Assembly: GCA_033558025.1 (NCBI GenBank) | Contig: JAUCEF010000005.1 | Location: 1,178,001-1,242,000, forward strand | Origin: Phytophthora sp. 'mugwort' | Taxonomy: Eukaryota; Oomycota; Peronosporomycetes; Peronosporales; Peronosporaceae | Length of the DNA stretch: 64,000 nucleotides | Reading direction: 5' to 3' | In this document: positions 1 through 64,000 of the stretch, in pieces | Numbering within the stretch: position 1 is the first letter of the stretch | How the letters are laid out: every line of letters starts with the position of its first letter | Notes under the pieces: generated by a model | Seen by the model: only the letters and a program-made list of their open reading frames with translations | Database searches by the model: none | Told to the model about the DNA's origin: nothing | Made by a program: the position numbers and the translations under genes

Positions 1-59
1 AGAGCAGAAAGAGAAGCAACGGCATCAGCTTCACATAATTTCATATCAATACACAGTTT

Positions 60-1016
60 CTATTCACCTATGCGTCCCCAAAGTGGGAAGCTGCAGTACC
101 TATACATGCCCGATGCCTCGGCGGCTATCAGCTGGAGCAGTACAAGGTCAAGGTCCGTCAACTCGCTCCGCACAAGCCGCCTCAGCCCCAGTGGCATATG
201 CGCACCACACCTTCCGCCAGTGTCGACGTCATCAAAGCCATAGAACAGAAACTGTTTCGTGTATGCCGTCGAGCTCCCGTGACTCGCCAAAGACCAGGTC
301 GAACTTGGTCGCCTGACTACTCTCCGGTGCAGCGTTCATTAGAGCAGTGTCGTACAGTTCGTCATTCTTAGCCACCAGAACGCACAACGATATCAAGCCG
401 TTATCATGGGACGCAGCACAGCACGATCCATTTTAAACAGAGAAGATGGAGTTGCGAAATACTCCGCCGTACACGCCCGGCGCCACCACACGGACCGTCT
501 CGACGACCAGTTGCCAGTACGTCGACTGGAAAAACACCTGCAAATTCTGAGTGAGGTGACCACGTTGATAGTAAGCGTTCTGAGCGAGTTGGAAGAGACT
601 GGACAGGAATAGAGGCAGTGTCTGTGACGGGATGAGCGCAGCCGACGACGCGCCCACGGCCAACACGCCGCGCACGGCGTCAGCAGCTCCCTGGCGGATC
701 TCGACCGTCACGGCGCGTGTGCGGGCTTGTCCTTGGCCTCCTTGCTCTTGGCCTCCAGCGTCTATTCGCTATCGGCGATCGGCATCAGCGGATACTCGAA
801 CAGGTTGGCGCTCACGTGGCCGACCACGTGTAGCACGGCATCGGCACCCGTGCAGACGTGGTCGACACGTGGGAACACGCGGCCGCTGAGCTCGGAACGA
901 GCCGTGTGTAGCTTGGATAGCGGCGATAGTGTTAGTGACACCGCGCTGGCGTTCTCGTCCAGTACGTCCACGATCAGTGCCGCCTTCAGCACGAAGTTGC
1001 CGGACGACGTGGACAC
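60..1016 (-). pseudogene. Remnants of an unrecognised minus-strand host-like gene
   Basis: Three minus-strand open stretches (1016-762, 711-433 and 290-60) have the GC-rich third positions of the host genes further right. The first runs into an in-frame TAG at 762-764, and the second continues in another frame, so at least one stop and one frameshift interrupt the reading. The middle piece contains an amphipathic helical stretch (IRQGAADAVRGVLAVG, then TQNLQVFFQ) that faintly recalls HEAT-repeat proteins such as condensin subunit G; this is too weak to name it. It lies on the same strand as the exon at 8361-8625, with an LTR-type element between them, so the two could be parts of one gene split by the insertion. 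No function assigned. Confidence 0.35.
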
Positions 1017-1643
1017 GAAGCATCCTCGACCTCGCAGCTAGTGGCAGGCGGCCAATAACATCGTCGAGGGCCGCCGCTGTCGTCGTGGGCGCCGGAAAAG
1101 TCTAGAAGTGAGTGAGGCCGAGGGCGGCCGCTGCGGGATGGATGGGCAATAGGCCTCGTCTTTGCCCGACCTCGTCCTCATGTCTCACCTTGTGTGGCCA
1201 CCCAGCTCTTTAGGTGATCACTACATGTCAGCGTGTGAAACTACTATTTTGTCCTCGCAGCCATTGAAAGCAGCTGCCGACTCAGTGACGCCAGGGATAG
1301 GCCGCCCCCCATCTGACTACAGTAATACCTCGTGCAGTTGAGGTTAAGTAAGGGGGCCTAAGAAAACATAAATACAGATCAGTTTGGAATCGGGGTTACG
1401 ACTCCTGAGCGAAGGAAGGAATAAACTAGTTTTAGCTTTTGCCTAGAGCACAATAAACTCCGCGTCCGATAGACGCGTGACTAAGTGCATTATGTCGGAT
1501 CATGTTAGAGAGGATGTCGAAGACATCGCCGCGCGTACTGCGGCAATCCAGCTAGAGAGCGCTGGGTCTCGATCACCAGGCCTGCGGGTACAGATACCCC
1601 AGATACGTGACCCCTATGGGCAGACTAAGACCAAGATCATCAG
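1017..1643. other. Non-coding stretch before the gypsy element
   Basis: No supported gene. It should hold the 5' LTR and leader of the gypsy element that follows, but I could not find a matching copy of it downstream of the element, so LTR boundaries are not called. Confidence 0.3.
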
Positions 1644-2042
1644 ATGCCGACGGCGAGCCCCGTAGAGGCCAGTTCCCGTCATCCAGTAGCGGCCGCACCC
1701 GCACTCCCACAACCTCCCCGGTATGAGGGACAGACCATGCACGACCGGCGAGTGTTCATGCGGAAGTACAAGACGTACTTAGCCGCCATTAAAGCCTTGC
1801 AGACGCAGTGGGGCGGCGCATTCGCGACGCCAGTCGGGGCGTGCATAGAGACCCGTATCAAGCGTCTGATCGCTAGGTATGAGTGTAACTGCCCTCCCCA
1901 TGTGATTGAGGAGCAGCAGTGGGTGGACTACTTCAAACAAGCTAAGGTCACGAGCCACGTGGACTATGCCACCGTCGACGACACGATGAAGAAGTTACAC
2001 ATGGAAACCAAGTGGCCTGAATCAGGGAGTCGCGGCTGTTAG
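1644..2042 (+). pseudogene. Gag-like ORF of gypsy element 1
   Basis: An open stretch of 132 codons, proline-rich at the start and helical after residue 30, with a charged middle (DRRVFMRKYKTYL) as in retroelement Gag capsid regions. It ends at a stop just before sequence that looks like a continuation in another frame (2234-2539). It would form the particle that packages the element RNA. The assignment rests on position ahead of the zinc knuckle and protease rather than on a diagnostic motif. Confidence 0.55.
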
Positions 2043-2233
2043 GCGACATGAAAGACGTGCTTGATCGTTTCGACTTAACTGAAGTTGCATTCGATAACGA
2101 GCAAAAGACGTCTCGTGAAGTACATGGCTGACGCCCTAGAGCCCGCACGCTTCCGAGCGGTCGTGAAAACCAGGCTGACTCTTCATGAAATAAGAAGCTG
2201 AAGAATGAGGTTGTCCCCTTTTGTAAGTGAGTC

Positions 2234-3069
2234 GTGCAACTTCTATTCGAGTACATGACTTGGGAGAAGGCCGCTGAGAACGTGGCCGCCTCTTCCAGCT
2301 CACCAGACCGTCCAGGACGTATCGTTTCTTGCGGTAGCGGACGAGACCGGATTAGTAGTAACGGAGGACGCGGTTCTGGTCTGGGTAATAACAGGCGGAA
2401 TGGCAGTGGGGCTACGGAGCCGCTCGCAGTGGGTCAAACGACGGGACTCGCAGTCGGCCCGGCTGCAATAGTGGCCGAGGAACTGGCCGAGGTGGCGGAC
2501 AGCCCCACCCCGCGATACCAAGGAATTCAACCTGCTTGAAGTGTAACTCTTCAGATCATCGAGTACGGGATTGCCCGGAGGCCGGACCGGGAGAAGCGGA
2601 CCAGCTCCTACAGGCGATGCGCCAACGACGCAACGCACGCCCCCCCCCCCCCCCCCCCTTAGCGACGAACATGGGACACGTTGCAACAACGGATAACGTA
2701 ATTACAAGCGCTACAGCAGACACGGGTACAATGTCAGCTCATGTGGGCAACTTAGCTGTACAAGCTCAGCTATTGGATTCAGGAGCCGACATGTCCTTGG
2801 TGGCTCGAGGAGTGCTCGATGCCATAACAACGTTGGGTACGCCTGCCCCAGTAAGGAATATTCCGGATCACAGATTGATGCCTACTGGAGGGCGCCAGTT
2901 CGTAGTGTCCAGAGCCGCAACGTTCCCGGTAGTGGTGTTGGAGACGCCTGCAGGACCTCTCATGTTGCGGATTCTCGAATGTTATGTAGAAGCGGCGAAT
3001 GACTCGCTCTATACCCACTGTGGGCGCTCTGTTGACGCTGGTCCGTTGCCGAGATCGGTTGCGCCTTGA
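2234..3069 (+). pseudogene. Zinc knuckle and aspartic protease region of gypsy element 1
   Basis: At 2533-2574 the frame reads CLKCNSSDHRVRDC, a complete C-x2-C-x4-H-x4-C nucleic-acid-binding knuckle typical of Gag nucleocapsid. It is followed in the same frame by a run of prolines (a C homopolymer at 2641-2658) and then by the retropepsin active-site motif LLDSGADMSLV, with its Asp codon at 2776. A frameshift near 2530 separates the knuckle from the glycine/arginine-rich stretch 2234-2539. The protease would process Gag-Pol. The protein stops at 3069, and reverse transcriptase resumes in another frame. Confidence 0.75.
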
Positions 3070-3565
3070 AGGCTGGCGAGTTAACCGAATTTTTCATTCT
3101 ACGACCTGAGGAGGATTTAAACTCGTTACCGCTTTTGGATAAGCAGTCCTTGAGAACACCAAGAAGAAGCTGAATGCGCGAGCAGGATCCTCGATCCTCA
3201 AGGACCCCTCGGATCCGTACTACCCTTTGGTGAAGGAGTATCAAGACGTGGTCTCGAAGGAACCTCTAACGAGGCTACCTCCGAATCGAGTTGGACTTCA
3301 TGAGATTGATCTGGTTCCTGGAACCAATACAGCGTGAGAATGCAGTGGTCTTTGCCACGGGAACAGGGAGACATCATTAACGCGTTTTTTCGTGCTAAGC
3401 ACGAGGCGGGTATGGTGCGCGAGAGCAAGTGACCGCACTCACGCCTACGCTCTGTGTTAGACAGCCGAATGAAAAGTGGCGAATCGTCTACGCTTTTAAC
3501 AGCTTAGCGCGGCCACCATTCCGGCGCAGACGCCTATTCCTAGGAAGGACGTTCTCCAGAACAAC

Positions 3566-4629
3566 GTGACGGGGTGTACGGTGTACAGTGCCCTCGACTT
3601 GGTCGATGGATGCTACCAATTGCTCATGCGAGCAAGCGATATTCCGCTTACGGCGGTCAGCACTCCGAGCGGTATGCTCTGGAAGTGGCTAGTAATGTCC
3701 CAAGGGCCATCGAACGCGCCTGCGACGTTCAATCGTCTTGTGACGCAACTGGTCAGGTCATACAGGGCGTATGCTCAGACATACTTCGACAATACATTCG
3801 TCCACAGCCGTGCGGAGCGGTGAAGACTGCTGTGGACAACCACATTGAGCACCTGCGAGCGGTGCTCGAGTGCATGCGCACACACAAGTTGTATACTAAC
3901 ATTGACAAATGTGTCTTCGGCGCCGAAGAGATCCCCTTTCTGGGATGCTTCGTTGGGAAAGCGAGGCCTTCGAGCGGATCCCGCTAAGGTCAAGGCCATT
4001 GTATACTGGCGGTTCCAAAGAACCAGAAATACTTACGGAAGTGGCTTGGCCTGGTCATTTACTTGCACAAGCACAGCAAGAACTATGCTGAGGTGGCAAG
4101 GCCACTGTTTAATCTCATTAAGGAGGATGTGGACTGATGTTGGGACACCGGTCATCAAGCGGCTTTTAAAGCCATTAAGGGGGGTCTCCTTCAGGCGCCG
4201 GTCCTGGCGCTGCCAGATCCCCATTATCCTTCCAGCGTCGTCAGTGACTCGTAGGCCTTTACCATCGGCAGTGCTTTGTTGCAAGCAGACGCGGAAGGGC
4301 GTGATGATGATGATCGCGTTTGAATCTCGCCAGTTTAAGGCTGCTGAGAAGAACTGTCCAGTTCATGACAAAGAGCTACTTGGATGAAGTATGCGCTCGT
4401 CAAATTCAGGGTTCACCTGCTCGGCTCCAAGCCGTTTGTGATCTACATTGATCATGCGTCGCTACGCACTGCGACGCAGTCCCTCCATCTCTCTCAGATA
4501 ATGATCCGTTGGCTCTCCTTCTTTGCGGAGTACAACTTCGAGGTGAAGTATAGCCTGGCAGGCAGAACGTCTTGGCCGATACGTTATCACGCAGGCCCGA
4601 CCATGAGATCGCTCACGTCACGACGGTAG
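3566..4629 (+). pseudogene. Reverse transcriptase and RNase H region of gypsy element 1
   Basis: The RT palm is recognisable: SALDLVDGCYQ (first catalytic Asp region), GPSNAPATFNRL, and the YxDD box, which here reads YFDN, so the last catalytic Asp is lost. The thumb and connection follow in another frame (KCVFGAEEIPFLG), and RNase H/tether sequence (FVIYIDHASLRTATQS) is open from 4384 to 4629. At least two frameshifts split the domain. The enzyme would copy element RNA into DNA; this copy cannot. Confidence 0.8.
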
Positions 4630-5995
4630 CTTCGTCGGTGACAGACGTGATCCGCGCTGCGTACGCGCGCGACGAGTCCTGCGTATCTCTGCTACATGCG
4701 CTAGGAAGCGCGGAGTTTGCTAACTCAGACATTAAGCTGTCAGCGCGGTTGCGCAGGAGGCTGCATCGATACACTCTCGATGATGGCCTATTGTACTACG
4801 GTACTGGTCCAAAAGACACCCCACGTGTCGTGGTTCCTCACGAAGATGATACTCAAATATCGTATTCTCTATGAGGCACATGATACCCCACTTGGCGGTC
4901 ATCTCGGTCGAGAGAAGTCGTACAGCTCGGTGAGCTCCCACTATTGGTGACCGAAGCTTACAAATGGGTCAGTACGTATGTACGCACGCGTGAGACGTGC
5001 CAACGGGTTAAACCTTCGCCACACTCGGCTGCGCCGTTGGCCAGCTTGCATGTACACACGTGGTTTTCGCAAACCATGAGTATGGACTTTGTGTTCGGCC
5101 TGCCACGGGATGCGGTGGGCAACACGGGCATCGTGGTCTTTGTCGGCCGATTGAGCAAGATGGCTCATTTAGTGGGTGGCGGTGCCGGACTCCCTCGATG
5201 GAGAAGGGACAGCCACGCTGTTCACGGATCGTGTTTCCCGACAGCATGGTCTGCCAGAGGCAATTGGCTCGGATCGAGATCCCCGTTTCACGGGTAAGTT
5301 TGGACGTCGGTCTTTAAGGTTCTCGGCACTCGACTCGACATGTCCGCAGCGGACCATCCGCAGACCGATGGTGAGACGGAACGCTAGACGGAACGTGTGA
5401 ATCGCGTTGTCGAAGATATGCTTCGGAGTGTCTGTGCGGACAGACCCAAGCAAACGGAGCGCCATGCTCCCACTCATGAGTTTGCATTAAACAATGCGGT
5501 GGATGCCTCAACAGGCTTCACCCCGTTCTACTTGAACGGTCTCACACACCCTCGTGTCCCATTGACGCCTCCACTCCGTGGTTCTGGGCTCAGTGGGGGA
5601 GGGCTAGCCGATAGGCTATCTGATATCAGCCCAGCTGCAGCTCACAGGTAAGTTGACACGTTCGTGTCTACGCGTTTAAGTGTCTTACAATAAGTATGCG
5701 ATGTGATGGCTGAAAGCCAAGATGTTCAGAAGGAACAGGCTGATGCAAGGACAGAAACAACATTGAAGTGCTTAACGCGGGTGACAAAGTTTTATTAAAC
5801 GCAAAAAACCTACATACACATGCAGTGCCTGCGGTCTTTAAGACCAAGTTGCGCCTGCGCTTCATTGGACCTTTTAAGGTCGTGGCCAGGAAGGGCCTTG
5901 CGTACACGCTCAATCTTCCGAAGAAGATGCGTACACACCCCGTGTTTTACATAGGTTTCCTTTTTTTAAGCCATATCGAGACCCGGCTCGGGTGA
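4572..5995 (+). pseudogene. Integrase region of gypsy element 1
   Basis: The zinc-binding N-terminal part is visible (HDTPLGGH, then TCQRVK where the first Cys of the pair has become Arg). It is followed by the start of the DDE core (MSMDFVFGLPRDAVGNTGIV, first catalytic Asp) and, after frameshifts near 5170 and 5400, by the core end (FALNNAVDASTGFTPFYLN). The C-terminal tail (KLRLRFIGPFKVVARKG) spans 5768-5995. The enzyme would insert element cDNA into the genome. Frameshifts and stops make it non-functional. Confidence 0.75.
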
Positions 5996-6845
5996 GCGCG
6001 GAGGGTTTGGCGCCATAGCCGGTGGCTGGCCAAAGTGCTGGAGGCGCACGAGGAGGTCCAACTGACCACGTACCTCAGCGAGCGAACGGTCCAGCGCATC
6101 GAAGCGACGAGCAGGCGAGCGACGCCTCTGTCGCTAGCCCTCGGGGCGCTGCTGATCGCGTCGATCGAAAGCGTCCACGACGTCAGAGCAATCTTGCCAA
6201 AGGGGAACCTCGTACTCCCAAGCGTTCTGGGGAGGAATAATAACCCCTGGAGACGACGCCGCGCCACTAAGCGCTCCCCATGATAGTGGGAAGTTCCCTG
6301 CTCATCGCGCAACGGCGGCGGAGGTCGATGACCGGCTGGACCTCGCCCTGCGAGTCGCAGTGATCTGTTAGCGGTCGAGAGGTGGGTGCTGACCCTGTTC
6401 GACTCGCTACAGTGGGTGGCGAGTCATCGTGGCCGTCTCGCTGACGAGATCGATGCTGTGCATCATCGGGTCGACTGGTTTTAGTGTCCTGCCTCGGTTG
6501 CCAACCGCCTAGAGCTCCTGGATCAGTTTGCTCGCGCTTCCCGGCAATAACCGCTGGGGGCCAAGGCCAGTAGCAGAGCGGTTGCTCTGGCCTTGGAGAG
6601 GGTCGGCCTCACGTGCGTGAGAGTCGCTAGCTGTGACAGCAGGAACACCGAGTGCGAGAGAGACTTGTTGGTGAGGCCGGTAGGCGGGAGGTAACTGGCG
6701 CTTCGCCTTCCGTTTCACGAACTAGAAACGGAGTCTACGTTCGTTCGACTCGATCATTAGTTTCACTGAAACTAGCCTCAAGGGCATCAATGGAAGACAG
6801 CTTGCCAGCTCCTTCGACTCAGCTCTGGAACTGACCCTTGTCTTC
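5996..6845. other. Stretch downstream of gypsy integrase
   Basis: No supported gene. A helix-rich open stretch at 6035-6283 (plus) may be the tail of the element polyprotein. The remaining 550 bases show only short open stretches. Confidence 0.3.
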
Positions 6846-7608
6846 TCAAGACGTCTCTCTTAACAGGAGCACCACGGGATAAGTCCGCATCGGTGGGACC
6901 GACCCGTGCCGAGCATGCCCTTTCAGGCTCTCACGATACTCGCGCTGAGTAGTCAATTGAGGAGTCAAGTATCTCTCTCGGAGAGACTCTCGCGCGGCGA
7001 GCTCGTCGGGCGTAGTGGCCGCCGACCTAATCCCATACGTGGTCAGCAACTCCGACGCTGCTCGTCGAGCCACTTCACTTAGGTTGCGAGGGTCGAAGTC
7101 ATAGTCACGACGTGATGGGGTAAGCAGTGACCGAGTCATTTGCCGCTGCGAGCGCGAGAGCTGCGGATCAGCAGTAAGCTGTAGCTTCTGGACGTTGTCC
7201 AAAAGATTTGGTGACGACAACAGATCCCATGGGGCCACCTCCTGTCCCCCGTGAAGGTAGCGGAGGCGCATTGCGCAAAGCTAGTGGAGTCGATAGCTCG
7301 AAGAGATTCGGAGATCGCAGCTGGCGGTGCGGGATCGGCGAGGGGACAGGGCTACCACCCGTCACGGACTCAGTGTAGTCGACCACCTCTTCACCTTCCT
7401 CAAGGTCGTTGAAAAGGGTGTCTCGCGCATAACGCGTGGGGGCACTGCTTCCTACAACTTTGCCACAGCCACTCATGGTCTTCTGATCGTATAGTCGCTT
7501 GTGCGCTGAGTGATACTCAAGCATCGAGAGCCTCGCGGGTACTGGTGGCGTGCCGTCAGAAACCTCTCCCAGATGGGACGACAGGGATAACGAAGGTGTC
7601 GGGTACAC
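6846..7608 (-). pseudogene. Frameshifted unrecognised ORF beside an LTR-like stretch
   Basis: Two minus-strand open stretches, 7608-7168 and 7271-6846, are joined by one frameshift near 7240 and together would give roughly 230 residues. The first half is proline/serine-rich; the second is charged and helical (RRAASELLTTYGIRSA). No domain is recognised. It lies between the gypsy pol region (plus) and an LTR-like sequence. It could be an antisense accessory ORF of an LTR element, or gag of a second element whose LTR is read on the minus strand. Both are inference. Confidence 0.4.
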
Positions 7609-7797
7609 ATAGGGGCTTAGCCCGCGGCTAAGCCGTTGTCGCGAGGCGAACGAGCGAGGTCAAAAGACCAATTGGCTGTGGGCATCTGAATGTGGACACT
7701 CGCTGCGGAGCGGACAAAGAAACGCTCTTAGAGCGGAATGTTTTGGAGTCGATGCAATCAGACGCTCATGGATACGGTGTGCCCACGGTTAAGAGGG

Positions 7798-8340
7798 TGT
7801 GAGCGTAACGGGGTTACACGAAGATAACACGAAGTATAGCCCCCATGCTGCGTGTCACCTTGTAGTAAGTGCTACTTGGTACCACTTGGATTAACAGAAT
7901 TTCAGTACGTGGCCACAGGGCCATTCGATATGCATTAGACTATATTTAACTATGGTAGATAGTTAGAGTCATACATTTACACCATTGGCGGCTATGCCGC
8001 AGATTGGCAAACAAATAACAGTTCCGTTTTAGCATCAAAGAGAGCATTGCCCTAGGTTTAGGAATACTGACTCGTAAAATCTCTAGTGGTACAACTAGAG
8101 GGATCTAAGCCTCTGTGGAGACATTACGGGTTATTAAAACCACAGCTAAGACTCGGAGAGTCATACGTCATCATCTGACGCACTTCGCTACGCAGACCCG
8201 CCGCACACACGCTCGTCCTGTCAGACTTCTTAGCTAGTACCTTGGCAATACCGCTTCTGAACGCTGGCGAATGCACAATATTCGCATCGTTCGCTAACAC
8301 AAATTAAAACACAGAGCAAATTAGCAAATCTCACGAACAG
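7798..8340. repeat. LTR-like sequence
   Basis: The stretch starts TGTGAGCGTAACGGGG directly after a purine run (AAGAGGG), an arrangement like polypurine tract plus LTR. It is AT-richer than its neighbours and has no open reading frame. The sequence reminds me of oomycete gypsy LTRs, but a second copy was not found in the window, so orientation and ends are not fixed. Confidence 0.45.
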
Positions 8341-8360
8341 CAGGCAGAAAATCTACGTAC

Positions 8361-8625
8361 CCAGATACGAGGCGAACTCGGGCTTCAACTCGATTAACCC
8401 GTCGAGCAGATCACGCGCATGCAGCAGCGTCAGACAGTCCAACAGGATATCCTTTGAAATGGACTCGACGTCCCGCATCTCCTCCAGTAGTACCTCTAAA
8501 CGACGGCGAGTAGACCGCTCCGGCAGCAGGGCTGCGATATCCTCGTCGTCGGCCGATAGTAATTTGGGAAGCCGCACGTTGCAATCTACATTGCAAAGGT
8601 CGACGACCAACGTGTTCCTTGTCTG
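8361..8625 (-). CDS. Single host-like exon, gene unrecognised
   Basis: A GC-rich minus-strand exon is bounded by a good acceptor (TATCCTCAG) at its upstream side and a donor (GTACGTAG) at its downstream side, at 8360-8353. The reading frame in between is helical and charged (RRRLEVLLEEMRDVESISKD, then ARDLLDGLIELKPEFASYLG). No family recognised. The next exon should lie at lower coordinates, where the LTR-like stretch and gypsy element now lie. The minus-strand remnants at 60-1016 are candidates for the rest of the same gene. Splice sites were read by eye. Confidence 0.5.
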
Positions 8626-8739
8626 AGGATAGAGCCATACGTCCTTTGTCCTATGTTACACATTACCACGATAAAATTATTAGTTATTAAAATCCCAGCT
8701 AATAAAAGATTTCAACGTACATCAGATTGTCGGCTTGCT

Positions 8740-9850
8740 CGAGCGTCCGCAAGTAGGGCATCAGGATTGAACCTTCTCCAGATCTTCTTCGAGGGGCCCG
8801 AGGTGGCTCTAGACAGCTGGGTTAAGCGGTCGACTCGCGCAACCAACCAGCGGCACACGCATGAGGATGGAAAACCGTTTGTTGACCGCGCAGTTATCAC
8901 CAATCCAAAATAGCCAATTTGACAGCATCTTACCATAAAAAAAACAAATCTGGCCGATTGCCGCCATTGGGCTCTAGGTTGTAAGTTGGTCGCTCGCCTC
9001 TTACATTACGGGTGCCTTCGAAAGCAGCGGATAGCGTGGCCCGTCCGACGTTTCGTAGCAGCCGAATACTGCGAGGAACTGCTCCGTGTCCTGGCTCCAA
9101 CCGTCCAAGATAAGCCTCATTTTTGCTTGGGCATCGCCTTGGCGATGACCTCCTCCACAGCACATGTCACACTCTCCAGATTGGCATGGATTGTGCCACT
9201 TGGCCCGCTGGGTAGGTGGATAAATCTAGGACAAAATATCACGTTCACAGTCAGATAGCATTCCCAATATGGTGATAAACACAGTACACCGTACTGGCGT
9301 GTCATCTCGGACTTTCTGAATGACAATGGGAGGTTGGACATGACAATCCAGAGGAGCCACGCGTAGCGGGTGAATTCCTTTTATCCCACCCAGGAAACGA
9401 GCGTTCCAGTCGCAGCAGCACTCGCATTCCTCACGTCTGCCTCAATGTTGGGATGGGCCGATCGGACGCGGGACACGAGTTCGTCTTCCCCGTCCCATTG
9501 GCATGCTTGCGGTACTTGCTGCATGCTTCGCACGACTTGTAGCCGGTAGCAGCACCCACCTCGCCGAGGGGGGTCTTGAAGAAGAACCCGGTAATTTGCC
9601 TGGGCATGAAGGTATCCGGGGGACGAGTTGCAGTGAGGGTGTTGTCGGTCATGACCGGAGTGCGGTTGTTGCAGGAGGTGCTTGTTTGAGAGTTAGAGTG
9701 AGCACGCGTTGGTTGTCGGGAGGTTGGAGGATAGTCTGGCAAGAACACGATTGTTTGTGAGCAACTGCAGCAATAAATTAAGAAAAATACACGCTTGGGA
9801 CACATATTGTGCTTCCCGGCACTATTTGCCGGAATCGTGAATCGCCCCAA
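8740..9850 (-). mobile_element. Decayed hAT-type transposase
   Basis: Reading the minus strand through three frames gives an ordered hAT-like series. A BED-type zinc finger start (SCEACSKYRKHANGTGKTN) is followed by VRNASAAATGTLVSWVG, then MSNLPLSFRKSEMTRQYG, then the core strand LILDGWSQDTEQFLAVFGCY and finally WIGDNCAVNKRF with VPLVGCASRPLNPAV. The last two resemble the DGW and DNC/CASH blocks of hAT transposases; the expected CASH has become CASR. Frameshifts near 9460, 9340 and 9110 and several stops make it dead. Terminal repeats were not found. Confidence 0.75.
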
Positions 9851-10148
9851 TACAATCTTTCAGTCCTTTGAGCATGCTCGGTATATGAAATCGCTATGAA
9901 TTTAATTGTAATTAACGGTGTCATGAAGTGAGTACACGCGTTTCGCGACCTTGCGTGCTTTGCTGCGTGATTGATTCGACGAATCGCGCATGGAAAAAGT
10001 GTAGAAAGCACAATATATTTCTTAAGGAAATATAGAAATACATTACAATTTCCCCCGTAAAATGATATTGATCGATATATCTATTTTTCAGCATCCCTGA
10101 TGGACACCAGTTGAAGGTAACCAAGTGCAACTTTTCCTCACCGCTAAA

Positions 10149-10754
10149 ATGGCGCGAAAGCGAGTAAAAGTTTCCTCCCAAAAGTGTTCAATTCTGGCAG
10201 CAGTTCAGCGAGAAATGCTGGTGGAGGTAATCAGCGGCGCACTGGCCGATGGTGCGCATATCCCGTGGCGTAATATGGTCGAGAGCTCCACGTTCGCCAA
10301 TCTCACGTACGAGACGCTGCGTCGAGAGGGGAAAGCGGTCATACGCCAACTCTATCAGCAGGGGAAAATCGCTAAACCAGTGCGCAATGAAGCAGTCAGA
10401 AAACACATTGAATACGTCGAGGAGGCAATCATTGAGCCGGAGCCCTTAAAAAACCAGGAGCGGGTCAGTGTGTTGGAGGCGTTAATCTCTATGAGAGACG
10501 AGATCATTGCAGACAGGAACAGACAGATCAAGGCACTCAAACAGCATGTTAAGGAGCTCAGTGCTAAAACCGGTGGGAAGGACGAGCAGCTTGCAGAGGA
10601 GGAAAAACTGCAAAAGCACACGGAGTCGCTGCAGCAATGCATCAGTGAGCTCAGTGCAATTATTGCCAACAAGGATGTCCAACTGACAGAGGCAAATGCA
10701 CGCCATGACACACTGAAGGAAAAGATTCGTTGCCTGGTGTCTGAAGAGCACTAA
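10149..10754 (+). CDS. Coiled-coil protein of unknown function, 201 aa
   Basis: An uninterrupted ORF starts at the ATG at 10149 (AAAATGG context); the frame is open a few codons further up but without another ATG. The N-terminal 90 residues are mixed helical (QREMLVEVISGALADGAHIP). Residues from about 110 to the end form a long heptad-rich coiled coil (IADRNRQIKALKQHVKELSA). No signal peptide or membrane segment. No family recognised. Intactness and sense codon bias argue for a real gene. It sits alone between a dead hAT element and FCP1, and might equally be a transposon-derived gene. Confidence 0.6.
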   Translation: MARKRVKVSSQKCSILAAVQREMLVEVISGALADGAHIPWRNMVESSTFANLTYETLRREGKAVIRQLYQQGKIAKPVRNEAVRKHIEYVEEAIIEPEPLKNQERVSVLEALISMRDEIIADRNRQIKALKQHVKELSAKTGGKDEQLAEEEKLQKHTESLQQCISELSAIIANKDVQLTEANARHDTLKEKIRCLVSEEH

Positions 10755-11057
10755 GCAATGTGACCACGTTTTAAGGAAGTCGTAATGTTTTAGTCTTTTC
10801 TGGTAATCAAGTACCAGCGTGGTGCGTTTCACCCCTTTTCAGTTTGAGACTGTGTTCTTTTGAGAGATTCTGCCAGGGTGACGTTGCCACATAACCGAAA
10901 TCGACAGGTCGCGACATTGAATATCAAACTTGGGTCGCAGGAAAGTAACCGGGGTGAGTTGGCATTCACAGGGCTTGCTTATTCTGTAATCGACCGAGGA
11001 AGCAAGAATACGGAGCATTAAAGCGATGGCAACAAGCAAGATCCATCCGTAGAGCCT
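10755..11057. other. Intergenic, convergent gene ends
   Basis: No gene seen. This separates the 3' end of the coiled-coil gene (plus) from the 3' end of FCP1 (minus). Confidence 0.5.
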
Positions 11058-14000
11058 TTATAAGTCTCCGAGGATGTCAGCTTCGAGGTCATCCAGCTGC
11101 AATGAAAACACCACAACAAGTTTGTTTACATTATGCCAAGCAAAACCTTCCAAAAAAAAAGACACAAGACGCACCTCTTCCTCGTCCTCTTCAGCGTTTT
11201 CAGCCTCCCCATTGACCTCCTCTAAAGGACTCACTCGCATTCGCTTCTCGTCAGGCTTCGCCGCTGTCGGACTTGACTCTGGAGACCGTTTGCCGTCCTT
11301 CTTGGTTCGCCGGGACAAAAGTTGGTCCTTAATGTTTGTGGATGAGTGCTTGCGCCTCTCCTCTTCCTCGTGTTCGCGCTCCTCCGCCTCCATCAGTCGC
11401 AAAAAAGCATCATTGATATCCTACCATTTAAAATGAATCCAGCCATACTGTACTCGTTAGCAACAGTGGGGAGGGGAGTAAATAGATAACGAATTATAAT
11501 AGGCGTCAGCTTTGTGTTACCTTCGGAGGAGGAGCAGGGTGAGTAGGTTCTTTCTTTGCCTCTTCGGTTTCCTTGGTCTTGATGCTAGTACGAGGCGGCT
11601 CACGCTTCGTTGCCTTAATTTTCGACAGGAAATCGAACGTGCCTCCAGTTGCCACCACTCCAGTTGCAACAGCACCAGTCGCAAAAGTACGAGCACGACT
11701 AGCTCCAGACGGTCTGCGAACCACTCGAGACCTTCTCACCATCTTTGTTCTTTGCTCAGCCCCATCTTCACTGGGAATTTTACCAGAGTCGTCAATTACC
11801 TTTGCAAATGAGACTTTCTTACCCCGTTTTGCATCCCCCAGTTCACTGGTAAACGCAGTTCCATTAGCAGCAGATACAGCAGGTGAAGGTGCTTGACTCC
11901 CATGCTCATCCGCACTAGGGTTTGTCGGGACAGCGCCTAATTCGTCCGAGGGTGTGTCTGTTACAGGAAAGACGCTGACATCGTCTGTCTGCTTCTGATG
12001 TTCTTTCTTCATGTGATTTGCCTTCCATTCGTCTGCAAGGAAATCCTGCTCGGGGACCCGAGACCATGAGCGAGCACACTTCAAGATCCAATCGGGGGTC
12101 ACAATGAGCACCCCGGGTATCTTTTTCGCCTATGTTCAGCGCAAGAACATTGTAAGCATCACGAATGCATGCATATATCCAAATGAACCCACTCACCTGA
12201 ACGTGTTTTTGAGTTCCTAACCGCTCCGGGTGGATCACAAGATGCGTCAATGGGAAGTCCTTTAATGTCATGCTCGGAGTAGCACCCAAATCCACCGCAA
12301 GACGCCACATGTAGTGAGATTCATGGCTTTGGGGGCCAACGATTGGAAATACTCCACTAAAAACGATTCGGCACCCGTGCAAGATCGCGCGTTTTTGCTA
12401 GAGATCATCAGCATAGTTAGTTATACTTGCACATTCCAAAGCATGAAATCTTTAAAACCCACCTCGCTTAGAATTGTTTTCACATCGCGGCCGTGGCCAG
12501 CCATCTGCTCTTCAGCAGTCGTGCCTCGCATTCCTGTCTCGTGACCCGCATAGAACGTTTCGTGCACATGCTAAAAGCCACAAATTAAGAAAGAGTGAGC
12601 TCCATTCACAACATAACCAATTGAGTTGTCTAATACAACACTTAAGTCGCACCTTAAGAACTGTTGTTGACTGGGCAAGATGCCTGTCCTCGTTGAACTC
12701 AGCCTCCGAATCCTCCATGCCTGTCACACCACGCCCTGATGCGTTGTTGATCTCAGAAGTACACTTGAAATAGTGATACGGCTCGATAAGGAAAACATTT
12801 CCTTCGTTTTCTTTCCACACATCGATCCGATCATCCAAAACAAGGATCATGGAGTCATCACACGATGGAAAAAGCAGCTTCAACGACTTGTGGAGCATGT
12901 CAGGGGTATCCGTACGCGCCACGATTCGGTTCTTGAAGTAGCTTTCATCCGGATCAATGATCTTAACAATTTGCTCCGCGTACAGTCGCGTGCCGTGTGT
13001 GTAGATGAACAAATCGTACAACGCTGACAGCTCCGTCAAAAATTCTGTTAGCCCAGGACGTAACTTCACCACGTGCTGCTGAGCAAGTCCCGGAATAAAG
13101 AAAAAGAAGATGTCGTCTGCAGCATAAGAAGACGCATCCCGATTAATGTTAACAAAACTACCACAGTGTGTCACACACTAAAATCAGTTGCCGTACCTGT
13201 TTTGGTTATTTCGCCCACAACGTCATCAACACGCACCGCATGTAACAAAGTGTGATCCAGATCAAGCACCAGCGACAACTTCTTCGCACCCAGCTGACGC
13301 CTAATGTTATCCGAGTCGAATTTTTCTAGGCAGCATTACAAACCCAGTCAGCTTTCCACAACTCGAACACCTTCGCAACCCATCATTAACATACTCGCTT
13401 CCTCCACATTTAATCTGATAACCTGTCCATGAGACACGACATTGACGCTCTCCATGTCTTCGTTCTCCTCATCGTCGTCTACGGCCGCCAGACACATCAA
13501 GCAAGTGCGACCGTTGCGTAGAGGATGGATGCAGTATTCTACAAAGGCGACCATCATCATTCCATTCACCGCAGCTTCCTTCTTGTCGCCCATGAGTTCG
13601 CCCGACTGTTCTTTCGTTAAAATATATAACCGTCCTTTACACGGGGCCTGCATCGGTATCTGAGTGCCCTCCTCCAGTCGTCCCGCTGTTCCGATCCTCT
13701 GGCCCGCATCCACCTCAGCTCCAGCAGCGACAACCCACTCAATTGAGTCCCAGAGCGCTGCGTCACAGCTGATAGTCTTGCGTCGAATGTGGGAACGGTC
13801 CTCACTCTCCTCGTCCTTCTTAACACCTCGTTTGCTGGATCGGATGACATGTTTCACGTCCCCAGAGGCTGCGGCCGCCTGTACCTCCGCCAGCTCCTGC
13901 TTCTTAACTTCCTCGATTTTCACGGCGATGGTGGCTGGTTCCGCCTTGACGCGGCCATTCTCCTCCTGCTTAAAGTTGTGCGCCTTCTGCTCCTCGTCGG

Positions 14001-14151
14001 CGGCTTCAGTCTTCACAAACGCTACGCCATCCGCCTCCGCCTTCACGCTGTCCTTGTTCTCTTCCGCCTCCACCTTAACCTGCGGGTCGTCAGCGCTCTC
14101 CTCCGCCTTTATGCTCGTCGTCTCCTCCCGCTTCACGCCATTTGACACCAT
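11058..14151 (-). CDS. FCP1: RNA polymerase II CTD phosphatase FCP1, 8 exons, 850 aa
   Basis: Exons on the minus strand: 14151-13395, 13325-13197, 13116-12653, 12570-12463, 12397-12197, 12129-11521, 11420-11175 and 11096-11058. All introns are GT-AG and short (about 65-95 bp), and the phases join to 2553 nt including the stop. FCP1 removes phosphates from the RNA polymerase II C-terminal repeat in the nucleus. Evidence: the HAD-phosphatase signature LVLDLDHTLLHAV in exon 2; the conserved FIYTHGTRLYAEQIVKIIDP and LVLDDRIDVW blocks in exon 3; a BRCT domain in exons 5-6 (CRIVFSGVFP to VLIVTPDWILKCA); and an acidic C-terminus ending DLEADILGDL, as in FCP1. The domain ahead of the phosphatase (CIHPLRNGRTCLMCLA) matches the family layout. 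The first 85 residues carry eight SUMO-consensus sites. Start: ATG at 14151; an upstream in-frame TTG is not needed. Splice sites read by eye. Confidence 0.92.
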
Positions 14152-14308
14152 CGCGAGGCAAATTGTCAATGCAGGCTGGATGCTATGGTGAGGGCGTTGT
14201 ATTAAGGTTACTTTACGTATTTATTGTGATCATATTTAAAACAAATGCAATACGGTGGCTATAATACAAGGCTGTGCGCGAAACGACGCGAACCGGAGCA
14301 CGTTCAAG

Positions 14309-14930
14309 ATGCCGCCAGCGCTCGAGGGGAAGGGCGAACGTGCCGAGGCTACCCGTGGACCAGAATGCGTGGATAAAGTATGGGTCGAGCAGGTTGACGG
14401 AGCTTGGGCACCCGGTAAGGCGCCGGTGAGTCTTCTCACGACGTTCCTCAAGTGCGTCCAGGAGCGAGACAGCGTCGAAGCTGAGCGAGCTGCGCGAGAA
14501 AGTGGGCAAAATATTCGCAGACCGCAATGAGCTGTGTGTATTTAAATACGATAAAAGGGGTTTGATGAGCTTACTGTGGGTACTGGTTGGCTTGTAGTTC
14601 TGGAGATGGAGCCCAATAACCACCTCGTACGAGATCTGCTGGACGCCATGAAGCAGCACGACGCCGTGGGTGAGATGATGACGCATACGGATCAGTGCTG
14701 GTGATTTTATAAGGCTGACGTTTTGTTGTTTTGGTGTGGTGGCAACCGTAGAAGCTGTGACAGATGCGGAGGAGGAGAGCTCGGACGACGAGGACGACGA
14801 CGAGGAGGAGGAGGAGGAAGAGGACGAGGTCGAAGAAAAGGACAGTTCTGAAGAAGAGGAAGAGAAGGAAGGCAGCGATGACGAGTCTGACAGCAACGAC
14901 GCAGACGCGAAGAACAATGGTGGAGAGTAA
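14309..14930 (+). CDS. Small protein with acidic C-terminal tail, 4 exons, about 139 aa
   Basis: Proposed exons 14309-14414, 14473-14535, 14598-14669 and 14752-14930; phases join to 420 nt. The product starts MPPALEGKGERAEATRG, has a short coiled coil (KLSELREKVGKIFADRNELF), a helical stretch (NNHLVRDLLDAMKQHDAV) and a 45-residue run of Asp/Glu/Ser before the stop. No family recognised; acidic tails of this kind are common in histone-binding and nucleolar proteins, which is only a hint. It is divergent from FCP1 with 157 bp between start codons, so they may share a promoter region. The first intron acceptor is the least certain: nearer AGs break the frame. The opposite strand is open too, but reads as poly-serine. 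Confidence 0.6.
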
Positions 14931-15048
14931 TGCGTGCATAGCTAAACTAATTTGCAACTACCCTACGGACTGGAACATCGCGTTTGACTCGTACTATCCT
15001 ATCCTACAGTTCATATTTCTCACGATTTCAGCGTGGAAGGTGGTCGGC

Positions 15049-17247
15049 TCATGCAAGCATCAAAACCATAGCAACAGCGGCAACACAGGCAATCAGAGGA
15101 CCGCACCATCGTGCCCACCATACCTGGCTAACCCCGCACAAAAAGCTGTGACCGTTCGAAGCAGAACGCTGCTTCTCGAACAGAAAAGCTTTGTCAGTTT
15201 CCTTGGTCTTCTTTAGCTTTGCATCCCGCGTTGCTGCTATTGCAGCTTGCAGCCGGTCCTTAACGATAGCCAATTGGTTCGCATTTTGGACGACTGGGAG
15301 TGTTTCGACCTCTTTCATTACGTGCGTAGCCTCCTCGAGCATTCCCAGTCGAATCTGCACCACACAAAGTCCGACGAGCGAATCGTACAAGCGAACGCTC
15401 TTCAAGCCTGGAGCAGAACGCAACAGCCCCACACTCTGCTCTAGAACGTCTTCGGCACCCGCAAAATCCCCTCGTACAGCCCTCCACCGTCCAATCTTCG
15501 GTAGCAGTACCACAAGTTTTGCATTCAGCGCAGCCTCATCTTCTCCATTGTTAGCGCGAAGAACGTCAGCTGCCTCTTCGAGCAATTTGCAAACCTCATC
15601 GTCCGCCTCTTCTTCCTCGTCATCGATACAAATATCCACCAATTTGAGTAGTGCAGCGACGCGCAATTGCTGTCGGCAGGACGGATCTGCGCCACCAGGG
15701 AGCTCTAGGTCGTGGAGCAATTTTGCCAGCAAGTCCTTCACGTCTCTTCGATCTGCTGAGCTCTGACTCATCGTCATGTCAACTCTAGCCAGCGCCAGCC
15801 TCATGAAACTTGTGGCATCAGACGATGACAGCTTGCCAATATTTACACAGTCAACCAGTGCTACAGCGCGCATCATTTCCGAACGGTTTTGCTCGTTCCC
15901 GGGCTTTTCCTTCGCTTTCAAAAAGTTGAATAGCACTTCTGCAGCTCGAACATGACCGCACATCTGACGTTTTCTGTCAAAATACTCGAGCGTTTGCCAA
16001 AGTTGGGATTCCCGGTGTTGGCCCTTCAACAAATCACTTCCAGTTGCATTGGCATTCGTTTCTGGGTCCAGTAAGTCCAGCCTTGCCATTAAAAGTTTCT
16101 CGAGTAAGTCTGTGGTGGTCGTTGTATTCACCTCCTTTTCTGCTTCCGGGATAGCTGTATCCAGCGTCTCCATGGCCTTCTCAATCTTACTGTTCTTGGC
16201 ATAGGACTTGCTTAACCAGTATGCGCAATTCAGCGCTATGTCCAACTGGTTTAATGACTTCAACGCCACAATGTGTCCCTTCTCTAGGTGTTCTTCCGCT
16301 TGAGCGTACCTAGCCATGGTGTAGCAGATGCGTCCACCGTTCAAATACATCGTCGCCTCGCGGTCTTTTCGCTCGGGGCAAGAAGGGAACAACTTAATCT
16401 GGTCTTCAATCACCGACAACGCGGAACTGTAGTCGCGTTTGCGCGAATAGCATCCGGCCAGGCTGTCGAGAATATCGTATATCCTTTCATTTTGCGCAGC
16501 CATTGGTTTATCGCAACATCGTGCCAGGAGCATGGTGCGCTTATAGTGTTCAATCGCTTTGGCATCATCTTTAATTTTCACGTAGATGGCCGCCAGATTT
16601 CCATGGATCATCCCCGTGAGTTCCGTCTTCTGCAGCAATTGGCACTCTCTCAACGCACTCGTACACGTTTCCACCGCCGCCTTACAGTTTCCAGCCTGGA
16701 AGAACTTCATCGACGTCGCTAGGAACTGCTTGACTCTCTGTTCCGCCTGGAGTGCCGCCTGCAATTCCTTGTAGTCATTCTGGATCGTTTCATCCTCGGG
16801 GTTCAGCTCTAATGCACGACGAAAATCCTGTTGCGCCTGTAATAAAGTACCAAGCTTCAAGTAAGCAAAGCCTCGGAAATAATAGGCACGTGCAAGCACC
16901 TGGTTCTCCATATGCTGCTCGTCAGACGGACTGTCCGTCGTCATCTGGGCCTCTTTGAGCTCATCGAACATGTCCAGAGTCTCTTCCGCCTCCACCACCA
17001 CGTTGCTCCAGCGCTTGGCCTTGCTCAGTGCCGCCAGGACGTTCATGTGGCAGGACACCACCATCTCCCTCTGCTGCAGCTGCGTTACCTGCGAGCGTGT
17101 GAGATGCATGAGTATCTCGCGGTACAGCGTCATCGCCTTATCGAGCTGGTTGGTAAGCAGCAGCTCGTCCGCCTGCTGCTTCAAACCCAGCGTCACGGTT
17201 TGCAGACGCGCCTGGACGTCCACGTCTTCCTCGTCCGTCGCCATCAT
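15049..17247 (-). CDS. TPR-repeat protein with C-terminal membrane anchor, 732 aa
   Basis: A single uninterrupted exon; start at the first of two adjacent ATGs (17247), because the frame further upstream lacks an ATG. Tetratricopeptide repeats cover roughly residues 15-460, for example YYFRGFAYLKLGTLLQAQQD with ALELNPEDE, and a second set near GNLAAIYVKIKDDAKAIEHY. TPRs bind peptides of partner proteins. The extreme C-terminus is one hydrophobic helix (GPLIACVAAVAMVLMLA) directly before the stop, the layout of a tail-anchored protein of the ER or outer mitochondrial membrane facing the cytosol. A chaperone or receptor role is inference. It lies 113 bp downstream of the next minus-strand gene. 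Confidence 0.88.
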   Translation of the reverse strand: MMATDEEDVDVQARLQTVTLGLKQQADELLLTNQLDKAMTLYREILMHLTRSQVTQLQQREMVVSCHMNVLAALSKAKRWSNVVVEAEETLDMFDELKEAQMTTDSPSDEQHMENQVLARAYYFRGFAYLKLGTLLQAQQDFRRALELNPEDETIQNDYKELQAALQAEQRVKQFLATSMKFFQAGNCKAAVETCTSALRECQLLQKTELTGMIHGNLAAIYVKIKDDAKAIEHYKRTMLLARCCDKPMAAQNERIYDILDSLAGCYSRKRDYSSALSVIEDQIKLFPSCPERKDREATMYLNGGRICYTMARYAQAEEHLEKGHIVALKSLNQLDIALNCAYWLSKSYAKNSKIEKAMETLDTAIPEAEKEVNTTTTTDLLEKLLMARLDLLDPETNANATGSDLLKGQHRESQLWQTLEYFDRKRQMCGHVRAAEVLFNFLKAKEKPGNEQNRSEMMRAVALVDCVNIGKLSSSDATSFMRLALARVDMTMSQSSADRRDVKDLLAKLLHDLELPGGADPSCRQQLRVAALLKLVDICIDDEEEEADDEVCKLLEEAADVLRANNGEDEAALNAKLVVLLPKIGRWRAVRGDFAGAEDVLEQSVGLLRSAPGLKSVRLYDSLVGLCVVQIRLGMLEEATHVMKEVETLPVVQNANQLAIVKDRLQAAIAATRDAKLKKTKETDKAFLFEKQRSASNGHSFLCGVSQVWWARWCGPLIACVAAVAMVLMLA

Positions 17248-17360
17248 AACTGTAGGTAGATGGGGTGTTGCAGAAAAAACGTGGAAATTATGTAGCAATT
17301 GTGTAAATAGGCAGGAAAAAACGGGAAATTATGTTGAAATTGTGTAACTAGTTATTCAAG

Positions 17361-17885
17361 TTACGTTTCCCTGAGACCGGCCCCTTTTGGCTTGTGGTCT
17401 CTTGCAGGGGATTGTTGTTGCTGCTGCTCTCGATGTCGCGAACGGCGAATATCCAGTTGGTGCGCGGCCTCCTCGATCTTCTGGAAGCCGCCCGTACGTA
17501 TGTTCAGATCTTCGCAGCGTCGAAGCACGACCACGGATTTGGAGCGACCGAGGTGCGCTGTTGATGCCCGTGTTGGTGCTTTTTGGCGAGAGTCGAAGGC
17601 TGAAGTTATACTTTGCATCGTCTTCCATCTGGTGTTGCGGTTTGCGTTGCAGCTGTCGTTGCCGTAGCTGTCGTACTCGTCGTCCTGGTTCGATTGCAGT
17701 CGCTCCGGGACGCAGGCAGCAGGCGAGCGCAGCATCGACTTGCCCTTAACCATGGACGCGATCGTTGCGCGTTGCTGCGGACAATAAAGCGAGGCCGGTC
17801 GATCACCGCTGTCCATCAACCGGACGATGGCCCACCGGAAGGCAACAATGGAATGGTTGAGCCGTGGACACAATTGTGTAGCCAT
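17361..17885 (-). CDS. Small basic protein of unknown function, up to 174 aa
   Basis: One open exon. The ATG at 17885 gives 174 residues; an internal ATG at 17753 (MVKGKSMLRSPAACVPERL) would give 130 and is a credible alternative. The sequence is basic and Ser/Arg-rich with a Gln run near the end (REQQQQQSPARDHK) and a short helix (FQKIEEAAHQLDIRR). No domain, signal peptide or membrane segment. It lies head to head with eIF3K (179 bp apart) and head to tail with the TPR gene. It could be a shadow ORF, but the length and spacing favour a gene. Confidence 0.5.
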   Translation of the reverse strand: MATQLCPRLNHSIVAFRWAIVRLMDSGDRPASLYCPQQRATIASMVKGKSMLRSPAACVPERLQSNQDDEYDSYGNDSCNANRNTRWKTMQSITSAFDSRQKAPTRASTAHLGRSKSVVVLRRCEDLNIRTGGFQKIEEAAHQLDIRRSRHREQQQQQSPARDHKPKGAGLRET

Positions 17886-18064
17886 GTGACGAGTCTATTT
17901 TTGAAGTGGTGTGATTGGTGGTAATTTTAGACCGGATAATGTTTGACAAGTATTTAGCATAACCCGTCTATCTCGATTGCAACCTGCGAAATCGCATATT
18001 CGATGCCTCCCAACCAATCGAACCAGAAGGGGAGCACAAGAAACGCTATCGCAAAACACCAAGC

Positions 18065-18917
18065 ATGCCGGCCTTTCAGCAGCAGACGATTGTGGACTTC
18101 GTGACGGCGGAGGGCGCCTCAGCCACGCAGCAGCAGTTGAAGGCTGTGCACAACGGCCGCGGCTTCTGCGAAGAGGCAAGCGTCAAGGTCCTGGAGACGT
18201 ACCTGGCTGAGCAGGTGCAGAACAAGACTGTGGACATTGACGCCAACCTGGCGCTGCTTAAGCTGTACCAGGTCTACCCGGCCACGGACAACGCCGAAAA
18301 TGTGGCTAAGGTGCTGGTTAAGGGAGTCATGACGCTTCCCTCTACTTTCTTCACCGGCGCCTCCACGATGGCCACCGAGAGCGTCCGCGAGGTACTAGTC
18401 GCTACCAGCCACAGACTTTGCAATTGCATTGGAACCTAATATGTTTGAATATTATTGATGATGGGGTACATTGCAGGATGCCAACGTGAAATCGGTGCTA
18501 CACACGGGCTTCATGCTGCAGTCGTGCCTGTTTGAGGACTTCTGGAAGGAGAACGTGGTCTTCGCCGAGTCGGTGCCGGGCTTTTTGGAGTCGGTGCGCG
18601 CCTATATTCTGACGGCCATCAGCCGCAGCCACAGCGCTATCTCCACGGAGGTTTTTAAGGCCAAGCTCAACGTGTCTGACAAGGAGGTGGCTGACATTGT
18701 CGCTGGTACGTGGCAGCGCTAGTACCTGTTATCATTTTAACTGTACCCTGACTCGTTTTCTGTCTTTATATCAATTGTTGTAGCGGAAAAGTGGACTGTT
18801 GCGGACAATCTGATTCAGATTAACCTTAACGAGGACAACCAGATGCAGGCCAAGAAGGTCCAGGAGAACATCGAGTTCGAGGACGTACTCAAGGTCATCC
18901 ACACCCTGTCTAGATAG
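18065..18917 (+). CDS. EIF3K: Translation initiation factor eIF3 subunit K, 3 exons, 229 aa
   Basis: Exons 18065-18391, 18477-18705 and 18784-18917; introns GTACTA..CAG (85 bp) and GTACGT..TAG (78 bp); 690 nt in frame. eIF3K is a small PCI/CSN8-fold subunit of the eIF3 complex, which organises the 40S ribosome for mRNA recruitment in the cytosol. Family blocks: DANLALLKLYQVYPA (matching the EANLAVLKLYQF block of other eIF3K proteins), HTGFMLQSCLFEDFW in the middle, and the winged-helix end ENIEFEDVLKVIHTL. Length is close to the 218 aa of the human protein. The gene is convergent with UTP15, with 313 bp between ends. Confidence 0.92.
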
Positions 18918-19230
18918 ATTTGTTGTTAAAGTGATGGACGCTGGAACGGAACTAGCAAATAGCAAAGGACCAGGGAAACAGGACTCGAATGAAGTTGGTT
19001 TACGCCGTGCATACACTACGTGTGAATGGACGGGTGTGCCCGCACAATCTACTTCTGTACTTGACTCCTACATGTAGACTCCTCTTGTTGACAGGGTGAT
19101 CTTTTAAGCGAAACAACGCATCGGAGTTAATGAGGCAAGAAGGCTCGCCCTTTTCGCCAATCGATCAACATGCACACATGGAAATCTATAAACCGGATAG
19201 AAACCTTCAGCATCGTATTTCAGATCTAAT

Positions 19231-20775
19231 CTAACTGCTGGCGTCCACAGTGATCGTGCCATTGGACTGAGCGGCCATGAGCGAGTCCATCATCCCCATT
19301 ACGCCCAGCACCTGCTTCTGCACGCGCAGCTCCTCGTTGAGCTTCTCACGAAGCTTCACGAACAAGCTGTCAATAAGCATAGACTGGCTAAGTTTCGGTG
19401 TGTACAGGTCACACACGGTCGTGCACACGTGGATAAGCAGCGAAGCGTACTTGGGGTCAGTTACGTATTTGATGAGGAAAGCCAGCAGAGGCTCGAGCGA
19501 TTCCTCATCGCGTCCTCCAAGAGCACGCTTGAGTCCGACACGCAGGCGCAGCTCCTCGAGCATGCTGGCCACAACGACAGGCGAGCGTGTGTCCAAAGCC
19601 TCGTTTAGTGCCTTCTTGTAGTCGAATTTCCGCAACGCGCGGTCATACGGCTGAATACGCTTGTGCCGTGTGGTGGTCACCGTATAGTCTGCAACTGCTG
19701 GCGTGGCGTTCTTGCCACGCAGAAAGTACTTGTAGCTACCACCACGAATGATAGCCTGACGAGTCTTAATGTCCTTCTGTTCTGCCCGCTTCACGGTGCG
19801 TCGGCGCGCAGCAAGTATCCCGTCCACGGTACCAGCGAAAAGATGCGAGTTCGTCGGTGTCATGCCGAAGGCCAGCACGCCGCTCTTGTACTTGAATCCA
19901 TGCGCAAGCTCGTACGTCTTCAGGTCGTAAATCTTGAGGTGCCCATCCAGCGACCCCGACAGCAGACGGGTACCGGTGCCATCCAGACCCAAGCTGGTGA
20001 TGGTCTTTTGGTGGTTCGAGAACGAGTGCAGCATGCGTCCGCCGCTAAGAATGTCCCATACCTTGATCGTGTTCCCGCCGGCCGAGAGCATCAAACTGCC
20101 ACCAGGCATAATCATACACGTCTCGACCGGAGCACCGTGGTCCAGACTCATGGCGCTTTTGGACACCGTCTGGTCCGACGAGCGCAGGTCCCAGAGCTTG
20201 ACAGTGTGGTCATACGAACCCGTAGCCCAGACGTTGTGCGACGACGGATTGGCAGCCGACGAGCGCACATAATCCGAATGTTCTCCGAGCAGTGCCAGCG
20301 GTTTGCCCGTGGGAAGGTCCCAGTATCGGGCCGTCTTGTCATCGGAGCACGACAACACGTGCACGTTGTCGGCTGAGAAGCGGGTACTGCGAATGGCGGC
20401 CGTGTGGCCCTTGAAGGAGCGTAGAATTGCACGTGTGGTGATGTCCAGCACTTGCACATGGGGCGACTCTCCGCCGGCCACCAGCAGCTTGCCGTCCGAG
20501 CGGAACGTGCCGGAGTACACGACGTCGCGGAAGCGGCTGAAGGTTTTGACGATCTCGTTAGTCGTGGTGCTATAGAGATGGATGCGTGTGGACGAGGTGA
20601 CGGCCACTTGGTGCGGCGCCACGGGCGACACGTCGATGTGCGTGACGGGTCCCACCTGCTGCAGCTCCTGCGGCGCGTGAAACTTCTTCCAGTACGAGTT
20701 CTCCGCGGTCTCCACCTCGTTCGTAGCAGGAAACTGCTTGAGCACCAGGCGCTTGAACTCGCCGCTAGTCGCCAT
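19231..20775 (-). CDS. UTP15: U3 small nucleolar RNP protein UTP15, 514 aa
   Basis: Single exon; start at the ATG at 20775 (MATSGEFKRL). The ORF is open 18 codons further up but without family similarity. UTP15 belongs to the t-UTP/UtpA part of the small-subunit processome in the nucleolus and is needed for early 18S pre-rRNA processing and rDNA transcription. Residues 35-330 are WD40 blades with clear WD dipeptides (CSDDKTARYWDLPTG, TGSYDHTVKLWDL, NTIKVWDILSGG, GSLDGHLKIYDL). After the propeller comes the UTP15-specific C-terminal domain (IQPYDRALRKFDYKKALNEA, then PLLAFLIKYVTDPKYASLL). Length matches the family (about 510-530). It is intact and intronless. Confidence 0.93.
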   Translation of the reverse strand: MATSGEFKRLVLKQFPATNEVETAENSYWKKFHAPQELQQVGPVTHIDVSPVAPHQVAVTSSTRIHLYSTTTNEIVKTFSRFRDVVYSGTFRSDGKLLVAGGESPHVQVLDITTRAILRSFKGHTAAIRSTRFSADNVHVLSCSDDKTARYWDLPTGKPLALLGEHSDYVRSSAANPSSHNVWATGSYDHTVKLWDLRSSDQTVSKSAMSLDHGAPVETCMIMPGGSLMLSAGGNTIKVWDILSGGRMLHSFSNHQKTITSLGLDGTGTRLLSGSLDGHLKIYDLKTYELAHGFKYKSGVLAFGMTPTNSHLFAGTVDGILAARRRTVKRAEQKDIKTRQAIIRGGSYKYFLRGKNATPAVADYTVTTTRHKRIQPYDRALRKFDYKKALNEALDTRSPVVVASMLEELRLRVGLKRALGGRDEESLEPLLAFLIKYVTDPKYASLLIHVCTTVCDLYTPKLSQSMLIDSLFVKLREKLNEELRVQKQVLGVMGMMDSLMAAQSNGTITVDASS

Positions 20776-20998
20776 TGAGATAGCAAGAGCTAGTCGCTGG
20801 GAAAGGGTCAACGAACCTGTCGGCGTCACTTCTTATGCGCGGCCTTTCTTGGTGGCAACTGGAGCGCTGTTGGCAGCCACCAGCCAACGCTGTCAAGAAC
20901 CGACACACCAACTCTACACAACATTAATATGAGATTCAGAAAATAATACTGTACGTCATATCCGAAAGATATGAGGAAGCTATGACTACGTAACTTAC

Positions 20999-21450
20999 TA
21001 GCCGGCCGCGCAGCCTAGTGTGTTGTTCCTAGACGAGCTCACGAGTGGATTGGATACGCGTTCGGCTAAGGTTATCATGGATGGAGTCCGCAAGGTTGCC
21101 AACTCTGGACGTACCACACCATCCACCAGCCATCGTCCGAGGTGGTTTTCCTTTTTGACAGCCTTCTGCTGCTCAAGCTCAAGCGTGGTGGCGAAACGGT
21201 GTTTTTTTGTGACTTGGGCCATAAGTGCAAGCACCTGGCGAACTATTTTGAGATTCTTCCTAGGATCTCGCCACTGCCTTCTAAGTACAACCCTGCTACG
21301 TGGATGCTCGAGTGTATTGGTGCTGGTGTGTCTAGCAACTCTGTTGATGGAATGGACTTTGTGTCGATGTTTGAAGCCAGTGAACAGAAGCAGAAGCTTG
21401 ACTTCACAATATTGCGGTGGTGCCAAACAAGTTTCAGACTCACACACTGA
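20999..21450 (+). pseudogene. Fragment of a PDR-type ABCG transporter
   Basis: The plus strand begins abruptly in the ATP-binding domain with VLFLDELTSGLDTRSAKVIM (Walker B and D-loop; the usual Pro of DEPTSGLD is Leu). After a frameshift near 21118 it continues TIHQPSSEVVFLFDSLLLL (H-loop) and GGETVFFCDLG, then SKYNPATWMLECIGAG, the linker typical of pleiotropic drug resistance transporters. It stops before any membrane domain. Both ends are missing, so this is a scrap of a gene of about 1,300 codons, probably dropped here by a rearrangement between UTP15 and the tetraspanin. Confidence 0.85.
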
Positions 21451-21502
21451 CAGCTTCCTTCAAGTAGCAGTACGTAACTTCTGCACAAATAGCATTAGTT
21501 CT

Positions 21503-22402
21503 TTACACCTTCGTAAAACGCTCACGCTCTTCAGAAGAGCTCTTGGAGCGGCGAGCAAAGCAGGCCAGCGACACGATAGCAGCAGCAGCGATTGCAACTA
21601 GCAGTCCTGCTATCGCCATGGTGCCACTCCAGTCGATAACCACATCCAGGAAAATGGTGCGGCACTGACCGTACGGAGCGCCTTCGTACACTGCACCAGC
21701 AGTTCCCGTTGCCAAGAATGAAGCACACCATTGACCAGTTGTTGTAGTGCGAGCGCATTTGCTCTCAGCCCAGGTGAGGATCTTGTCGTACTTGGCGAAC
21801 GTTGTTGACATGTTGCAGGCCTTGCAAACCGTGGATAGACCTTCCACCGCGCCATTAAGCTCACCACAGAGCGAAACGATACCGGTGGTATTGGGCAGCA
21901 AGCTTACCAGTGTGGTCGAGGCATTCGGGAAAAAGGTCTCATAGGCTTCCTGCGCCGTGGCGTTGTTGCAGTAGTAGTATCCCTCAGCATAGCAGTACAC
22001 CTCGTTGAAGGTCTCAGCCAGCTTGGTCTCTCGGTCTTCAGCAGGGAACGTTGCCTCCTCCCAGTCCGTCATCTTGGTCTTAAACGTGAAGGCCGTGCCT
22101 GCCAACACACCGAACGCCGACATAGCAGCGACCATGAAGATCGAGTACAGCAGAAGCAGCAACCTGTTCTGGATGATAGCACCCACGATGCCGGCTACCG
22201 CCAGAGCAATGGCCGCGATGCCCAGCAACTGCAGCATTTTAGTCGCCGTACCCGCGGCGGACTCGTAGTCCGTGTCCTCGAGCGCATCAGCCCAACCGCT
22301 TCTCTCGAGCGTCGACTTAAAGCGCAGCAACAGGATTCCGGCCACTAGGAAACCAATGTTCACCAGTACCATGAGGCCACCGGCGACTGTGAGGCGAGGC
22401 AT
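21503..22402 (-). CDS. Tetraspanin, 299 aa
   Basis: Intact single exon, ATG at 22402. Four membrane helices: about residues 5-26 (GGLMVLVNIGFLVAGILLL), 55-78, 83-105 and 264-287. Between the third and fourth lies a large extracellular loop of about 155 residues with many cysteines (VYCYAEGYYYCNN, LCGEL, VCKACN, KCART, WCASF, QCRTIF) and several N-glycosylation sequons. The animal CCG motif is absent, but the same Cys pattern, with YCYA-x-G-x-Y-x-C, recurs in the copies at 61.4-63.5 kb. Tetraspanins organise membrane microdomains; the specific role here is unknown. It is the leftmost of four copies in the window. Confidence 0.85.
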   Translation of the reverse strand: MPRLTVAGGLMVLVNIGFLVAGILLLRFKSTLERSGWADALEDTDYESAAGTATKMLQLLGIAAIALAVAGIVGAIIQNRLLLLLYSIFMVAAMSAFGVLAGTAFTFKTKMTDWEEATFPAEDRETKLAETFNEVYCYAEGYYYCNNATAQEAYETFFPNASTTLVSLLPNTTGIVSLCGELNGAVEGLSTVCKACNMSTTFAKYDKILTWAESKCARTTTTGQWCASFLATGTAGAVYEGAPYGQCRTIFLDVVIDWSGTMAIAGLLVAIAAAAIVSLACFARRSKSSSEERERFTKV

Positions 22403-23540
22403 GATTGCGAGGGCGTGCGGTCCCTGTCCGAAGCGCCGAAACGGGAATGATTTCTACGAGCTGTGACCCGACCATCATGGCTCAAATCCCAGCTGTATGT
22501 TGCGGCTAGGTTCCAACGAATGGGAGTTGAATGTTGCAGTAGTTCAGCGAGTAACAGCGAACAAACAAAAAATAACTACAGCCCGAAAAGAAGTCTTCAG
22601 TGAATAATATTTATACAGCCAGACCACTCGATAGTAATCCCTAGACGAGTAATATTATACATGTACCCTGTTATTACATTCTCGATGACCAACACAACGT
22701 CTGATGATCATCTCTACATGTAGTTCATAAAGAAATGAGTCGTATTCCTATTCTAAGGAGCTTGACTATGCCATTAGCAACGGCATCTGCTGCTGCCCAA
22801 CTCACCGCTGCATCTCTCGTAGACCAGTCAGCGGTCTGTCCGGCAAGCCAGAGTCGTAGTCGCACAACCAGCGAGGTTCGACCTGAGCCATCGTCCGGAG
22901 GTACGCATGTAGCTCTCTGTACATGTAAATGTCGAATTTGATCGCAGCAACCACTGTAAGCATGCAATGCTGTACGTTTTAACTTAAAAGTACGATAATA
23001 TCCGCTTCGTGACGACGCAGTAAGCTGCCAACCGTGAGAGGCAATCTACGATGTCGCGATCTCAACCAAACAGTCGGTGTGTTGTGGCTGTAGGTTTGCT
23101 TGATCTATTGCCGGACTATCCAGCCCCACTCCGAACAAGAGAAAGTTTTTTCACAATAAAATGTGCCACGCACCCTACTCCTGTCGCTCGACGGCTACAC
23201 AAACACACTGCAGCCTTTGCAGCAACGCTGTCGCTTCTTTCACCATCCTATGGTTCCAACCGGATACTATTAATATCCGATACGTATATGTAGTAGCGGA
23301 CCGACCGCCCACGAGTCACCAAAGCTTTTTTCGGGGTGCAGTTATTAGAGCATGAGTCAACGTAGCAAACGTCTAAAAGACAACGTGGCAATATCGTAAG
23401 ACAGTGCACAACTCATTTTAGCCGTGTACAGTAATTGCCTCATTAAAGAAGTCACAACAATTTATAACCCCATAACTTTGTCGGCTTATTTAGTTATTTG
23501 GTTGTTTTGCCCCAGACGCCATAGTATCTTCAAGTCTCTA
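22403..23540. other. Intergenic region
   Basis: AT-richer than the neighbouring genes; only short chance ORFs (for example 22735-22941 plus). It should contain the tetraspanin promoter. Nothing else is supported. Confidence 0.5.
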
Positions 23541-23563
23541 CCGACATTCCTTTGTCAAAGGGC
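23541..23563. repeat. Left terminal inverted repeat of pogo-like element
   Basis: Twenty-three bases pairing with 25142-25164 at all but one position; preceded by TA. Confidence 0.88.
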
Positions 23564-25141
23564 GCACTCGACCGATCCCTAGATCACGGGCTGCCAATAG
23601 GACTGGACAGATAAGATAACAGGATAATCCTTTTTCAAAAGGCACTCGTGCAGAAACCCTAAGAACCTGGCTCTTCGGATTGCTGGTCGACAGCCAGCCA
23701 TTGCAGAAATGAATCCGAAGCCACCACCGAAGGGCGGACACGCATCAAGGGCGTCGGCAAGAAGCCGAGAGAATTTATTCGCGTTGGCGTGAGGAACGAC
23801 AAGAAGGCACACATGATCGAGTTCTACAGGGCCCATTGCATGGCAGTCACGATCGAGAAGTTCTACACAGGCCTTAGCCAAGCTCAGAAGAAGACGACCA
23901 AACGACAAATATACGAATGGGTTGCAAAGAAGAAAACAACTGTCGGCGCAGTAGCAAGCGGTCGTCAGTCCTGCAGAAGAATCGTGACAGCGGCATCTAC
24001 TGTCCTCCCGGAGGTGGACGAGGACCACATCGCTCACTGGGTACGCGACCTTCGCCGTGATGGTGTTCCAGTATCGCCGTTCATGCTTACCTGCAAGGCC
24101 AAAGAGGTGGCAAAAGCCGCTGGAATTCCCGAGGGCTCGTTCTCAGCGTCCGATAGCTGGAAACAGCGCTTCCTCTTTAAATATCGACTCTCTCTCTGTG
24201 ATGCAAGACGCGTATTGGCCAAATCCCGCCTGCCGATTCTGCACAGGTCGCGCAGCGGTTCCGCCTTGAGGTGCTCAAGACGATCGAGGAGGAGGGCATG
24301 TAGAGGTTTATAATGCGGACCAAACGGCAATGAATTACGAGTATCTTTCGACGCGATGTACGATGCCAAAGGGATTCGTACAGTATGGATTCACAATGCC
24401 GGCGCCGAAACAAGGCGCATTACTGTAATGGTGCTTGGCGATATGCACGGAAATCGCACCCCGTTTGCTGTCTTCAAGCCCCCCCCCCCCCGAAAGATCC
24501 GGAGACTGAAGAGTTCAACCAGAAGCGCCAAAACGGGTTAGGCAGAGGGCTATGGCCGGAGATAGCGCTCCTAATGGACCAACACGACGTCCAAATCTAC
24601 TGCAACGCAAAAGGATGGTGGAATGCGACCTTATCGATTAAGTTTTTGCGATTTCACTTCAGAGACAGCTTGGGGGAAAAGGTACTGCTACGCTGGGACG
24701 ACTTTAGTGGGCACTGGTCCCAAGCCATCAAAGAATATGCAGCGAGCATTAATGTCGTGCTGATACGAATTCCACCCGGCTACACGTCGTCGTGTCAGCC
24801 GGCGGCTATTGCGTGGATGAAGACGTTCAAGTTAGAGTTGCGGTCTCTCTGGGTCGATCATTTGCAGCGTCAGCTTCGGTCTCATCAGAACAGCGGCTCC
24901 CAGAAAAAGTTCAAGCTCGAGTCGCCGTCGCGAGCGACTCTAATGGCGTGGCTAACGAGTGCGTGGGAAAGCCTTTCTCCTGTAACGCTTGCAGCGGAAT
25001 TAGAAAGCTCGCAATACCGACAGACACTCGCGAATTTCCAGCAGAGGACCCTGTGCTAGAAGAGGCGGCAATTGTAGGATTGGTAGATCAGCTAGAATCT
25101 GTGTGTTGCCGAGGAGGTTGGTGAGGACTAAGTAATGGGGT

Positions 25142-25164
25142 GCCTTTTGACAAAGGAATGTCGG
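25142..25164. repeat. Right terminal inverted repeat of pogo-like element
   Basis: Inverted copy of 23541-23563; followed by TA. Confidence 0.88.
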
Positions 25165-25368
25165 TATGCAGAGCACGACTACCGTATTTTGAGGCAGATT
25201 ACTGTACTAAACAAACGGCATTTCCCAAAACCGATATGGCGAAAGGCGATCGGTTTTGCGGGACGCAGTCTGGCTCCTGGCAGTGTTTCTTATTTATTAC
25301 ACATAACACTCGACTGAATTCTCCAAGTTGAGCCACCGGGACGCCCAAGCGACCATCCAACGGACCGC

Positions 25369-25474
25369 CATGGGCTGCGTGGACTGCCTGGCAAAATGTG
25401 TGAGCGCGCTGCTGCTCATCATCATTAACATATTCCTATCGCTGGACGGTGGGTTCGTTCTCTATGTGGCCGTG
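25369..25474 (+). pseudogene. 5' part of a tetraspanin gene split by the giant element
   Basis: ATG at 25369 opens the same N-terminus as the intact copies: GCVDCLAKCVSALLLIIIN here, GLCSCLAKCVSELILLAIN at 62583. The first membrane helix runs to GFVLYVAV. The next bases are the inserted element, whose start gives an unrelated reading. The gene resumes at 61354 with GCCGTG TTT GTG CGT, and the join through one copy of GCCGTG reads LYVAVFVRHTG, matching LYVGIYLRHTG of the intact copy. This half is undamaged apart from the insertion. Confidence 0.9.
25469..25474. other. Left target-site duplication GCCGTG
   Basis: Six bases identical to 61354-61359 and in the equivalent place in the split tetraspanin reading frame. 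Confidence 0.85.
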
Positions 25475-25700
25475 AGTAGTATTAAAACACTACGTATACG
25501 TTTTTTTTATTTCCCGAAGATTCTTACCATAATTCTTTACCGAGAGTAGGTATAAACGTTTCTAACCGTTTCTAAACATTTTTTTAGTATCCAGCTGTTG
25601 TTTTCGACGCCACCGCGATTCCATAGGGTTAGAGTAAAAGGGGAGACTTAAAACCCTAAATCCTACGTCACACGTTGTCGCATAAGCTATAGATCATCTA
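25475..25700 (+). repeat. Left terminal inverted repeat of the giant element
   Basis: Matches the minus strand of 61353-61177 and then, across a later insertion, of 59605-59540. Shared blocks include AACGTTTCTAACCGT, GTATCCAGCTGTTGTTTTCG, GGTTAGAGTAAAAGGG and CACGTTGTCGCATAAGCTAT. Similarity fades near 25700. This copy is uninterrupted. Confidence 0.85.
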
Positions 25701-26133
25701 GATTACTTAACTTTTGACTTGAAGTTAAGTACTAAAACGGACCCCTCACTCGAAGATATATGTAGGTACAGTACCTTTTCCAGTCCAACTTCACTAGGAG
25801 CAAATCCAACTTCACCAAGTGCAAGTTCAGATTTACATGGCCCAATTCAAATGAACAAAGTCCAAGCTCAAATGCATAAAACCTAATAAACGTAATATTC
25901 CGAAAACATTTTTTATAGTAGGTTGTTCATTCGCGAGGATTCCCGCGCACACAACACTGCTTCGCGCCTCCGTAACTGCGATGAGATCGCTGGGCTTCTT
26001 CAATTCCACCAATGTCATTTGCAAAGAATCCGCCAATAGCAGGCCCTCACACTTTCCCCTTTGTGCTCGCCAGCGACGAGCTGCTAACGCGCGCTCGAGT
26101 AGCGCTCACTCTGCAACATTCAACTTGGCAAGC
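25701..26133. other. Non-coding stretch inside the left end of the giant element
   Basis: AT-rich with no gene. It contains short similar phrases (TCCAACTTCAC and CCAAGTGCAAGTTC, 25780-25870) that look like degenerate subterminal repeats. Confidence 0.4.
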
Positions 26134-26571
26134 ATGCCGTCGCACTACAACCGCTACACCCTGGCACTCAAGCTCCGTATTCTGGAAGCTGCACGATCCG
26201 GTGGGGACTGGGAAACCGTCGCGGGCGTAAACAACGTCAACATCAACACAGCTCGATCATGGCTGCGGCGCTATCTTACCTGCGCAGACGCTATGCAAAT
26301 CGCGCCACGTGGTGGAAAACGGGCGCAGAAGATGACAGCAGAAGGTGTGGCTGTCCTTGTGTCGCAGATGTCTATCGATCTCGATCTCACGTTCCGACAG
26401 CTTGCCGACCAGCTTGAGCAAGCGTGCTCCATCTCCGTATGCCCACAGACCATCAAGAATCACCTGGACGCTAACTTGATAATCATGAAGCAGTTCCACA
26501 AAGAGCCGCAGTACATGAACACGGAGCTGAACAAGCTCAAGCGCAGGAAGTTTTTTATCCGTTTGCCATAG
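26134..26571 (+). pseudogene. Truncated Tc1/IS630-type transposase, N-terminal part
   Basis: ATG at 26134 (MPSHYNRYTLALKLRIL). Residues 8-60 form a helix-turn-helix (WETVAGVNNVNINTARSWLR) and residues 80-125 a second DNA-binding helical region (DLTFRQLADQLEQ, VCPQTIKNHL), as in the paired-type N-terminus of Tc1/mariner/IS630 transposases. The frame stops at 26571 before any DDE residue, directly where LINE sequence begins, so the gene was probably cut by the LINE insertion. Its C-terminal half was not found beyond the LINE. Confidence 0.65.
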
Positions 26572-26905
26572 CTACAGCCAGTTTGCAATTTACCGGCTAC
26601 CCCACAAGTGACATACATAGACAGTCCCATACCTGCTACTGCGCTTTCAAACTTCGGTCCCTCCAGTCCCGTGTTGTCGTTTCTCCACCTCAGCCTAACT
26701 GTCGTGCTGTCACCTGACTACCGGACCTCAAGACCCCGCACCGCACCGCGACACCACCACCTCGCTAAGCCGTCGTGCTGCCGCCGCCGAAGAACTAAGT
26801 TGTCGCGACTCCCAATCGAGCCGCTCCTTTGAAGCTGTTGCCGAGTTTGCGCCTGGCCCTAGGAGGTCAGAGGAGTGCGGCCTAGCCCTACCTTAAAGGG
26901 GGAAC

Positions 26906-28518
26906 GTGACAGCTACGAGAGAGCAGCTGGAAGAAGAAACGCCCGAACTGGTCCGCCAGCCTTCGCAGCCCATCATCATGGCGGCTCCTCGTCGTGACCA
27001 GACTTGGCATGCTGAGTGGCGAAACAAGGCCCCACAGGTCGAGTTCTCGTTGCCCACCGATGACGCGCTCGCGTCAGCAGAAAAGGCCATGTTGGATCCC
27101 GAGCGCAACGCTGATGACAAGAAAGCAGCTGCTCTACGTGGAGTTCCCCAGATCGTCTCGAGTGAGTTGACCTACTCCATGTGGATTCCTGCGCGAGACC
27201 TGACCGTTACGTTCTCTAATACGGAGATCATGACCTCGCTCGGATCGGATACGCAACCGGCCATCTGTCGGCCAACGCCAGCCATCTGCGCGATTTCAAG
27301 ACCATCCGGAACGTTGGCATCAGCTTTGTATGCACTGATCAAGCTGTCGTATCCAAGTTGGGTGGCTAGACGCTGTCGATCTGCGACCGAAACTATCGGG
27401 TTCAACCGTACTCCAAGTACTCCAGCTGGTACTATGTCGACTTGCAGCGCCTGCCTGACGAGTTCGATGACAGCGAGATCTACGACTGGTTCGCCGCACA
27501 TGGGACACCACCGGTGTTCATCTGCTCTAGTCGTACGGTTCGCGGTCTGAAGTCATGCAGCCGCCGAATGTACTTCAACCACAAGTCCCCGCCCGAGTCG
27601 CTGATGCTTACGCCAACGACGCCGTTGCGAGAAATCAAGTTCGGTGACCAAGGATACGCGGTGGTCAATCACCGCATCCATGAGTTCAACCACGGCATGC
27701 CGCCCTTCCTGAAGGCGATGCACGAGAAACGCAAGGCTCACCCATCATCATCTAAGTCGGTTGACCATGCGGCACATCAGGCTTCTTCGAAGCCAGCTGT
27801 TGCCACGAGCGTCGAAGCCAATGGCACGCCTATGGAAACGTCGGACGCCGAGTACGAGCCATCCGAGCCTAATGGCTCAGAAGTGAGTGACTCGGAAGTC
27901 AGTTCAGGCAGCGCTATGGAAGGTGTTGAAGGAGAAGCTGTCGAAGACGGGATCACAGTCCAGCCCAATTCTATCTGGCCGTCGGACGAAGAACCTCCAA
28001 ATTTTCCCACTGGTTCGATCAAGCGAACGGACCGGGAGCCGGCGCGTATCTTGCGCGCCAAGCAACTTGTCTTTGGCAAAATGTCCACTCCCACAGCGAA
28101 GACAAGGGAACTACCCCCGTCCCAGACTGGCTATCCAGTACTGGCATCCACCAACCAGTATGAGTGGCTGAGTGAGGGAGATGGTGGCAATGTCCCACCT
28201 GATCAGGATATGACTCTATGGCACAGTTCTCAGATCCCGCCCTCCCCGGTTGCCTCGTTTGTCAAGCTGTCCAAGCCTGCCGAAAAAATACTCAACAGCG
28301 CTGCGATCAAGTACCCTGCAGAGACGATCACCCTCAATGACCTCTGCGACGTCATCGAATCGTATCTGACGGAGTTCTCGAACACCTCAGATGCCGATAA
28401 CAGCTTGTACGGGATCCAAGCCCAACTAGCGTCCATCGCTTTTTATTGGACACCTCGGCTCCCGTTAGCTATCAGCATCTTCGCAGCAAGACGTTTGGCC
28501 ACGGAGTACTCCGAATGA
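26906..28518 (+). pseudogene. ORF1 protein of the LINE
   Basis: Starts with TREQLEEETPELVRQPSQP, changes frame near 27240 and then runs open from 27442 to 28518. The second part has a conserved-looking core (FDDSEIYDWFAAHGTPPVFI, GDQGYAVVNHRIHEFN) and a long acidic Ser/Glu-rich linker. No RNA-binding motif could be named. Position directly before the endonuclease-RT ORF makes it the LINE nucleic-acid chaperone ORF1. At least one stop (27368) lies between the two parts. Confidence 0.65.
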
Positions 28519-28969
28519 TCTCCACGAAGCTAGACTCTCGGCGAAGGACTACTCGCTCAAGAACAAGTTGGCCGAGCTCTTCCCGGACGCCGACGACCTA
28601 AGCCCAGAAGTCGTGCTGCAGAGCCTTTGCTCTACCCCAAACGAGTTCTGGCTCCAAACGCGACTGGCCGAGTTTGATCTTGCGTTGCAAGTGATTGCTC
28701 CAAGCATCTATACGGATCCGGTCAACGTCTGCGCTCTAATCCAACAAGAAGCTACTACGCAGCCCCATCCGATGTGGCACCTCTGGGACGATCGCATCCT
28801 AGGGGTACTGGTAACCTCGCCGTTGGCAACTCGACTCCTTGATGATGGCCCGTTGCCGGACGAATTACGCCAATGCATTGCTGATCTCCAGCAAGCGGCT
28901 TCGGCAGTAGCCAACTCGGGTAGCCCTTCTCTCTAATGGGAATTGGGCCCTGAGAGGGTTCTCGCTGAA

Positions 28970-30437
28970 CGCTAACGGCATGAACCGGACCTCAAGGAGC
29001 TCGCTGCAGTATTCTCTAAGACCTTTCACATGATCGGTCTTCAGGAGACGTGCTTCACCGGGCCCTTCAGCTACCAGCGCTTGGAAACAGATCTGGAGGC
29101 AAACCTCGCGGTTTAATTCCAGCTTTTGGTCGCAAGAACATATGACTACATACACAGGGCACGCTGGTGTGGGCTTATTACTCACGCCGACATGCTCTGT
29201 TCAAGATATCCAAGACGTTACCCTCGGTCATGTTAGCTCGGCTGATATGATGGATCGGTACTTACTACTACGCGGCACTCTGGACTTGAAAGAGACGTAC
29301 ATTCATGTGTTGTATGCCCCCGTTAAAGGCCAGAAGCGGCCAACTTTCTTTAAAAACCTTCCAAGAGACTTCGACGATGATGTGCTGCACATTGTCATGG
29401 GCGACTTCAACACGGTGATGTCAAGCCAACTGGACCAAGCCAACCACACCGACCGAAATCGATCGCGGGGACGAACCGAGCTGCTGGACTGGATGCAAGC
29501 TATCAACGATGTGGATGCATGGCGCCTGGAACATCCGACGCTCGTCGAGTTCACCAGCCCCAACTCCAGCTCAAGGTTAGACTACGTGATGCTAAGCTCC
29601 CAGCTCTTCCACTCGGCCATGCAGGGCATTCTGCACGACTTTCGCAATCGCTCCAATATGGGTGACCACTGCGGCATCGACTTTCGACTCGGATCTGCTG
29701 TCTTTCGGCCGGCTAAGAGACCCCCCTGGCGCTGCCCAGAATGGATCATCCAGCTTCCTGAAGCGCAGCAGTATCTCCAAGAATCGCTGATCAAGTTGGC
29801 AGACATGCTCCATGCACCAACGGACTCCCACTACAACCCGGGCTGCCTACTCGACGAGCACAAGCGTCGCGACAACATCTTCCTGCACGAGTTATTTGAA
29901 TCCCGGGAGAATGCTCGCCAGCGCGAACTTGAGGAACTGCACCTGGAAATCAATGATCTGCAGCACCGCCAATCGACGGAGCCTACCGATGATCAACGCC
30001 GGCGGCTGACTGAAAAGAGGGCACTACTGGAGGTCAAGATGAAGGTGAAAAAGTTCTACGCATCGAAGAAGAAGTTTGCCTCCGACCTCCATGATTCTGA
30101 GCGAGGTATCAAGTACTTCTTCCGACCGCCTCAGATCCTGCACAACACTCCGATTCCTGTCAATTCGCCGGAGGAGTTGGAAGTCATGTGCCAGGAGTTC
30201 AACCAGTTTTGGTCCGGGATCTATCGTTCACTTTCAAGGGAGTTCCATCATGACAAGCCGAAATGGGATCGCATCAAGCTGGCCCAGATCCTTAAACACA
30301 CGACCAAGCATCTGACGCCGAAGCAAGCTGCCTATCTTGCAGTCCACTCACAGCAAATGACTTCTACTGGGCTATCAAGCATACGTCGTAGGGGAAGGCA
30401 CCAGGACCCGATGGGTTACCCCTGGCCTACTACCTAA
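28970..30437 (+). pseudogene. LINE endonuclease and following linker
   Basis: The endonuclease/exonuclease/phosphatase fold is visible as MIGLQETCFTGPFS (catalytic Glu block), then IVMGDFNTVMSSQLDQ (GDFN block), DVDAWRLEHPTLVEFTSPNS, SRLDYVMLS and, last, NMGDHCGIDFRL (catalytic Asp-His). It nicks target DNA to prime reverse transcription. Stops at 29114 and a frameshift near 29130 separate the first block from the open stretch 29142-30437, which continues into a charged helical linker before the RT. Confidence 0.8.
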
Positions 30438-30439
30438 CT

Positions 30440-32376
30440 GATGTGCCGATTTGGAGCCGTATCCTGGAGATTGTCTACGCGGCTCAACTGGAGAGAGGCA
30501 GGATGTCCAAGTTCCAGCGTCGCGACCAAGTCTGCTTGCTATACAAGAAGGGAGACCGTAAAGAGCCTTGGAACTACAGACCCATTACCCTCCTCAACGT
30601 CGATGCCTAGCTGGGCCCCAAGATACTGGCATACCGTCTGGGAACTGTCTTAGATAGTATCCTATTCTCTGAACAGTATGGCTTCGTGCCTGGGCGCGAT
30701 ATTCGTCATGCTCACCTGCGGCTTCAAGCACTCATGAAAGTGTATGAAGACGATGACGCGGTGGCTGGTGCTATCTTGCTTGACTTTGCCAAGGCCTTCG
30801 ACAGCGTGGTGTGGGATGCCCTTAACATGATCCTCGAGCACTTCCGCTTCGGCGAAGTATTTCGTCGCTAGGTACGCGTGATGTTCCTGGGACTTTGGTG
30901 GCGCTACTATTCAACGGTAGCCCACTTTCGCCCTTTGAATTAGTGAGAGGCGTGCGGCAAGGGGACCCTCTCTCCCCGGGTCTGTTCGTGCTTTACGCGG
31001 AACCTTTGCTGAAATTGATTCGCGCCAAGATGAATGATGCTGGACTTCGGTGTGGAGACTCTTCGGTGGTCCATACAGTTGTCAGCTTTGTTGATGACTG
31101 CACTGGACTATTGAGGGACCTGCGGGATACTCAGCAGCTACAGGACTTGATGGATCTCTCTGTGAGGCATCGGGCATGGAGCTGAACAAGAACAAGACCG
31201 TGGTGCTGCCGTTCCACCCCTGGAACAGTGAAACTGACAGCATCCGTGAGGCACTACAGCAATTGGGACTAAGGTTGTTGGGAACAACGACTCGGCCAAA
31301 CTGCTTAGTATATACTACGGTCCCAAGCTCACAGACGCGGCACGGCTACAGCACATATTGGCGGACATGCAGACAAGATGTTCACTGTGGAGTACCGGGC
31401 ACGCATTCTGCGAGGATAAGTGGTCATCCTACAACAGATTATCTTGCCTATTCTCTAGTACACGGCCAGTGTCTGCTACATACCTGAAACTGGTTTTCCA
31501 AGACCAAGTCCAGGACATGATAGTACGGTTCATGACCCAGTCTTCTACGTCGAACATCATGCCCCGAGCTTGGTGGACGGTGCCCATGCACATGAGAGGC
31601 CTCGGCTTAACGCCTATGAAAACGATGATCGAGGGACTCCAACTACACATGCTCTGCAAGCTGCTCATGGCCGTACGCCAGTCACCGGATGATGTACCCT
31701 CATGGGCCGCCCCAGTCATTGCGCTGTTTGACTCCGTGATGAAACCTTGGGGACGCGACTTTGGCATCCTGTACGCGCCGGTCTGGAACAGCCCTCATCA
31801 TGTGGTGTCTCGACGGCTAAGACGATGGAGACCGCTTGGTTTGTATTGGCACCATGTTCTCTTCCTTTGGAACACCAAACTGCGCCCCAAGATCACTCGC
31901 AACATGACCAAGTTTGACAAGTTGACAATGCCGCTGCTGGACAATGTGGATATCACGACTGCAACCAAGACGCCCAAGACCCTGCGAGCCGCAAACCTGG
32001 GAATTGTCCAAGACCTTATTCGCTTAAAGGTTTATCGGATATCTACTTGTTTGAGCTTAGTGGATACCCGCCTCAAGCCGCCAAGCTATCCCAAGTCATC
32101 CGTGAGCATGGCCAGCCTAGGCGTGCTAACAGCGTGAGCTTCTGCGGATCTTTCTTAACTAAGATTGACTCGCAGTTACGACCGTTGGCCAACATGCCCA
32201 CTGGACCCCGCCCCAAGCCACACTACGGCTGCGCACTCCATACTTGGAGCTTCAGTGGCTATGAAGTCGCTGATCTCACGGTGTCGTTAATACGCAAGCT
32301 CCTGGTTCAGTACAAGGTACCCGGCCTGCCAACGACTGCACTTGGCCTTGAACGGGCGCCTCCCGCAGAGGTATGA
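30440..32376 (+). pseudogene. LINE reverse transcriptase and C-terminal region
   Basis: RT blocks in order: PWNYRPITLLNVDA, EQYGFVPGRDIRHAHL, ILLDFAKAFDSVVWDAL, VRGVRQGDPLSPGLFVLYAE and VSFVDDCTGLL. The FVDD box is the catalytic [YF]xDD motif and is intact. Stops at 30608 and 30868 and frameshifts near 30890 and 31170 break the frame. The region after 31358 is helical (MTKFDKLTMPLLDNVD) and typical of LINE C-terminal domains without a named fold. Confidence 0.85.
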
Positions 32377-33300
32377 GGCAGGGACCTAAAGATGAACAAG
32401 CACGTACTACCAGTGAACGCGGACTTGCTGTACAGACTTCAGCACAACGCACTTTGGTGGGCTTTAGGTTGCAGCACGTGCAAGGCGCTATGACTTTGCT
32501 GCCGTCATGGGTGTGGAGTCATTGAAACCGTCTCCCACCTCTTTTAGTATTGTGACTTTGCGGCAGCCGTATGGCGGAATGGCTTGAGGTGTTCCAGCAG
32601 TGGTTTGAGTCTCCCATTGAGTGGGCGACTGTGGTCTACTACGCGGACATCATGCCTACGCCCCAAGCCAAAAAGGACTTCGGTTACAGCCTCTTTGGGT
32701 CTTCCACATAGTGAGAGCTGTGGTACTTCGCTGCCTATGGACGGACCGCAATGACATCCGCTTCCACGATGTATGAACCAAGTCTCATCGGCGTCAGGCT
32801 CGGGTGCACGCCCTGATTGACCTTCATGTTGCTGCCTTATGGCAGGCAACCCAGGCGCAAGCAATAAGACAGTCCTCGCAGGTGAGTAGGCAACTACACA
32901 CCTTATTGCGAGGACTGTCTGTGTCGGCACCCTTCGACGACAATGGCCCAAGCGACCACGAGGCGGAAGCCCGTAAGTGGGACTCCTTACTCGCGGACAT
33001 ATTGAACCACGACAGGGAAGAAACGTCCAGAGCGTTAGCGCCCTTCACGACTGCAGATCCAAGCAATCGCGAGGTGGAAACCCGTCGGCGGGACTCCTTT
33101 CCCGCGGCCATGTTGAACCGCAGCCGGGAAGAAACGCCTGTGGCCTGAAGGTAAGGCCACAAGCTCAAGGCTTCATCCTGATGTCTTACAATCCGCCGCC
33201 GACGTGCTCGGCCATTACTGACTTCAGTATCCACCACTTTCACGCCCATACGCCAAGTTCCCGGCTCCATTTGCCGATCTCTTAGCGGGCGTTACCTAAT

Positions 33301-34174
33301 GTCTGCTGTACCCCAAGGCGGTACGGATTTTTGAACCCAGGCGGGGCCCCACGTTGGCGGACACGCGGGTGAAGAATGCGACTCGCTACAGACGCTTACG
33401 CGTGTTATGGCATGGACGAGATCACTGGAAATACTCTTTGGATCGAGATTTAGAGCGGCGCCACACTCCGAGCCGCGCGTACTACAAGGCCTACAAGCCC
33501 ATGAGACGACGGCTAGGAGGCTTTGCCCCTCTAAACCACGAACCGCATCTCTCCTACTGAAGTTCCCGGTCAAGCAGTCTCAAGAACTACCGGGTCTAAC
33601 CGTGCCTCCAGGCCTACAGCCCATGAGACGGCGCCCAGTAGCCCCCAAGACCACCAGTCCAGTCACAAGACCAGATATCCCAACCTTCGCGGCCAAACCC
33701 CAACCATCGTCCGAACGGTCTGGTCTGCCCGGGGATTGAACCCTGGCCGCTTCCGTCCGACACTGGATGCTTAACCAGCTGATCTATCTGAGCTCACTAG
33801 AAGTAGGTGGCTCACCACCACCTGGTTCATCGGATTATACTTGGGTTTTTTATAGACCCCATCGGAAAGGTCCTGCAAATGTCCAACTCGGCCCAGAGAG
33901 GTCTCGGGACGTCCACCAGTTTCCTCCTGGACACTAAAATGGGTCTTTCAGGTACCCACTTTCGAGAAAATGGACCTTTATCAAGACGATAAATTCTAAC
34001 GCAACGAATCTGCGAGGATATGGGGGGGGCGGAAGTGAGAGCGGAATCTGTATAACCATTTAGACGTTTCTAATCGTACCGCCATTACCAGCACTTTGTA
34101 TCACTATGTTATAGATACCTCCTCATACTGCAGCTACGTTCCTTCGTCGCCCGCGACGGCCTTCGCTGCGATAG
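33301..34174. other. LINE tail and spacer
   Basis: No gene. It contains a short duplicated phrase (GGCCTAC..GCCCATGAGACG at about 33490 and 33610), the tRNA-like stretch annotated separately, and a G-rich run at 34021. Confidence 0.4.
33721..33797 (-). repeat. tRNA-derived (SINE-head-like) sequence
   Basis: The minus strand reads like a degenerate tRNA: a D-arm/A-box region (TAGATCAGCTGGTTAAGCAT), then a T-arm/B-box (AGGGTTCAATCCCCGGGCAG) running into an acceptor end GACCA. The 5' acceptor half does not pair with the 3' half, so it is not a working tRNA gene. Such sequences head tRNA-derived SINEs. The SINE body was not delimited. Confidence 0.5.
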
Positions 34175-34710
34175 GTGCCGTTGCGCGTTCTCGGCGTTTC
34201 TGCTTGGTCAGACGCCGCTGATGCAAGAGCCAAAGACTACGATGATCTTCCTGCTGGCACCGAGGGGGCTAGCGACGGTCTTGATAAAAGCATTGTCGAG
34301 GCCCGTGCCACTGAAGCAACCAGCAGTCGCAGCGTAGGTGATCCTGGTACCGTTCGCCGCGGTTGCCCAAAGTGACAAGTTGATGACGAGCGGGATGCGA
34401 ACACGAAATCTATCAGGGGGCAAACACGCAGGGCCACCGTGATCCCGAAGCACCCCGCCGACGAGTCGACGCGGCGACAGCCATTGAGCCCAAGGGCCGC
34501 AACGGGATGGACAGTATCGGAGCAGACACGCGCGGAGGTAGATTTTTTTGCGGCTCGTATGCAGATCGGGTCCACCTCAGGTCTTTCGACCTGTTGGCGA
34601 CCCTTCATGGCGATTTTGTTGTTGGTCAGACTTTAGGTCGAGCTGCTAGATCTAATGCAGATCTAAGGAAAAGGTTATCTGGGCGCCCATTCTCATATTT
34701 TGCGAATTAA
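34175..34710 (+). repeat. Degenerate coding repeat, copy 1 (plus)
   Basis: One frame reads GADTRGGRFFCGSYADRVHL. The minus strand of 37937-37714 reads GEANRADKFFCGSYMGRVYF. So the two stretches are inverted relatives on either side of the hAT-like remnant. No family recognised; stops interrupt both. Confidence 0.45.
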
Positions 34711-35345
34711 CTTGGCTCGGCAACTTTATGGCAATGGTAAACGTAAATGTTCCCAAATGCTCTGTCGCCTAGTGTGCGTGGCGGTTGTTGCACCACAGCA
34801 CAATGCAACCAATTCCGCTCCCACCAGCTATACGCAGTTGTTGCACCGTATACGTCTTTATTAGGGAATTTTGCTCTATTTACAGTTGTGAGTAGAAGTC
34901 GTCACCACGTTGCTCAGCCATCTTAGCAATGGCGTCCTATCGTACGGTTAATCAGAGGAAACTTGGCTAATAAGTTGGTTGGCGGGGCGTAACCCTCCGG
35001 ATGACCGATCTTCCCGCAACGCTGGATCCGTACACGACTGAGGCGGCAACTCCGTCTCCGACGACGTCATGCCCTCCACAACGAAACCCGCAACACCTTG
35101 CCCGACAACCACATGCCCAATACGAGATCTGCCCCCAACGCTTTGATGAGCTGTACCCTTAGCAAACAAGCCCGCGCTGCGCAGGATCACCTTCTCAATG
35201 CAGGTCGCCATCGTCAATCTTCGCGCCTTGCCGAGTGAAGGCAAACGATTAAATGAGCTTGCCGCAAAGGGTGCTATCCAAACGACGGTTTAATCCAGAC
35301 CGTGCCAAGTGCCGGGTTGTGTCCTAGTAGCTTTAATCCTGCGCT

Positions 35346-37099
35346 CTAAAGATCTATATTCTGACACAATGCCGGATCTAAGCTATCACGTCTCTTGTTT
35401 GCCTCCAATTGGCCAAGTTGATCGAACTGTTTCGGCTGAAAGATGCCCTCCAAAGCTAGTGAAGTCAGCCCTGTACGACGTTCATTCATTTCCATTTCCA
35501 AATCGGAAAATTGGACTCGCCAGATGCCGTATGGTAAATTCAGTGGCCAATCCACAGCAAAATTGCCGGAGGTGTGAGAATGTAGCTGGTGCAGCAGCCT
35601 TTTCTACCGCGTCCCATCCATCATTAAAGCTCGTGTCGAAGTTCTCCCCTTCTAATGTTGAATGGACGAGATCATTAACCATGTTTGCTTGGCATAAATC
35701 CCGGTATTCACGTGCAACATCAATTTGTTGTGCACCCCAAAACTCGGATAGCTGATCACGACAAGGATTTAAAATCATATCGTCAAACGCTCGTGGGGGA
35801 ACCAGCACAAGTTCTGACGGCATCAACGGGGGTGCTAGAGATGCAGCCGCGTCATTTCTGCTATCACGTTCCGTGTGAGCAAGTTCCATTCCTACGATCA
35901 CATGCAAAACAAAATTCCCCCACTGCGTGAGTACAGCTTGCTTTCTTTCTTCCGGAAGACTCTTGAAATGAGTTTCATGAAGGACCTTTGGTCACTGACA
36001 AATTCAATCATGCAGTTCTGCTTCAGCCAGTATTTTCAGTTATTCCGTTCATATCGTGTTTGATGCCGAGAGCAGACACAGATATAACCGTCAGTAGAGC
36101 ACACAGTCGCGTCACCAAAATCTGTATTTCACCCGTTTGCTGTGAAAACAACATATCTTTGGATTAAAGGTTTACAAACGTCGCATTGACTAATGACGTT
36201 GCTGTGAAAGCAACATGTTTTTGGATTGATTTTTACAACGTCACATTGACGAGTGACGTAACACGATAAACCACAGCAGCACCAACCCACCACGTTGGGG
36301 ATGGCGAAGCAGAGGGGCTATCTTCTAGAAACGCTACGAGGCGTAAATGATTGTTCAATGTCCATACCAGTGTCTTCCCCATATACAGCCAGCGATTAGT
36401 CAGTTTTTTGCTGCTCCCCCATTTCTACTATCAATGGCTTCTGGCGACGAAATTGAACTATCAAGTCCTTGGTCAGCTTTACAAACATTCCACCGCCAAC
36501 GAGTGCAAATCCCGCTTTCATTACGAGATGCATTTGATGGGCGGCACACCAGACACGTAAGACGGGATGAGAGGCCTCTTTTTTTTACAACGTAACTACG
36601 CCATCATGGCGACCGGTCATGCTTTTTCCGCCATCAGATGCGATACCAGTCAATTTATTTCTCCAGTCAGCAAACAGAATATCGAGCACAGTCACAATCA
36701 GTTTCGTTTGCACGGTGGCTGTATGACGGCTGGACATAGGAATAGCGAGCAAATGAAGATTCACAAGCACTCCATCTACAGCAAACTTGATACGTTGATC
36801 CACGAATGCCCAATCCGTGTGAGTTGTAATATTACAGGCAAAGGCGAAGCCCCACATAATTTTGTTTGCCAACAGCTTCCAAATGGGTTGAAATGACCGC
36901 ACCACGAGAATACGCGCGTACGTACTTGCCAAATTGTTGGAGATCCATGGTGTTTTGGATTGCCGGTTGCTTTGTGTGCTGCTGAATGACCGCTGCTATC
37001 TGCCGAAATGATAATCCAGCAGAAAGATGTTGCAGAGCGAGCGAAAACGGAGAGGTGTCTAGATAACAACGCTGAAGAAGCCATCACGGACGGGTCCAA
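35346..37099 (-). mobile_element. Decayed hAT-like transposase
   Basis: Read on the minus strand through frame changes, the blocks are VVRSFQPIWKLLANKIMWGF, FAVDGVLVNLHLLAIPM, then VLDILFADWRNKLTGIASDG with GKSMTGRHDGVV, and, near the end, FDDMILNPCRDQLSEFWGAQ and a C-terminal TSLALEGIFQPKQF. The DWR-KLTGIASDG-MTGRH series resembles the catalytic core of an oomycete hAT-like family. Frameshifts near 36580, 35560 and 36900 and a stretch without coding (35910-36580) show strong decay. Terminal repeats were not identified. Confidence 0.6.
36137..36259. repeat. Two tandem copies of a 61-62 bp unit
   Basis: 36137-36198 and 36199-36259 share TTGCTGTGAAA, CAACAT, TTTGGATT, ACAA-CGTC and CATTGAC-AGTGACGT. 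It could be a subterminal repeat of the surrounding transposon. Confidence 0.7.
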
Positions 37100-37713
37100 A
37101 AGCTCGAAGCGCAGTAGCTACAGAGACATCTTCATCTTCAGCGTTTAAAAATACGTTTCCGATTAAGTCGATCACGATAGGTTACGAGAATGTGAAGGGT
37201 AGAATCGAATCTCCCCCTCAAAGGGAACTAATAACTGGTTACTAGTAGAGATACGACCCGTAAAGAAGTCTGACTTGCTTAAGTCGGTAAGAGCTTGGTA
37301 CCCAGCCGCCGTGTGCACTCATGGGGTGTTCCTTGTAACTCGGCGGTCGTTATGGAGCCTTCGAAAACTTGTGGTTTTGAGTTCGCTTTCTTTTCAAGGT
37401 GCACGTTTTCTCCCTACCAGCATATCGACAGAACTGGCAGCGAACAGAGCAAACGGCACCACTGGTGTCTCCCATTCGACGTCAAGACCATACTGAAGCG
37501 CGTGGGCGGCTCGGAATGGCGTTGTGCGCGAGGGCGTTTGCTGGAAACACTGGACTTGTGTTTGTCCGTCCCGACTTTCCTTGTGTGCTATTGGAAAGGG
37601 ATCTTAAATCCCGCACATTTCCAGCTATTATCGGAGAGTGCCGAATTTAAGAAGGTCTGGTTTAACCCTTTTTGACAGTTCGAAGATGGGCCACGATTTA
37701 TTGCCTGTCGCAG

Positions 37714-37937
37714 CTAATCGTTATATGGTAGATCAAGATTTAGGTCGGTATAGCCAAAGTAGACCCGACCCATATATGACCCGCAAAAAAACTTATCCGC
37801 GCGGTTGGCCTCGCCAATGACCTGGCCGTTGTCGACGAGCGGCCGGATGCTGATGGCGCCTCTGCTCCTGTGGTGGCTGCCAGCTTGGAAAATGGTATCC
37901 ATACGGGGGGGGAGGGGGGAGACGGGCACATTAGCAC
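37714..37937 (-). repeat. Degenerate coding repeat, copy 2 (minus)
   Basis: Inverted relative of 34175-34710 through the shared FFCGSY-x2-RV motif; see that entry. Directly upstream, on the same strand, of the hAT-like remnant, so it may be that element's N-terminal region. Confidence 0.45.
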
Positions 37938-38114
37938 CCCAGATAGCCCGACCAGCGGTACCGCGTCTGTCGGTCCGGGCGATACGGCTGAGCCACGTGC
38001 GATCGATCGTGATTTAGCTAGTTTCGCCTCTATTACGTCGACAATATCAACCTTTTGGAACCAAGGTTACAGGACTGTCGTCGAGATGTTGAGCGTTGAA
38101 GAGGTTGATATTGT

Positions 38115-39260
38115 ATGCTGAGCAATCAGCGCAAGCCATCCGCGGCAATGACTGAGCCAACAGAGCGACCAGAAAAGGCGTCAAATGGCTGTCAACATGG
38201 CTGCTCACTCTGCTTTAGCCCACCCAGCGTTCCAGCTTTTTGTGTGCTGGAACGCTTATGCGCATTCGCATTGAAGATCCACCCGTCGTGGAGCGTGCTC
38301 GAGTGGCTGACCGTGCTCGAGCGGCTGACCGTGCTCGACTCGGAACCACATGCCGAGGCCGAGCACTTCCACCGGGACTTCGTGTCAATCAAGACTGCAG
38401 AAGCAACGGTTGAGAGGGAGTGGTTGCAGGCGTCATTATTGCTTTGCCGGAGCCTGATACGACAGTGACCCTTACGCCGGTGCATTCGCGGTTATTGCAC
38501 CAAGGTAGACGTGGGTGGTTCTAAACGAAATGAAACCTAGCGACTTGCTAATGTATCGGGGCGACCGACCACATGCGGAAGTGGCAACTACCAAGCGCAA
38601 CGTTCGCATGTGAATGTCGATGGCGTCAATCACGATGCGGCGGTCATAGAGCGCGTGGCGTGGGAGTTCATTCGATGCAACCGCATCTACAGGAGGTGCG
38701 ATAGCAAACGGGCACGTTCAAACCGCGTGAGCGCAATTGCAATGACAAGCCAAACAAAGAAAGAATTTCGAAGAAGTTCAAGAAGAATAACAGCAAATAT
38801 GCGTACCGCGAGGGGTGCAAGCATCATTTTGCTAAGCACAAACACCTGTGATGCTCACCATTGCGCTGATGAAAAGGCGGAACCTCCAAACAGATGTACA
38901 GATGTAAACAGCCGGTGCAAACCTGATGTGAATCCGCCTATTACTATTCTGATTTCGATTACTGTCGTGGATTCGCGTTGATTATTAGGAATCGGTATCG
39001 TTGTAATGGATCCGCCCTATTCTGCGGGTTGGACGTCATTGATCTGTGTTGGTTGCCATGCAGCCGCACTTTTTTGCGTCACGGATTCGTGTAGGGCATC
39101 ATGGATCTATAACGAGTATCATGGATCGACATTATTTTTCGGTCGCTATATTTTTGATTAGTACAGAGGAATGAATTCAATATGCTACGACTTGAAGTTA
39201 GACGGAATACGCCGTGTATCTCGATGCCCATTCCAGATTTGCGCCGTTTTGCCCTGCGCT
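38115..39260. other. No recognised gene
   Basis: An open stretch at 38115-38468 is probably chance. Around 38298-38337 there is a near-perfect 18-bp tandem repeat (GTGCTCGAGTGGCTGACC then GTGCTCGAGCGGCTGACC). The rest is AT-richer and without coding signal. Confidence 0.4.
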
Positions 39261-39659
39261 CTAGATCTCGACGATCTTGGATTCCCTCCAGCTCGAGCAT
39301 TCTAGTCGGTAGTTGACGAGGCGCTTGATGGCGTCAAATCCAACGTTGTGGATGAAAATACGTAGGTTGTGGCACATCACATGCAGCCACGTTCTGATGA
39401 AGCGTATTACACATGGAATGACCAACGTTCCCACTTGAATAACCGCGCAAGGCGTGAGTAAGATGCACACGCGTTCAAGCAAATCCACCCAATGAATCAA
39501 CACGGAGGTTCGGATTGCGCGCACGACGGCTGCAAAGCGCTTCCGCCCTAATCGTTTTGGAACGTAGCCCTCAGCATTCGACAGAAGCACCCAGCTCTTG
39601 TTTATTGCCTGACACCACCAATGCTCCATCCGTGAATGAAATTCGATAGGTCACCGGTG

Positions 39660-40606
39660 GAAGCTCCTAGCCAACTTGTCATTGTTGCATGGTATCCTTC
39701 GACTCGTGATGTTGCGTGCATACCGAAATGCAGTACCTGATCCGACTAGCAGCGAACAGTTCTTTTTCTCCAAATATCGAGCTAGACGTCGTCAATGCAC
39801 GCCGCTCCAACCGCAGACAGTAAATACACCTTTTGTCTGCGGAAATGGTAGTCATCTTCAGTGGGCGCATACACCACCCGAAAGAATGCTTGACAAAACG
39901 TCTAGTGAGCCTGTGAAACTTGCCGTATGGTGCAAACGGGTCAACCTCTTGAAAGAGACTTTTTGAGCATGAGCCTGGACATCTTCCATGATGTGCCATA
40001 AGCACAGCAGCGCTGGGGTCTACAGGAAAGTCCAATTCGAGAGCATTCAGCAACACAAATCACGATATGCCAGAAGCACTTGATGAAGAAGGATTTCTTG
40101 CTTAAATTAAAGAACGCGCAACCGCTGTAGAGGCTATTGTTGTTCGGGCTCCTTTTCCCCACTAACGAATACTTAAAAAGGCAATATGAATTGCCGTGTT
40201 TATTCCCGTCACAACTACGCTGTTGAGCAATGTTGAACCGATTAGTGCGGTGCATGTAGTCCATCAGGATACCGTCGTAGTTGCTGCGATATACGTTGAT
40301 GGTGTCGTTGTGAGCAAAGAACAGATGTGCCTAATGGTCTCGATCGTCATACTGGTTGCTCCCTTCAAACGGTCCATCGTGCAGATTTTGAAAAAGACGC
40401 TCGATCCTAGACAGACCTTTAAGTGCTGCGTGTGTCCCATCAACTCTTTCGATGTACACCTCGCGGGGAACGAGAAGGCGTCCCGAGTCTCCTACCAACA
40501 GGCGTGCAATAGTCTGGCTTGCAGTATCCCAGTCTCGGCGTCCACAGCAATCGTTAGACGAACATCCGTTCGTGAGGCTCGGTGATGCGTCGGTGCGACA
40601 CTGCAT
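39660..40606 (-). mobile_element. Decayed MULE (Mutator-like) transposase
   Basis: Minus-strand blocks: VDGTHAALKGLSRIERLFQN with LHDGPFEGSNQYDDRDH, then in the next frame AHLFFAHNDTINVYRSNYDG and ILMDYMHRTNRFNI, and after more decay LCLWHIMEDVQAHAQK (about 40010-39960). These are the MULE series LFFAH, LMDCTYKTNRFNMP (here DY-MH-TNRFNI) and LCRWHI. Each block lies in a different frame, so it is dead. The N-terminal DNA-binding part and terminal repeats were not identified. Confidence 0.7.
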
Positions 40607-40738
40607 GCGACAAAGGAGGATAGTTGTGTTTAACTACGCGGCCGCGATGTTGAAGCTCCGAAGCCATTTCACCTTACATGCCACCCTTACCTCCTTACGA
40701 TAGGATATAAACCTCCATGTGACACCCGCACTTTTCGG

Positions 40739-42002
40739 TCACCTTCGCGAGACGGAGTGCTCGTGTTGGACCATGGCGATCGCGCCCGTACTGAACGAGC
40801 CGCTTTTTTGGCGGCTTTTGTCGTAGCTAGTCCCTTTGCACACGACGGCGTAGATAAACCGACCGATGGAGCGTTCAGAGCGCGTAAATCTTTCACAAGG
40901 GACCGAAATACTTAGTATTCCGACCTTGCTAAAGCCGCTGACGATCGTCTTCTTTGTCAAATCTGCCCAACTTTCGACACCCAATGCGTAATGACGGTGT
41001 GGTTCGGTGGATTCAGCTTAAATGTTGTTTCTGTGTGGTTATCGTGTAGTCTGGCAACCTCGGCATCACCATCAGCTTTTGCAAGTTCTTTCCGTGCTTT
41101 TAGAATGACTTTCCTCAAATTAGTACGCTTTTCTTCACGTCTCGTAGCCCCAGCGCGGCACGCCACGGGTTGTTCGCGGAGGCACATGATCCAAAGCGAT
41201 CGAAGCCCTGATTTGCGGTTTGTTCCATGAAACGTCTACCGGTTGGCAGACGTACGTATATCGTGGAGGATTTTGAGTAGGATGACAGTTATCGTAGCTG
41301 CGTAATTGACGACAATCTTGGTCCAATGCCCGCTAAATAGTCCCATTAAAGAAAAAGGTTTTCGTCACGATTGGGTCGGTCGGACAAATGGAACTTTAGG
41401 AATTTTAGCGAGCGTTCGGCGCTCCACCATGCGCACTATTGCCGTAAATTTCACAGTCGTTCTGGTCCCGCAAAACTTCAACGTCAAGTCTCCAGCTGGT
41501 TGCTGCAAAGCCATGACGTCAGCTCGTCGTTTTCCCTTTGTTTTCTTTTGTTTGTGCTGTGGTGCTTTTAAGGAAAAGAAAGGTCGGGTATTTAGTCCTC
41601 CCAACCAGCTAAACGCATTGCAGTTGCCCTTGTTTTCTCGATATTTGCGCACTCTACCCACATAGCCTTCACACCTCGTTTTGAATTTGTCTGTTTAAGC
41701 AAGTACTAATCAAAATACAGCTATTGGACATTAGATATTGGTAGCATTATCAAGAAGTAATGGACATTCCTGTCATACACTTGTACGCATTGTTTCTACA
41801 CAATGATTCTTCGAATAAACGCTTTGGCCACCGGGAGAGCGTCTCCTGGTGTGGTTTGGTTTTGCTTGGTCCGAGCGCGAAAGGAAACCCGATGTCTACG
41901 CAGAAATAGTTGTATCCATGTAGGAGAGGCCTCAAACCTGTCGCCAAGGTCACATTTAACAGCAATATCCTTTGCTTGAAGTTGCAGCATCAACCTGGAC
42001 AC
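40739..42002 (-). mobile_element. Decayed pogo-like transposase, second copy
   Basis: Read on the minus strand: a CENP-B-like DNA-binding end (IQLFLRRHRVSFRARTKQNQ with TTPGDALPVAKAF), then AWWSAERSLKFLKFHLSDRP (compare GWWNATLSIKFLRFHFRDSL of the copy at 23.5 kb), SGHWTKIVVNYAATI, and PPRYTYVCQPVDVSWNKPQI, which retains the third Asp of the DDE triad. It ends with LNPPNHTVITHWVSKV and ADLTKKTIVSGFSKVGIL. The blocks jump between frames. Inverted ends were not located. Confidence 0.7.
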
Positions 42003-43114
42003 TGGGGAGCCGTTTTTAAGGAGATTAATTATCCACAGTACAATATCGGCTTTTACTTCTTGAGAAAGTACAGTTGCGTCGCCGAGTCTTCTCAGGTTTC
42101 GGTGGCGTACTCGCCTGCTGTCGCACGCTTCCCGAATGGTGTTGCTTTGTTTTATCCACTTATTTTTTTTCCTTCTTCTTGGCTCTGAGTTCGCTATTAG
42201 TCAAGTCTCAGTAGAAGTGCGCAATCATCCAGTTCGTAGCTGTCACCTTAGAACGTTAACATTGGGTGAGTACTCCACCGTCATGCGCTGGAACGTTTCC
42301 CTCTTCTCTTCCTCCCCCATTAATTCGTGGTCGTCCAATGAGGAGTGCTCCTGGGCGATTCCTGGCCGGCGAGAGTGCAAGCCTCCTTTTACTAGTACCG
42401 ATAATCTATGTCAACGCGTTCTATATGTCAAGGCATACAGCGCTACCTATTAATAGCCAATAACAATCGAGAAACGAGAGCAAGCCGTGCGCCCTATGCT
42501 ACCGCATACAAGCCCTTTCTGACCACCACTTCAGTTTGCATTTCACGGCTTCAGTAGTTACCGGATCGGTCACCGAGTGGAATCACACGTAACGTTTGTC
42601 CATGACCGAATTTTTGGATGGGGTTTTCTTTACGTGAAGGTTTGCCAGGTGAGCTTTTTTTTTTATAGCTCCAAACCCAGCTTTAAACGACCTGTACACG
42701 GCTTGCTGGAGCTCGCTCAAGATTTCCATTCGTCAAAAGTCAACTTCGCCGTCTTGACGTGAGAGGATATGTCGTGAGCCCAGCTGCTTTTGGCAATAAA
42801 TTACGCGTAATTTATTGCACTCTTATAATCGGTACCTGTATGGGAGCGCACCTGTCAAAACCTTTTATTAACACTGGAATATGTACTCCTCCGTCGTCTG
42901 CTCCACTGCAGCGCCATCTACCGCTTCAGTATGGGCCTCCTCGATCTCTCCGCGTATTGTCTGCTCTTCGCGCACCTTAATCATGTACGTGTCCTCTCTA
43001 TTCTGGATCTTGCGATACGCTCCTAGCCACGTGCGACTAGACTCTTTGTTGAGAGAATTGCCAAGCTTCTACTCAGCCATTGACTTAGCGGGTGTAGCAA
43101 TACGGTTCTTCACG
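42003..43114. other. No recognised gene
   Basis: Only short open stretches in several frames; AT-rich, with homopolymer T runs at 42161 and 42655. Nothing supported. Confidence 0.4.
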
Positions 43115-43161
43115 CCCCCCATATCACCTCAATTGACTGGAGCTCGGGGTGATATGGGGGG
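43115..43161. repeat. 14-bp hairpin, CCCCCCATATCACC
   Basis: 43115-43128 and 43148-43161 are perfect inverted copies around a 19-base loop, followed by a run of G. It lies at the 3' end of the Tc1/IS630-type transposase. Confidence 0.8.
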
Positions 43162-44377
43162 GGGGGGGTAGAACAGGAGATGGTCATATTCTTGGGCGAT
43201 CACGTCGGCTACGTTTCTAGTTTCGGGCTTGGCTGCGGCGGCAAGCTTCAAGAGCGTCGTGTTCCTGGTGTCGGTATCCCATGGTATGCCGTGCTCTAGT
43301 AGCCAGCGAAGAATTCGCTGCTTTTTCCAGCCCTTTTCGGGGAGAGCTGAATGATGCGGCGATGACAGCTGGCGCCATCCATCACTATTTTGCACTCGCC
43401 ATAGTCGCGCTTCAGCGTTTGGCACAGTTTCGTGAACTAGTCCTCGAACGTGTGTTGTCGATGTTGCCGTGGTAGTCCTGCTGTTCAGACGCAGCCAGGT
43501 CGGACTGCCAGAACTTCAGGGAGTCCTTCACCCAGTTGCCATGCAACCCCCCCCCGTTCTTGCGGTGCAGCACGCCAGCAGCAATAATGCAAAATCGGCG
43601 GCCTTTGCCGCTCTTAGCGTAACGAATACGATCGGCTGGTAGTCACGACCGAGAGGCTACGTGGTGCTCATTCACGTAGCTCTCGTCGAGAAGCACCTCC
43701 GGCCTGCGAGGATTGTGGTGATGGTCGCGGTTCGTAACCTTCTTGAGCAAGTACTCATCACGGAACTTAACCGTGCCGGCAACGTCGGCGGCGATGTTTC
43801 GCTTCTGCCCCGTGACGTACGCGAAACCCAATCGCTTCACCACGCGTCGCATCGTCCGTAGCGGCACAGCCAATCCTGTCAAAATTTATAGCTCGTCAAC
43901 GACGTGCGCGAAATTATTTTCGAATTTCGGGCTCGAATTTTTCAGCACCGGACCGTTGGCGATGGCCCCGATTGCCGAAAAGATGCTGGGGAAGAGAGGA
44001 TCGTGGTGCTTGTTCCAGTGGGCCAACACAAACGAGATCGTTCTGTACGCGGAGCCCGTTGACATCTTGACCAGCTCGCGTAGCGTATGATCCTTGCGGT
44101 GTCCCCCTTGATCCAGCTCGGCTTTCAACGTGCGGTGAAGTCGCACGATTTGGTATTTTCCTGCGGCAGTCAAGACGTGCTTCGGCATCTCTCGCGAAAT
44201 GGATAATGAACAGAATCCAATGAAACAAAAGACCCACCGCAGCCTCTGCGTCCACGGCAGCGAATGCCACTTGTTTGATTGTGATTGGTTGCGTGAGGAG
44301 GACACGAGGTCACATCCTCCTCTAGCGACAGATTTTGTAAATGACCGATCCCATTGGCCGGTACAATAAGTGGGCAC
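43129..44377 (-). mobile_element. Decayed Tc1/IS630-type DDE transposase
   Basis: Minus strand: a helix-turn-helix part (HTLRELVKMSTGSAYRTISF), a linker (PLRTMRRVVKRLGFAYVTGQ), the first catalytic block RPEVLLDESYVNEHH (Asp) at about 43690-43650, then, after a frameshift, KKQRILRWLLEHGIPWDTDT and a final YDHLLFYPPPPISP, the usual LPPYHP-x-LNPIE block. Three frames are used. The order and the LDESYVN and PPP blocks fit the IS630/Tc1/mariner superfamily in oomycetes. Confidence 0.7.
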
Positions 44378-44753
44378 GTACAGTATATACTGCAGTCGAT
44401 GAGTTTAGCTTAGCCGGACAGGTATGATGCCAGTCTCTGCACTCATTTTTGCTGTATGCGTTGACATAGGTTATTCGGTACTAGAGCGTACAATTAGAGG
44501 AGTCAAATGGAGCCATATGTTCGAACATAGACGTCTATCATTGGCTGCCTGTCCAACCCTTAGAACTAGACGACGCTTAGGGCTACGATCATACGGTACT
44601 TCGAGTCTGTATATGTACATTATTATTAAACAATGTGCGATCCACCTGCAGGTAAATCGCATAAACCGTTTTGCATTTATATCAAACTTGATCCCCCTTT
44701 CTCCAGTATTTTTAGTTTTTTTTACCGTGTGGAAATAGTGAGTCCCCACCAAC

Positions 44754-46386
44754 ATGAAGACCGATCAACGCATGAAGAATGGTATCAAGGTTCCCAGAGC
44801 TGTGCAGAATGGTGGTGCTACATCGAGCCAATTTGCGAGTGTTCAAGAACGCCGTATCATGAAGAAAGTGGCTCAACCGGAACACGCTTACACTGGCTGT
44901 GTGCCGTATACAGCAGATGACGATTCCGATGCTGTGCCCAAGAAGAAGAACCCGCCGATTCTGGGGTACAGAGGCCATCTTCGCCATGATGAAGACCGTA
45001 TCGGTACAACATTTACACAGGGTCTCGAAGTCACTACCAATCGAGTTTTAACCCTCTCAGGATCAAAAGCTCGAGTCGCTGACAGCCAGCCACGTCAAGT
45101 TCGTTTTGTTCAAGATAAAGCTCACCGACCGAAACAATCGGAGATTGTTAAAGCCGGTATGTCTCCACGATCTGGATATGATCAATTCGACAATGTCAGT
45201 GGGTATGGTAACTTTGTTGCGCCACCAGCAAAGGGGAATATGTCGACTCGCTCAGGTTATGGGGCTTTTGACAATGCTAGTGGATACGGAGCGTTCGCAG
45301 CACCTCCGCGTGGTGGTCTATCACTGCGATCGCGTTACGGTGAGTTTGAAAATTCCAGCGGCTATGGTGTTTTTGGTGGGCCTCCACCTGGGCCTATGTC
45401 GTCACGATCAGGCTATGGTGCGTTCGACAATGCTAGTGGATACGGAGCGTTTGCAGCGCCACCAGAACGTGGAGAGATGTCGCCTCGCTCGGGCTACGGA
45501 GCATTTGAAAATGCGAGCGCATACGGCGCATTTGCTGCACCACACTTTGACATGTCACCTCGATCTGGTTATGGCCAATTTGATAACGCTAGTGGTTATG
45601 GTAATTTTGCGTCGCCACCCAATCCAATGCAACCGGCTGACAGGTCGGATTCTAGCTACATTAACAAATACAAACACCCCCATGACCATTCCGTTAACGA
45701 AATGGTAGACATTAAACCAGTCGGCGGTCAACGTTTCGAACACACTAGACCATTCAACAGCCCGATTAGGGACCGTGAGGAGCAGCATCACGGCACTAAT
45801 CGTGCAATCAAAGCCGAAACACCGTCTGATCCTGTTCTTCAAGCAAAGTATCAGCAGGCTATAAACCGCGTTGGTGGAGAGGACGCAGCGCTTCGGCTAT
45901 GGAACTCGGCCGGACAAACAGTGTGGCAACGATACATGACACGTACAGGACTTCTGCAAGCCGTGAAACGCAGTTTCGAAAAACATGAACGGACCAGTAC
46001 GTTTTGTATTCGTGCAATTTATAAAAATGTTAGTGATGAGATGCCAAATCCAAATAATATTTGTGGTGCTGCTTGCACGAATTAGACCGTGGATTTATGA
46101 CGAAATCACAACTGAAAGAAGCACTGCGAGACCTTGCTTGTGTCTTCACCGACGATCAGGTGCGACTATTATAGGTAGGATATCTACTCCTGTAGTAATG
46201 CGATTTTTTTATGGATCCTGTTGTAGATTACTGCTCTGTTTGGGATACACGATAACCAGTGCGCTGGTAAGTATGTACTAGCATAGTTTGCTGTCAACAA
46301 ATCCTAATGAGCCTGCGGATCGTTTTGGCTTAGGTACTGTGCCGATGTCGGATCTTCTTCTTGCCCTCATGGAAAACAATGATTAA
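44754..46386 (+). CDS. GYG-repeat protein with C-terminal EF-hand-like pair, 4 exons, 469 aa
   Basis: Exons 44754-45996, 46086-46159, 46227-46266 and 46334-46386; introns GT-AG of 89, 67 and 67 bp; phases join to 1410 nt. Residues 135-290 are six repeats of 25-27 residues (for example MSPRSGYGAFENASAYGAFA). The N-terminal part has GYRGHLRHDEDRIGTTF. The C-terminus, completed only by the introns, reads FEKHERTNRGFMTKSQLKEA then FTDDQITALFGIHDN and GTVPMSDLLLALMENND, which looks like two degenerate EF-hands with few acidic ligands. No family named; a structural or flagellar role would be a guess. It is the only clearly intact multi-exon gene in the giant element and is more AT-rich in codon use than the host block, so it may be cargo or a recently captured gene. 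Confidence 0.7.
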
Positions 46387-48112
46387 GTACTGAACCTAGC
46401 AAAATGAAGATTTCCCGTTTATTTTTTTTCGTTCTTTTGTGTTCTAAGCCTCCATACGATCTATTATTTCATTCAAAACAATCTACCGATTCCTAAAGCT
46501 ATTGTAGCGTCAGTTTTGATGTGTCTGATGCAATAACTTCCGTAATTTCAAGCATTTCTCCGCCCTTCCGGCACAAGTGCACCATGTGATTGACTCCGAG
46601 TTGAAAGCGACTTTGTCTTCGTACCATGGAAAATTACCTCATGTCAGCGCATTGTTAGAAGCTTTAAGGTCGATCGGGGTGAAATTTGTGAATGAAATCG
46701 CGCAACTGCTTGTAATAATTTGTCCCGGTTCGACCGTGCTGCATCAGGTAATGCCGACAAGCCGTAGCACAACACTGAAAGTTTCAGCAGCATCACGAGC
46801 AATTTTTTTCTCGAGGCCAACGCAGTACGTCGATCCACCCATCAAGAGCGAGCACTACTACCGCAAGGAGGTCGATCAATGACACGAAGAAGGACACATT
46901 TGTGCTGGAATTTAGATACTTGGTAGTTAGGGAGAAATCAATGACGTCACGAGACAATTCTCGGATATTTTTTGGGGTGCTTCCTAAGCTCAGGCTGCAA
47001 TGTGATACATGTTTGTTGGTAGCTTTTTGATCGAGCTATTTGTCTAAGCTAGCGAGAACTAATGATATGTGAGTCAAGGTGCTATACTCCACGTAAACGT
47101 CTGATCGAAACAGCCTGCAGCATCGGGTAGTTCGCACAGGTTGGTATATCTCGTTCACGATCCCCTCTTCGTATGAAAATAATAAAAGTGCAGGAATGGC
47201 ATCCTTTTCGTGAATCCGCTCAGGATCCCGCCTCTGGTCGCTCGCTATGAGTGACTGGGGCATCGACAGCCGTCACAACTGCAAACCACGGGAATATCAC
47301 TGGCTAACTTGATATATCCTACTCCCCAGACATCCGAATTCCATTTAATGTGTACGAGAAATGAGTTCTCGGCAAGAATTATACTTCGAAGTTACGGTTT
47401 ACGACTTCTAAGCGCGTATCTAACCGTTGCACGGGCACACTTATAGTAAGCAAGCCGCCAGGGCACAAAAGTTTCTCTCAAAAACTTGTTTTGGGGTAGT
47501 GTGGTCGACCAGCCACCTTCTACGATGTGTACTGTACAGTTTGACGATATTTGCTTGCCCAACCAAGCCGTCTCCTCAACTTCCCAGCTGAAGGAAAACG
47601 CGCTGTAGTGGGTCTCGATAACTCGAAAACACACGCGCTAGGGAAGCTGGCGCTTCCAAGTAAGCTCTGTTATATTGCTTGCTCGCGCTAAGGTAGATTG
47701 TAATCTGGCTACGGTCATGGAACGTTATCTAAGATCTAGCGATGCTGTTAATCACTCGTCTTCAGGCTCCTCTACCAGCTTGGCCGCATGTTCTGTGCGG
47801 CCCAGTGCAGTGGGCAAGGCTTGACCTTATCCAGCCACTACACCGCCCCTCCAAGCTCCAAAGACCTGACTCGCCCTTAGTGATGGCGTACGAATGTGAA
47901 CCGAACGTGTAAGTTGCCGCGGATATAGCTCAGGACCATCATTCTGCAACGTCAACTTGCTGCCTTTGCAAATCGAGTTGTCGTAATATGCTTCGTGAGA
48001 GCTGAATCTTTGGCCCGCTCTGCGTACAGTCGGATCATGGCCGGGATATCCTTCCATAGCGATTGTAGTGGCTCCCATGAGTCTTCAATTGGCTCTAGCC
48101 CTCACCAGGACA
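46387..48112. other. No recognised gene
   Basis: An open stretch at 46577-46882 (plus, 101 codons, LSSYHGKLPHVSALLEALRS) and small minus-strand stretches at 47392-47634 and 47827-48078 have no supporting features. The remainder is AT-rich spacer. Confidence 0.4.
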
Positions 48113-49660
48113 CTAAGATCTTGTAGCCCTTTTTTGCTGGGGATCATCGGTGATCCTTGAGTTCTGCCACAGTACGATACCTTGCGAGGCAACATGATCT
48201 CTGACTTCTTCAGTAACTTCGTAGTCCTCATCTGCGTAGTACTTTAGTCTCGATGCATGCACGTCAGCCTCTGCACCCGTTACTAGATGTCGGGTCACAA
48301 ATGAATGCACATTAGCTTTCACCACTTGGTATGGGCCGATCCAAGCGACAAGCAGTTCGTCTTGGTACTTCTGATCGACTCGTGATCGCAGCACGAAGTC
48401 ATCTACTCCAAAATATGCCTTCCGTGCGTACTTTTGCATTTTCTTGTTGCGGAGAGTCTGGCGCCCACGCTTTGCTGCTACTGTTCGATGCATCTCATGA
48501 ACACCATCACGAAGTTCTTGTAACTTTTGCTCAATCCGCTCCGGTTGTTTCGTTAGCTCCCATACTTTCCGTTGCTTTAGGTTAACACAGAAATTGAGGG
48601 GTTCGGCAATGGAAGCACGCAAAACGACTCGACTGGGGCTTTGTTCCCCAGCGACGGCAGTTGAGTGTGGTTGATGCTTGCTCGCAGCAACAGTGCCCAC
48701 TCTCAAATTTCTTTTTTGTACTAAAGACACATGACTTAGGACTTAAACCACATCGCGGTTAATGCCTTCGCAATGTAGAAGTAAATGACTGAGTTGGTCA
48801 CAAGCCACGATGATCGGGTACGCTTCTTTCTCGATAACGCTCCAGTAGCGTTTGGGGCCCGTGAAAGTTCCGCTCGCAAAGACGAGAAGCTCATGCTGCT
48901 GATTGGCTACGGGCTTGCGTGTCTGCCATGCTTTGACTTGGCTGAAAAATAATGCCATATCCTTCGTCCGAAGCATCGGGTATCGAAGACATGACCGCTT
49001 CGGGCTGTGGGAATGCAAGGTTGGCTGCATTTGCTAGCTTCTCCTTGAGCTGGTCAAATGCTGCTCGATGTGTCGCATCAAACGCCAAAGCAATGTCCGA
49101 CTCCACCCTTTTCGTCCGTCATGAAGCTGTTGCGCGACCTGCATCCAGCTTTTCCTGTAGCGGTTGTGTAGCTCTGGAAAAGTCAACAATGCTCTCGCGC
49201 ATCCAATTTGCCGCACATAGGAACTGTTGGAGTTCACCAGTTTTGGTCGGGTACGGAAGGGATGTCATCGCTTTGATGTGTTGTGGATCGTGTCTGACAC
49301 TGGTTCCGGTGATGATCTTACCGCTCCATTTACTTGTGGCTCGTATAGACTCGACTTCTTTACGCTCAGGTTGAAACCAAAGAAATCAAGAAGTTCAATA
49401 GTCGTTCAAGTTTCGCTAAGTAAGTCTCCACGTCCACAGCAAACACTAACAAGTCATCTATCTACACGAGTAATGCTTATACATCAATTCATCCCGACAC
49501 TGTCAACAGTAGCCTGAAAGAACAGAGCCACATCACAGCACCCCTGCGATACACGTCTAGGCGTGTAGATTTTCCTGTGCGTCATGTAGGATAACATCTC
49601 TTGGTACGCTTCATCAAGGGCTAACTGCCAACAGCTCTTAATACAATTGAAAAGCCCAAA
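48113..49660 (-). mobile_element. Truncated, decayed gypsy element (RT to chromodomain)
   Basis: Minus strand: RT pieces (SYMTHRKIYTPRRVSQGCCD, GFNLSVKKSSLYEPQV), connection and RNase H pieces (ATHRAAFDQLKEKLANAANL, FASGTFTGPKRYWSVIEKEA), then an open stretch 48730-48113 with the integrase C-terminus (WIGPYQVVKANVHSFVTRHL) and a chromodomain-like start (EDYEVTEEVRDHVASQGIVL). Most of integrase is missing, so the copy is internally deleted. It is a different lineage from the gypsy element at 50.4-55.2 kb, judging by the RT blocks. Confidence 0.75.
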
Positions 49661-50230
49661 AACCTGTCATCCCCGCACCATTCGGAGGCTGGAACTTGTT
49701 TCATGGACGCTCTCTGGTCGGCGCTGTATTACCTTGGTCAGCCGAGACTAGTCACGATGGACATGTGGGACGCATTCGAAGACACGCGACCTGAGATTCA
49801 GTACGGCGTGACGCGCGACGATGCTACGGAGTTCTTCGAGTTGTTGCAACGTCAAAGCGTGCCTTTGAACTACAACCGCTTGATGGTTAATCTTCTCTCG
49901 AGTTCCGCTATCAAGATCGATACTCTCCATGATTTCTGGAAGACGCTTGAAGCTGGTGCCTACATCGTGAGAGCTGGCGAAGATGGACTTGGGCACTGTT
50001 TCGTCGTGGTCTCGCATGGTCGTGACAAGCGACTCATCTCGCTCGATGACTACGACACCAAGAACGATCCGCCGATTGTTGTCACGCCTCTCCGTTATCA
50101 GGCATGGATCAATCACGTGGAGTGGATCTGCCGCGTCGAGCTGCAGTCGGGGTACCAGTGTCGCCACGGGAAGCGCAAGTCGAAGATTCAGAGCAAGCGG
50201 GAGAAGCGTTTGAAGAAGCAGCAACAATAG
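49661..50230 (+). CDS. Peptidase-like ORF with Cys-His-Asp arrangement, N-terminus missing
   Basis: The frame is open before the first ATG (49703), and the likely nucleophile lies just upstream of it: EAGTCFMDALWSALYYLG, Cys at 49697. The continuation has GEDGLGHCFVVVSHGRD (candidate His) and RLISLDDYDTKNDPP (candidate Asp), and a Lys/Arg-rich tail (KREKRLKKQQQ) before the stop at 50230. A Cys at the start of a helix followed by GHCFVVV and an Asp is the order of papain-like/OTU cysteine peptidases. Family not named. It abuts the dead gypsy element on its left and lies next to the gypsy element on its right (opposite strand), so it may be a mobile-element ORF. The core is uninterrupted. Confidence 0.5.
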   Translation, partial: NLSSPHHSEAGTCFMDALWSALYYLGQPRLVTMDMWDAFEDTRPEIQYGVTRDDATEFFELLQRQSVPLNYNRLMVNLLSSSAIKIDTLHDFWKTLEAGAYIVRAGEDGLGHCFVVVSHGRDKRLISLDDYDTKNDPPIVVTPLRYQAWINHVEWICRVELQSGYQCRHGKRKSKIQSKREKRLKKQQQ

Positions 50231-50405
50231 TAGGGGTTGTACATATGGAATACATTTGGCTTTTGTGCCCCCCTCAGAACTGTTTATCTTCTCGTCGCTT
50301 CGTTCTCCGGGTTGCCTCAAAGTCCGCAATGAGGTCTGGAATTTGCGTGAGATTCTCCACTGGTTCCCAAGTTGGCTTCTCCTCTCCAACCCACTCCACA
50401 TGGAA

Positions 50406-51613
50406 TTACGTACGTCGTTTGTGACGACGCCTTCCCAAAAGACGCTTGACAATCTGATCGACACTGCCGTCTGCCAGAATCACGTCACCTGGTCGAGATA
50501 ATCGAGTTGACTCCTTGTACGGCTTCAACGATCCGGTGTTGAAGACTGGATGGAGCTTGTTTCCGGCCTGGATGTTGAGCTCGTAGGCATGGTTGTGCAC
50601 CTTCCACGCGACCGTGTACGATCCAATCCACTTTGGTCCAAACTTCGTGGAATTTGGTAGGCCAGAGTGCTTTGGGTTGAAGTGCCTCGTGCTTAAGTAC
50701 ACTTGGTCCCCAACTTAGAAGACTTGCTCCTCACGGTTCCGGTCATAAGTATCGCGCAGTCGCTATTGGGCTTCAGCTAGCGCTTCGCGGCAGCGCAGCA
50801 GGATTGCCGCTTGACTCTCGTGGAACTCGGCGCCGTGCCGACTCGTGGAATCCGTACCAGTTGCTCTGCCATGAGTTGAAGTGGGTTCAACGGAATGTAA
50901 CCCAGATCCTCTTCGAACGGCGCAAGTTGTATGCTGGAGTTAACCGTCGAGACAATGGCAAACTCAGCGTTGGCCAAGTGAACGTCCCAGTCATCCTGCA
51001 GCGGACCAACGAAGCAGCGGATATACTCTTCCAGCGTATGGTTCATTCGCTCAGTTTGTCCATCGCCTTGCGCTCGGTGCGCTACGGTCATGCTCAGCTT
51101 CGTTCCAAAAGACTTGAAGATATGCTGCCAGAAGTTGGACACAAACTTCCTATCGGGACCAGATACGATGTTGGATGGCATGCCGTGCAGCTTCTAGATG
51201 TTGCCGATGAAGAGTCGAGCAACACCTTCAGCTGTCACCGTGTTGGACGTAGGTACGAAGTGGCAACGCTTGGTCAACCGATCACCGACGACCCAGATGG
51301 AATTAACGTCTCTTTTCTTTCGGGGTAGATCCGTGATGAAGTCCATGGAGATGGATCGCCATCGCTCATCCGGAATGCTCAGTGGTTCGAGCAGTCCTGG
51401 GGGTTCGTCAACCGTGGCTTTGTTCCTTCGACAAGGCTCACAGTCGGCAATGAATCTCTGGATGGACTTGAGCATCTTAGACCAGTACCAACGACGTGCA
51501 AGTGTCAAGTACGTCCGTTCAGCACCGGGGTGACCGCCGTAGTTAGTGTCGTGGCACCCGCTGATGATCGTCTGTCGTAACTTCAGGTCGTTGGGCACGA
51601 CAATGCGAGGCAC
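50406..51613 (-). pseudogene. Integrase region of gypsy element 2
   Basis: The zinc-binding domain is complete (HDTNYGGHPGAERTYLTLAR, then CEPCRRNK). The DDE core follows with MDFITDLPRKKRDVNSIWVV (first Asp), then SGPDRKFVSNFWQHIFKSFG (second Asp) and QGDGQTERMNHTLEEYIRCF (Glu), so all three catalytic residues are readable across one frameshift near 51190. The tail (FGPKWIGSYTVAWKVHNHAY, LHPVFNTGSLKPYKES) is typical of gypsy integrase C-termini. Confidence 0.88.
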
Positions 51614-52065
51614 GTTATCGACCGGTGTTTGCTACCACAGTAATCCCACCGCTTCAGAATAACGGCGATACTTATTGTGGTGTTGCTGTACGCGCTTCGG
51701 TTTTGAGCCAGCTGTACGTCGCTTGATCGCTGAGAAGATTGTTTGGATCTCACGGTCCTTCTTGTACGCTTTCTTGATGCTGGAGATCAATTCGGAGTTG
51801 GTAGTCACTTCGCTGATCGCCAAGCTGAAAGAGGTATCGTCGAAACTTGTTACGCTCAAGTCATGGGAAAACTTCATCTCCGGTTGCCGGTTCGGACCTT
51901 CGGCTCAGTGCAACCGCGATGCCGTTCTTGGCTCCGGACAGATAAGAAACAGTTGGCTGGTACTCCGCGAGGATGTCGTACCAGCGCACTAGTCGTCGAT
52001 TGGCCATCTTCTGCGTGAACAGGCTTTCAAGACTCTTGTGATCTGTCTCGCAATTGGAGGTTTGT

Positions 52066-53244
52066 CTAAGCAGTAGATCCTGAACGCAGCCAGAGCGTGA
52101 ACGATCGCTTGTGTTGCTGCTGCTGGGTTGGGTAGTTGAGCACCGCTGACTTCATCTTCCTACTGGTGTACGCAATAGGACACTCAACACCATCAACAAC
52201 CTGGAAGAGTACTCCCACAGCGAACTTGCTCGCATCGGTCCGGAGATGCATAGGCTGGTTGAATTCTGGAAGGTACAGTACCGGTGGGTTGCACAACCGC
52301 CGCTTCAACTCTTTGAGTTCTTCAACAGCTCATCGTTTTTTTTTTTTGAAGTGGATCTGCGCGTTGCGCTTGTTCTGCTTCTTCAGGAGAGCGAACATGG
52401 TCGCAGTTAGTGAAGCGTACTCCGGGCAGAAACGCTGAACGTATCCAGTCAAGCCAAGGAAGCTGTGAAGCTCTTCTTGCATTCGAGGTATGGGCCAGTC
52501 CTTGATTGTCTGGACCTTATCGGGATCCATCCGTACTCCATCTCGCCCAACGAAGTCACTTTTTAAGCACGGGATCTCGTCACCGCAGAAGACACACTTG
52601 GCAAGCTTCACGTAAAGCTTGTTGTCGCGCAAGATGTCCAATGTCTTCCGCAAAGCTTCGAGGTGTTCGTCAATGCCATGGGAATATGTAGATGTCGTCA
52701 TAGAAAGATTTCGTGTTTTCCAAACCACGAAACAGCTTCGATGTCAACCATGCATCTTCGCAGGTGCATTACAGACTCCCATGGGTAGCACCAGGTACTC
52801 CCAGAGCCCATTGGGTGCCTTGAACGCCGTGAACTTGATGTCTTCTTCGCGCATGCGAACTTGGTAGTACGCGGATATCAGATCCATTGTCGAAAACCAA
52901 TGTGCACCCGACTTGGCGTCCAAGATGTCTTCTTTCCTTGTCATTGGAATACTCTGGCGCACAGTGTTCGAATTCAAGTATCGGTAATCGCGAACAATTC
53001 TCCATCCCACTGGCTCGCGGACGCAGAACGCTGTTGCAGCATGTGGGCTGATGCTTGGACGGATGGGCTTTTTCTTCACCATGTCTTCAACCCAGCGTAC
53101 GATTTCGCGCTGCTGTTCCGGTGATTGTCTCCACTGCTGCCGATACATCGCAAAGTGCGAATTTCTCAGTCGATCCGATGCTCGATATCGCGTTTCTCGT
53201 GTAAGCCTTCTGGAAGTTCCGGACAAAACGCACTGTCTTTGCAC
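52066..53244 (-). pseudogene. Reverse transcriptase and RNase H region of gypsy element 2
   Basis: RT blocks: WRIVRDYRYLNSNTVRQSIP, GAHWFSTMDLISAYYQVRMR (first catalytic Asp), FTAFKAPNGLWEYLVLPMGV with CNAPAKM, then in the next frame the YDDIYIF box, HLEALRKTLDILRDNKLYVK, GLTGYVQRFCPEYASLTATM, and RNase H start LRTDASKFAVGVLFQV. A frameshift lies just before the YDD box, and an A/T homopolymer at 52337 breaks the frame again. Confidence 0.85.
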
Positions 53245-53707
53245 TCCACGAGTAGCTGGAAAGCTGGATTGTCTTGGAAGCTATCCCAGTCCGTCTCCAG
53301 ATAGCGTTGTGCCTTCGCACTTCCGACGTTGTCGGGTTGATCTTGCCGATGCAGTGATCGAGCAACTTGCTTGATTGTCTCGTTCGACAGGACCACCATG
53401 AAATCCGGTTCATTTATCGACTCGGTCTTGATTCTCAGGAACTTTCGCAATCTCTTTCGCGCGATGTACTTGGTCTCCACACCAGTCTCATCTACCACGC
53501 CAATTGTGAGCATCTTCTCCACGAAGGTGTCTTTCCCCTTGGCACCGCTGCTCCCAAGAGTCTCCCCTGCAGTACCCTCGCGTTCTGTCAACTCCAAGTC
53601 GCGCTCTTCTACCGAACCCTTGCCGGTTGACGCGTCTTATTGCTGTCCGCGGACAACACTCGGGGTTTCTTTCTGCACTGTGTCGCGATCCGGGCCATCT
53701 ACAGACT

Positions 53708-55157
53708 TCACTTCCGTTTCCAGCATGGCGCCTCGACAGGAATCGGGTCTTTCGCCGATAGGCCTTTCACCTCGACAGATCTCCGAATCCCGGAGGCAAT
53801 CACCGGTCCGCCTTCCTCGATCGGTCCGCAGGTGATACCTGACCGCTCCCAGTACAGAGTTTTCACTCCTGCTCCTTGAATACGTCGACTTCTCCAGCCG
53901 ATTTGGGGCTGCACATCCTCGAAGAATGGAATTCCAAGGATGCAGTCAAATTCGTCGGGGATCGCGTAGACTACTGCAACACACTTGTATGCCTCGCTAG
54001 TCCCAACACTTAGATCTCGAGAGGCAGAACTTCCAGTTCCGCTTCCACGATTTGGTGTCTTCGAGCTTGACGCGGGTGTTTTATCGCTGAACTTTGTTGT
54101 CCGAAGCTGATGCTCCGATACCCAGTGGTTTAACACATAAATCGTGGTCGCCCCGCAGTCCAGTAACGTATTTCGCGTCAATATGGCCTTATCAGCCGCG
54201 TGTATCTCACCAGAAACGGAGAACAGCGGCCGAGACTTGTATACTAGAGGGTTTTCATTCAGAACGTTGAGGCCGATAGCCTCAACGTTCTGAATGAAAA
54301 CCCTCTGGTCGTTCTGGTTACACTGTCGGCCACGTCAAGACCCTCATTCACTGACGTGGTTGCTCATTTCCCTGCTTGTCTTGTTCCTTCTTCCACGCAA
54401 AGCAGTTAGCCCTGATGTGGCCTGGCTTCTTGGAAAAGCAACAAGTACGATCTTCGGCGCACTTGGTGTCCGACTTCGACTTGAAGCGACCCTTCCCGCG
54501 AAACGATTCCCCCTTAGGTTTGCCATTGTCTTGGGATCGGCCAGCCGACGACGATCTCTTGTCTCTGTCCGAACGACGCTCTCTCTCACTTCTTCGGCGA
54601 AGTGAGTCACTTCGTACTTGACGGCTAAATCCATAGCTTCACTCACGCCTCGGGGTTCTCGATCTTGGCATAGCTGCGCGTGCGAGGCTTGAGACCGTTC
54701 GCATAGCACAACACCTGGTCGAGTATGCTCATGCCTTCCACGCGGAAGATGAGAGCTGAGTACTCGTCGTTGTATGGCTCGATCTCCGCTGTCTGCTTGA
54801 GTCGCTGGAACTTCTCGCGCAGGACGGCCTGGCAGTTCGATGCTTCGAAGTCTTGGAGCACATGCTAACGGAAAATCCCCCACGTGTGCTCCTCGCTTCT
54901 CGTCGTCGAAGACCAATGCAGGAACCACCCCGAGGCCGGCTTATTGCCGACCCGGCGATCCCCGGCAGTCGTGTGCTCATGTCTTCGATCAGAATACCGT
55001 TGATGCGACACGCGTTCTCGATCTGGAACAGCCATTCGCGGACGCCCTTCACGTGCTTGCCAGTGAACTTTGGCAGATTGGTGGGCACTCGCGAGCGCTT
55101 AACCGTCGCTTGATTGAGCTGGTCAATCTCGGCTTGTAGCTGGGCGATGGTCGGCAT
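53708..55157 (-). pseudogene. Gag and protease region of gypsy element 2
   Basis: Gag: PTNLPKFTGKHVKGVREWLF with IENACRINGI, then, after a frameshift, LREKFQRLKQTAEIEPYNDE and MSILDQVLCYANGLKPRTRS, the usual gypsy Gag capsid series. The protease piece at 54181-53708 has TLLDCGATTIYV, where retropepsins have D-[ST]-G; a Cys follows the catalytic Asp here. CIPFFEDVQP-type flap sequence follows (GIPFFEDVQPQIGW). The zinc-knuckle region between them (about 54400-54600) is present only as broken sequence. Confidence 0.75.
54246..54306. repeat. Perfect 28-bp inverted repeat with 5-base loop
   Basis: Arm AGAGGGTTTTCATTCAGAAC plus GTTGAGGC at 54246-54273; its exact inverted copy at 54279-54306; loop CGATA. 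It lies inside gypsy element 2 between gag and protease. A true hairpin or a fold-back assembly artefact are both possible. Confidence 0.9.
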
Positions 55158-57283
55158 GGGCTATTTCGGTCAGGTTGCTGGGACCAACAAGTGCTACCAG
55201 TATTTCTGAAAGCGTGAGAGTTGGGGGGGGGGCGGCTAGAATCAGAGTGAGCCGTCCCCCGCAGTTCGGGCGGATGGAGGCCACGTGGACCCCTCAACCG
55301 CCGTACGTCTGCTTATATTATTTAACTTTACTAATTCTATATTCCTCTAGATCCGCATCCTAGTGGCTACTTTTATAGCCAATTCGCATGCATCTATACT
55401 CAGTGGATGGTTAGTTCGTTCTGGAGATGGCAGATTTACCATTCTCCTGGAGGTTACACCACTACAAACAATCCATATGAAGTATCTAATGCTAGCATTA
55501 AAAAATAAGCGTTATACTCAACGGAAAGCAACGGATACGAGGCGACTGATACAGAAGCTGATCGCTATCACAGAAGACTATTTCATTTGTGCACCCCGTC
55601 CTGCATCCAGTGCTCGAACTTCTCCAGGTCAACCTTTTATCTGTCGGCTGTGAAATGGTGCGTGAGGAGAGCGCATCATGTCGGAATGCCGCCAAATGGC
55701 TGGATGGTGCGTACCAATGCATTTAGGTGTGCTTGCTCGTACTACATGAAGTTTTTATCGTGTGCACATCATCTGTGGGCTTGCGGCGTATAGTATAAGC
55801 ATTCCCGGGTAAATGGGGCTCATTAAAGTTTAGGGATCGTCGTGTTCGCCAATGGTTCACATACTCCAAATCCACTGGATGGATTTCCAAGTATGAGGAT
55901 GGCGCAGATGGCGTTGGTTGGAGACCTGGCTCAATTAGCACTATCCGTAGTATCTCGCACCGGAAACAAATGGCGACGGTGACATGTTGCTGGAAGAAGT
56001 ATGCAACACTTTTCCACTGAATTATGCTGAAGTACGCAGCGATTCCTGGGGCTATCACTTGGTACCAGTTTATCGTTTCCCCCAGCGGAGCTAGAACCGC
56101 TGTGAAATTCGACCGTCGCCCCAACACCTTCCAGTTTTGATATCGCATCATTACTGTCACCAGCGCCGGACGTGGATGAAGTATTACAATGGTCGCTAGA
56201 AATGGTATTTGATCCATATGAGCAGCAGAATGTAAATGCCTTATTGGGAGAGGGCTCACCGCCACCGGTCCAACGCATACGTTTAGAAGCCAGCGTGGAC
56301 GCCCCCCCCCCTCGCGTTAGATATTCAGTATTTGCTGCAATAGTGCTTTCGGGGTATGTAACTGGTCTAAGACTATGTGTGTTTGTTACTAAATGGACCA
56401 TGATTAATTTCAAACTGCTAGAAATTTTGCTGAGTTTTGTTTTTGAAGTGGTCCAGCTCACAAAATACACACCGATATCTGCGTAACACTGGCTCTCACA
56501 ACTCGTGCTTGTGATACTTTGCATTGTAGTTTCGTCTCCTAACACAAGATACATGAATCCTTCTCACTGTCAAGTTTCATTATAGAAATAACATATAAAC
56601 GGCCTGTTACGGCTGCGCTAATGGTTTCAAGTTCCACCCCAAGTTCCATAAGAACCACGCCCCCCAGTACCCCTTAAAGACACACTCAACTAACACCAGT
56701 AGCTGCTGCTACAAATGTTCGTGACTCATGTCCTCGGTAGACTATCGTGCCATCAGGACAAACGAATACTTGGGTAGTATCAATACAGCCACGTTACTGC
56801 TTGCGTCCTCTTCAACCCGACCAACCTCAGGCAATTACCGCCCATCACAGGATATCCGCTGACACCAGCACTGGCTCACAATAACCCGACCTTTCGCAAT
56901 TACCTGACACCTGCTCATAATAATATGACACGTGCTCACAATAATCTGACACCTGCTCACAATAATCTGACATCGGTTAAAAAATAATCTTACGCACCAG
57001 GGCCAGTTCACATTAAACTGAAATGTACGGTTCACTTCTAACCGATCGAGCGTACGGTTCCGGATGGCGCAGTTCATTCCGAATACGATGGTGGTCATAA
57101 GACACCGATAAAGGAACAATAGGCAAAAAAAATACAATGCTGGAAGCAACATCCGGAATGGAAGACGCAGGACGCCGTCCTGTGTATGTAATGAGACCAA
57201 CTCTTCTAAGCTGGAAGAATATATACTGGGATATAAATGCGCCGCCGAAGGGGGCTGGGGATCGCTTTCGTAGCCGGGGGGGG
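55158..57283. other. Mostly non-coding; possible short ORF
   Basis: An open plus-strand stretch at 56163-56486 (VDEVLQWSLEMVFDPYEQQN) may belong to the same lost gene as the peptidase downstream, but has no named domain. Minus-strand open stretches over the same bases look like shadows. It includes a 21-bp tandem repeat. Confidence 0.35.
56862..56975. repeat. 21-bp tandem repeat
   Basis: About five imperfect copies of TGACACCTGCTCACAATAATC; the last three are closest to the consensus. Confidence 0.8.
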
Positions 57284-58790
57284 GGGGGGTCCATACGTAC
57301 TGGCCGAGTACAAAGAAGCCGTACTTGAGTTCTTTGATACTTGTTTGCGTGAGGATGGACAAGTGTCGTATGCAGATGTGATGTCTATACAGTGGGGATA
57401 CGGCACTGGTTTCGAAAGACCCAGTGACGGATGGTGTTGGATTGGGTATGGTGGAGGCAATGTCGGAGAACACGTCCGTGCCGGAAAGAGAGGCTACGGT
57501 GGAAATCGTTGAGGCGTGTCTGGCGCACACCACAAAGGAGGCACACGCGCCAGAACCGAGGACAACATGGTTGAGGAAATGGCGGATGACGCGGCTGAAT
57601 CGGTGGAGGATACTACGACGTAGAACGTCGACGGCGAATGTGCCCAGCAGAGCATAGTAATTGAAAGGCCGGCGAAGCGTGCAAAGCTAATCCTAAACCC
57701 TTTGGATTTTATGCTGCGAAAAAGCCCACGGACTGTGCAGCGAGTTTGTTCGAGGGCTTTCGGGAGTATACGTTTTTACAGAAGTTTTGAGATAGTAGCT
57801 TACCCGCTGAAGCGGTTGACACCAAGCGCGATAACACCGTCCGACGGAGTGAGCCGTTTTCTTCCAAAGCCGGTAATTGCACGCTGCGATGCAAAAGTGA
57901 CTGGAGTGCAAGATAAGACGGCAGGTCTAGCTGAAAAGGATGTCGCGGTAAAGATTAGCGACGTGCGGATCATCACAATGCGATCGATTGCTACAATGAA
58001 GAGCTGGTACAGGGGGATAAAGGCTTTTGAAGTCTTGGACCAGGCCTTGGAATTCATTGCAAGGGTCGACTTTGATATTGCCATCAATCAAGCAATTCGT
58101 GTGTTGAGAGACAACCGGTTCGAGGAGCGTTTGAAGGCTTTACCGATATTCGCGGATCAGGTACTGTACCGTGCTGAATTGCTGCGTTATGTCCGTGGTG
58201 CTTACATCGTGAATTTGTTTGATTTTGCAAGATGAAGAATCTTGATCTCGTATGAAGAAGCACTCTCGCTGATATCACGCTAAACTACCTGCTCAAGCAT
58301 TTATTTGGGGGTCGATCGGACGTTGTATTGATTGATACAACGACTTTCTCCATCGTGGTCGATGGAAACATCGCTATCGCCGAGGGGATTCTCGAGGGCT
58401 TGTTTTTTGCTTTGTCGGCGGAAACGGTGCTCGTGCCGATTAACTATGACAGCATACACTGGTGCGGCATGATGATAAACTTATCTGAGGTGAAGGTGCA
58501 TATTTACGACCAAATGTGCTCTAGTCTTGCCAAGAGTGTCAAGAAGGTTGCTCAGAATTTCTGCCACTGCTTCCGCCACCGTCAAAGGATAAGAAGCGCT
58601 ACCACATTATGCCGTATGAGTGTGGCTTTGGCGTGCAAGTAGACCCTACAACTATGGATATTCGTGCTGGTAGCGTTCGAGATGGTGTGCGACTCCTGCA
58701 CACCTGGCAAGCTGAGTCGAAGGCTTCTAAGGTACCTGCGTTACAAATATCTACCAATGTGCTTCTATACGCACTTCGCACCTCTTGAAA
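57284..58790 (+). pseudogene. ULP1-type cysteine peptidase, inactivated
   Basis: An N-terminal part (LAEYKEAVLEFFDTCLREDG, VSYADVMSIQWGYGTGFE) is followed after frame changes by an open stretch 57702-58235 (FDIAINQAIRVLRDNRFEER) and then the peptidase domain: LVPINYDSIHWCGMMINLSE with the catalytic His at 58457, VHIYDQMCSS with Asp at 58508, and GFGVQVD with the oxyanion Gln near 58636. The nucleophile block should read SYNCG; here it is PYNYG (TAT at 58653), so Cys is replaced by Tyr. The remaining helix (IFVLVAFEMVCDSCTPGKLS) lies in another frame. ULP1-type peptidases occur in MULEs and in Polintons as well as in hosts, so position near the right end of the giant element is suggestive, not decisive. 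Confidence 0.7.
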
Positions 58791-58800
58791 TACACGAATG

Positions 58801-59204
58801 CTAGTCTTGCGATCGAAGCTGCGCACATAACTCCAGAGCCAGTTCCGATTCACGTAGCAGAGATGCCGCAAATTCGTCGATCCCGGTAGGGGATGTACGG
58901 CATTCGATAGAGCGTGGATAAGTTAGGCAATATGCGCCGCTTATCAGTAAAACCGAGTGTAGATTCATATCCGTGAAGCTTTGCTTTGATCCCAACCGCC
59001 CAAATCCGATCCACCTTACAGATACTGCCGCAAGCTTGTCAACTGCGATCTGTCCGCCCGTGAGTGAGGTACTATATCGCCTTGTCTGCGCATCATAGTG
59101 CAATGTCTTTGTAAGAAAAAGTCTTTGCTGTCGGCTGGTTGCAAGTGTTTGCTGGAGCCGAATTGATGTCTACTGGCGGCTTTTACGCACCGAGATATTG
59201 GCAT
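58801..59204 (-). pseudogene. Unrecognised minus-strand coding remnant
   Basis: Two open stretches (59204-59016 and 59103-58801) join across a frame change near 59090 to give a plausible single reading (KLAAVSVRWIGFGRLGSKQS). No family recognised. The region from 59205 to 59540 has nothing supported. Confidence 0.35.
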
Positions 59205-59539
59205 TTGAAAAAAAAGTACCCGTTCTTTGAAGTTGCATGGTCAAAATCCAAGCTTTATGCTTTGTGTAAGTAAAATGATGCGCGTAATTCCAACGCTTCA
59301 TAGACTTACACATGGAGACGAAACGTCATGATGGAGTCGAGCCTTGAAAATAATGCCCATCATTTCCTCTGCTTATCAGCATCCGATACTGCTGCAGGAA
59401 ATTTACTTATTGAATGAATTCAGCACCTGTCCTTGAATTTCGAATTTGTACACACCTTACCATTTTTCACTATATAGTTGCACATCGGTAAACATATCGA
59501 AAACTTGTTTATATACTTAGTAGCTTATCCTTCAGGATT

Positions 59540-59605
59540 GACTTAATTTTAACTTTCGTTGTAGATTATCTATAGCTTATGCGACAACGTGCAACGTATT
59601 ATGTA
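59540..59605 (-). repeat. Inner piece of the right terminal inverted repeat
   Basis: The minus strand reads GCACGTTGTCGCATAAGCTA then TAGATAATCTA, matching 25675-25700. It is separated from the outer piece by the pogo-like element at 59606-61176. Confidence 0.8.
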
Positions 59606-61176
59606 CAGCAAAAGCCATCACTTCCGGTATCGTGGTCCGACCACATCATGGGCTTTGCAATTACTTTATAAGCTTAGAGACTCAGCTCTGCAGCACGGAT
59701 GATAATATCTTCTACCTCTAAATCCTGCCCGTAGCTGGATTCCTCCTTGCCCCTCTCATCTGCTCCATTGAAGACAATGCCAGTGTGCCGGAAACAATTT
59801 TCAATTGTAGCCTTAGCGTGCAGCTCCTGCCAGATTTCTTTACTCCAGCTCATTGCCTGGAGCTGGTCGGCCTTGTACACGTCGCCCTTCTTTGATCTCC
59901 TCTGCGCGCTTAATCTTCTCATACACCCATCAAAGCTGCTTCCTACGGTAAGCACGCTTGAAGGCGGCTATTATTCCTGCGTCCATAGGCTGTAGGAAAG
60001 CAGTCATGTTCGGTGGCAGAAACTCTAGGCGAACATTGGTACATACCATCTCACCAATATTTGTGCGAGGAAGCATTGTCGACTAGCAACAAGATGTGCC
60101 GTCTAGACGCCCGCATGCCGCGATCGAGGTTGAGCAGCCATTCGCGGAAAATCATGACACGTCATCCATGCTTTTTGGTTGGCCTTGTAGTCGAAGCCGA
60201 GCTGGACAGCTGTGCGCTTTCTTGAAGCAGTAGGTCTGCTTGGCGCGACCCAAAAATAGCGGAGGCAGCGCGTCGGAGCCGTCGACATTTGCGGTGAGCA
60301 CGATAGTGATTCGTATCTTATTTTTCTTCACTCCGCGGGTGTCTCTCGTGCAGATGGAGCGGGTGGATGCCATAGCGTAGCATAGGCCCGTTTCAAATAT
60401 GCTGTAAACATCTTGAGGAGCGTATTAATCTGTTAGGTCCAGTAGCTGCCCCCTTCCTAGATAAACAGCAGACGTATCGATGGATGCAGCTTCGCCATGA
60501 CGCTGTCGATAGCGTAGAGCGTGGCGGCGCTCGAACCCAGTGAGCCATCCATCAGAGAACTTTAAGTCCCATGCGTCACAGAGCTCCTTCTGCAGGTCCT
60601 GTGCCTTCATCCTGATCAACTCCTTTGAAAGACACACGCTCTGGGCCTCGACGTACTGGTTCCACGCCCAGAGGTTTTGATCTAGCGCCAAAGACGTAAC
60701 TTCCAGCGGCTTGCGGCGCTTGCTGTCGCCGTACGCCTCGCTCAGGATGGCAGGAGCCGCTCGCAGGATGTTGGAGATCGTCGTCTGGGCAAGTGTCTGC
60801 TTGAGCTTGAAGGCAAGCTTTGCCCACGCGGCAAGCTGGTGCTGGGTCTTGTCTGGGCACTCGGCCGCCTTCTGGATGAGGTGCCGCTCCTGGTAGATCC
60901 TCATCCAGGCCCCCATAACGCGTTGCGGGTGCAACACGGCTCCGATTCAGTTGTGGAAGTGGGCCTGACAACGAGTGTGAAGTGGGCGTCGTACGACTGG
61001 CGGGTGGCGTGGGAGCAGTGACTGGCGGGCGGCGTGGGTGCAGTGCTGCTCCTGCGTCGTGCGCTTTTACTGGTGGACGTGAGCTCCCGCCCAAACTCAA
61101 ATCCTTCCTAAAGCGATTATATCATTCGAAGGAGGATATTAGTTGTGACTAGCACCGGAAGTGATAGCTTGTACTG
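59606..61176 (-). mobile_element. Pogo/Tigger-like transposon inserted in the right terminal repeat
   Basis: Ends: left CAGCAAAAGCCATCACTTCC, right (reversed) CAGTACAAGCTATCACTTCC, 20 of 23 positions equal over the repeat, each flanked by TA. Minus-strand transposase: DNA-binding part with QHQLAAWAKLAFKLKQTLAQ and TTISNILRAAP, CENP-B-type KFSDGWLTGFERRHALRYRQ, then KKNKIRITIVLTANVDGSDA with LPPLFLGRAKQ, LLVDNASSHK (second Asp), FLQPMDAGIIAAFKRAYRRK (third Asp) and a C-terminal EDIIIRAAEL. Stops and a frameshift break it. Length 1571 bp. It differs from the pogo-like copies at 23.5 and 41 kb in ends and in sequence. Confidence 0.87.
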
Positions 61177-61353
61177 TACCCTTTTACTCTAACCGTATCG
61201 AATGTCTCGTCGAAAACAACAGCTGGATACGGTATTAGAAATGTTTAGAGACGGTTAGAAACGTTTTTTATATACTCTCAATATATATATTTTTTTAAGG
61301 TAAGAACTAAGGGGAATCAAAAACGTACACCTAATGTTCTAGAAGTTACTTCT
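61177..61353 (-). repeat. Outer piece of the right terminal inverted repeat of the giant element
   Basis: Inverted relative of 25475-25645. It ends TTACTTCT directly before the target duplication GCCGTG. Confidence 0.87.
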
Positions 61354-61359
61354 GCCGTG
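61354..61359. other. Right target-site duplication GCCGTG
   Basis: Identical to 25469-25474; it re-enters the tetraspanin reading frame. Confidence 0.85.
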
Positions 61360-62149
61360 TTTGTGCGTCACACGGGGTAGGTAAGGTCATTCAGGCGTAC
61401 TGGTTTCCGATCGATGGACTTCGCTCATCTGCGTGGCCGGTGTAGTCATGGGCGTGGCAGCGTTCGGAACAGTGGCGGCGCTGTGTCGCTGGAGAGCGGG
61501 GCTCTGATACTACATGATTTTCGTGATACTCGTGCTGCTGCTCTTCGCCCTCTTGGGCGTCTGCTCCTTCCTGCTCTGGAGCATGTTTTCTGACCGGGAG
61601 GACGACGCGTAACCGGCCAGCAGTAGTGAGGCGGACGTCAAGGGAGACTTCGACCAGGTTTAATGCTACGCGCAGGGTGTGTATATCTGCATGAAGGCTC
61701 GGTCTCCGATGCGCTGACATGTTCGCACCCGACCTGAATTCGACCATCGCGACGCTACTCGAGAACGTGACTGGCGGCGTTAACACACTTTGCGACGTCT
61801 ATTTGAGCGACTATGAAGAGCTCGCAGACGTTTGCAGTGGATGCGATAAAGTGCGCGAGTCAAGCACTTCTCGTCCGTTACTGAATGGTCCAGGAACGAG
61901 TGCGAACCCGATCCGCAAACTTCGGGGTGGTGTGGCAATTTCTTTCTCGATGAGAGTGCTGTAAACATCAGCACATGGATAACACCTAATACACACTGCC
62001 GCAGCGCATTTCTCGACCTTGTTAGCAACTACTCACTGTACCTGGCAATCGGCAGTGTCATCGTCGTCATCGGCTCGGTGGCAGTTAATATCATGTCGTG
62101 GTATCTGCGGCGTCGCGACATGTACCATTTCTATGAGGTCTACTATTAG
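61354..62149 (+). pseudogene. 3' part of the tetraspanin gene split by the giant element
   Basis: It resumes AVFVRHTG, then a TAG where intact copies have Trp, then VIQAYWFPIDGL after a frame change. Later blocks are VAALCRWRAGL (end of membrane helix 2), CYAQGVYIC (extracellular loop), SDYEELADVCSGCDK and the fourth helix region (LYLAIGSVIVVIGS) with stop at 62147. Many stops and frameshifts show that this half has decayed for some time since the insertion. The Cys pattern follows the intact copy at 62583. Confidence 0.87.
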
Positions 62150-62582
62150 TGCATATAGAAAAAATCCTTGTGTACAAATAAAAGTGTTGATTCACCGCGA
62201 ATTGATGCCTATTACCGCCCTGGCCTCAACGCGCTGGCCATATTTCCAGCCTAGCTAGGTTCGGAACCATCCATTCAGCCCTCTACGCTGTACTTATTAG
62301 CGCAGGGTTGGCTACTTAAGACATCTCCGCATCTCCGTGGTTCCTTTAAGACTGATAGAGTCTTCATCATCGGTTCGAGCCACACCGTCTAGCAAGAATG
62401 CAAGGTCAGTGCTGAAACGTTGAGTGTTAGTGGCTTCTGGATACGTTGATGGATACCGGTATAATGTCATCACCCACGAAAAGGTGCTCTCTGGTCAGCG
62501 ATGGCATGGTGTACGAACACTTCGCATGTTGTCATTATTTATCGAGCGCGCTCACCAAAAACAGCCGAGAATTAAAGTCAGC
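62150..62582. other. Intergenic between tetraspanin copies
   Basis: No gene. The frame of the next tetraspanin is open upstream to 62424, but similarity to the other copies starts only at the ATG at 62583. Confidence 0.5.
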
Positions 62583-63506
62583 ATGGGGCTCTGTTCCTGT
62601 CTAGCCAAGTGTGTTAGTGAGTTGATTCTTCTCGCGATCAACTGTATCCTGGCATTGGGTGGCGCACTGGTGCTTTACGTCGGGATTTACTTGCGGCATA
62701 CGGGCTGGGTTGAAGTGATTCAGGGGTATTGGTCTCCGATTGACGGCATCCTCACTGCTCTTATTATCGTCGGCAGTGTCGTTATCGGGTTGGCAGTATT
62801 CGGCTGCATTGCGGCATTATGTCGTTGGCGCTTCGGACTGTGCATCTACGCGAGTGTTGTTCTTCTATTCTTCGTCTTGTTCGTGATAGTAGCCGTGGCA
62901 GCCTTCCTGCTACGGCATCGCGCCGACGACTGGGAAGACTCGACGTACCCAGCCAGCAGCGACGAAGAATCCGTGAAAGAAAACTTCGACCAAGTATACT
63001 GCTACGCGCAAGGCGAGTACATCTGCAACCAGGCATCAGTCTCGGACGCGCTCACGATGTTTGTCCCGACACTGGACTCGTCCATTATATCACTTTTCGA
63101 TAACATGACTGGCGGTGTCAACGCCCTCTGCGACGACTACTTGGGCGACTACGACGAGCTCTCGCGTGTGTGCGATGGCTGCGACCAAGCGCGGCAATTC
63201 AAAAGTTTGTCGTCCGTAGCGTCATGGGCAAATGATCGTTGCCCGAGGACATCGGAGACGCTGATTTGGTGTGGGGTTTTCCTCAGCACGGAAGACACGA
63301 CCAGCTCGTCCGGGACGGCTCCGTATTCAGAATGCCGCACGGAATTTCTGGATCTCGTGGAGAAATACGCGCTTTGGCTCGGCATCGGCAGCATCATCGT
63401 GTGTGCCGGCGCACTCATGGTGGTCACCTTTGCCTGCATCTTGCGGCATCGCGACCGGCGCCCCGCTTCGCCGCTTCAAACGCACTCGGCATACGGACGG
63501 TTCTAG
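62583..63506 (+). CDS. Tetraspanin, 307 aa
   Basis: Intact exon; the ATG at 62583 is chosen because the N-terminus (MGLCSCLAKCVSELILLAIN) aligns with the split copy and the copy at 63891. Helices at about residues 12-34, 56-80, 87-110 and 262-287. The large loop carries VYCYAQGEYICNQ, ALCDDYLG, VCDGCDQ, RCPRT, WCGVF and ECRTEF, the same Cys order as the tetraspanin at 21503. Two N-terminal cysteines next to the first helix could be palmitoylated, as in tetraspanins generally. Membrane organiser; substrate or partners unknown. Confidence 0.88.
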   Translation: MGLCSCLAKCVSELILLAINCILALGGALVLYVGIYLRHTGWVEVIQGYWSPIDGILTALIIVGSVVIGLAVFGCIAALCRWRFGLCIYASVVLLFFVLFVIVAVAAFLLRHRADDWEDSTYPASSDEESVKENFDQVYCYAQGEYICNQASVSDALTMFVPTLDSSIISLFDNMTGGVNALCDDYLGDYDELSRVCDGCDQARQFKSLSSVASWANDRCPRTSETLIWCGVFLSTEDTTSSSGTAPYSECRTEFLDLVEKYALWLGIGSIIVCAGALMVVTFACILRHRDRRPASPLQTHSAYGRF

Positions 63507-63890
63507 GCCGTTACCAAGGACTACGAACTTCGTCTAACATCTATATATCAATATACATTACTATATGTACTACGGTACTCGCATGGCATTTCTACGAGAG
63601 GTTTTGCATCCACGCTCCCAGTCTGGCGGTCGACGCGGCACCTTGTTCTATGCCTCCATTGGCTGCACAACCTCCGGGAACGGCGAGCCGATCCCATTCC
63701 TGAAAATCCGGTCGGAAGCTTTCGCGTCTCTCCCTGCTACAACACATATCGTACTTAGCAGACAACATCTCCTAAATCACCTAAAGTTCATTCATGTCGT
63801 CCTGCAGCAATTAATACCAGATCACTGTGGCGATTGTCGCGTAAGGCATGATCAGCAGCCATTCTTCAATTTGCGTCGACTACGTAAAGC
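63507..63890. other. Intergenic between tetraspanin copies
   Basis: Probably promoter and leader of the next copy. An open stretch at 63565-63939 lies in a different frame from that gene and is judged a shadow. Confidence 0.5.
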
Positions 63891-64000
63891 ATGGGAAGTT
63901 GCCAATGCTTGGGGAAATGCGCGACACAGCTCATCCTGATCGCCATTAACTGTGTGCTGGCGATCGGCGCTGCCTTGGTGCTATATGTGGGTATTTACAT
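63891..64000 (+). CDS. Tetraspanin, 5' end only (runs off the window)
   Basis: ATG at 63891 opens MGSCQCLGKCATQLILIAIN, then CVLAIGAALVLYVGIY, equivalent to the first membrane helix of the copies at 25369 and 62583. The frame is open to the last base, so the gene continues beyond the window. Third tandem copy on this side of the cluster. Confidence 0.85.
   Translation, partial: MGSCQCLGKCATQLILIAINCVLAIGAALVLYVGIY

Follow-up and report, generated by a model that had tools for sequence, protein, structure and literature searches.

We read the 36 kb stretch that splits a tetraspanin gene (T1) in this oomycete as a rearranged scar, in preference to a new giant element. A Polinton/Maverick element integrated into T1 and duplicated the target GCCGTG. 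Probably, this old insertion was gutted and filled with other transposons, and a local rearrangement placed a native neighbouring gene, here called EFh, between its ends. The window, i.e. the whole stretch of DNA analysed, was the 64-kb region C5:1178001-1242000 of contig C5 (8.27 Mb), from a genome of 86 Mb in 154 contigs; its protein matches put it with Phytophthora and related genera. Positions without a contig name are those of the window, and its features are as follows.

25370..25474, + strand: N-terminal half of T1, pseudogene (tblastn, P0077 83% over 35 aa, E 1e-5)
25469..25474: left copy of the target duplication, GCCGTG
25475..25704, + strand: left Polinton terminal inverted repeat, tip AGTAGT
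25855..26571, + strand: transposase-like helix-turn-helix frame, Tc1-type by reading (Pfam HTH_32 E 1.5e-6, below its cut-off)
26897..33979, + strand: LINE-type retrotransposon, start approximate (RVT_1 E 8e-8, above cut-off)
34293..37558: patches of older dispersed repeats
37660..40884: a 140 bp repeat, then an old repeat of about 3.1 kb whose copies on other contigs match it at 67-76%
40911..44601, - strand: pogo/Tc5-type transposon (HTH_Tnp_Tc5 E 3.6e-11; copies elsewhere)
44754..46374, + strand: EFh, intact single-copy host gene with EF-hand end (homologues; one genome match)
46375..47603: unique sequence with no other match in the genome
47604..49642, - strand: old LTR-retrotransposon fragments
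49682..55392, - strand: Ty3/gypsy-type retrotransposon (RVT_1 E 5.2e-10; about 85-92% to other copies)
55441..59051, + strand: repeat with Ulp1-type peptidase fragment at 58256-58639 (Peptidase_C48 E 1.1e-6)
59219..59538: 320 bp dispersed repeat
59495..59604, - strand: inner part of right Polinton end (86.8% over 114 columns to L026; 85% over 94 to L006)
59605..61179, - strand: pogo/Tc5-type transposon within the right terminal repeat (HTH_Tnp_Tc5 E 1e-7)
61180..61353, - strand: outer part of right terminal inverted repeat, tip AGAAGT
61354..61359: right copy of the target duplication, GCCGTG
61354..62143, + strand: C-terminal half of T1, pseudogene (tblastn, P0083 64% over 244 aa, with stops)
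62556..63503, + strand: tetraspanin T2, intact (Pfam Tetraspanin E 2.9e-18)
63909..64000, + strand: start of tetraspanin T3, intact, running past the window to about C5:1242850

T1 is interrupted by 35,879 bp, its left half ending at 25474 and the other half starting at 61354, with a copy of GCCGTG on either side of the insert. When the two flanks were joined computationally, the reading stayed in-frame across the junction and showed 54.5% over 44 codons against the neighbouring tetraspanin. Intact orthologues read straight through this site (e.g. P. sojae P0074, ...LYVAVFVRHTGWVEV), and the best tblastn matches of both halves belonged to one orthologue group. Stops and a frameshift are present in the remnant, and T1 is now a pseudogene.

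The two ends of the insert aligned with each other in inverted orientation (25483-25642 with 61341-61179; 75.9% over 170 columns, E 5e-23), and in the family alignment the left and right terminal repeats showed 80% identity over 205 compared sites. The left repeat was traceable for about 230 bp (25475-25704). The right repeat is interrupted by a pogo/Tc5-type insertion of about 1.57 kb, whose right end has copies of 94-96% on other contigs, and continues at 59604-59495. Divergence of left from right repeat, with the right one taken without its nested insertion, was K2P 0.23. Six other pairs gave 0.08-0.42, and thus the insert is no age outlier.

A search of the genome with the left repeat gave at least 40 scored matches. 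The 30-letter tip pattern, allowing up to 3 mismatches, matched 41 times (20 forward, 21 reverse), and the reversed-pattern control 0 times. Ten tip pairs face each other on the same contig within 36 kb; the 6-bp flanks were identical in five of them (the T1 insert included), agreed at 5/6 in four and disagreed only in the pair at C7:6200246-6205734. Besides the T1 insert, seven pairs of 16.4-22.6 kb have their interior in common, six of them at about 70-93% in aligned blocks and the seventh being C9:3070081-3086472. Frames of these family copies matched Pox_A32, a packaging-ATPase family, in one copy (E 1.1e-6) and Peptidase_S74 in one frame (E 3.2e-8), both above cut-off, as well as rve_3 in one frame (E 2.7e-4) and DNA_pol_B_2 in frames of two copies (E 0.0043 and 0.0031), all below cut-off. 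Other scanned frames of the copies were mostly without a Pfam match, and a sequence search against solved structures with one integrase-like and one capsid-like reference ORF returned no credible match. We take the family that owns these ends to be Polinton/Maverick; the gene-only evidence for it is modest because the copies have decayed.

The sequence-only reading of this stretch had proposed a tetraspanin interrupted at 25474/61354 with GCCGTG on both sides, and this was confirmed by the joined frame, the intact orthologues and the common group of both halves. Its inverted repeats at the insert's ends were recovered in the 170-column alignment, and its Polinton-type ends with a 6-bp duplication agreed with the tips, the repeats of about 230 bp, GCCGTG and the family copies. 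The genome search it proposed, for paired inverted copies with 6-bp duplications, gave 10 pairs with the T1 insert included, 5 of them with identical flanks. The results add, for an oomycete, a Polinton family with well-marked bounds and 6-bp duplications.

Vertebrate Mavericks, as described in PMC8097293, carry the end motif 5'-(AGT)2//(ACT)2-3' and 6-bp target duplications. The duplications are alike in the T1 insert, and its left tip, AGTAGT, is exact, whereas the right tip, AGAAGT, has one mismatch. The inverted repeats are long in both, 46-1,447 bp in the vertebrate elements and about 230 bp here. In contrast, intact vertebrate Mavericks measure 12.7-24.6 kb in the same text as compared to 35.9 kb for the insert, and none of the conserved Maverick genes is recognisable in the insert, the interior of which consists of other transposons and a host gene. 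The Phytophthora Polintons in PMC8204020 come from the same host group and likewise from a transposon-rich, gene-poor setting. They are annotated there as fragments on one P. parasitica contig, whereas the T1 insert has both ends and a target duplication in a named gene. Further papers cited are PMC4028283 and PMC2836005.

Between the ends, no Polinton core was detected. Compared as DNA with six reference copies, the window had in common with them only the end repeats, the inner right end and one 77 bp repeat, the last lying outside the C3 element. When 374 reference ORFs were searched against the window by tblastn, 12 matches were obtained at E<=1e-3, and 0 against the reversed window. Four of these lay left of the insert and one was the terminal repeat itself; five came from reference piece L015 and fell on retrotransposon sequence inside the insert, one fell on the gypsy chromodomain region, and one was a weak 33-aa match (E 7.5e-4) within the LINE. 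Pfam matches to PolB, rve integrase or packaging ATPase were absent from 27 scanned frames from inside the insert. For major and minor capsid, tblastn gave no match of the reference ORFs inside the insert, capsid candidates included, the capsid label being an interpretive reading and not the output of a tool. With regard to the element's cysteine protease, the Peptidase_C48 fragment (58256-58639) was unmatched by any reference-copy ORF.

This Ulp1-type fragment was rejected as a Polinton protease, since it sits in a repeat that is matched elsewhere (73% to C16:2381091-2382764) and has no reference ORF match. A complete Polinton masked by nested insertions was rejected as well, as no core remnant was obtained by blastn, tblastx or tblastn. 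L006 (C11:2276758) was considered as a sister copy and set aside, having only the terminal repeat in common with the insert; no Polinton interior was found in the 1.5 kb adjoining it, nor in the following 6 kb inwards (L027). Because its gene content fails though its ends fit, the insert was not filed as a Polinton. It is instead a Polinton insertion site with only the ends recognisable.

What fills the insert is a LINE, a Ty3/gypsy-type retrotransposon, pogo/Tc5-type sequence and other repeats, which surround a unique island of about 3 kb. The LINE also gave a match to Exo_endo_phos below cut-off (E 4.5e-4), and its last 1.6 kb (32400-33979) is 90-95% identical to at least 39 other scored places. 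The pogo/Tc5-type transposon at 40911..44601 is itself interrupted by another repeat at 42563-44372. Rfam and tRNA scans of the 64-kb window gave no result. The nested insertions proposed in the sequence-only reading were thus borne out by the LINE, gypsy, pogo/Tc5 and other repeats, as was its remark that no PolB, ATPase or capsid gene was seen inside, here by profile searches and reference-ORF comparison. Its further suggestion, that the entire 35.9 kb is one element of a non-autonomous or undescribed class, found no support. A new class, giant or non-autonomous, was rejected, since the ends are shared with a Polinton family of which seven copies have a common interior, and the inside is made up of other repeats and a single-copy host gene.

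This host gene was named EFh because two homologue names read 'EF-hand domain-containing'. Its frame (44742-46085) is the sole match in the genome, both as DNA and as protein. The main exon is followed by conserved coding pieces at 46085-46162 and 46318-46374, with intron-like spacing (tblastn). Homologues were found across oomycetes, at least 31 among the candidates scored, which were those sharing most words. The frame is open; its identity to nine Phytophthora orthologues is 62-71%, as compared to 64-86% among those orthologues. By these features, EFh appears to be functional and normally constrained.

The EFh neighbourhood was read in 4 relatives out of the 31 matches, gene order there resting on locus tags and matching contig sizes. 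In P. capsici, EFh (DVH05_016039) and a tetraspanin corresponding to T3 (DVH05_016040) have consecutive tags and equal-sized contigs listed, and in P. fragariaefolia EFh and T3 are on equal-sized contigs. In P. ramorum (EFh PRIC1_008786, T3 PRIC1_008785), the listed contig sizes differ (multi-member clusters), and hence only the consecutive tags support adjacency. In Nothophytophthora, EFh (5735) and the tetraspanins 5737 (T3) and 5739 (T1) are on equal-sized contigs, and further tetraspanins, 5904 and 5905, are on another contig. In a tree of 23 tetraspanins, T3 of the window grouped with 016040, 008785 and 5737, and T2 of the window with 5905; 5739 and 5904 fell with the T1 group, the T1 halves of the window having been placed by tblastn and not by this tree. 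From these comparisons we infer a probable ancestral order T1-T2-T3-EFh, as against T1N-[end...EFh...end]-T1C-T2-T3 in the window. No EFh was found in the 5 kb to the right of T3, a stretch that consists of repeats.

In the course of events that we favour, a Polinton integrated into T1 and duplicated GCCGTG. The core would then have been lost and the LINE, gypsy, pogo/Tc5 and other elements would have accumulated, one of them within the right terminal repeat. The lost core and the nested insertions are the present state of the locus, and we infer the order in which they arose. After the insertion, EFh, which had lain beyond T3, would have been brought between the Polinton ends by a local rearrangement. 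Two routes would be likeliest: a pair of inversions in succession, one breakpoint falling in the dead Polinton, or tandem duplication and subsequent deletions. For the inversions, two events are needed as well as a particular EFh orientation in the relatives. The window gave no second remnant of EFh or of any of the three tetraspanins (the best stray matches had E 0.019 and 0.05), and therefore the duplication route requires clean losses. By our own arithmetic, the chance of landing within about 12 kb of the donor is about 1e-4 for a genome of 86 Mb, which makes a local event likelier than the random landing of an EFh-carrying element.

A local move could also have been a composite transposition, in which the integrase of the family used Polinton ends flanking EFh to the right of T3 jointly and the segment hopped a few kb into T1. 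This would account for the well-kept ends and the duplication in fewer steps: the EFh-containing stretch is bounded on either side by an end with its tip and by one copy of a perfect 6-bp duplication, and EFh no longer adjoins T3. Composite transposons likewise enclose a host gene between two inverted ends and a target duplication, but they mobilise the DNA between their ends, whereas for the T1 insert no second copy and no sign of movement as one unit was found; to the right of T3, where the donor would have been, lie repeats in which no empty site could be read. Moreover, a Polinton end near the right of T3 was absent among the good matches listed, and host cargo was seen in none of the seven interior-sharing pairs, which were scanned only by mutual similarity. 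Polintons are held to replicate via an extrachromosomal copy, so that a local move which empties the donor site is not expected of them. We consider composite transposition rather unlikely; if true, Polintons would be capable of moving entire host genes about a genome, and the locus would show the ends of a dead or non-autonomous Polinton shifting a complete, working gene in a eukaryote.

Among explanations to which we give little credence, one is that EFh came in as cargo of a nested transposon that had captured it, its original copy being lost. A pogo/Tc5-type element does lie 150 bp upstream of EFh and LTR-retrotransposon fragments downstream, but the gene is still followed by its later coding pieces, spaced as if by introns, and by 1.2 kb of unique sequence, the unique island is without bounding transposon ends, and landing within 20 kb of the old neighbours would be a coincidence. 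We hold it to be equally doubtful that EFh was misjoined between the Polinton ends during assembly. The structure is known here from the assembly alone, and young many-copy repeats (LINE, gypsy) that are close to one another in sequence lie on both sides of the gene; against a misjoin stand the large contigs (8.27 Mb for C5), two T1 junctions consistent with one insertion, and the finding of EFh only here and only among its expected neighbours. Nematode Mavericks with host cargo would be a precedent for a replicating Polinton having picked up EFh and integrated at T1, the native copy being lost later. The giant size and 5-10 ORFs of Polintons, as given in PMC6431247, would also fit such a variant. 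Since EFh is not accompanied by any Polinton gene, and integration beside the donor would again be a chance of about 1e-4, we regard it as very improbable.

On the favoured reading of a gutted and locally rearranged Polinton insertion, the locus no longer functions as an element: what remains is a host gene that is broken, a pair of dead Polinton ends and, in a transposon nest, one apparently working host gene. Two inverted ends and a target duplication can thus bound DNA that never was an element; here that DNA includes a native gene, which came to light only through its neighbours in relatives. This suggests that dead Polintons may join in local changes of gene order. A Polinton end pair around a native gene in an oomycete was not found in the literature searched, which leaves its absence unproven.

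Target sites and other tip pairs gave some minor observations. CCGT/ACGG occurred at the target sites of 6 of 33 events as compared to a background of 1.6% (P 1.3e-5), the motif having been picked post hoc from the first eight pairs. It occurred at none of 20 tips added afterwards, and a target-site preference is not claimed, as the motif was chosen after the fact. Two tips on C11 point in the same direction and have flanks that are reverse complements (CACAGG, CCTGTG). On their outer sides lie the gag-protease part and the reverse-transcriptase part of a retrotransposon, co-directional once one is reversed. This is only a hint of inversion and not proof, because a frame across the junction was obtained with a control join as well; the pair is a possible parallel to the rearrangement proposed for the T1 insert. 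The same flank pattern was seen with GACATA for tips on C10 and C13, but their 50-bp flanks were unlike.

The window carries host genes at 12515-25056, to the left of T1, the tetraspanin pseudogene split by the insert with Polinton-type ends. These encode an NIF-type phosphatase, a TPR protein, UTP15 and a further tetraspanin, and a transposase frame lies immediately ahead of T1:

21506-22453, minus strand, further tetraspanin
24334-25056, DDE_1 transposase frame

The left and right terminal repeats within one reference copy, that is, another Polinton/Maverick copy of the same family in this genome, showed 68-79% identity in five of six copies, and were often no closer to each other than repeats taken from different reference copies. 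The two repeats of C17:2150213-2169092 were 92% identical. A Polinton end was also present at C11:2276758 (L006), where Polinton interior was found neither in the adjoining 1.5 kb nor in a further 6 kb sampled (L027); this locus is perhaps another gutted copy. In one Polinton copy (L009), a frame at 6337-7224 on the plus strand matched Peptidase_S74 at E 3.2e-8; this endosialidase chaperone domain occurs in fibre-type proteins. A literature search on both terms found no paper pairing Polinton with Peptidase_S74.

Two Polinton tips, at C11:3165199 and C11:3183225 (L033, L034, L048-L050), face the same direction, and their 6-bp flanks are reverse complements of each other, as if one end had been flipped by an inversion subsequent to insertion into a gypsy-type element. 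The flank GACATA, or its reverse complement, was observed at four tips, forming one same-direction pair on C10 (2300130 and 2383153) and another on C13 (3842156 and 3871352). Inversions, or exchange between the contigs, could have produced this pattern; beyond GACATA, the 50-bp flanks of the four tips are dissimilar.
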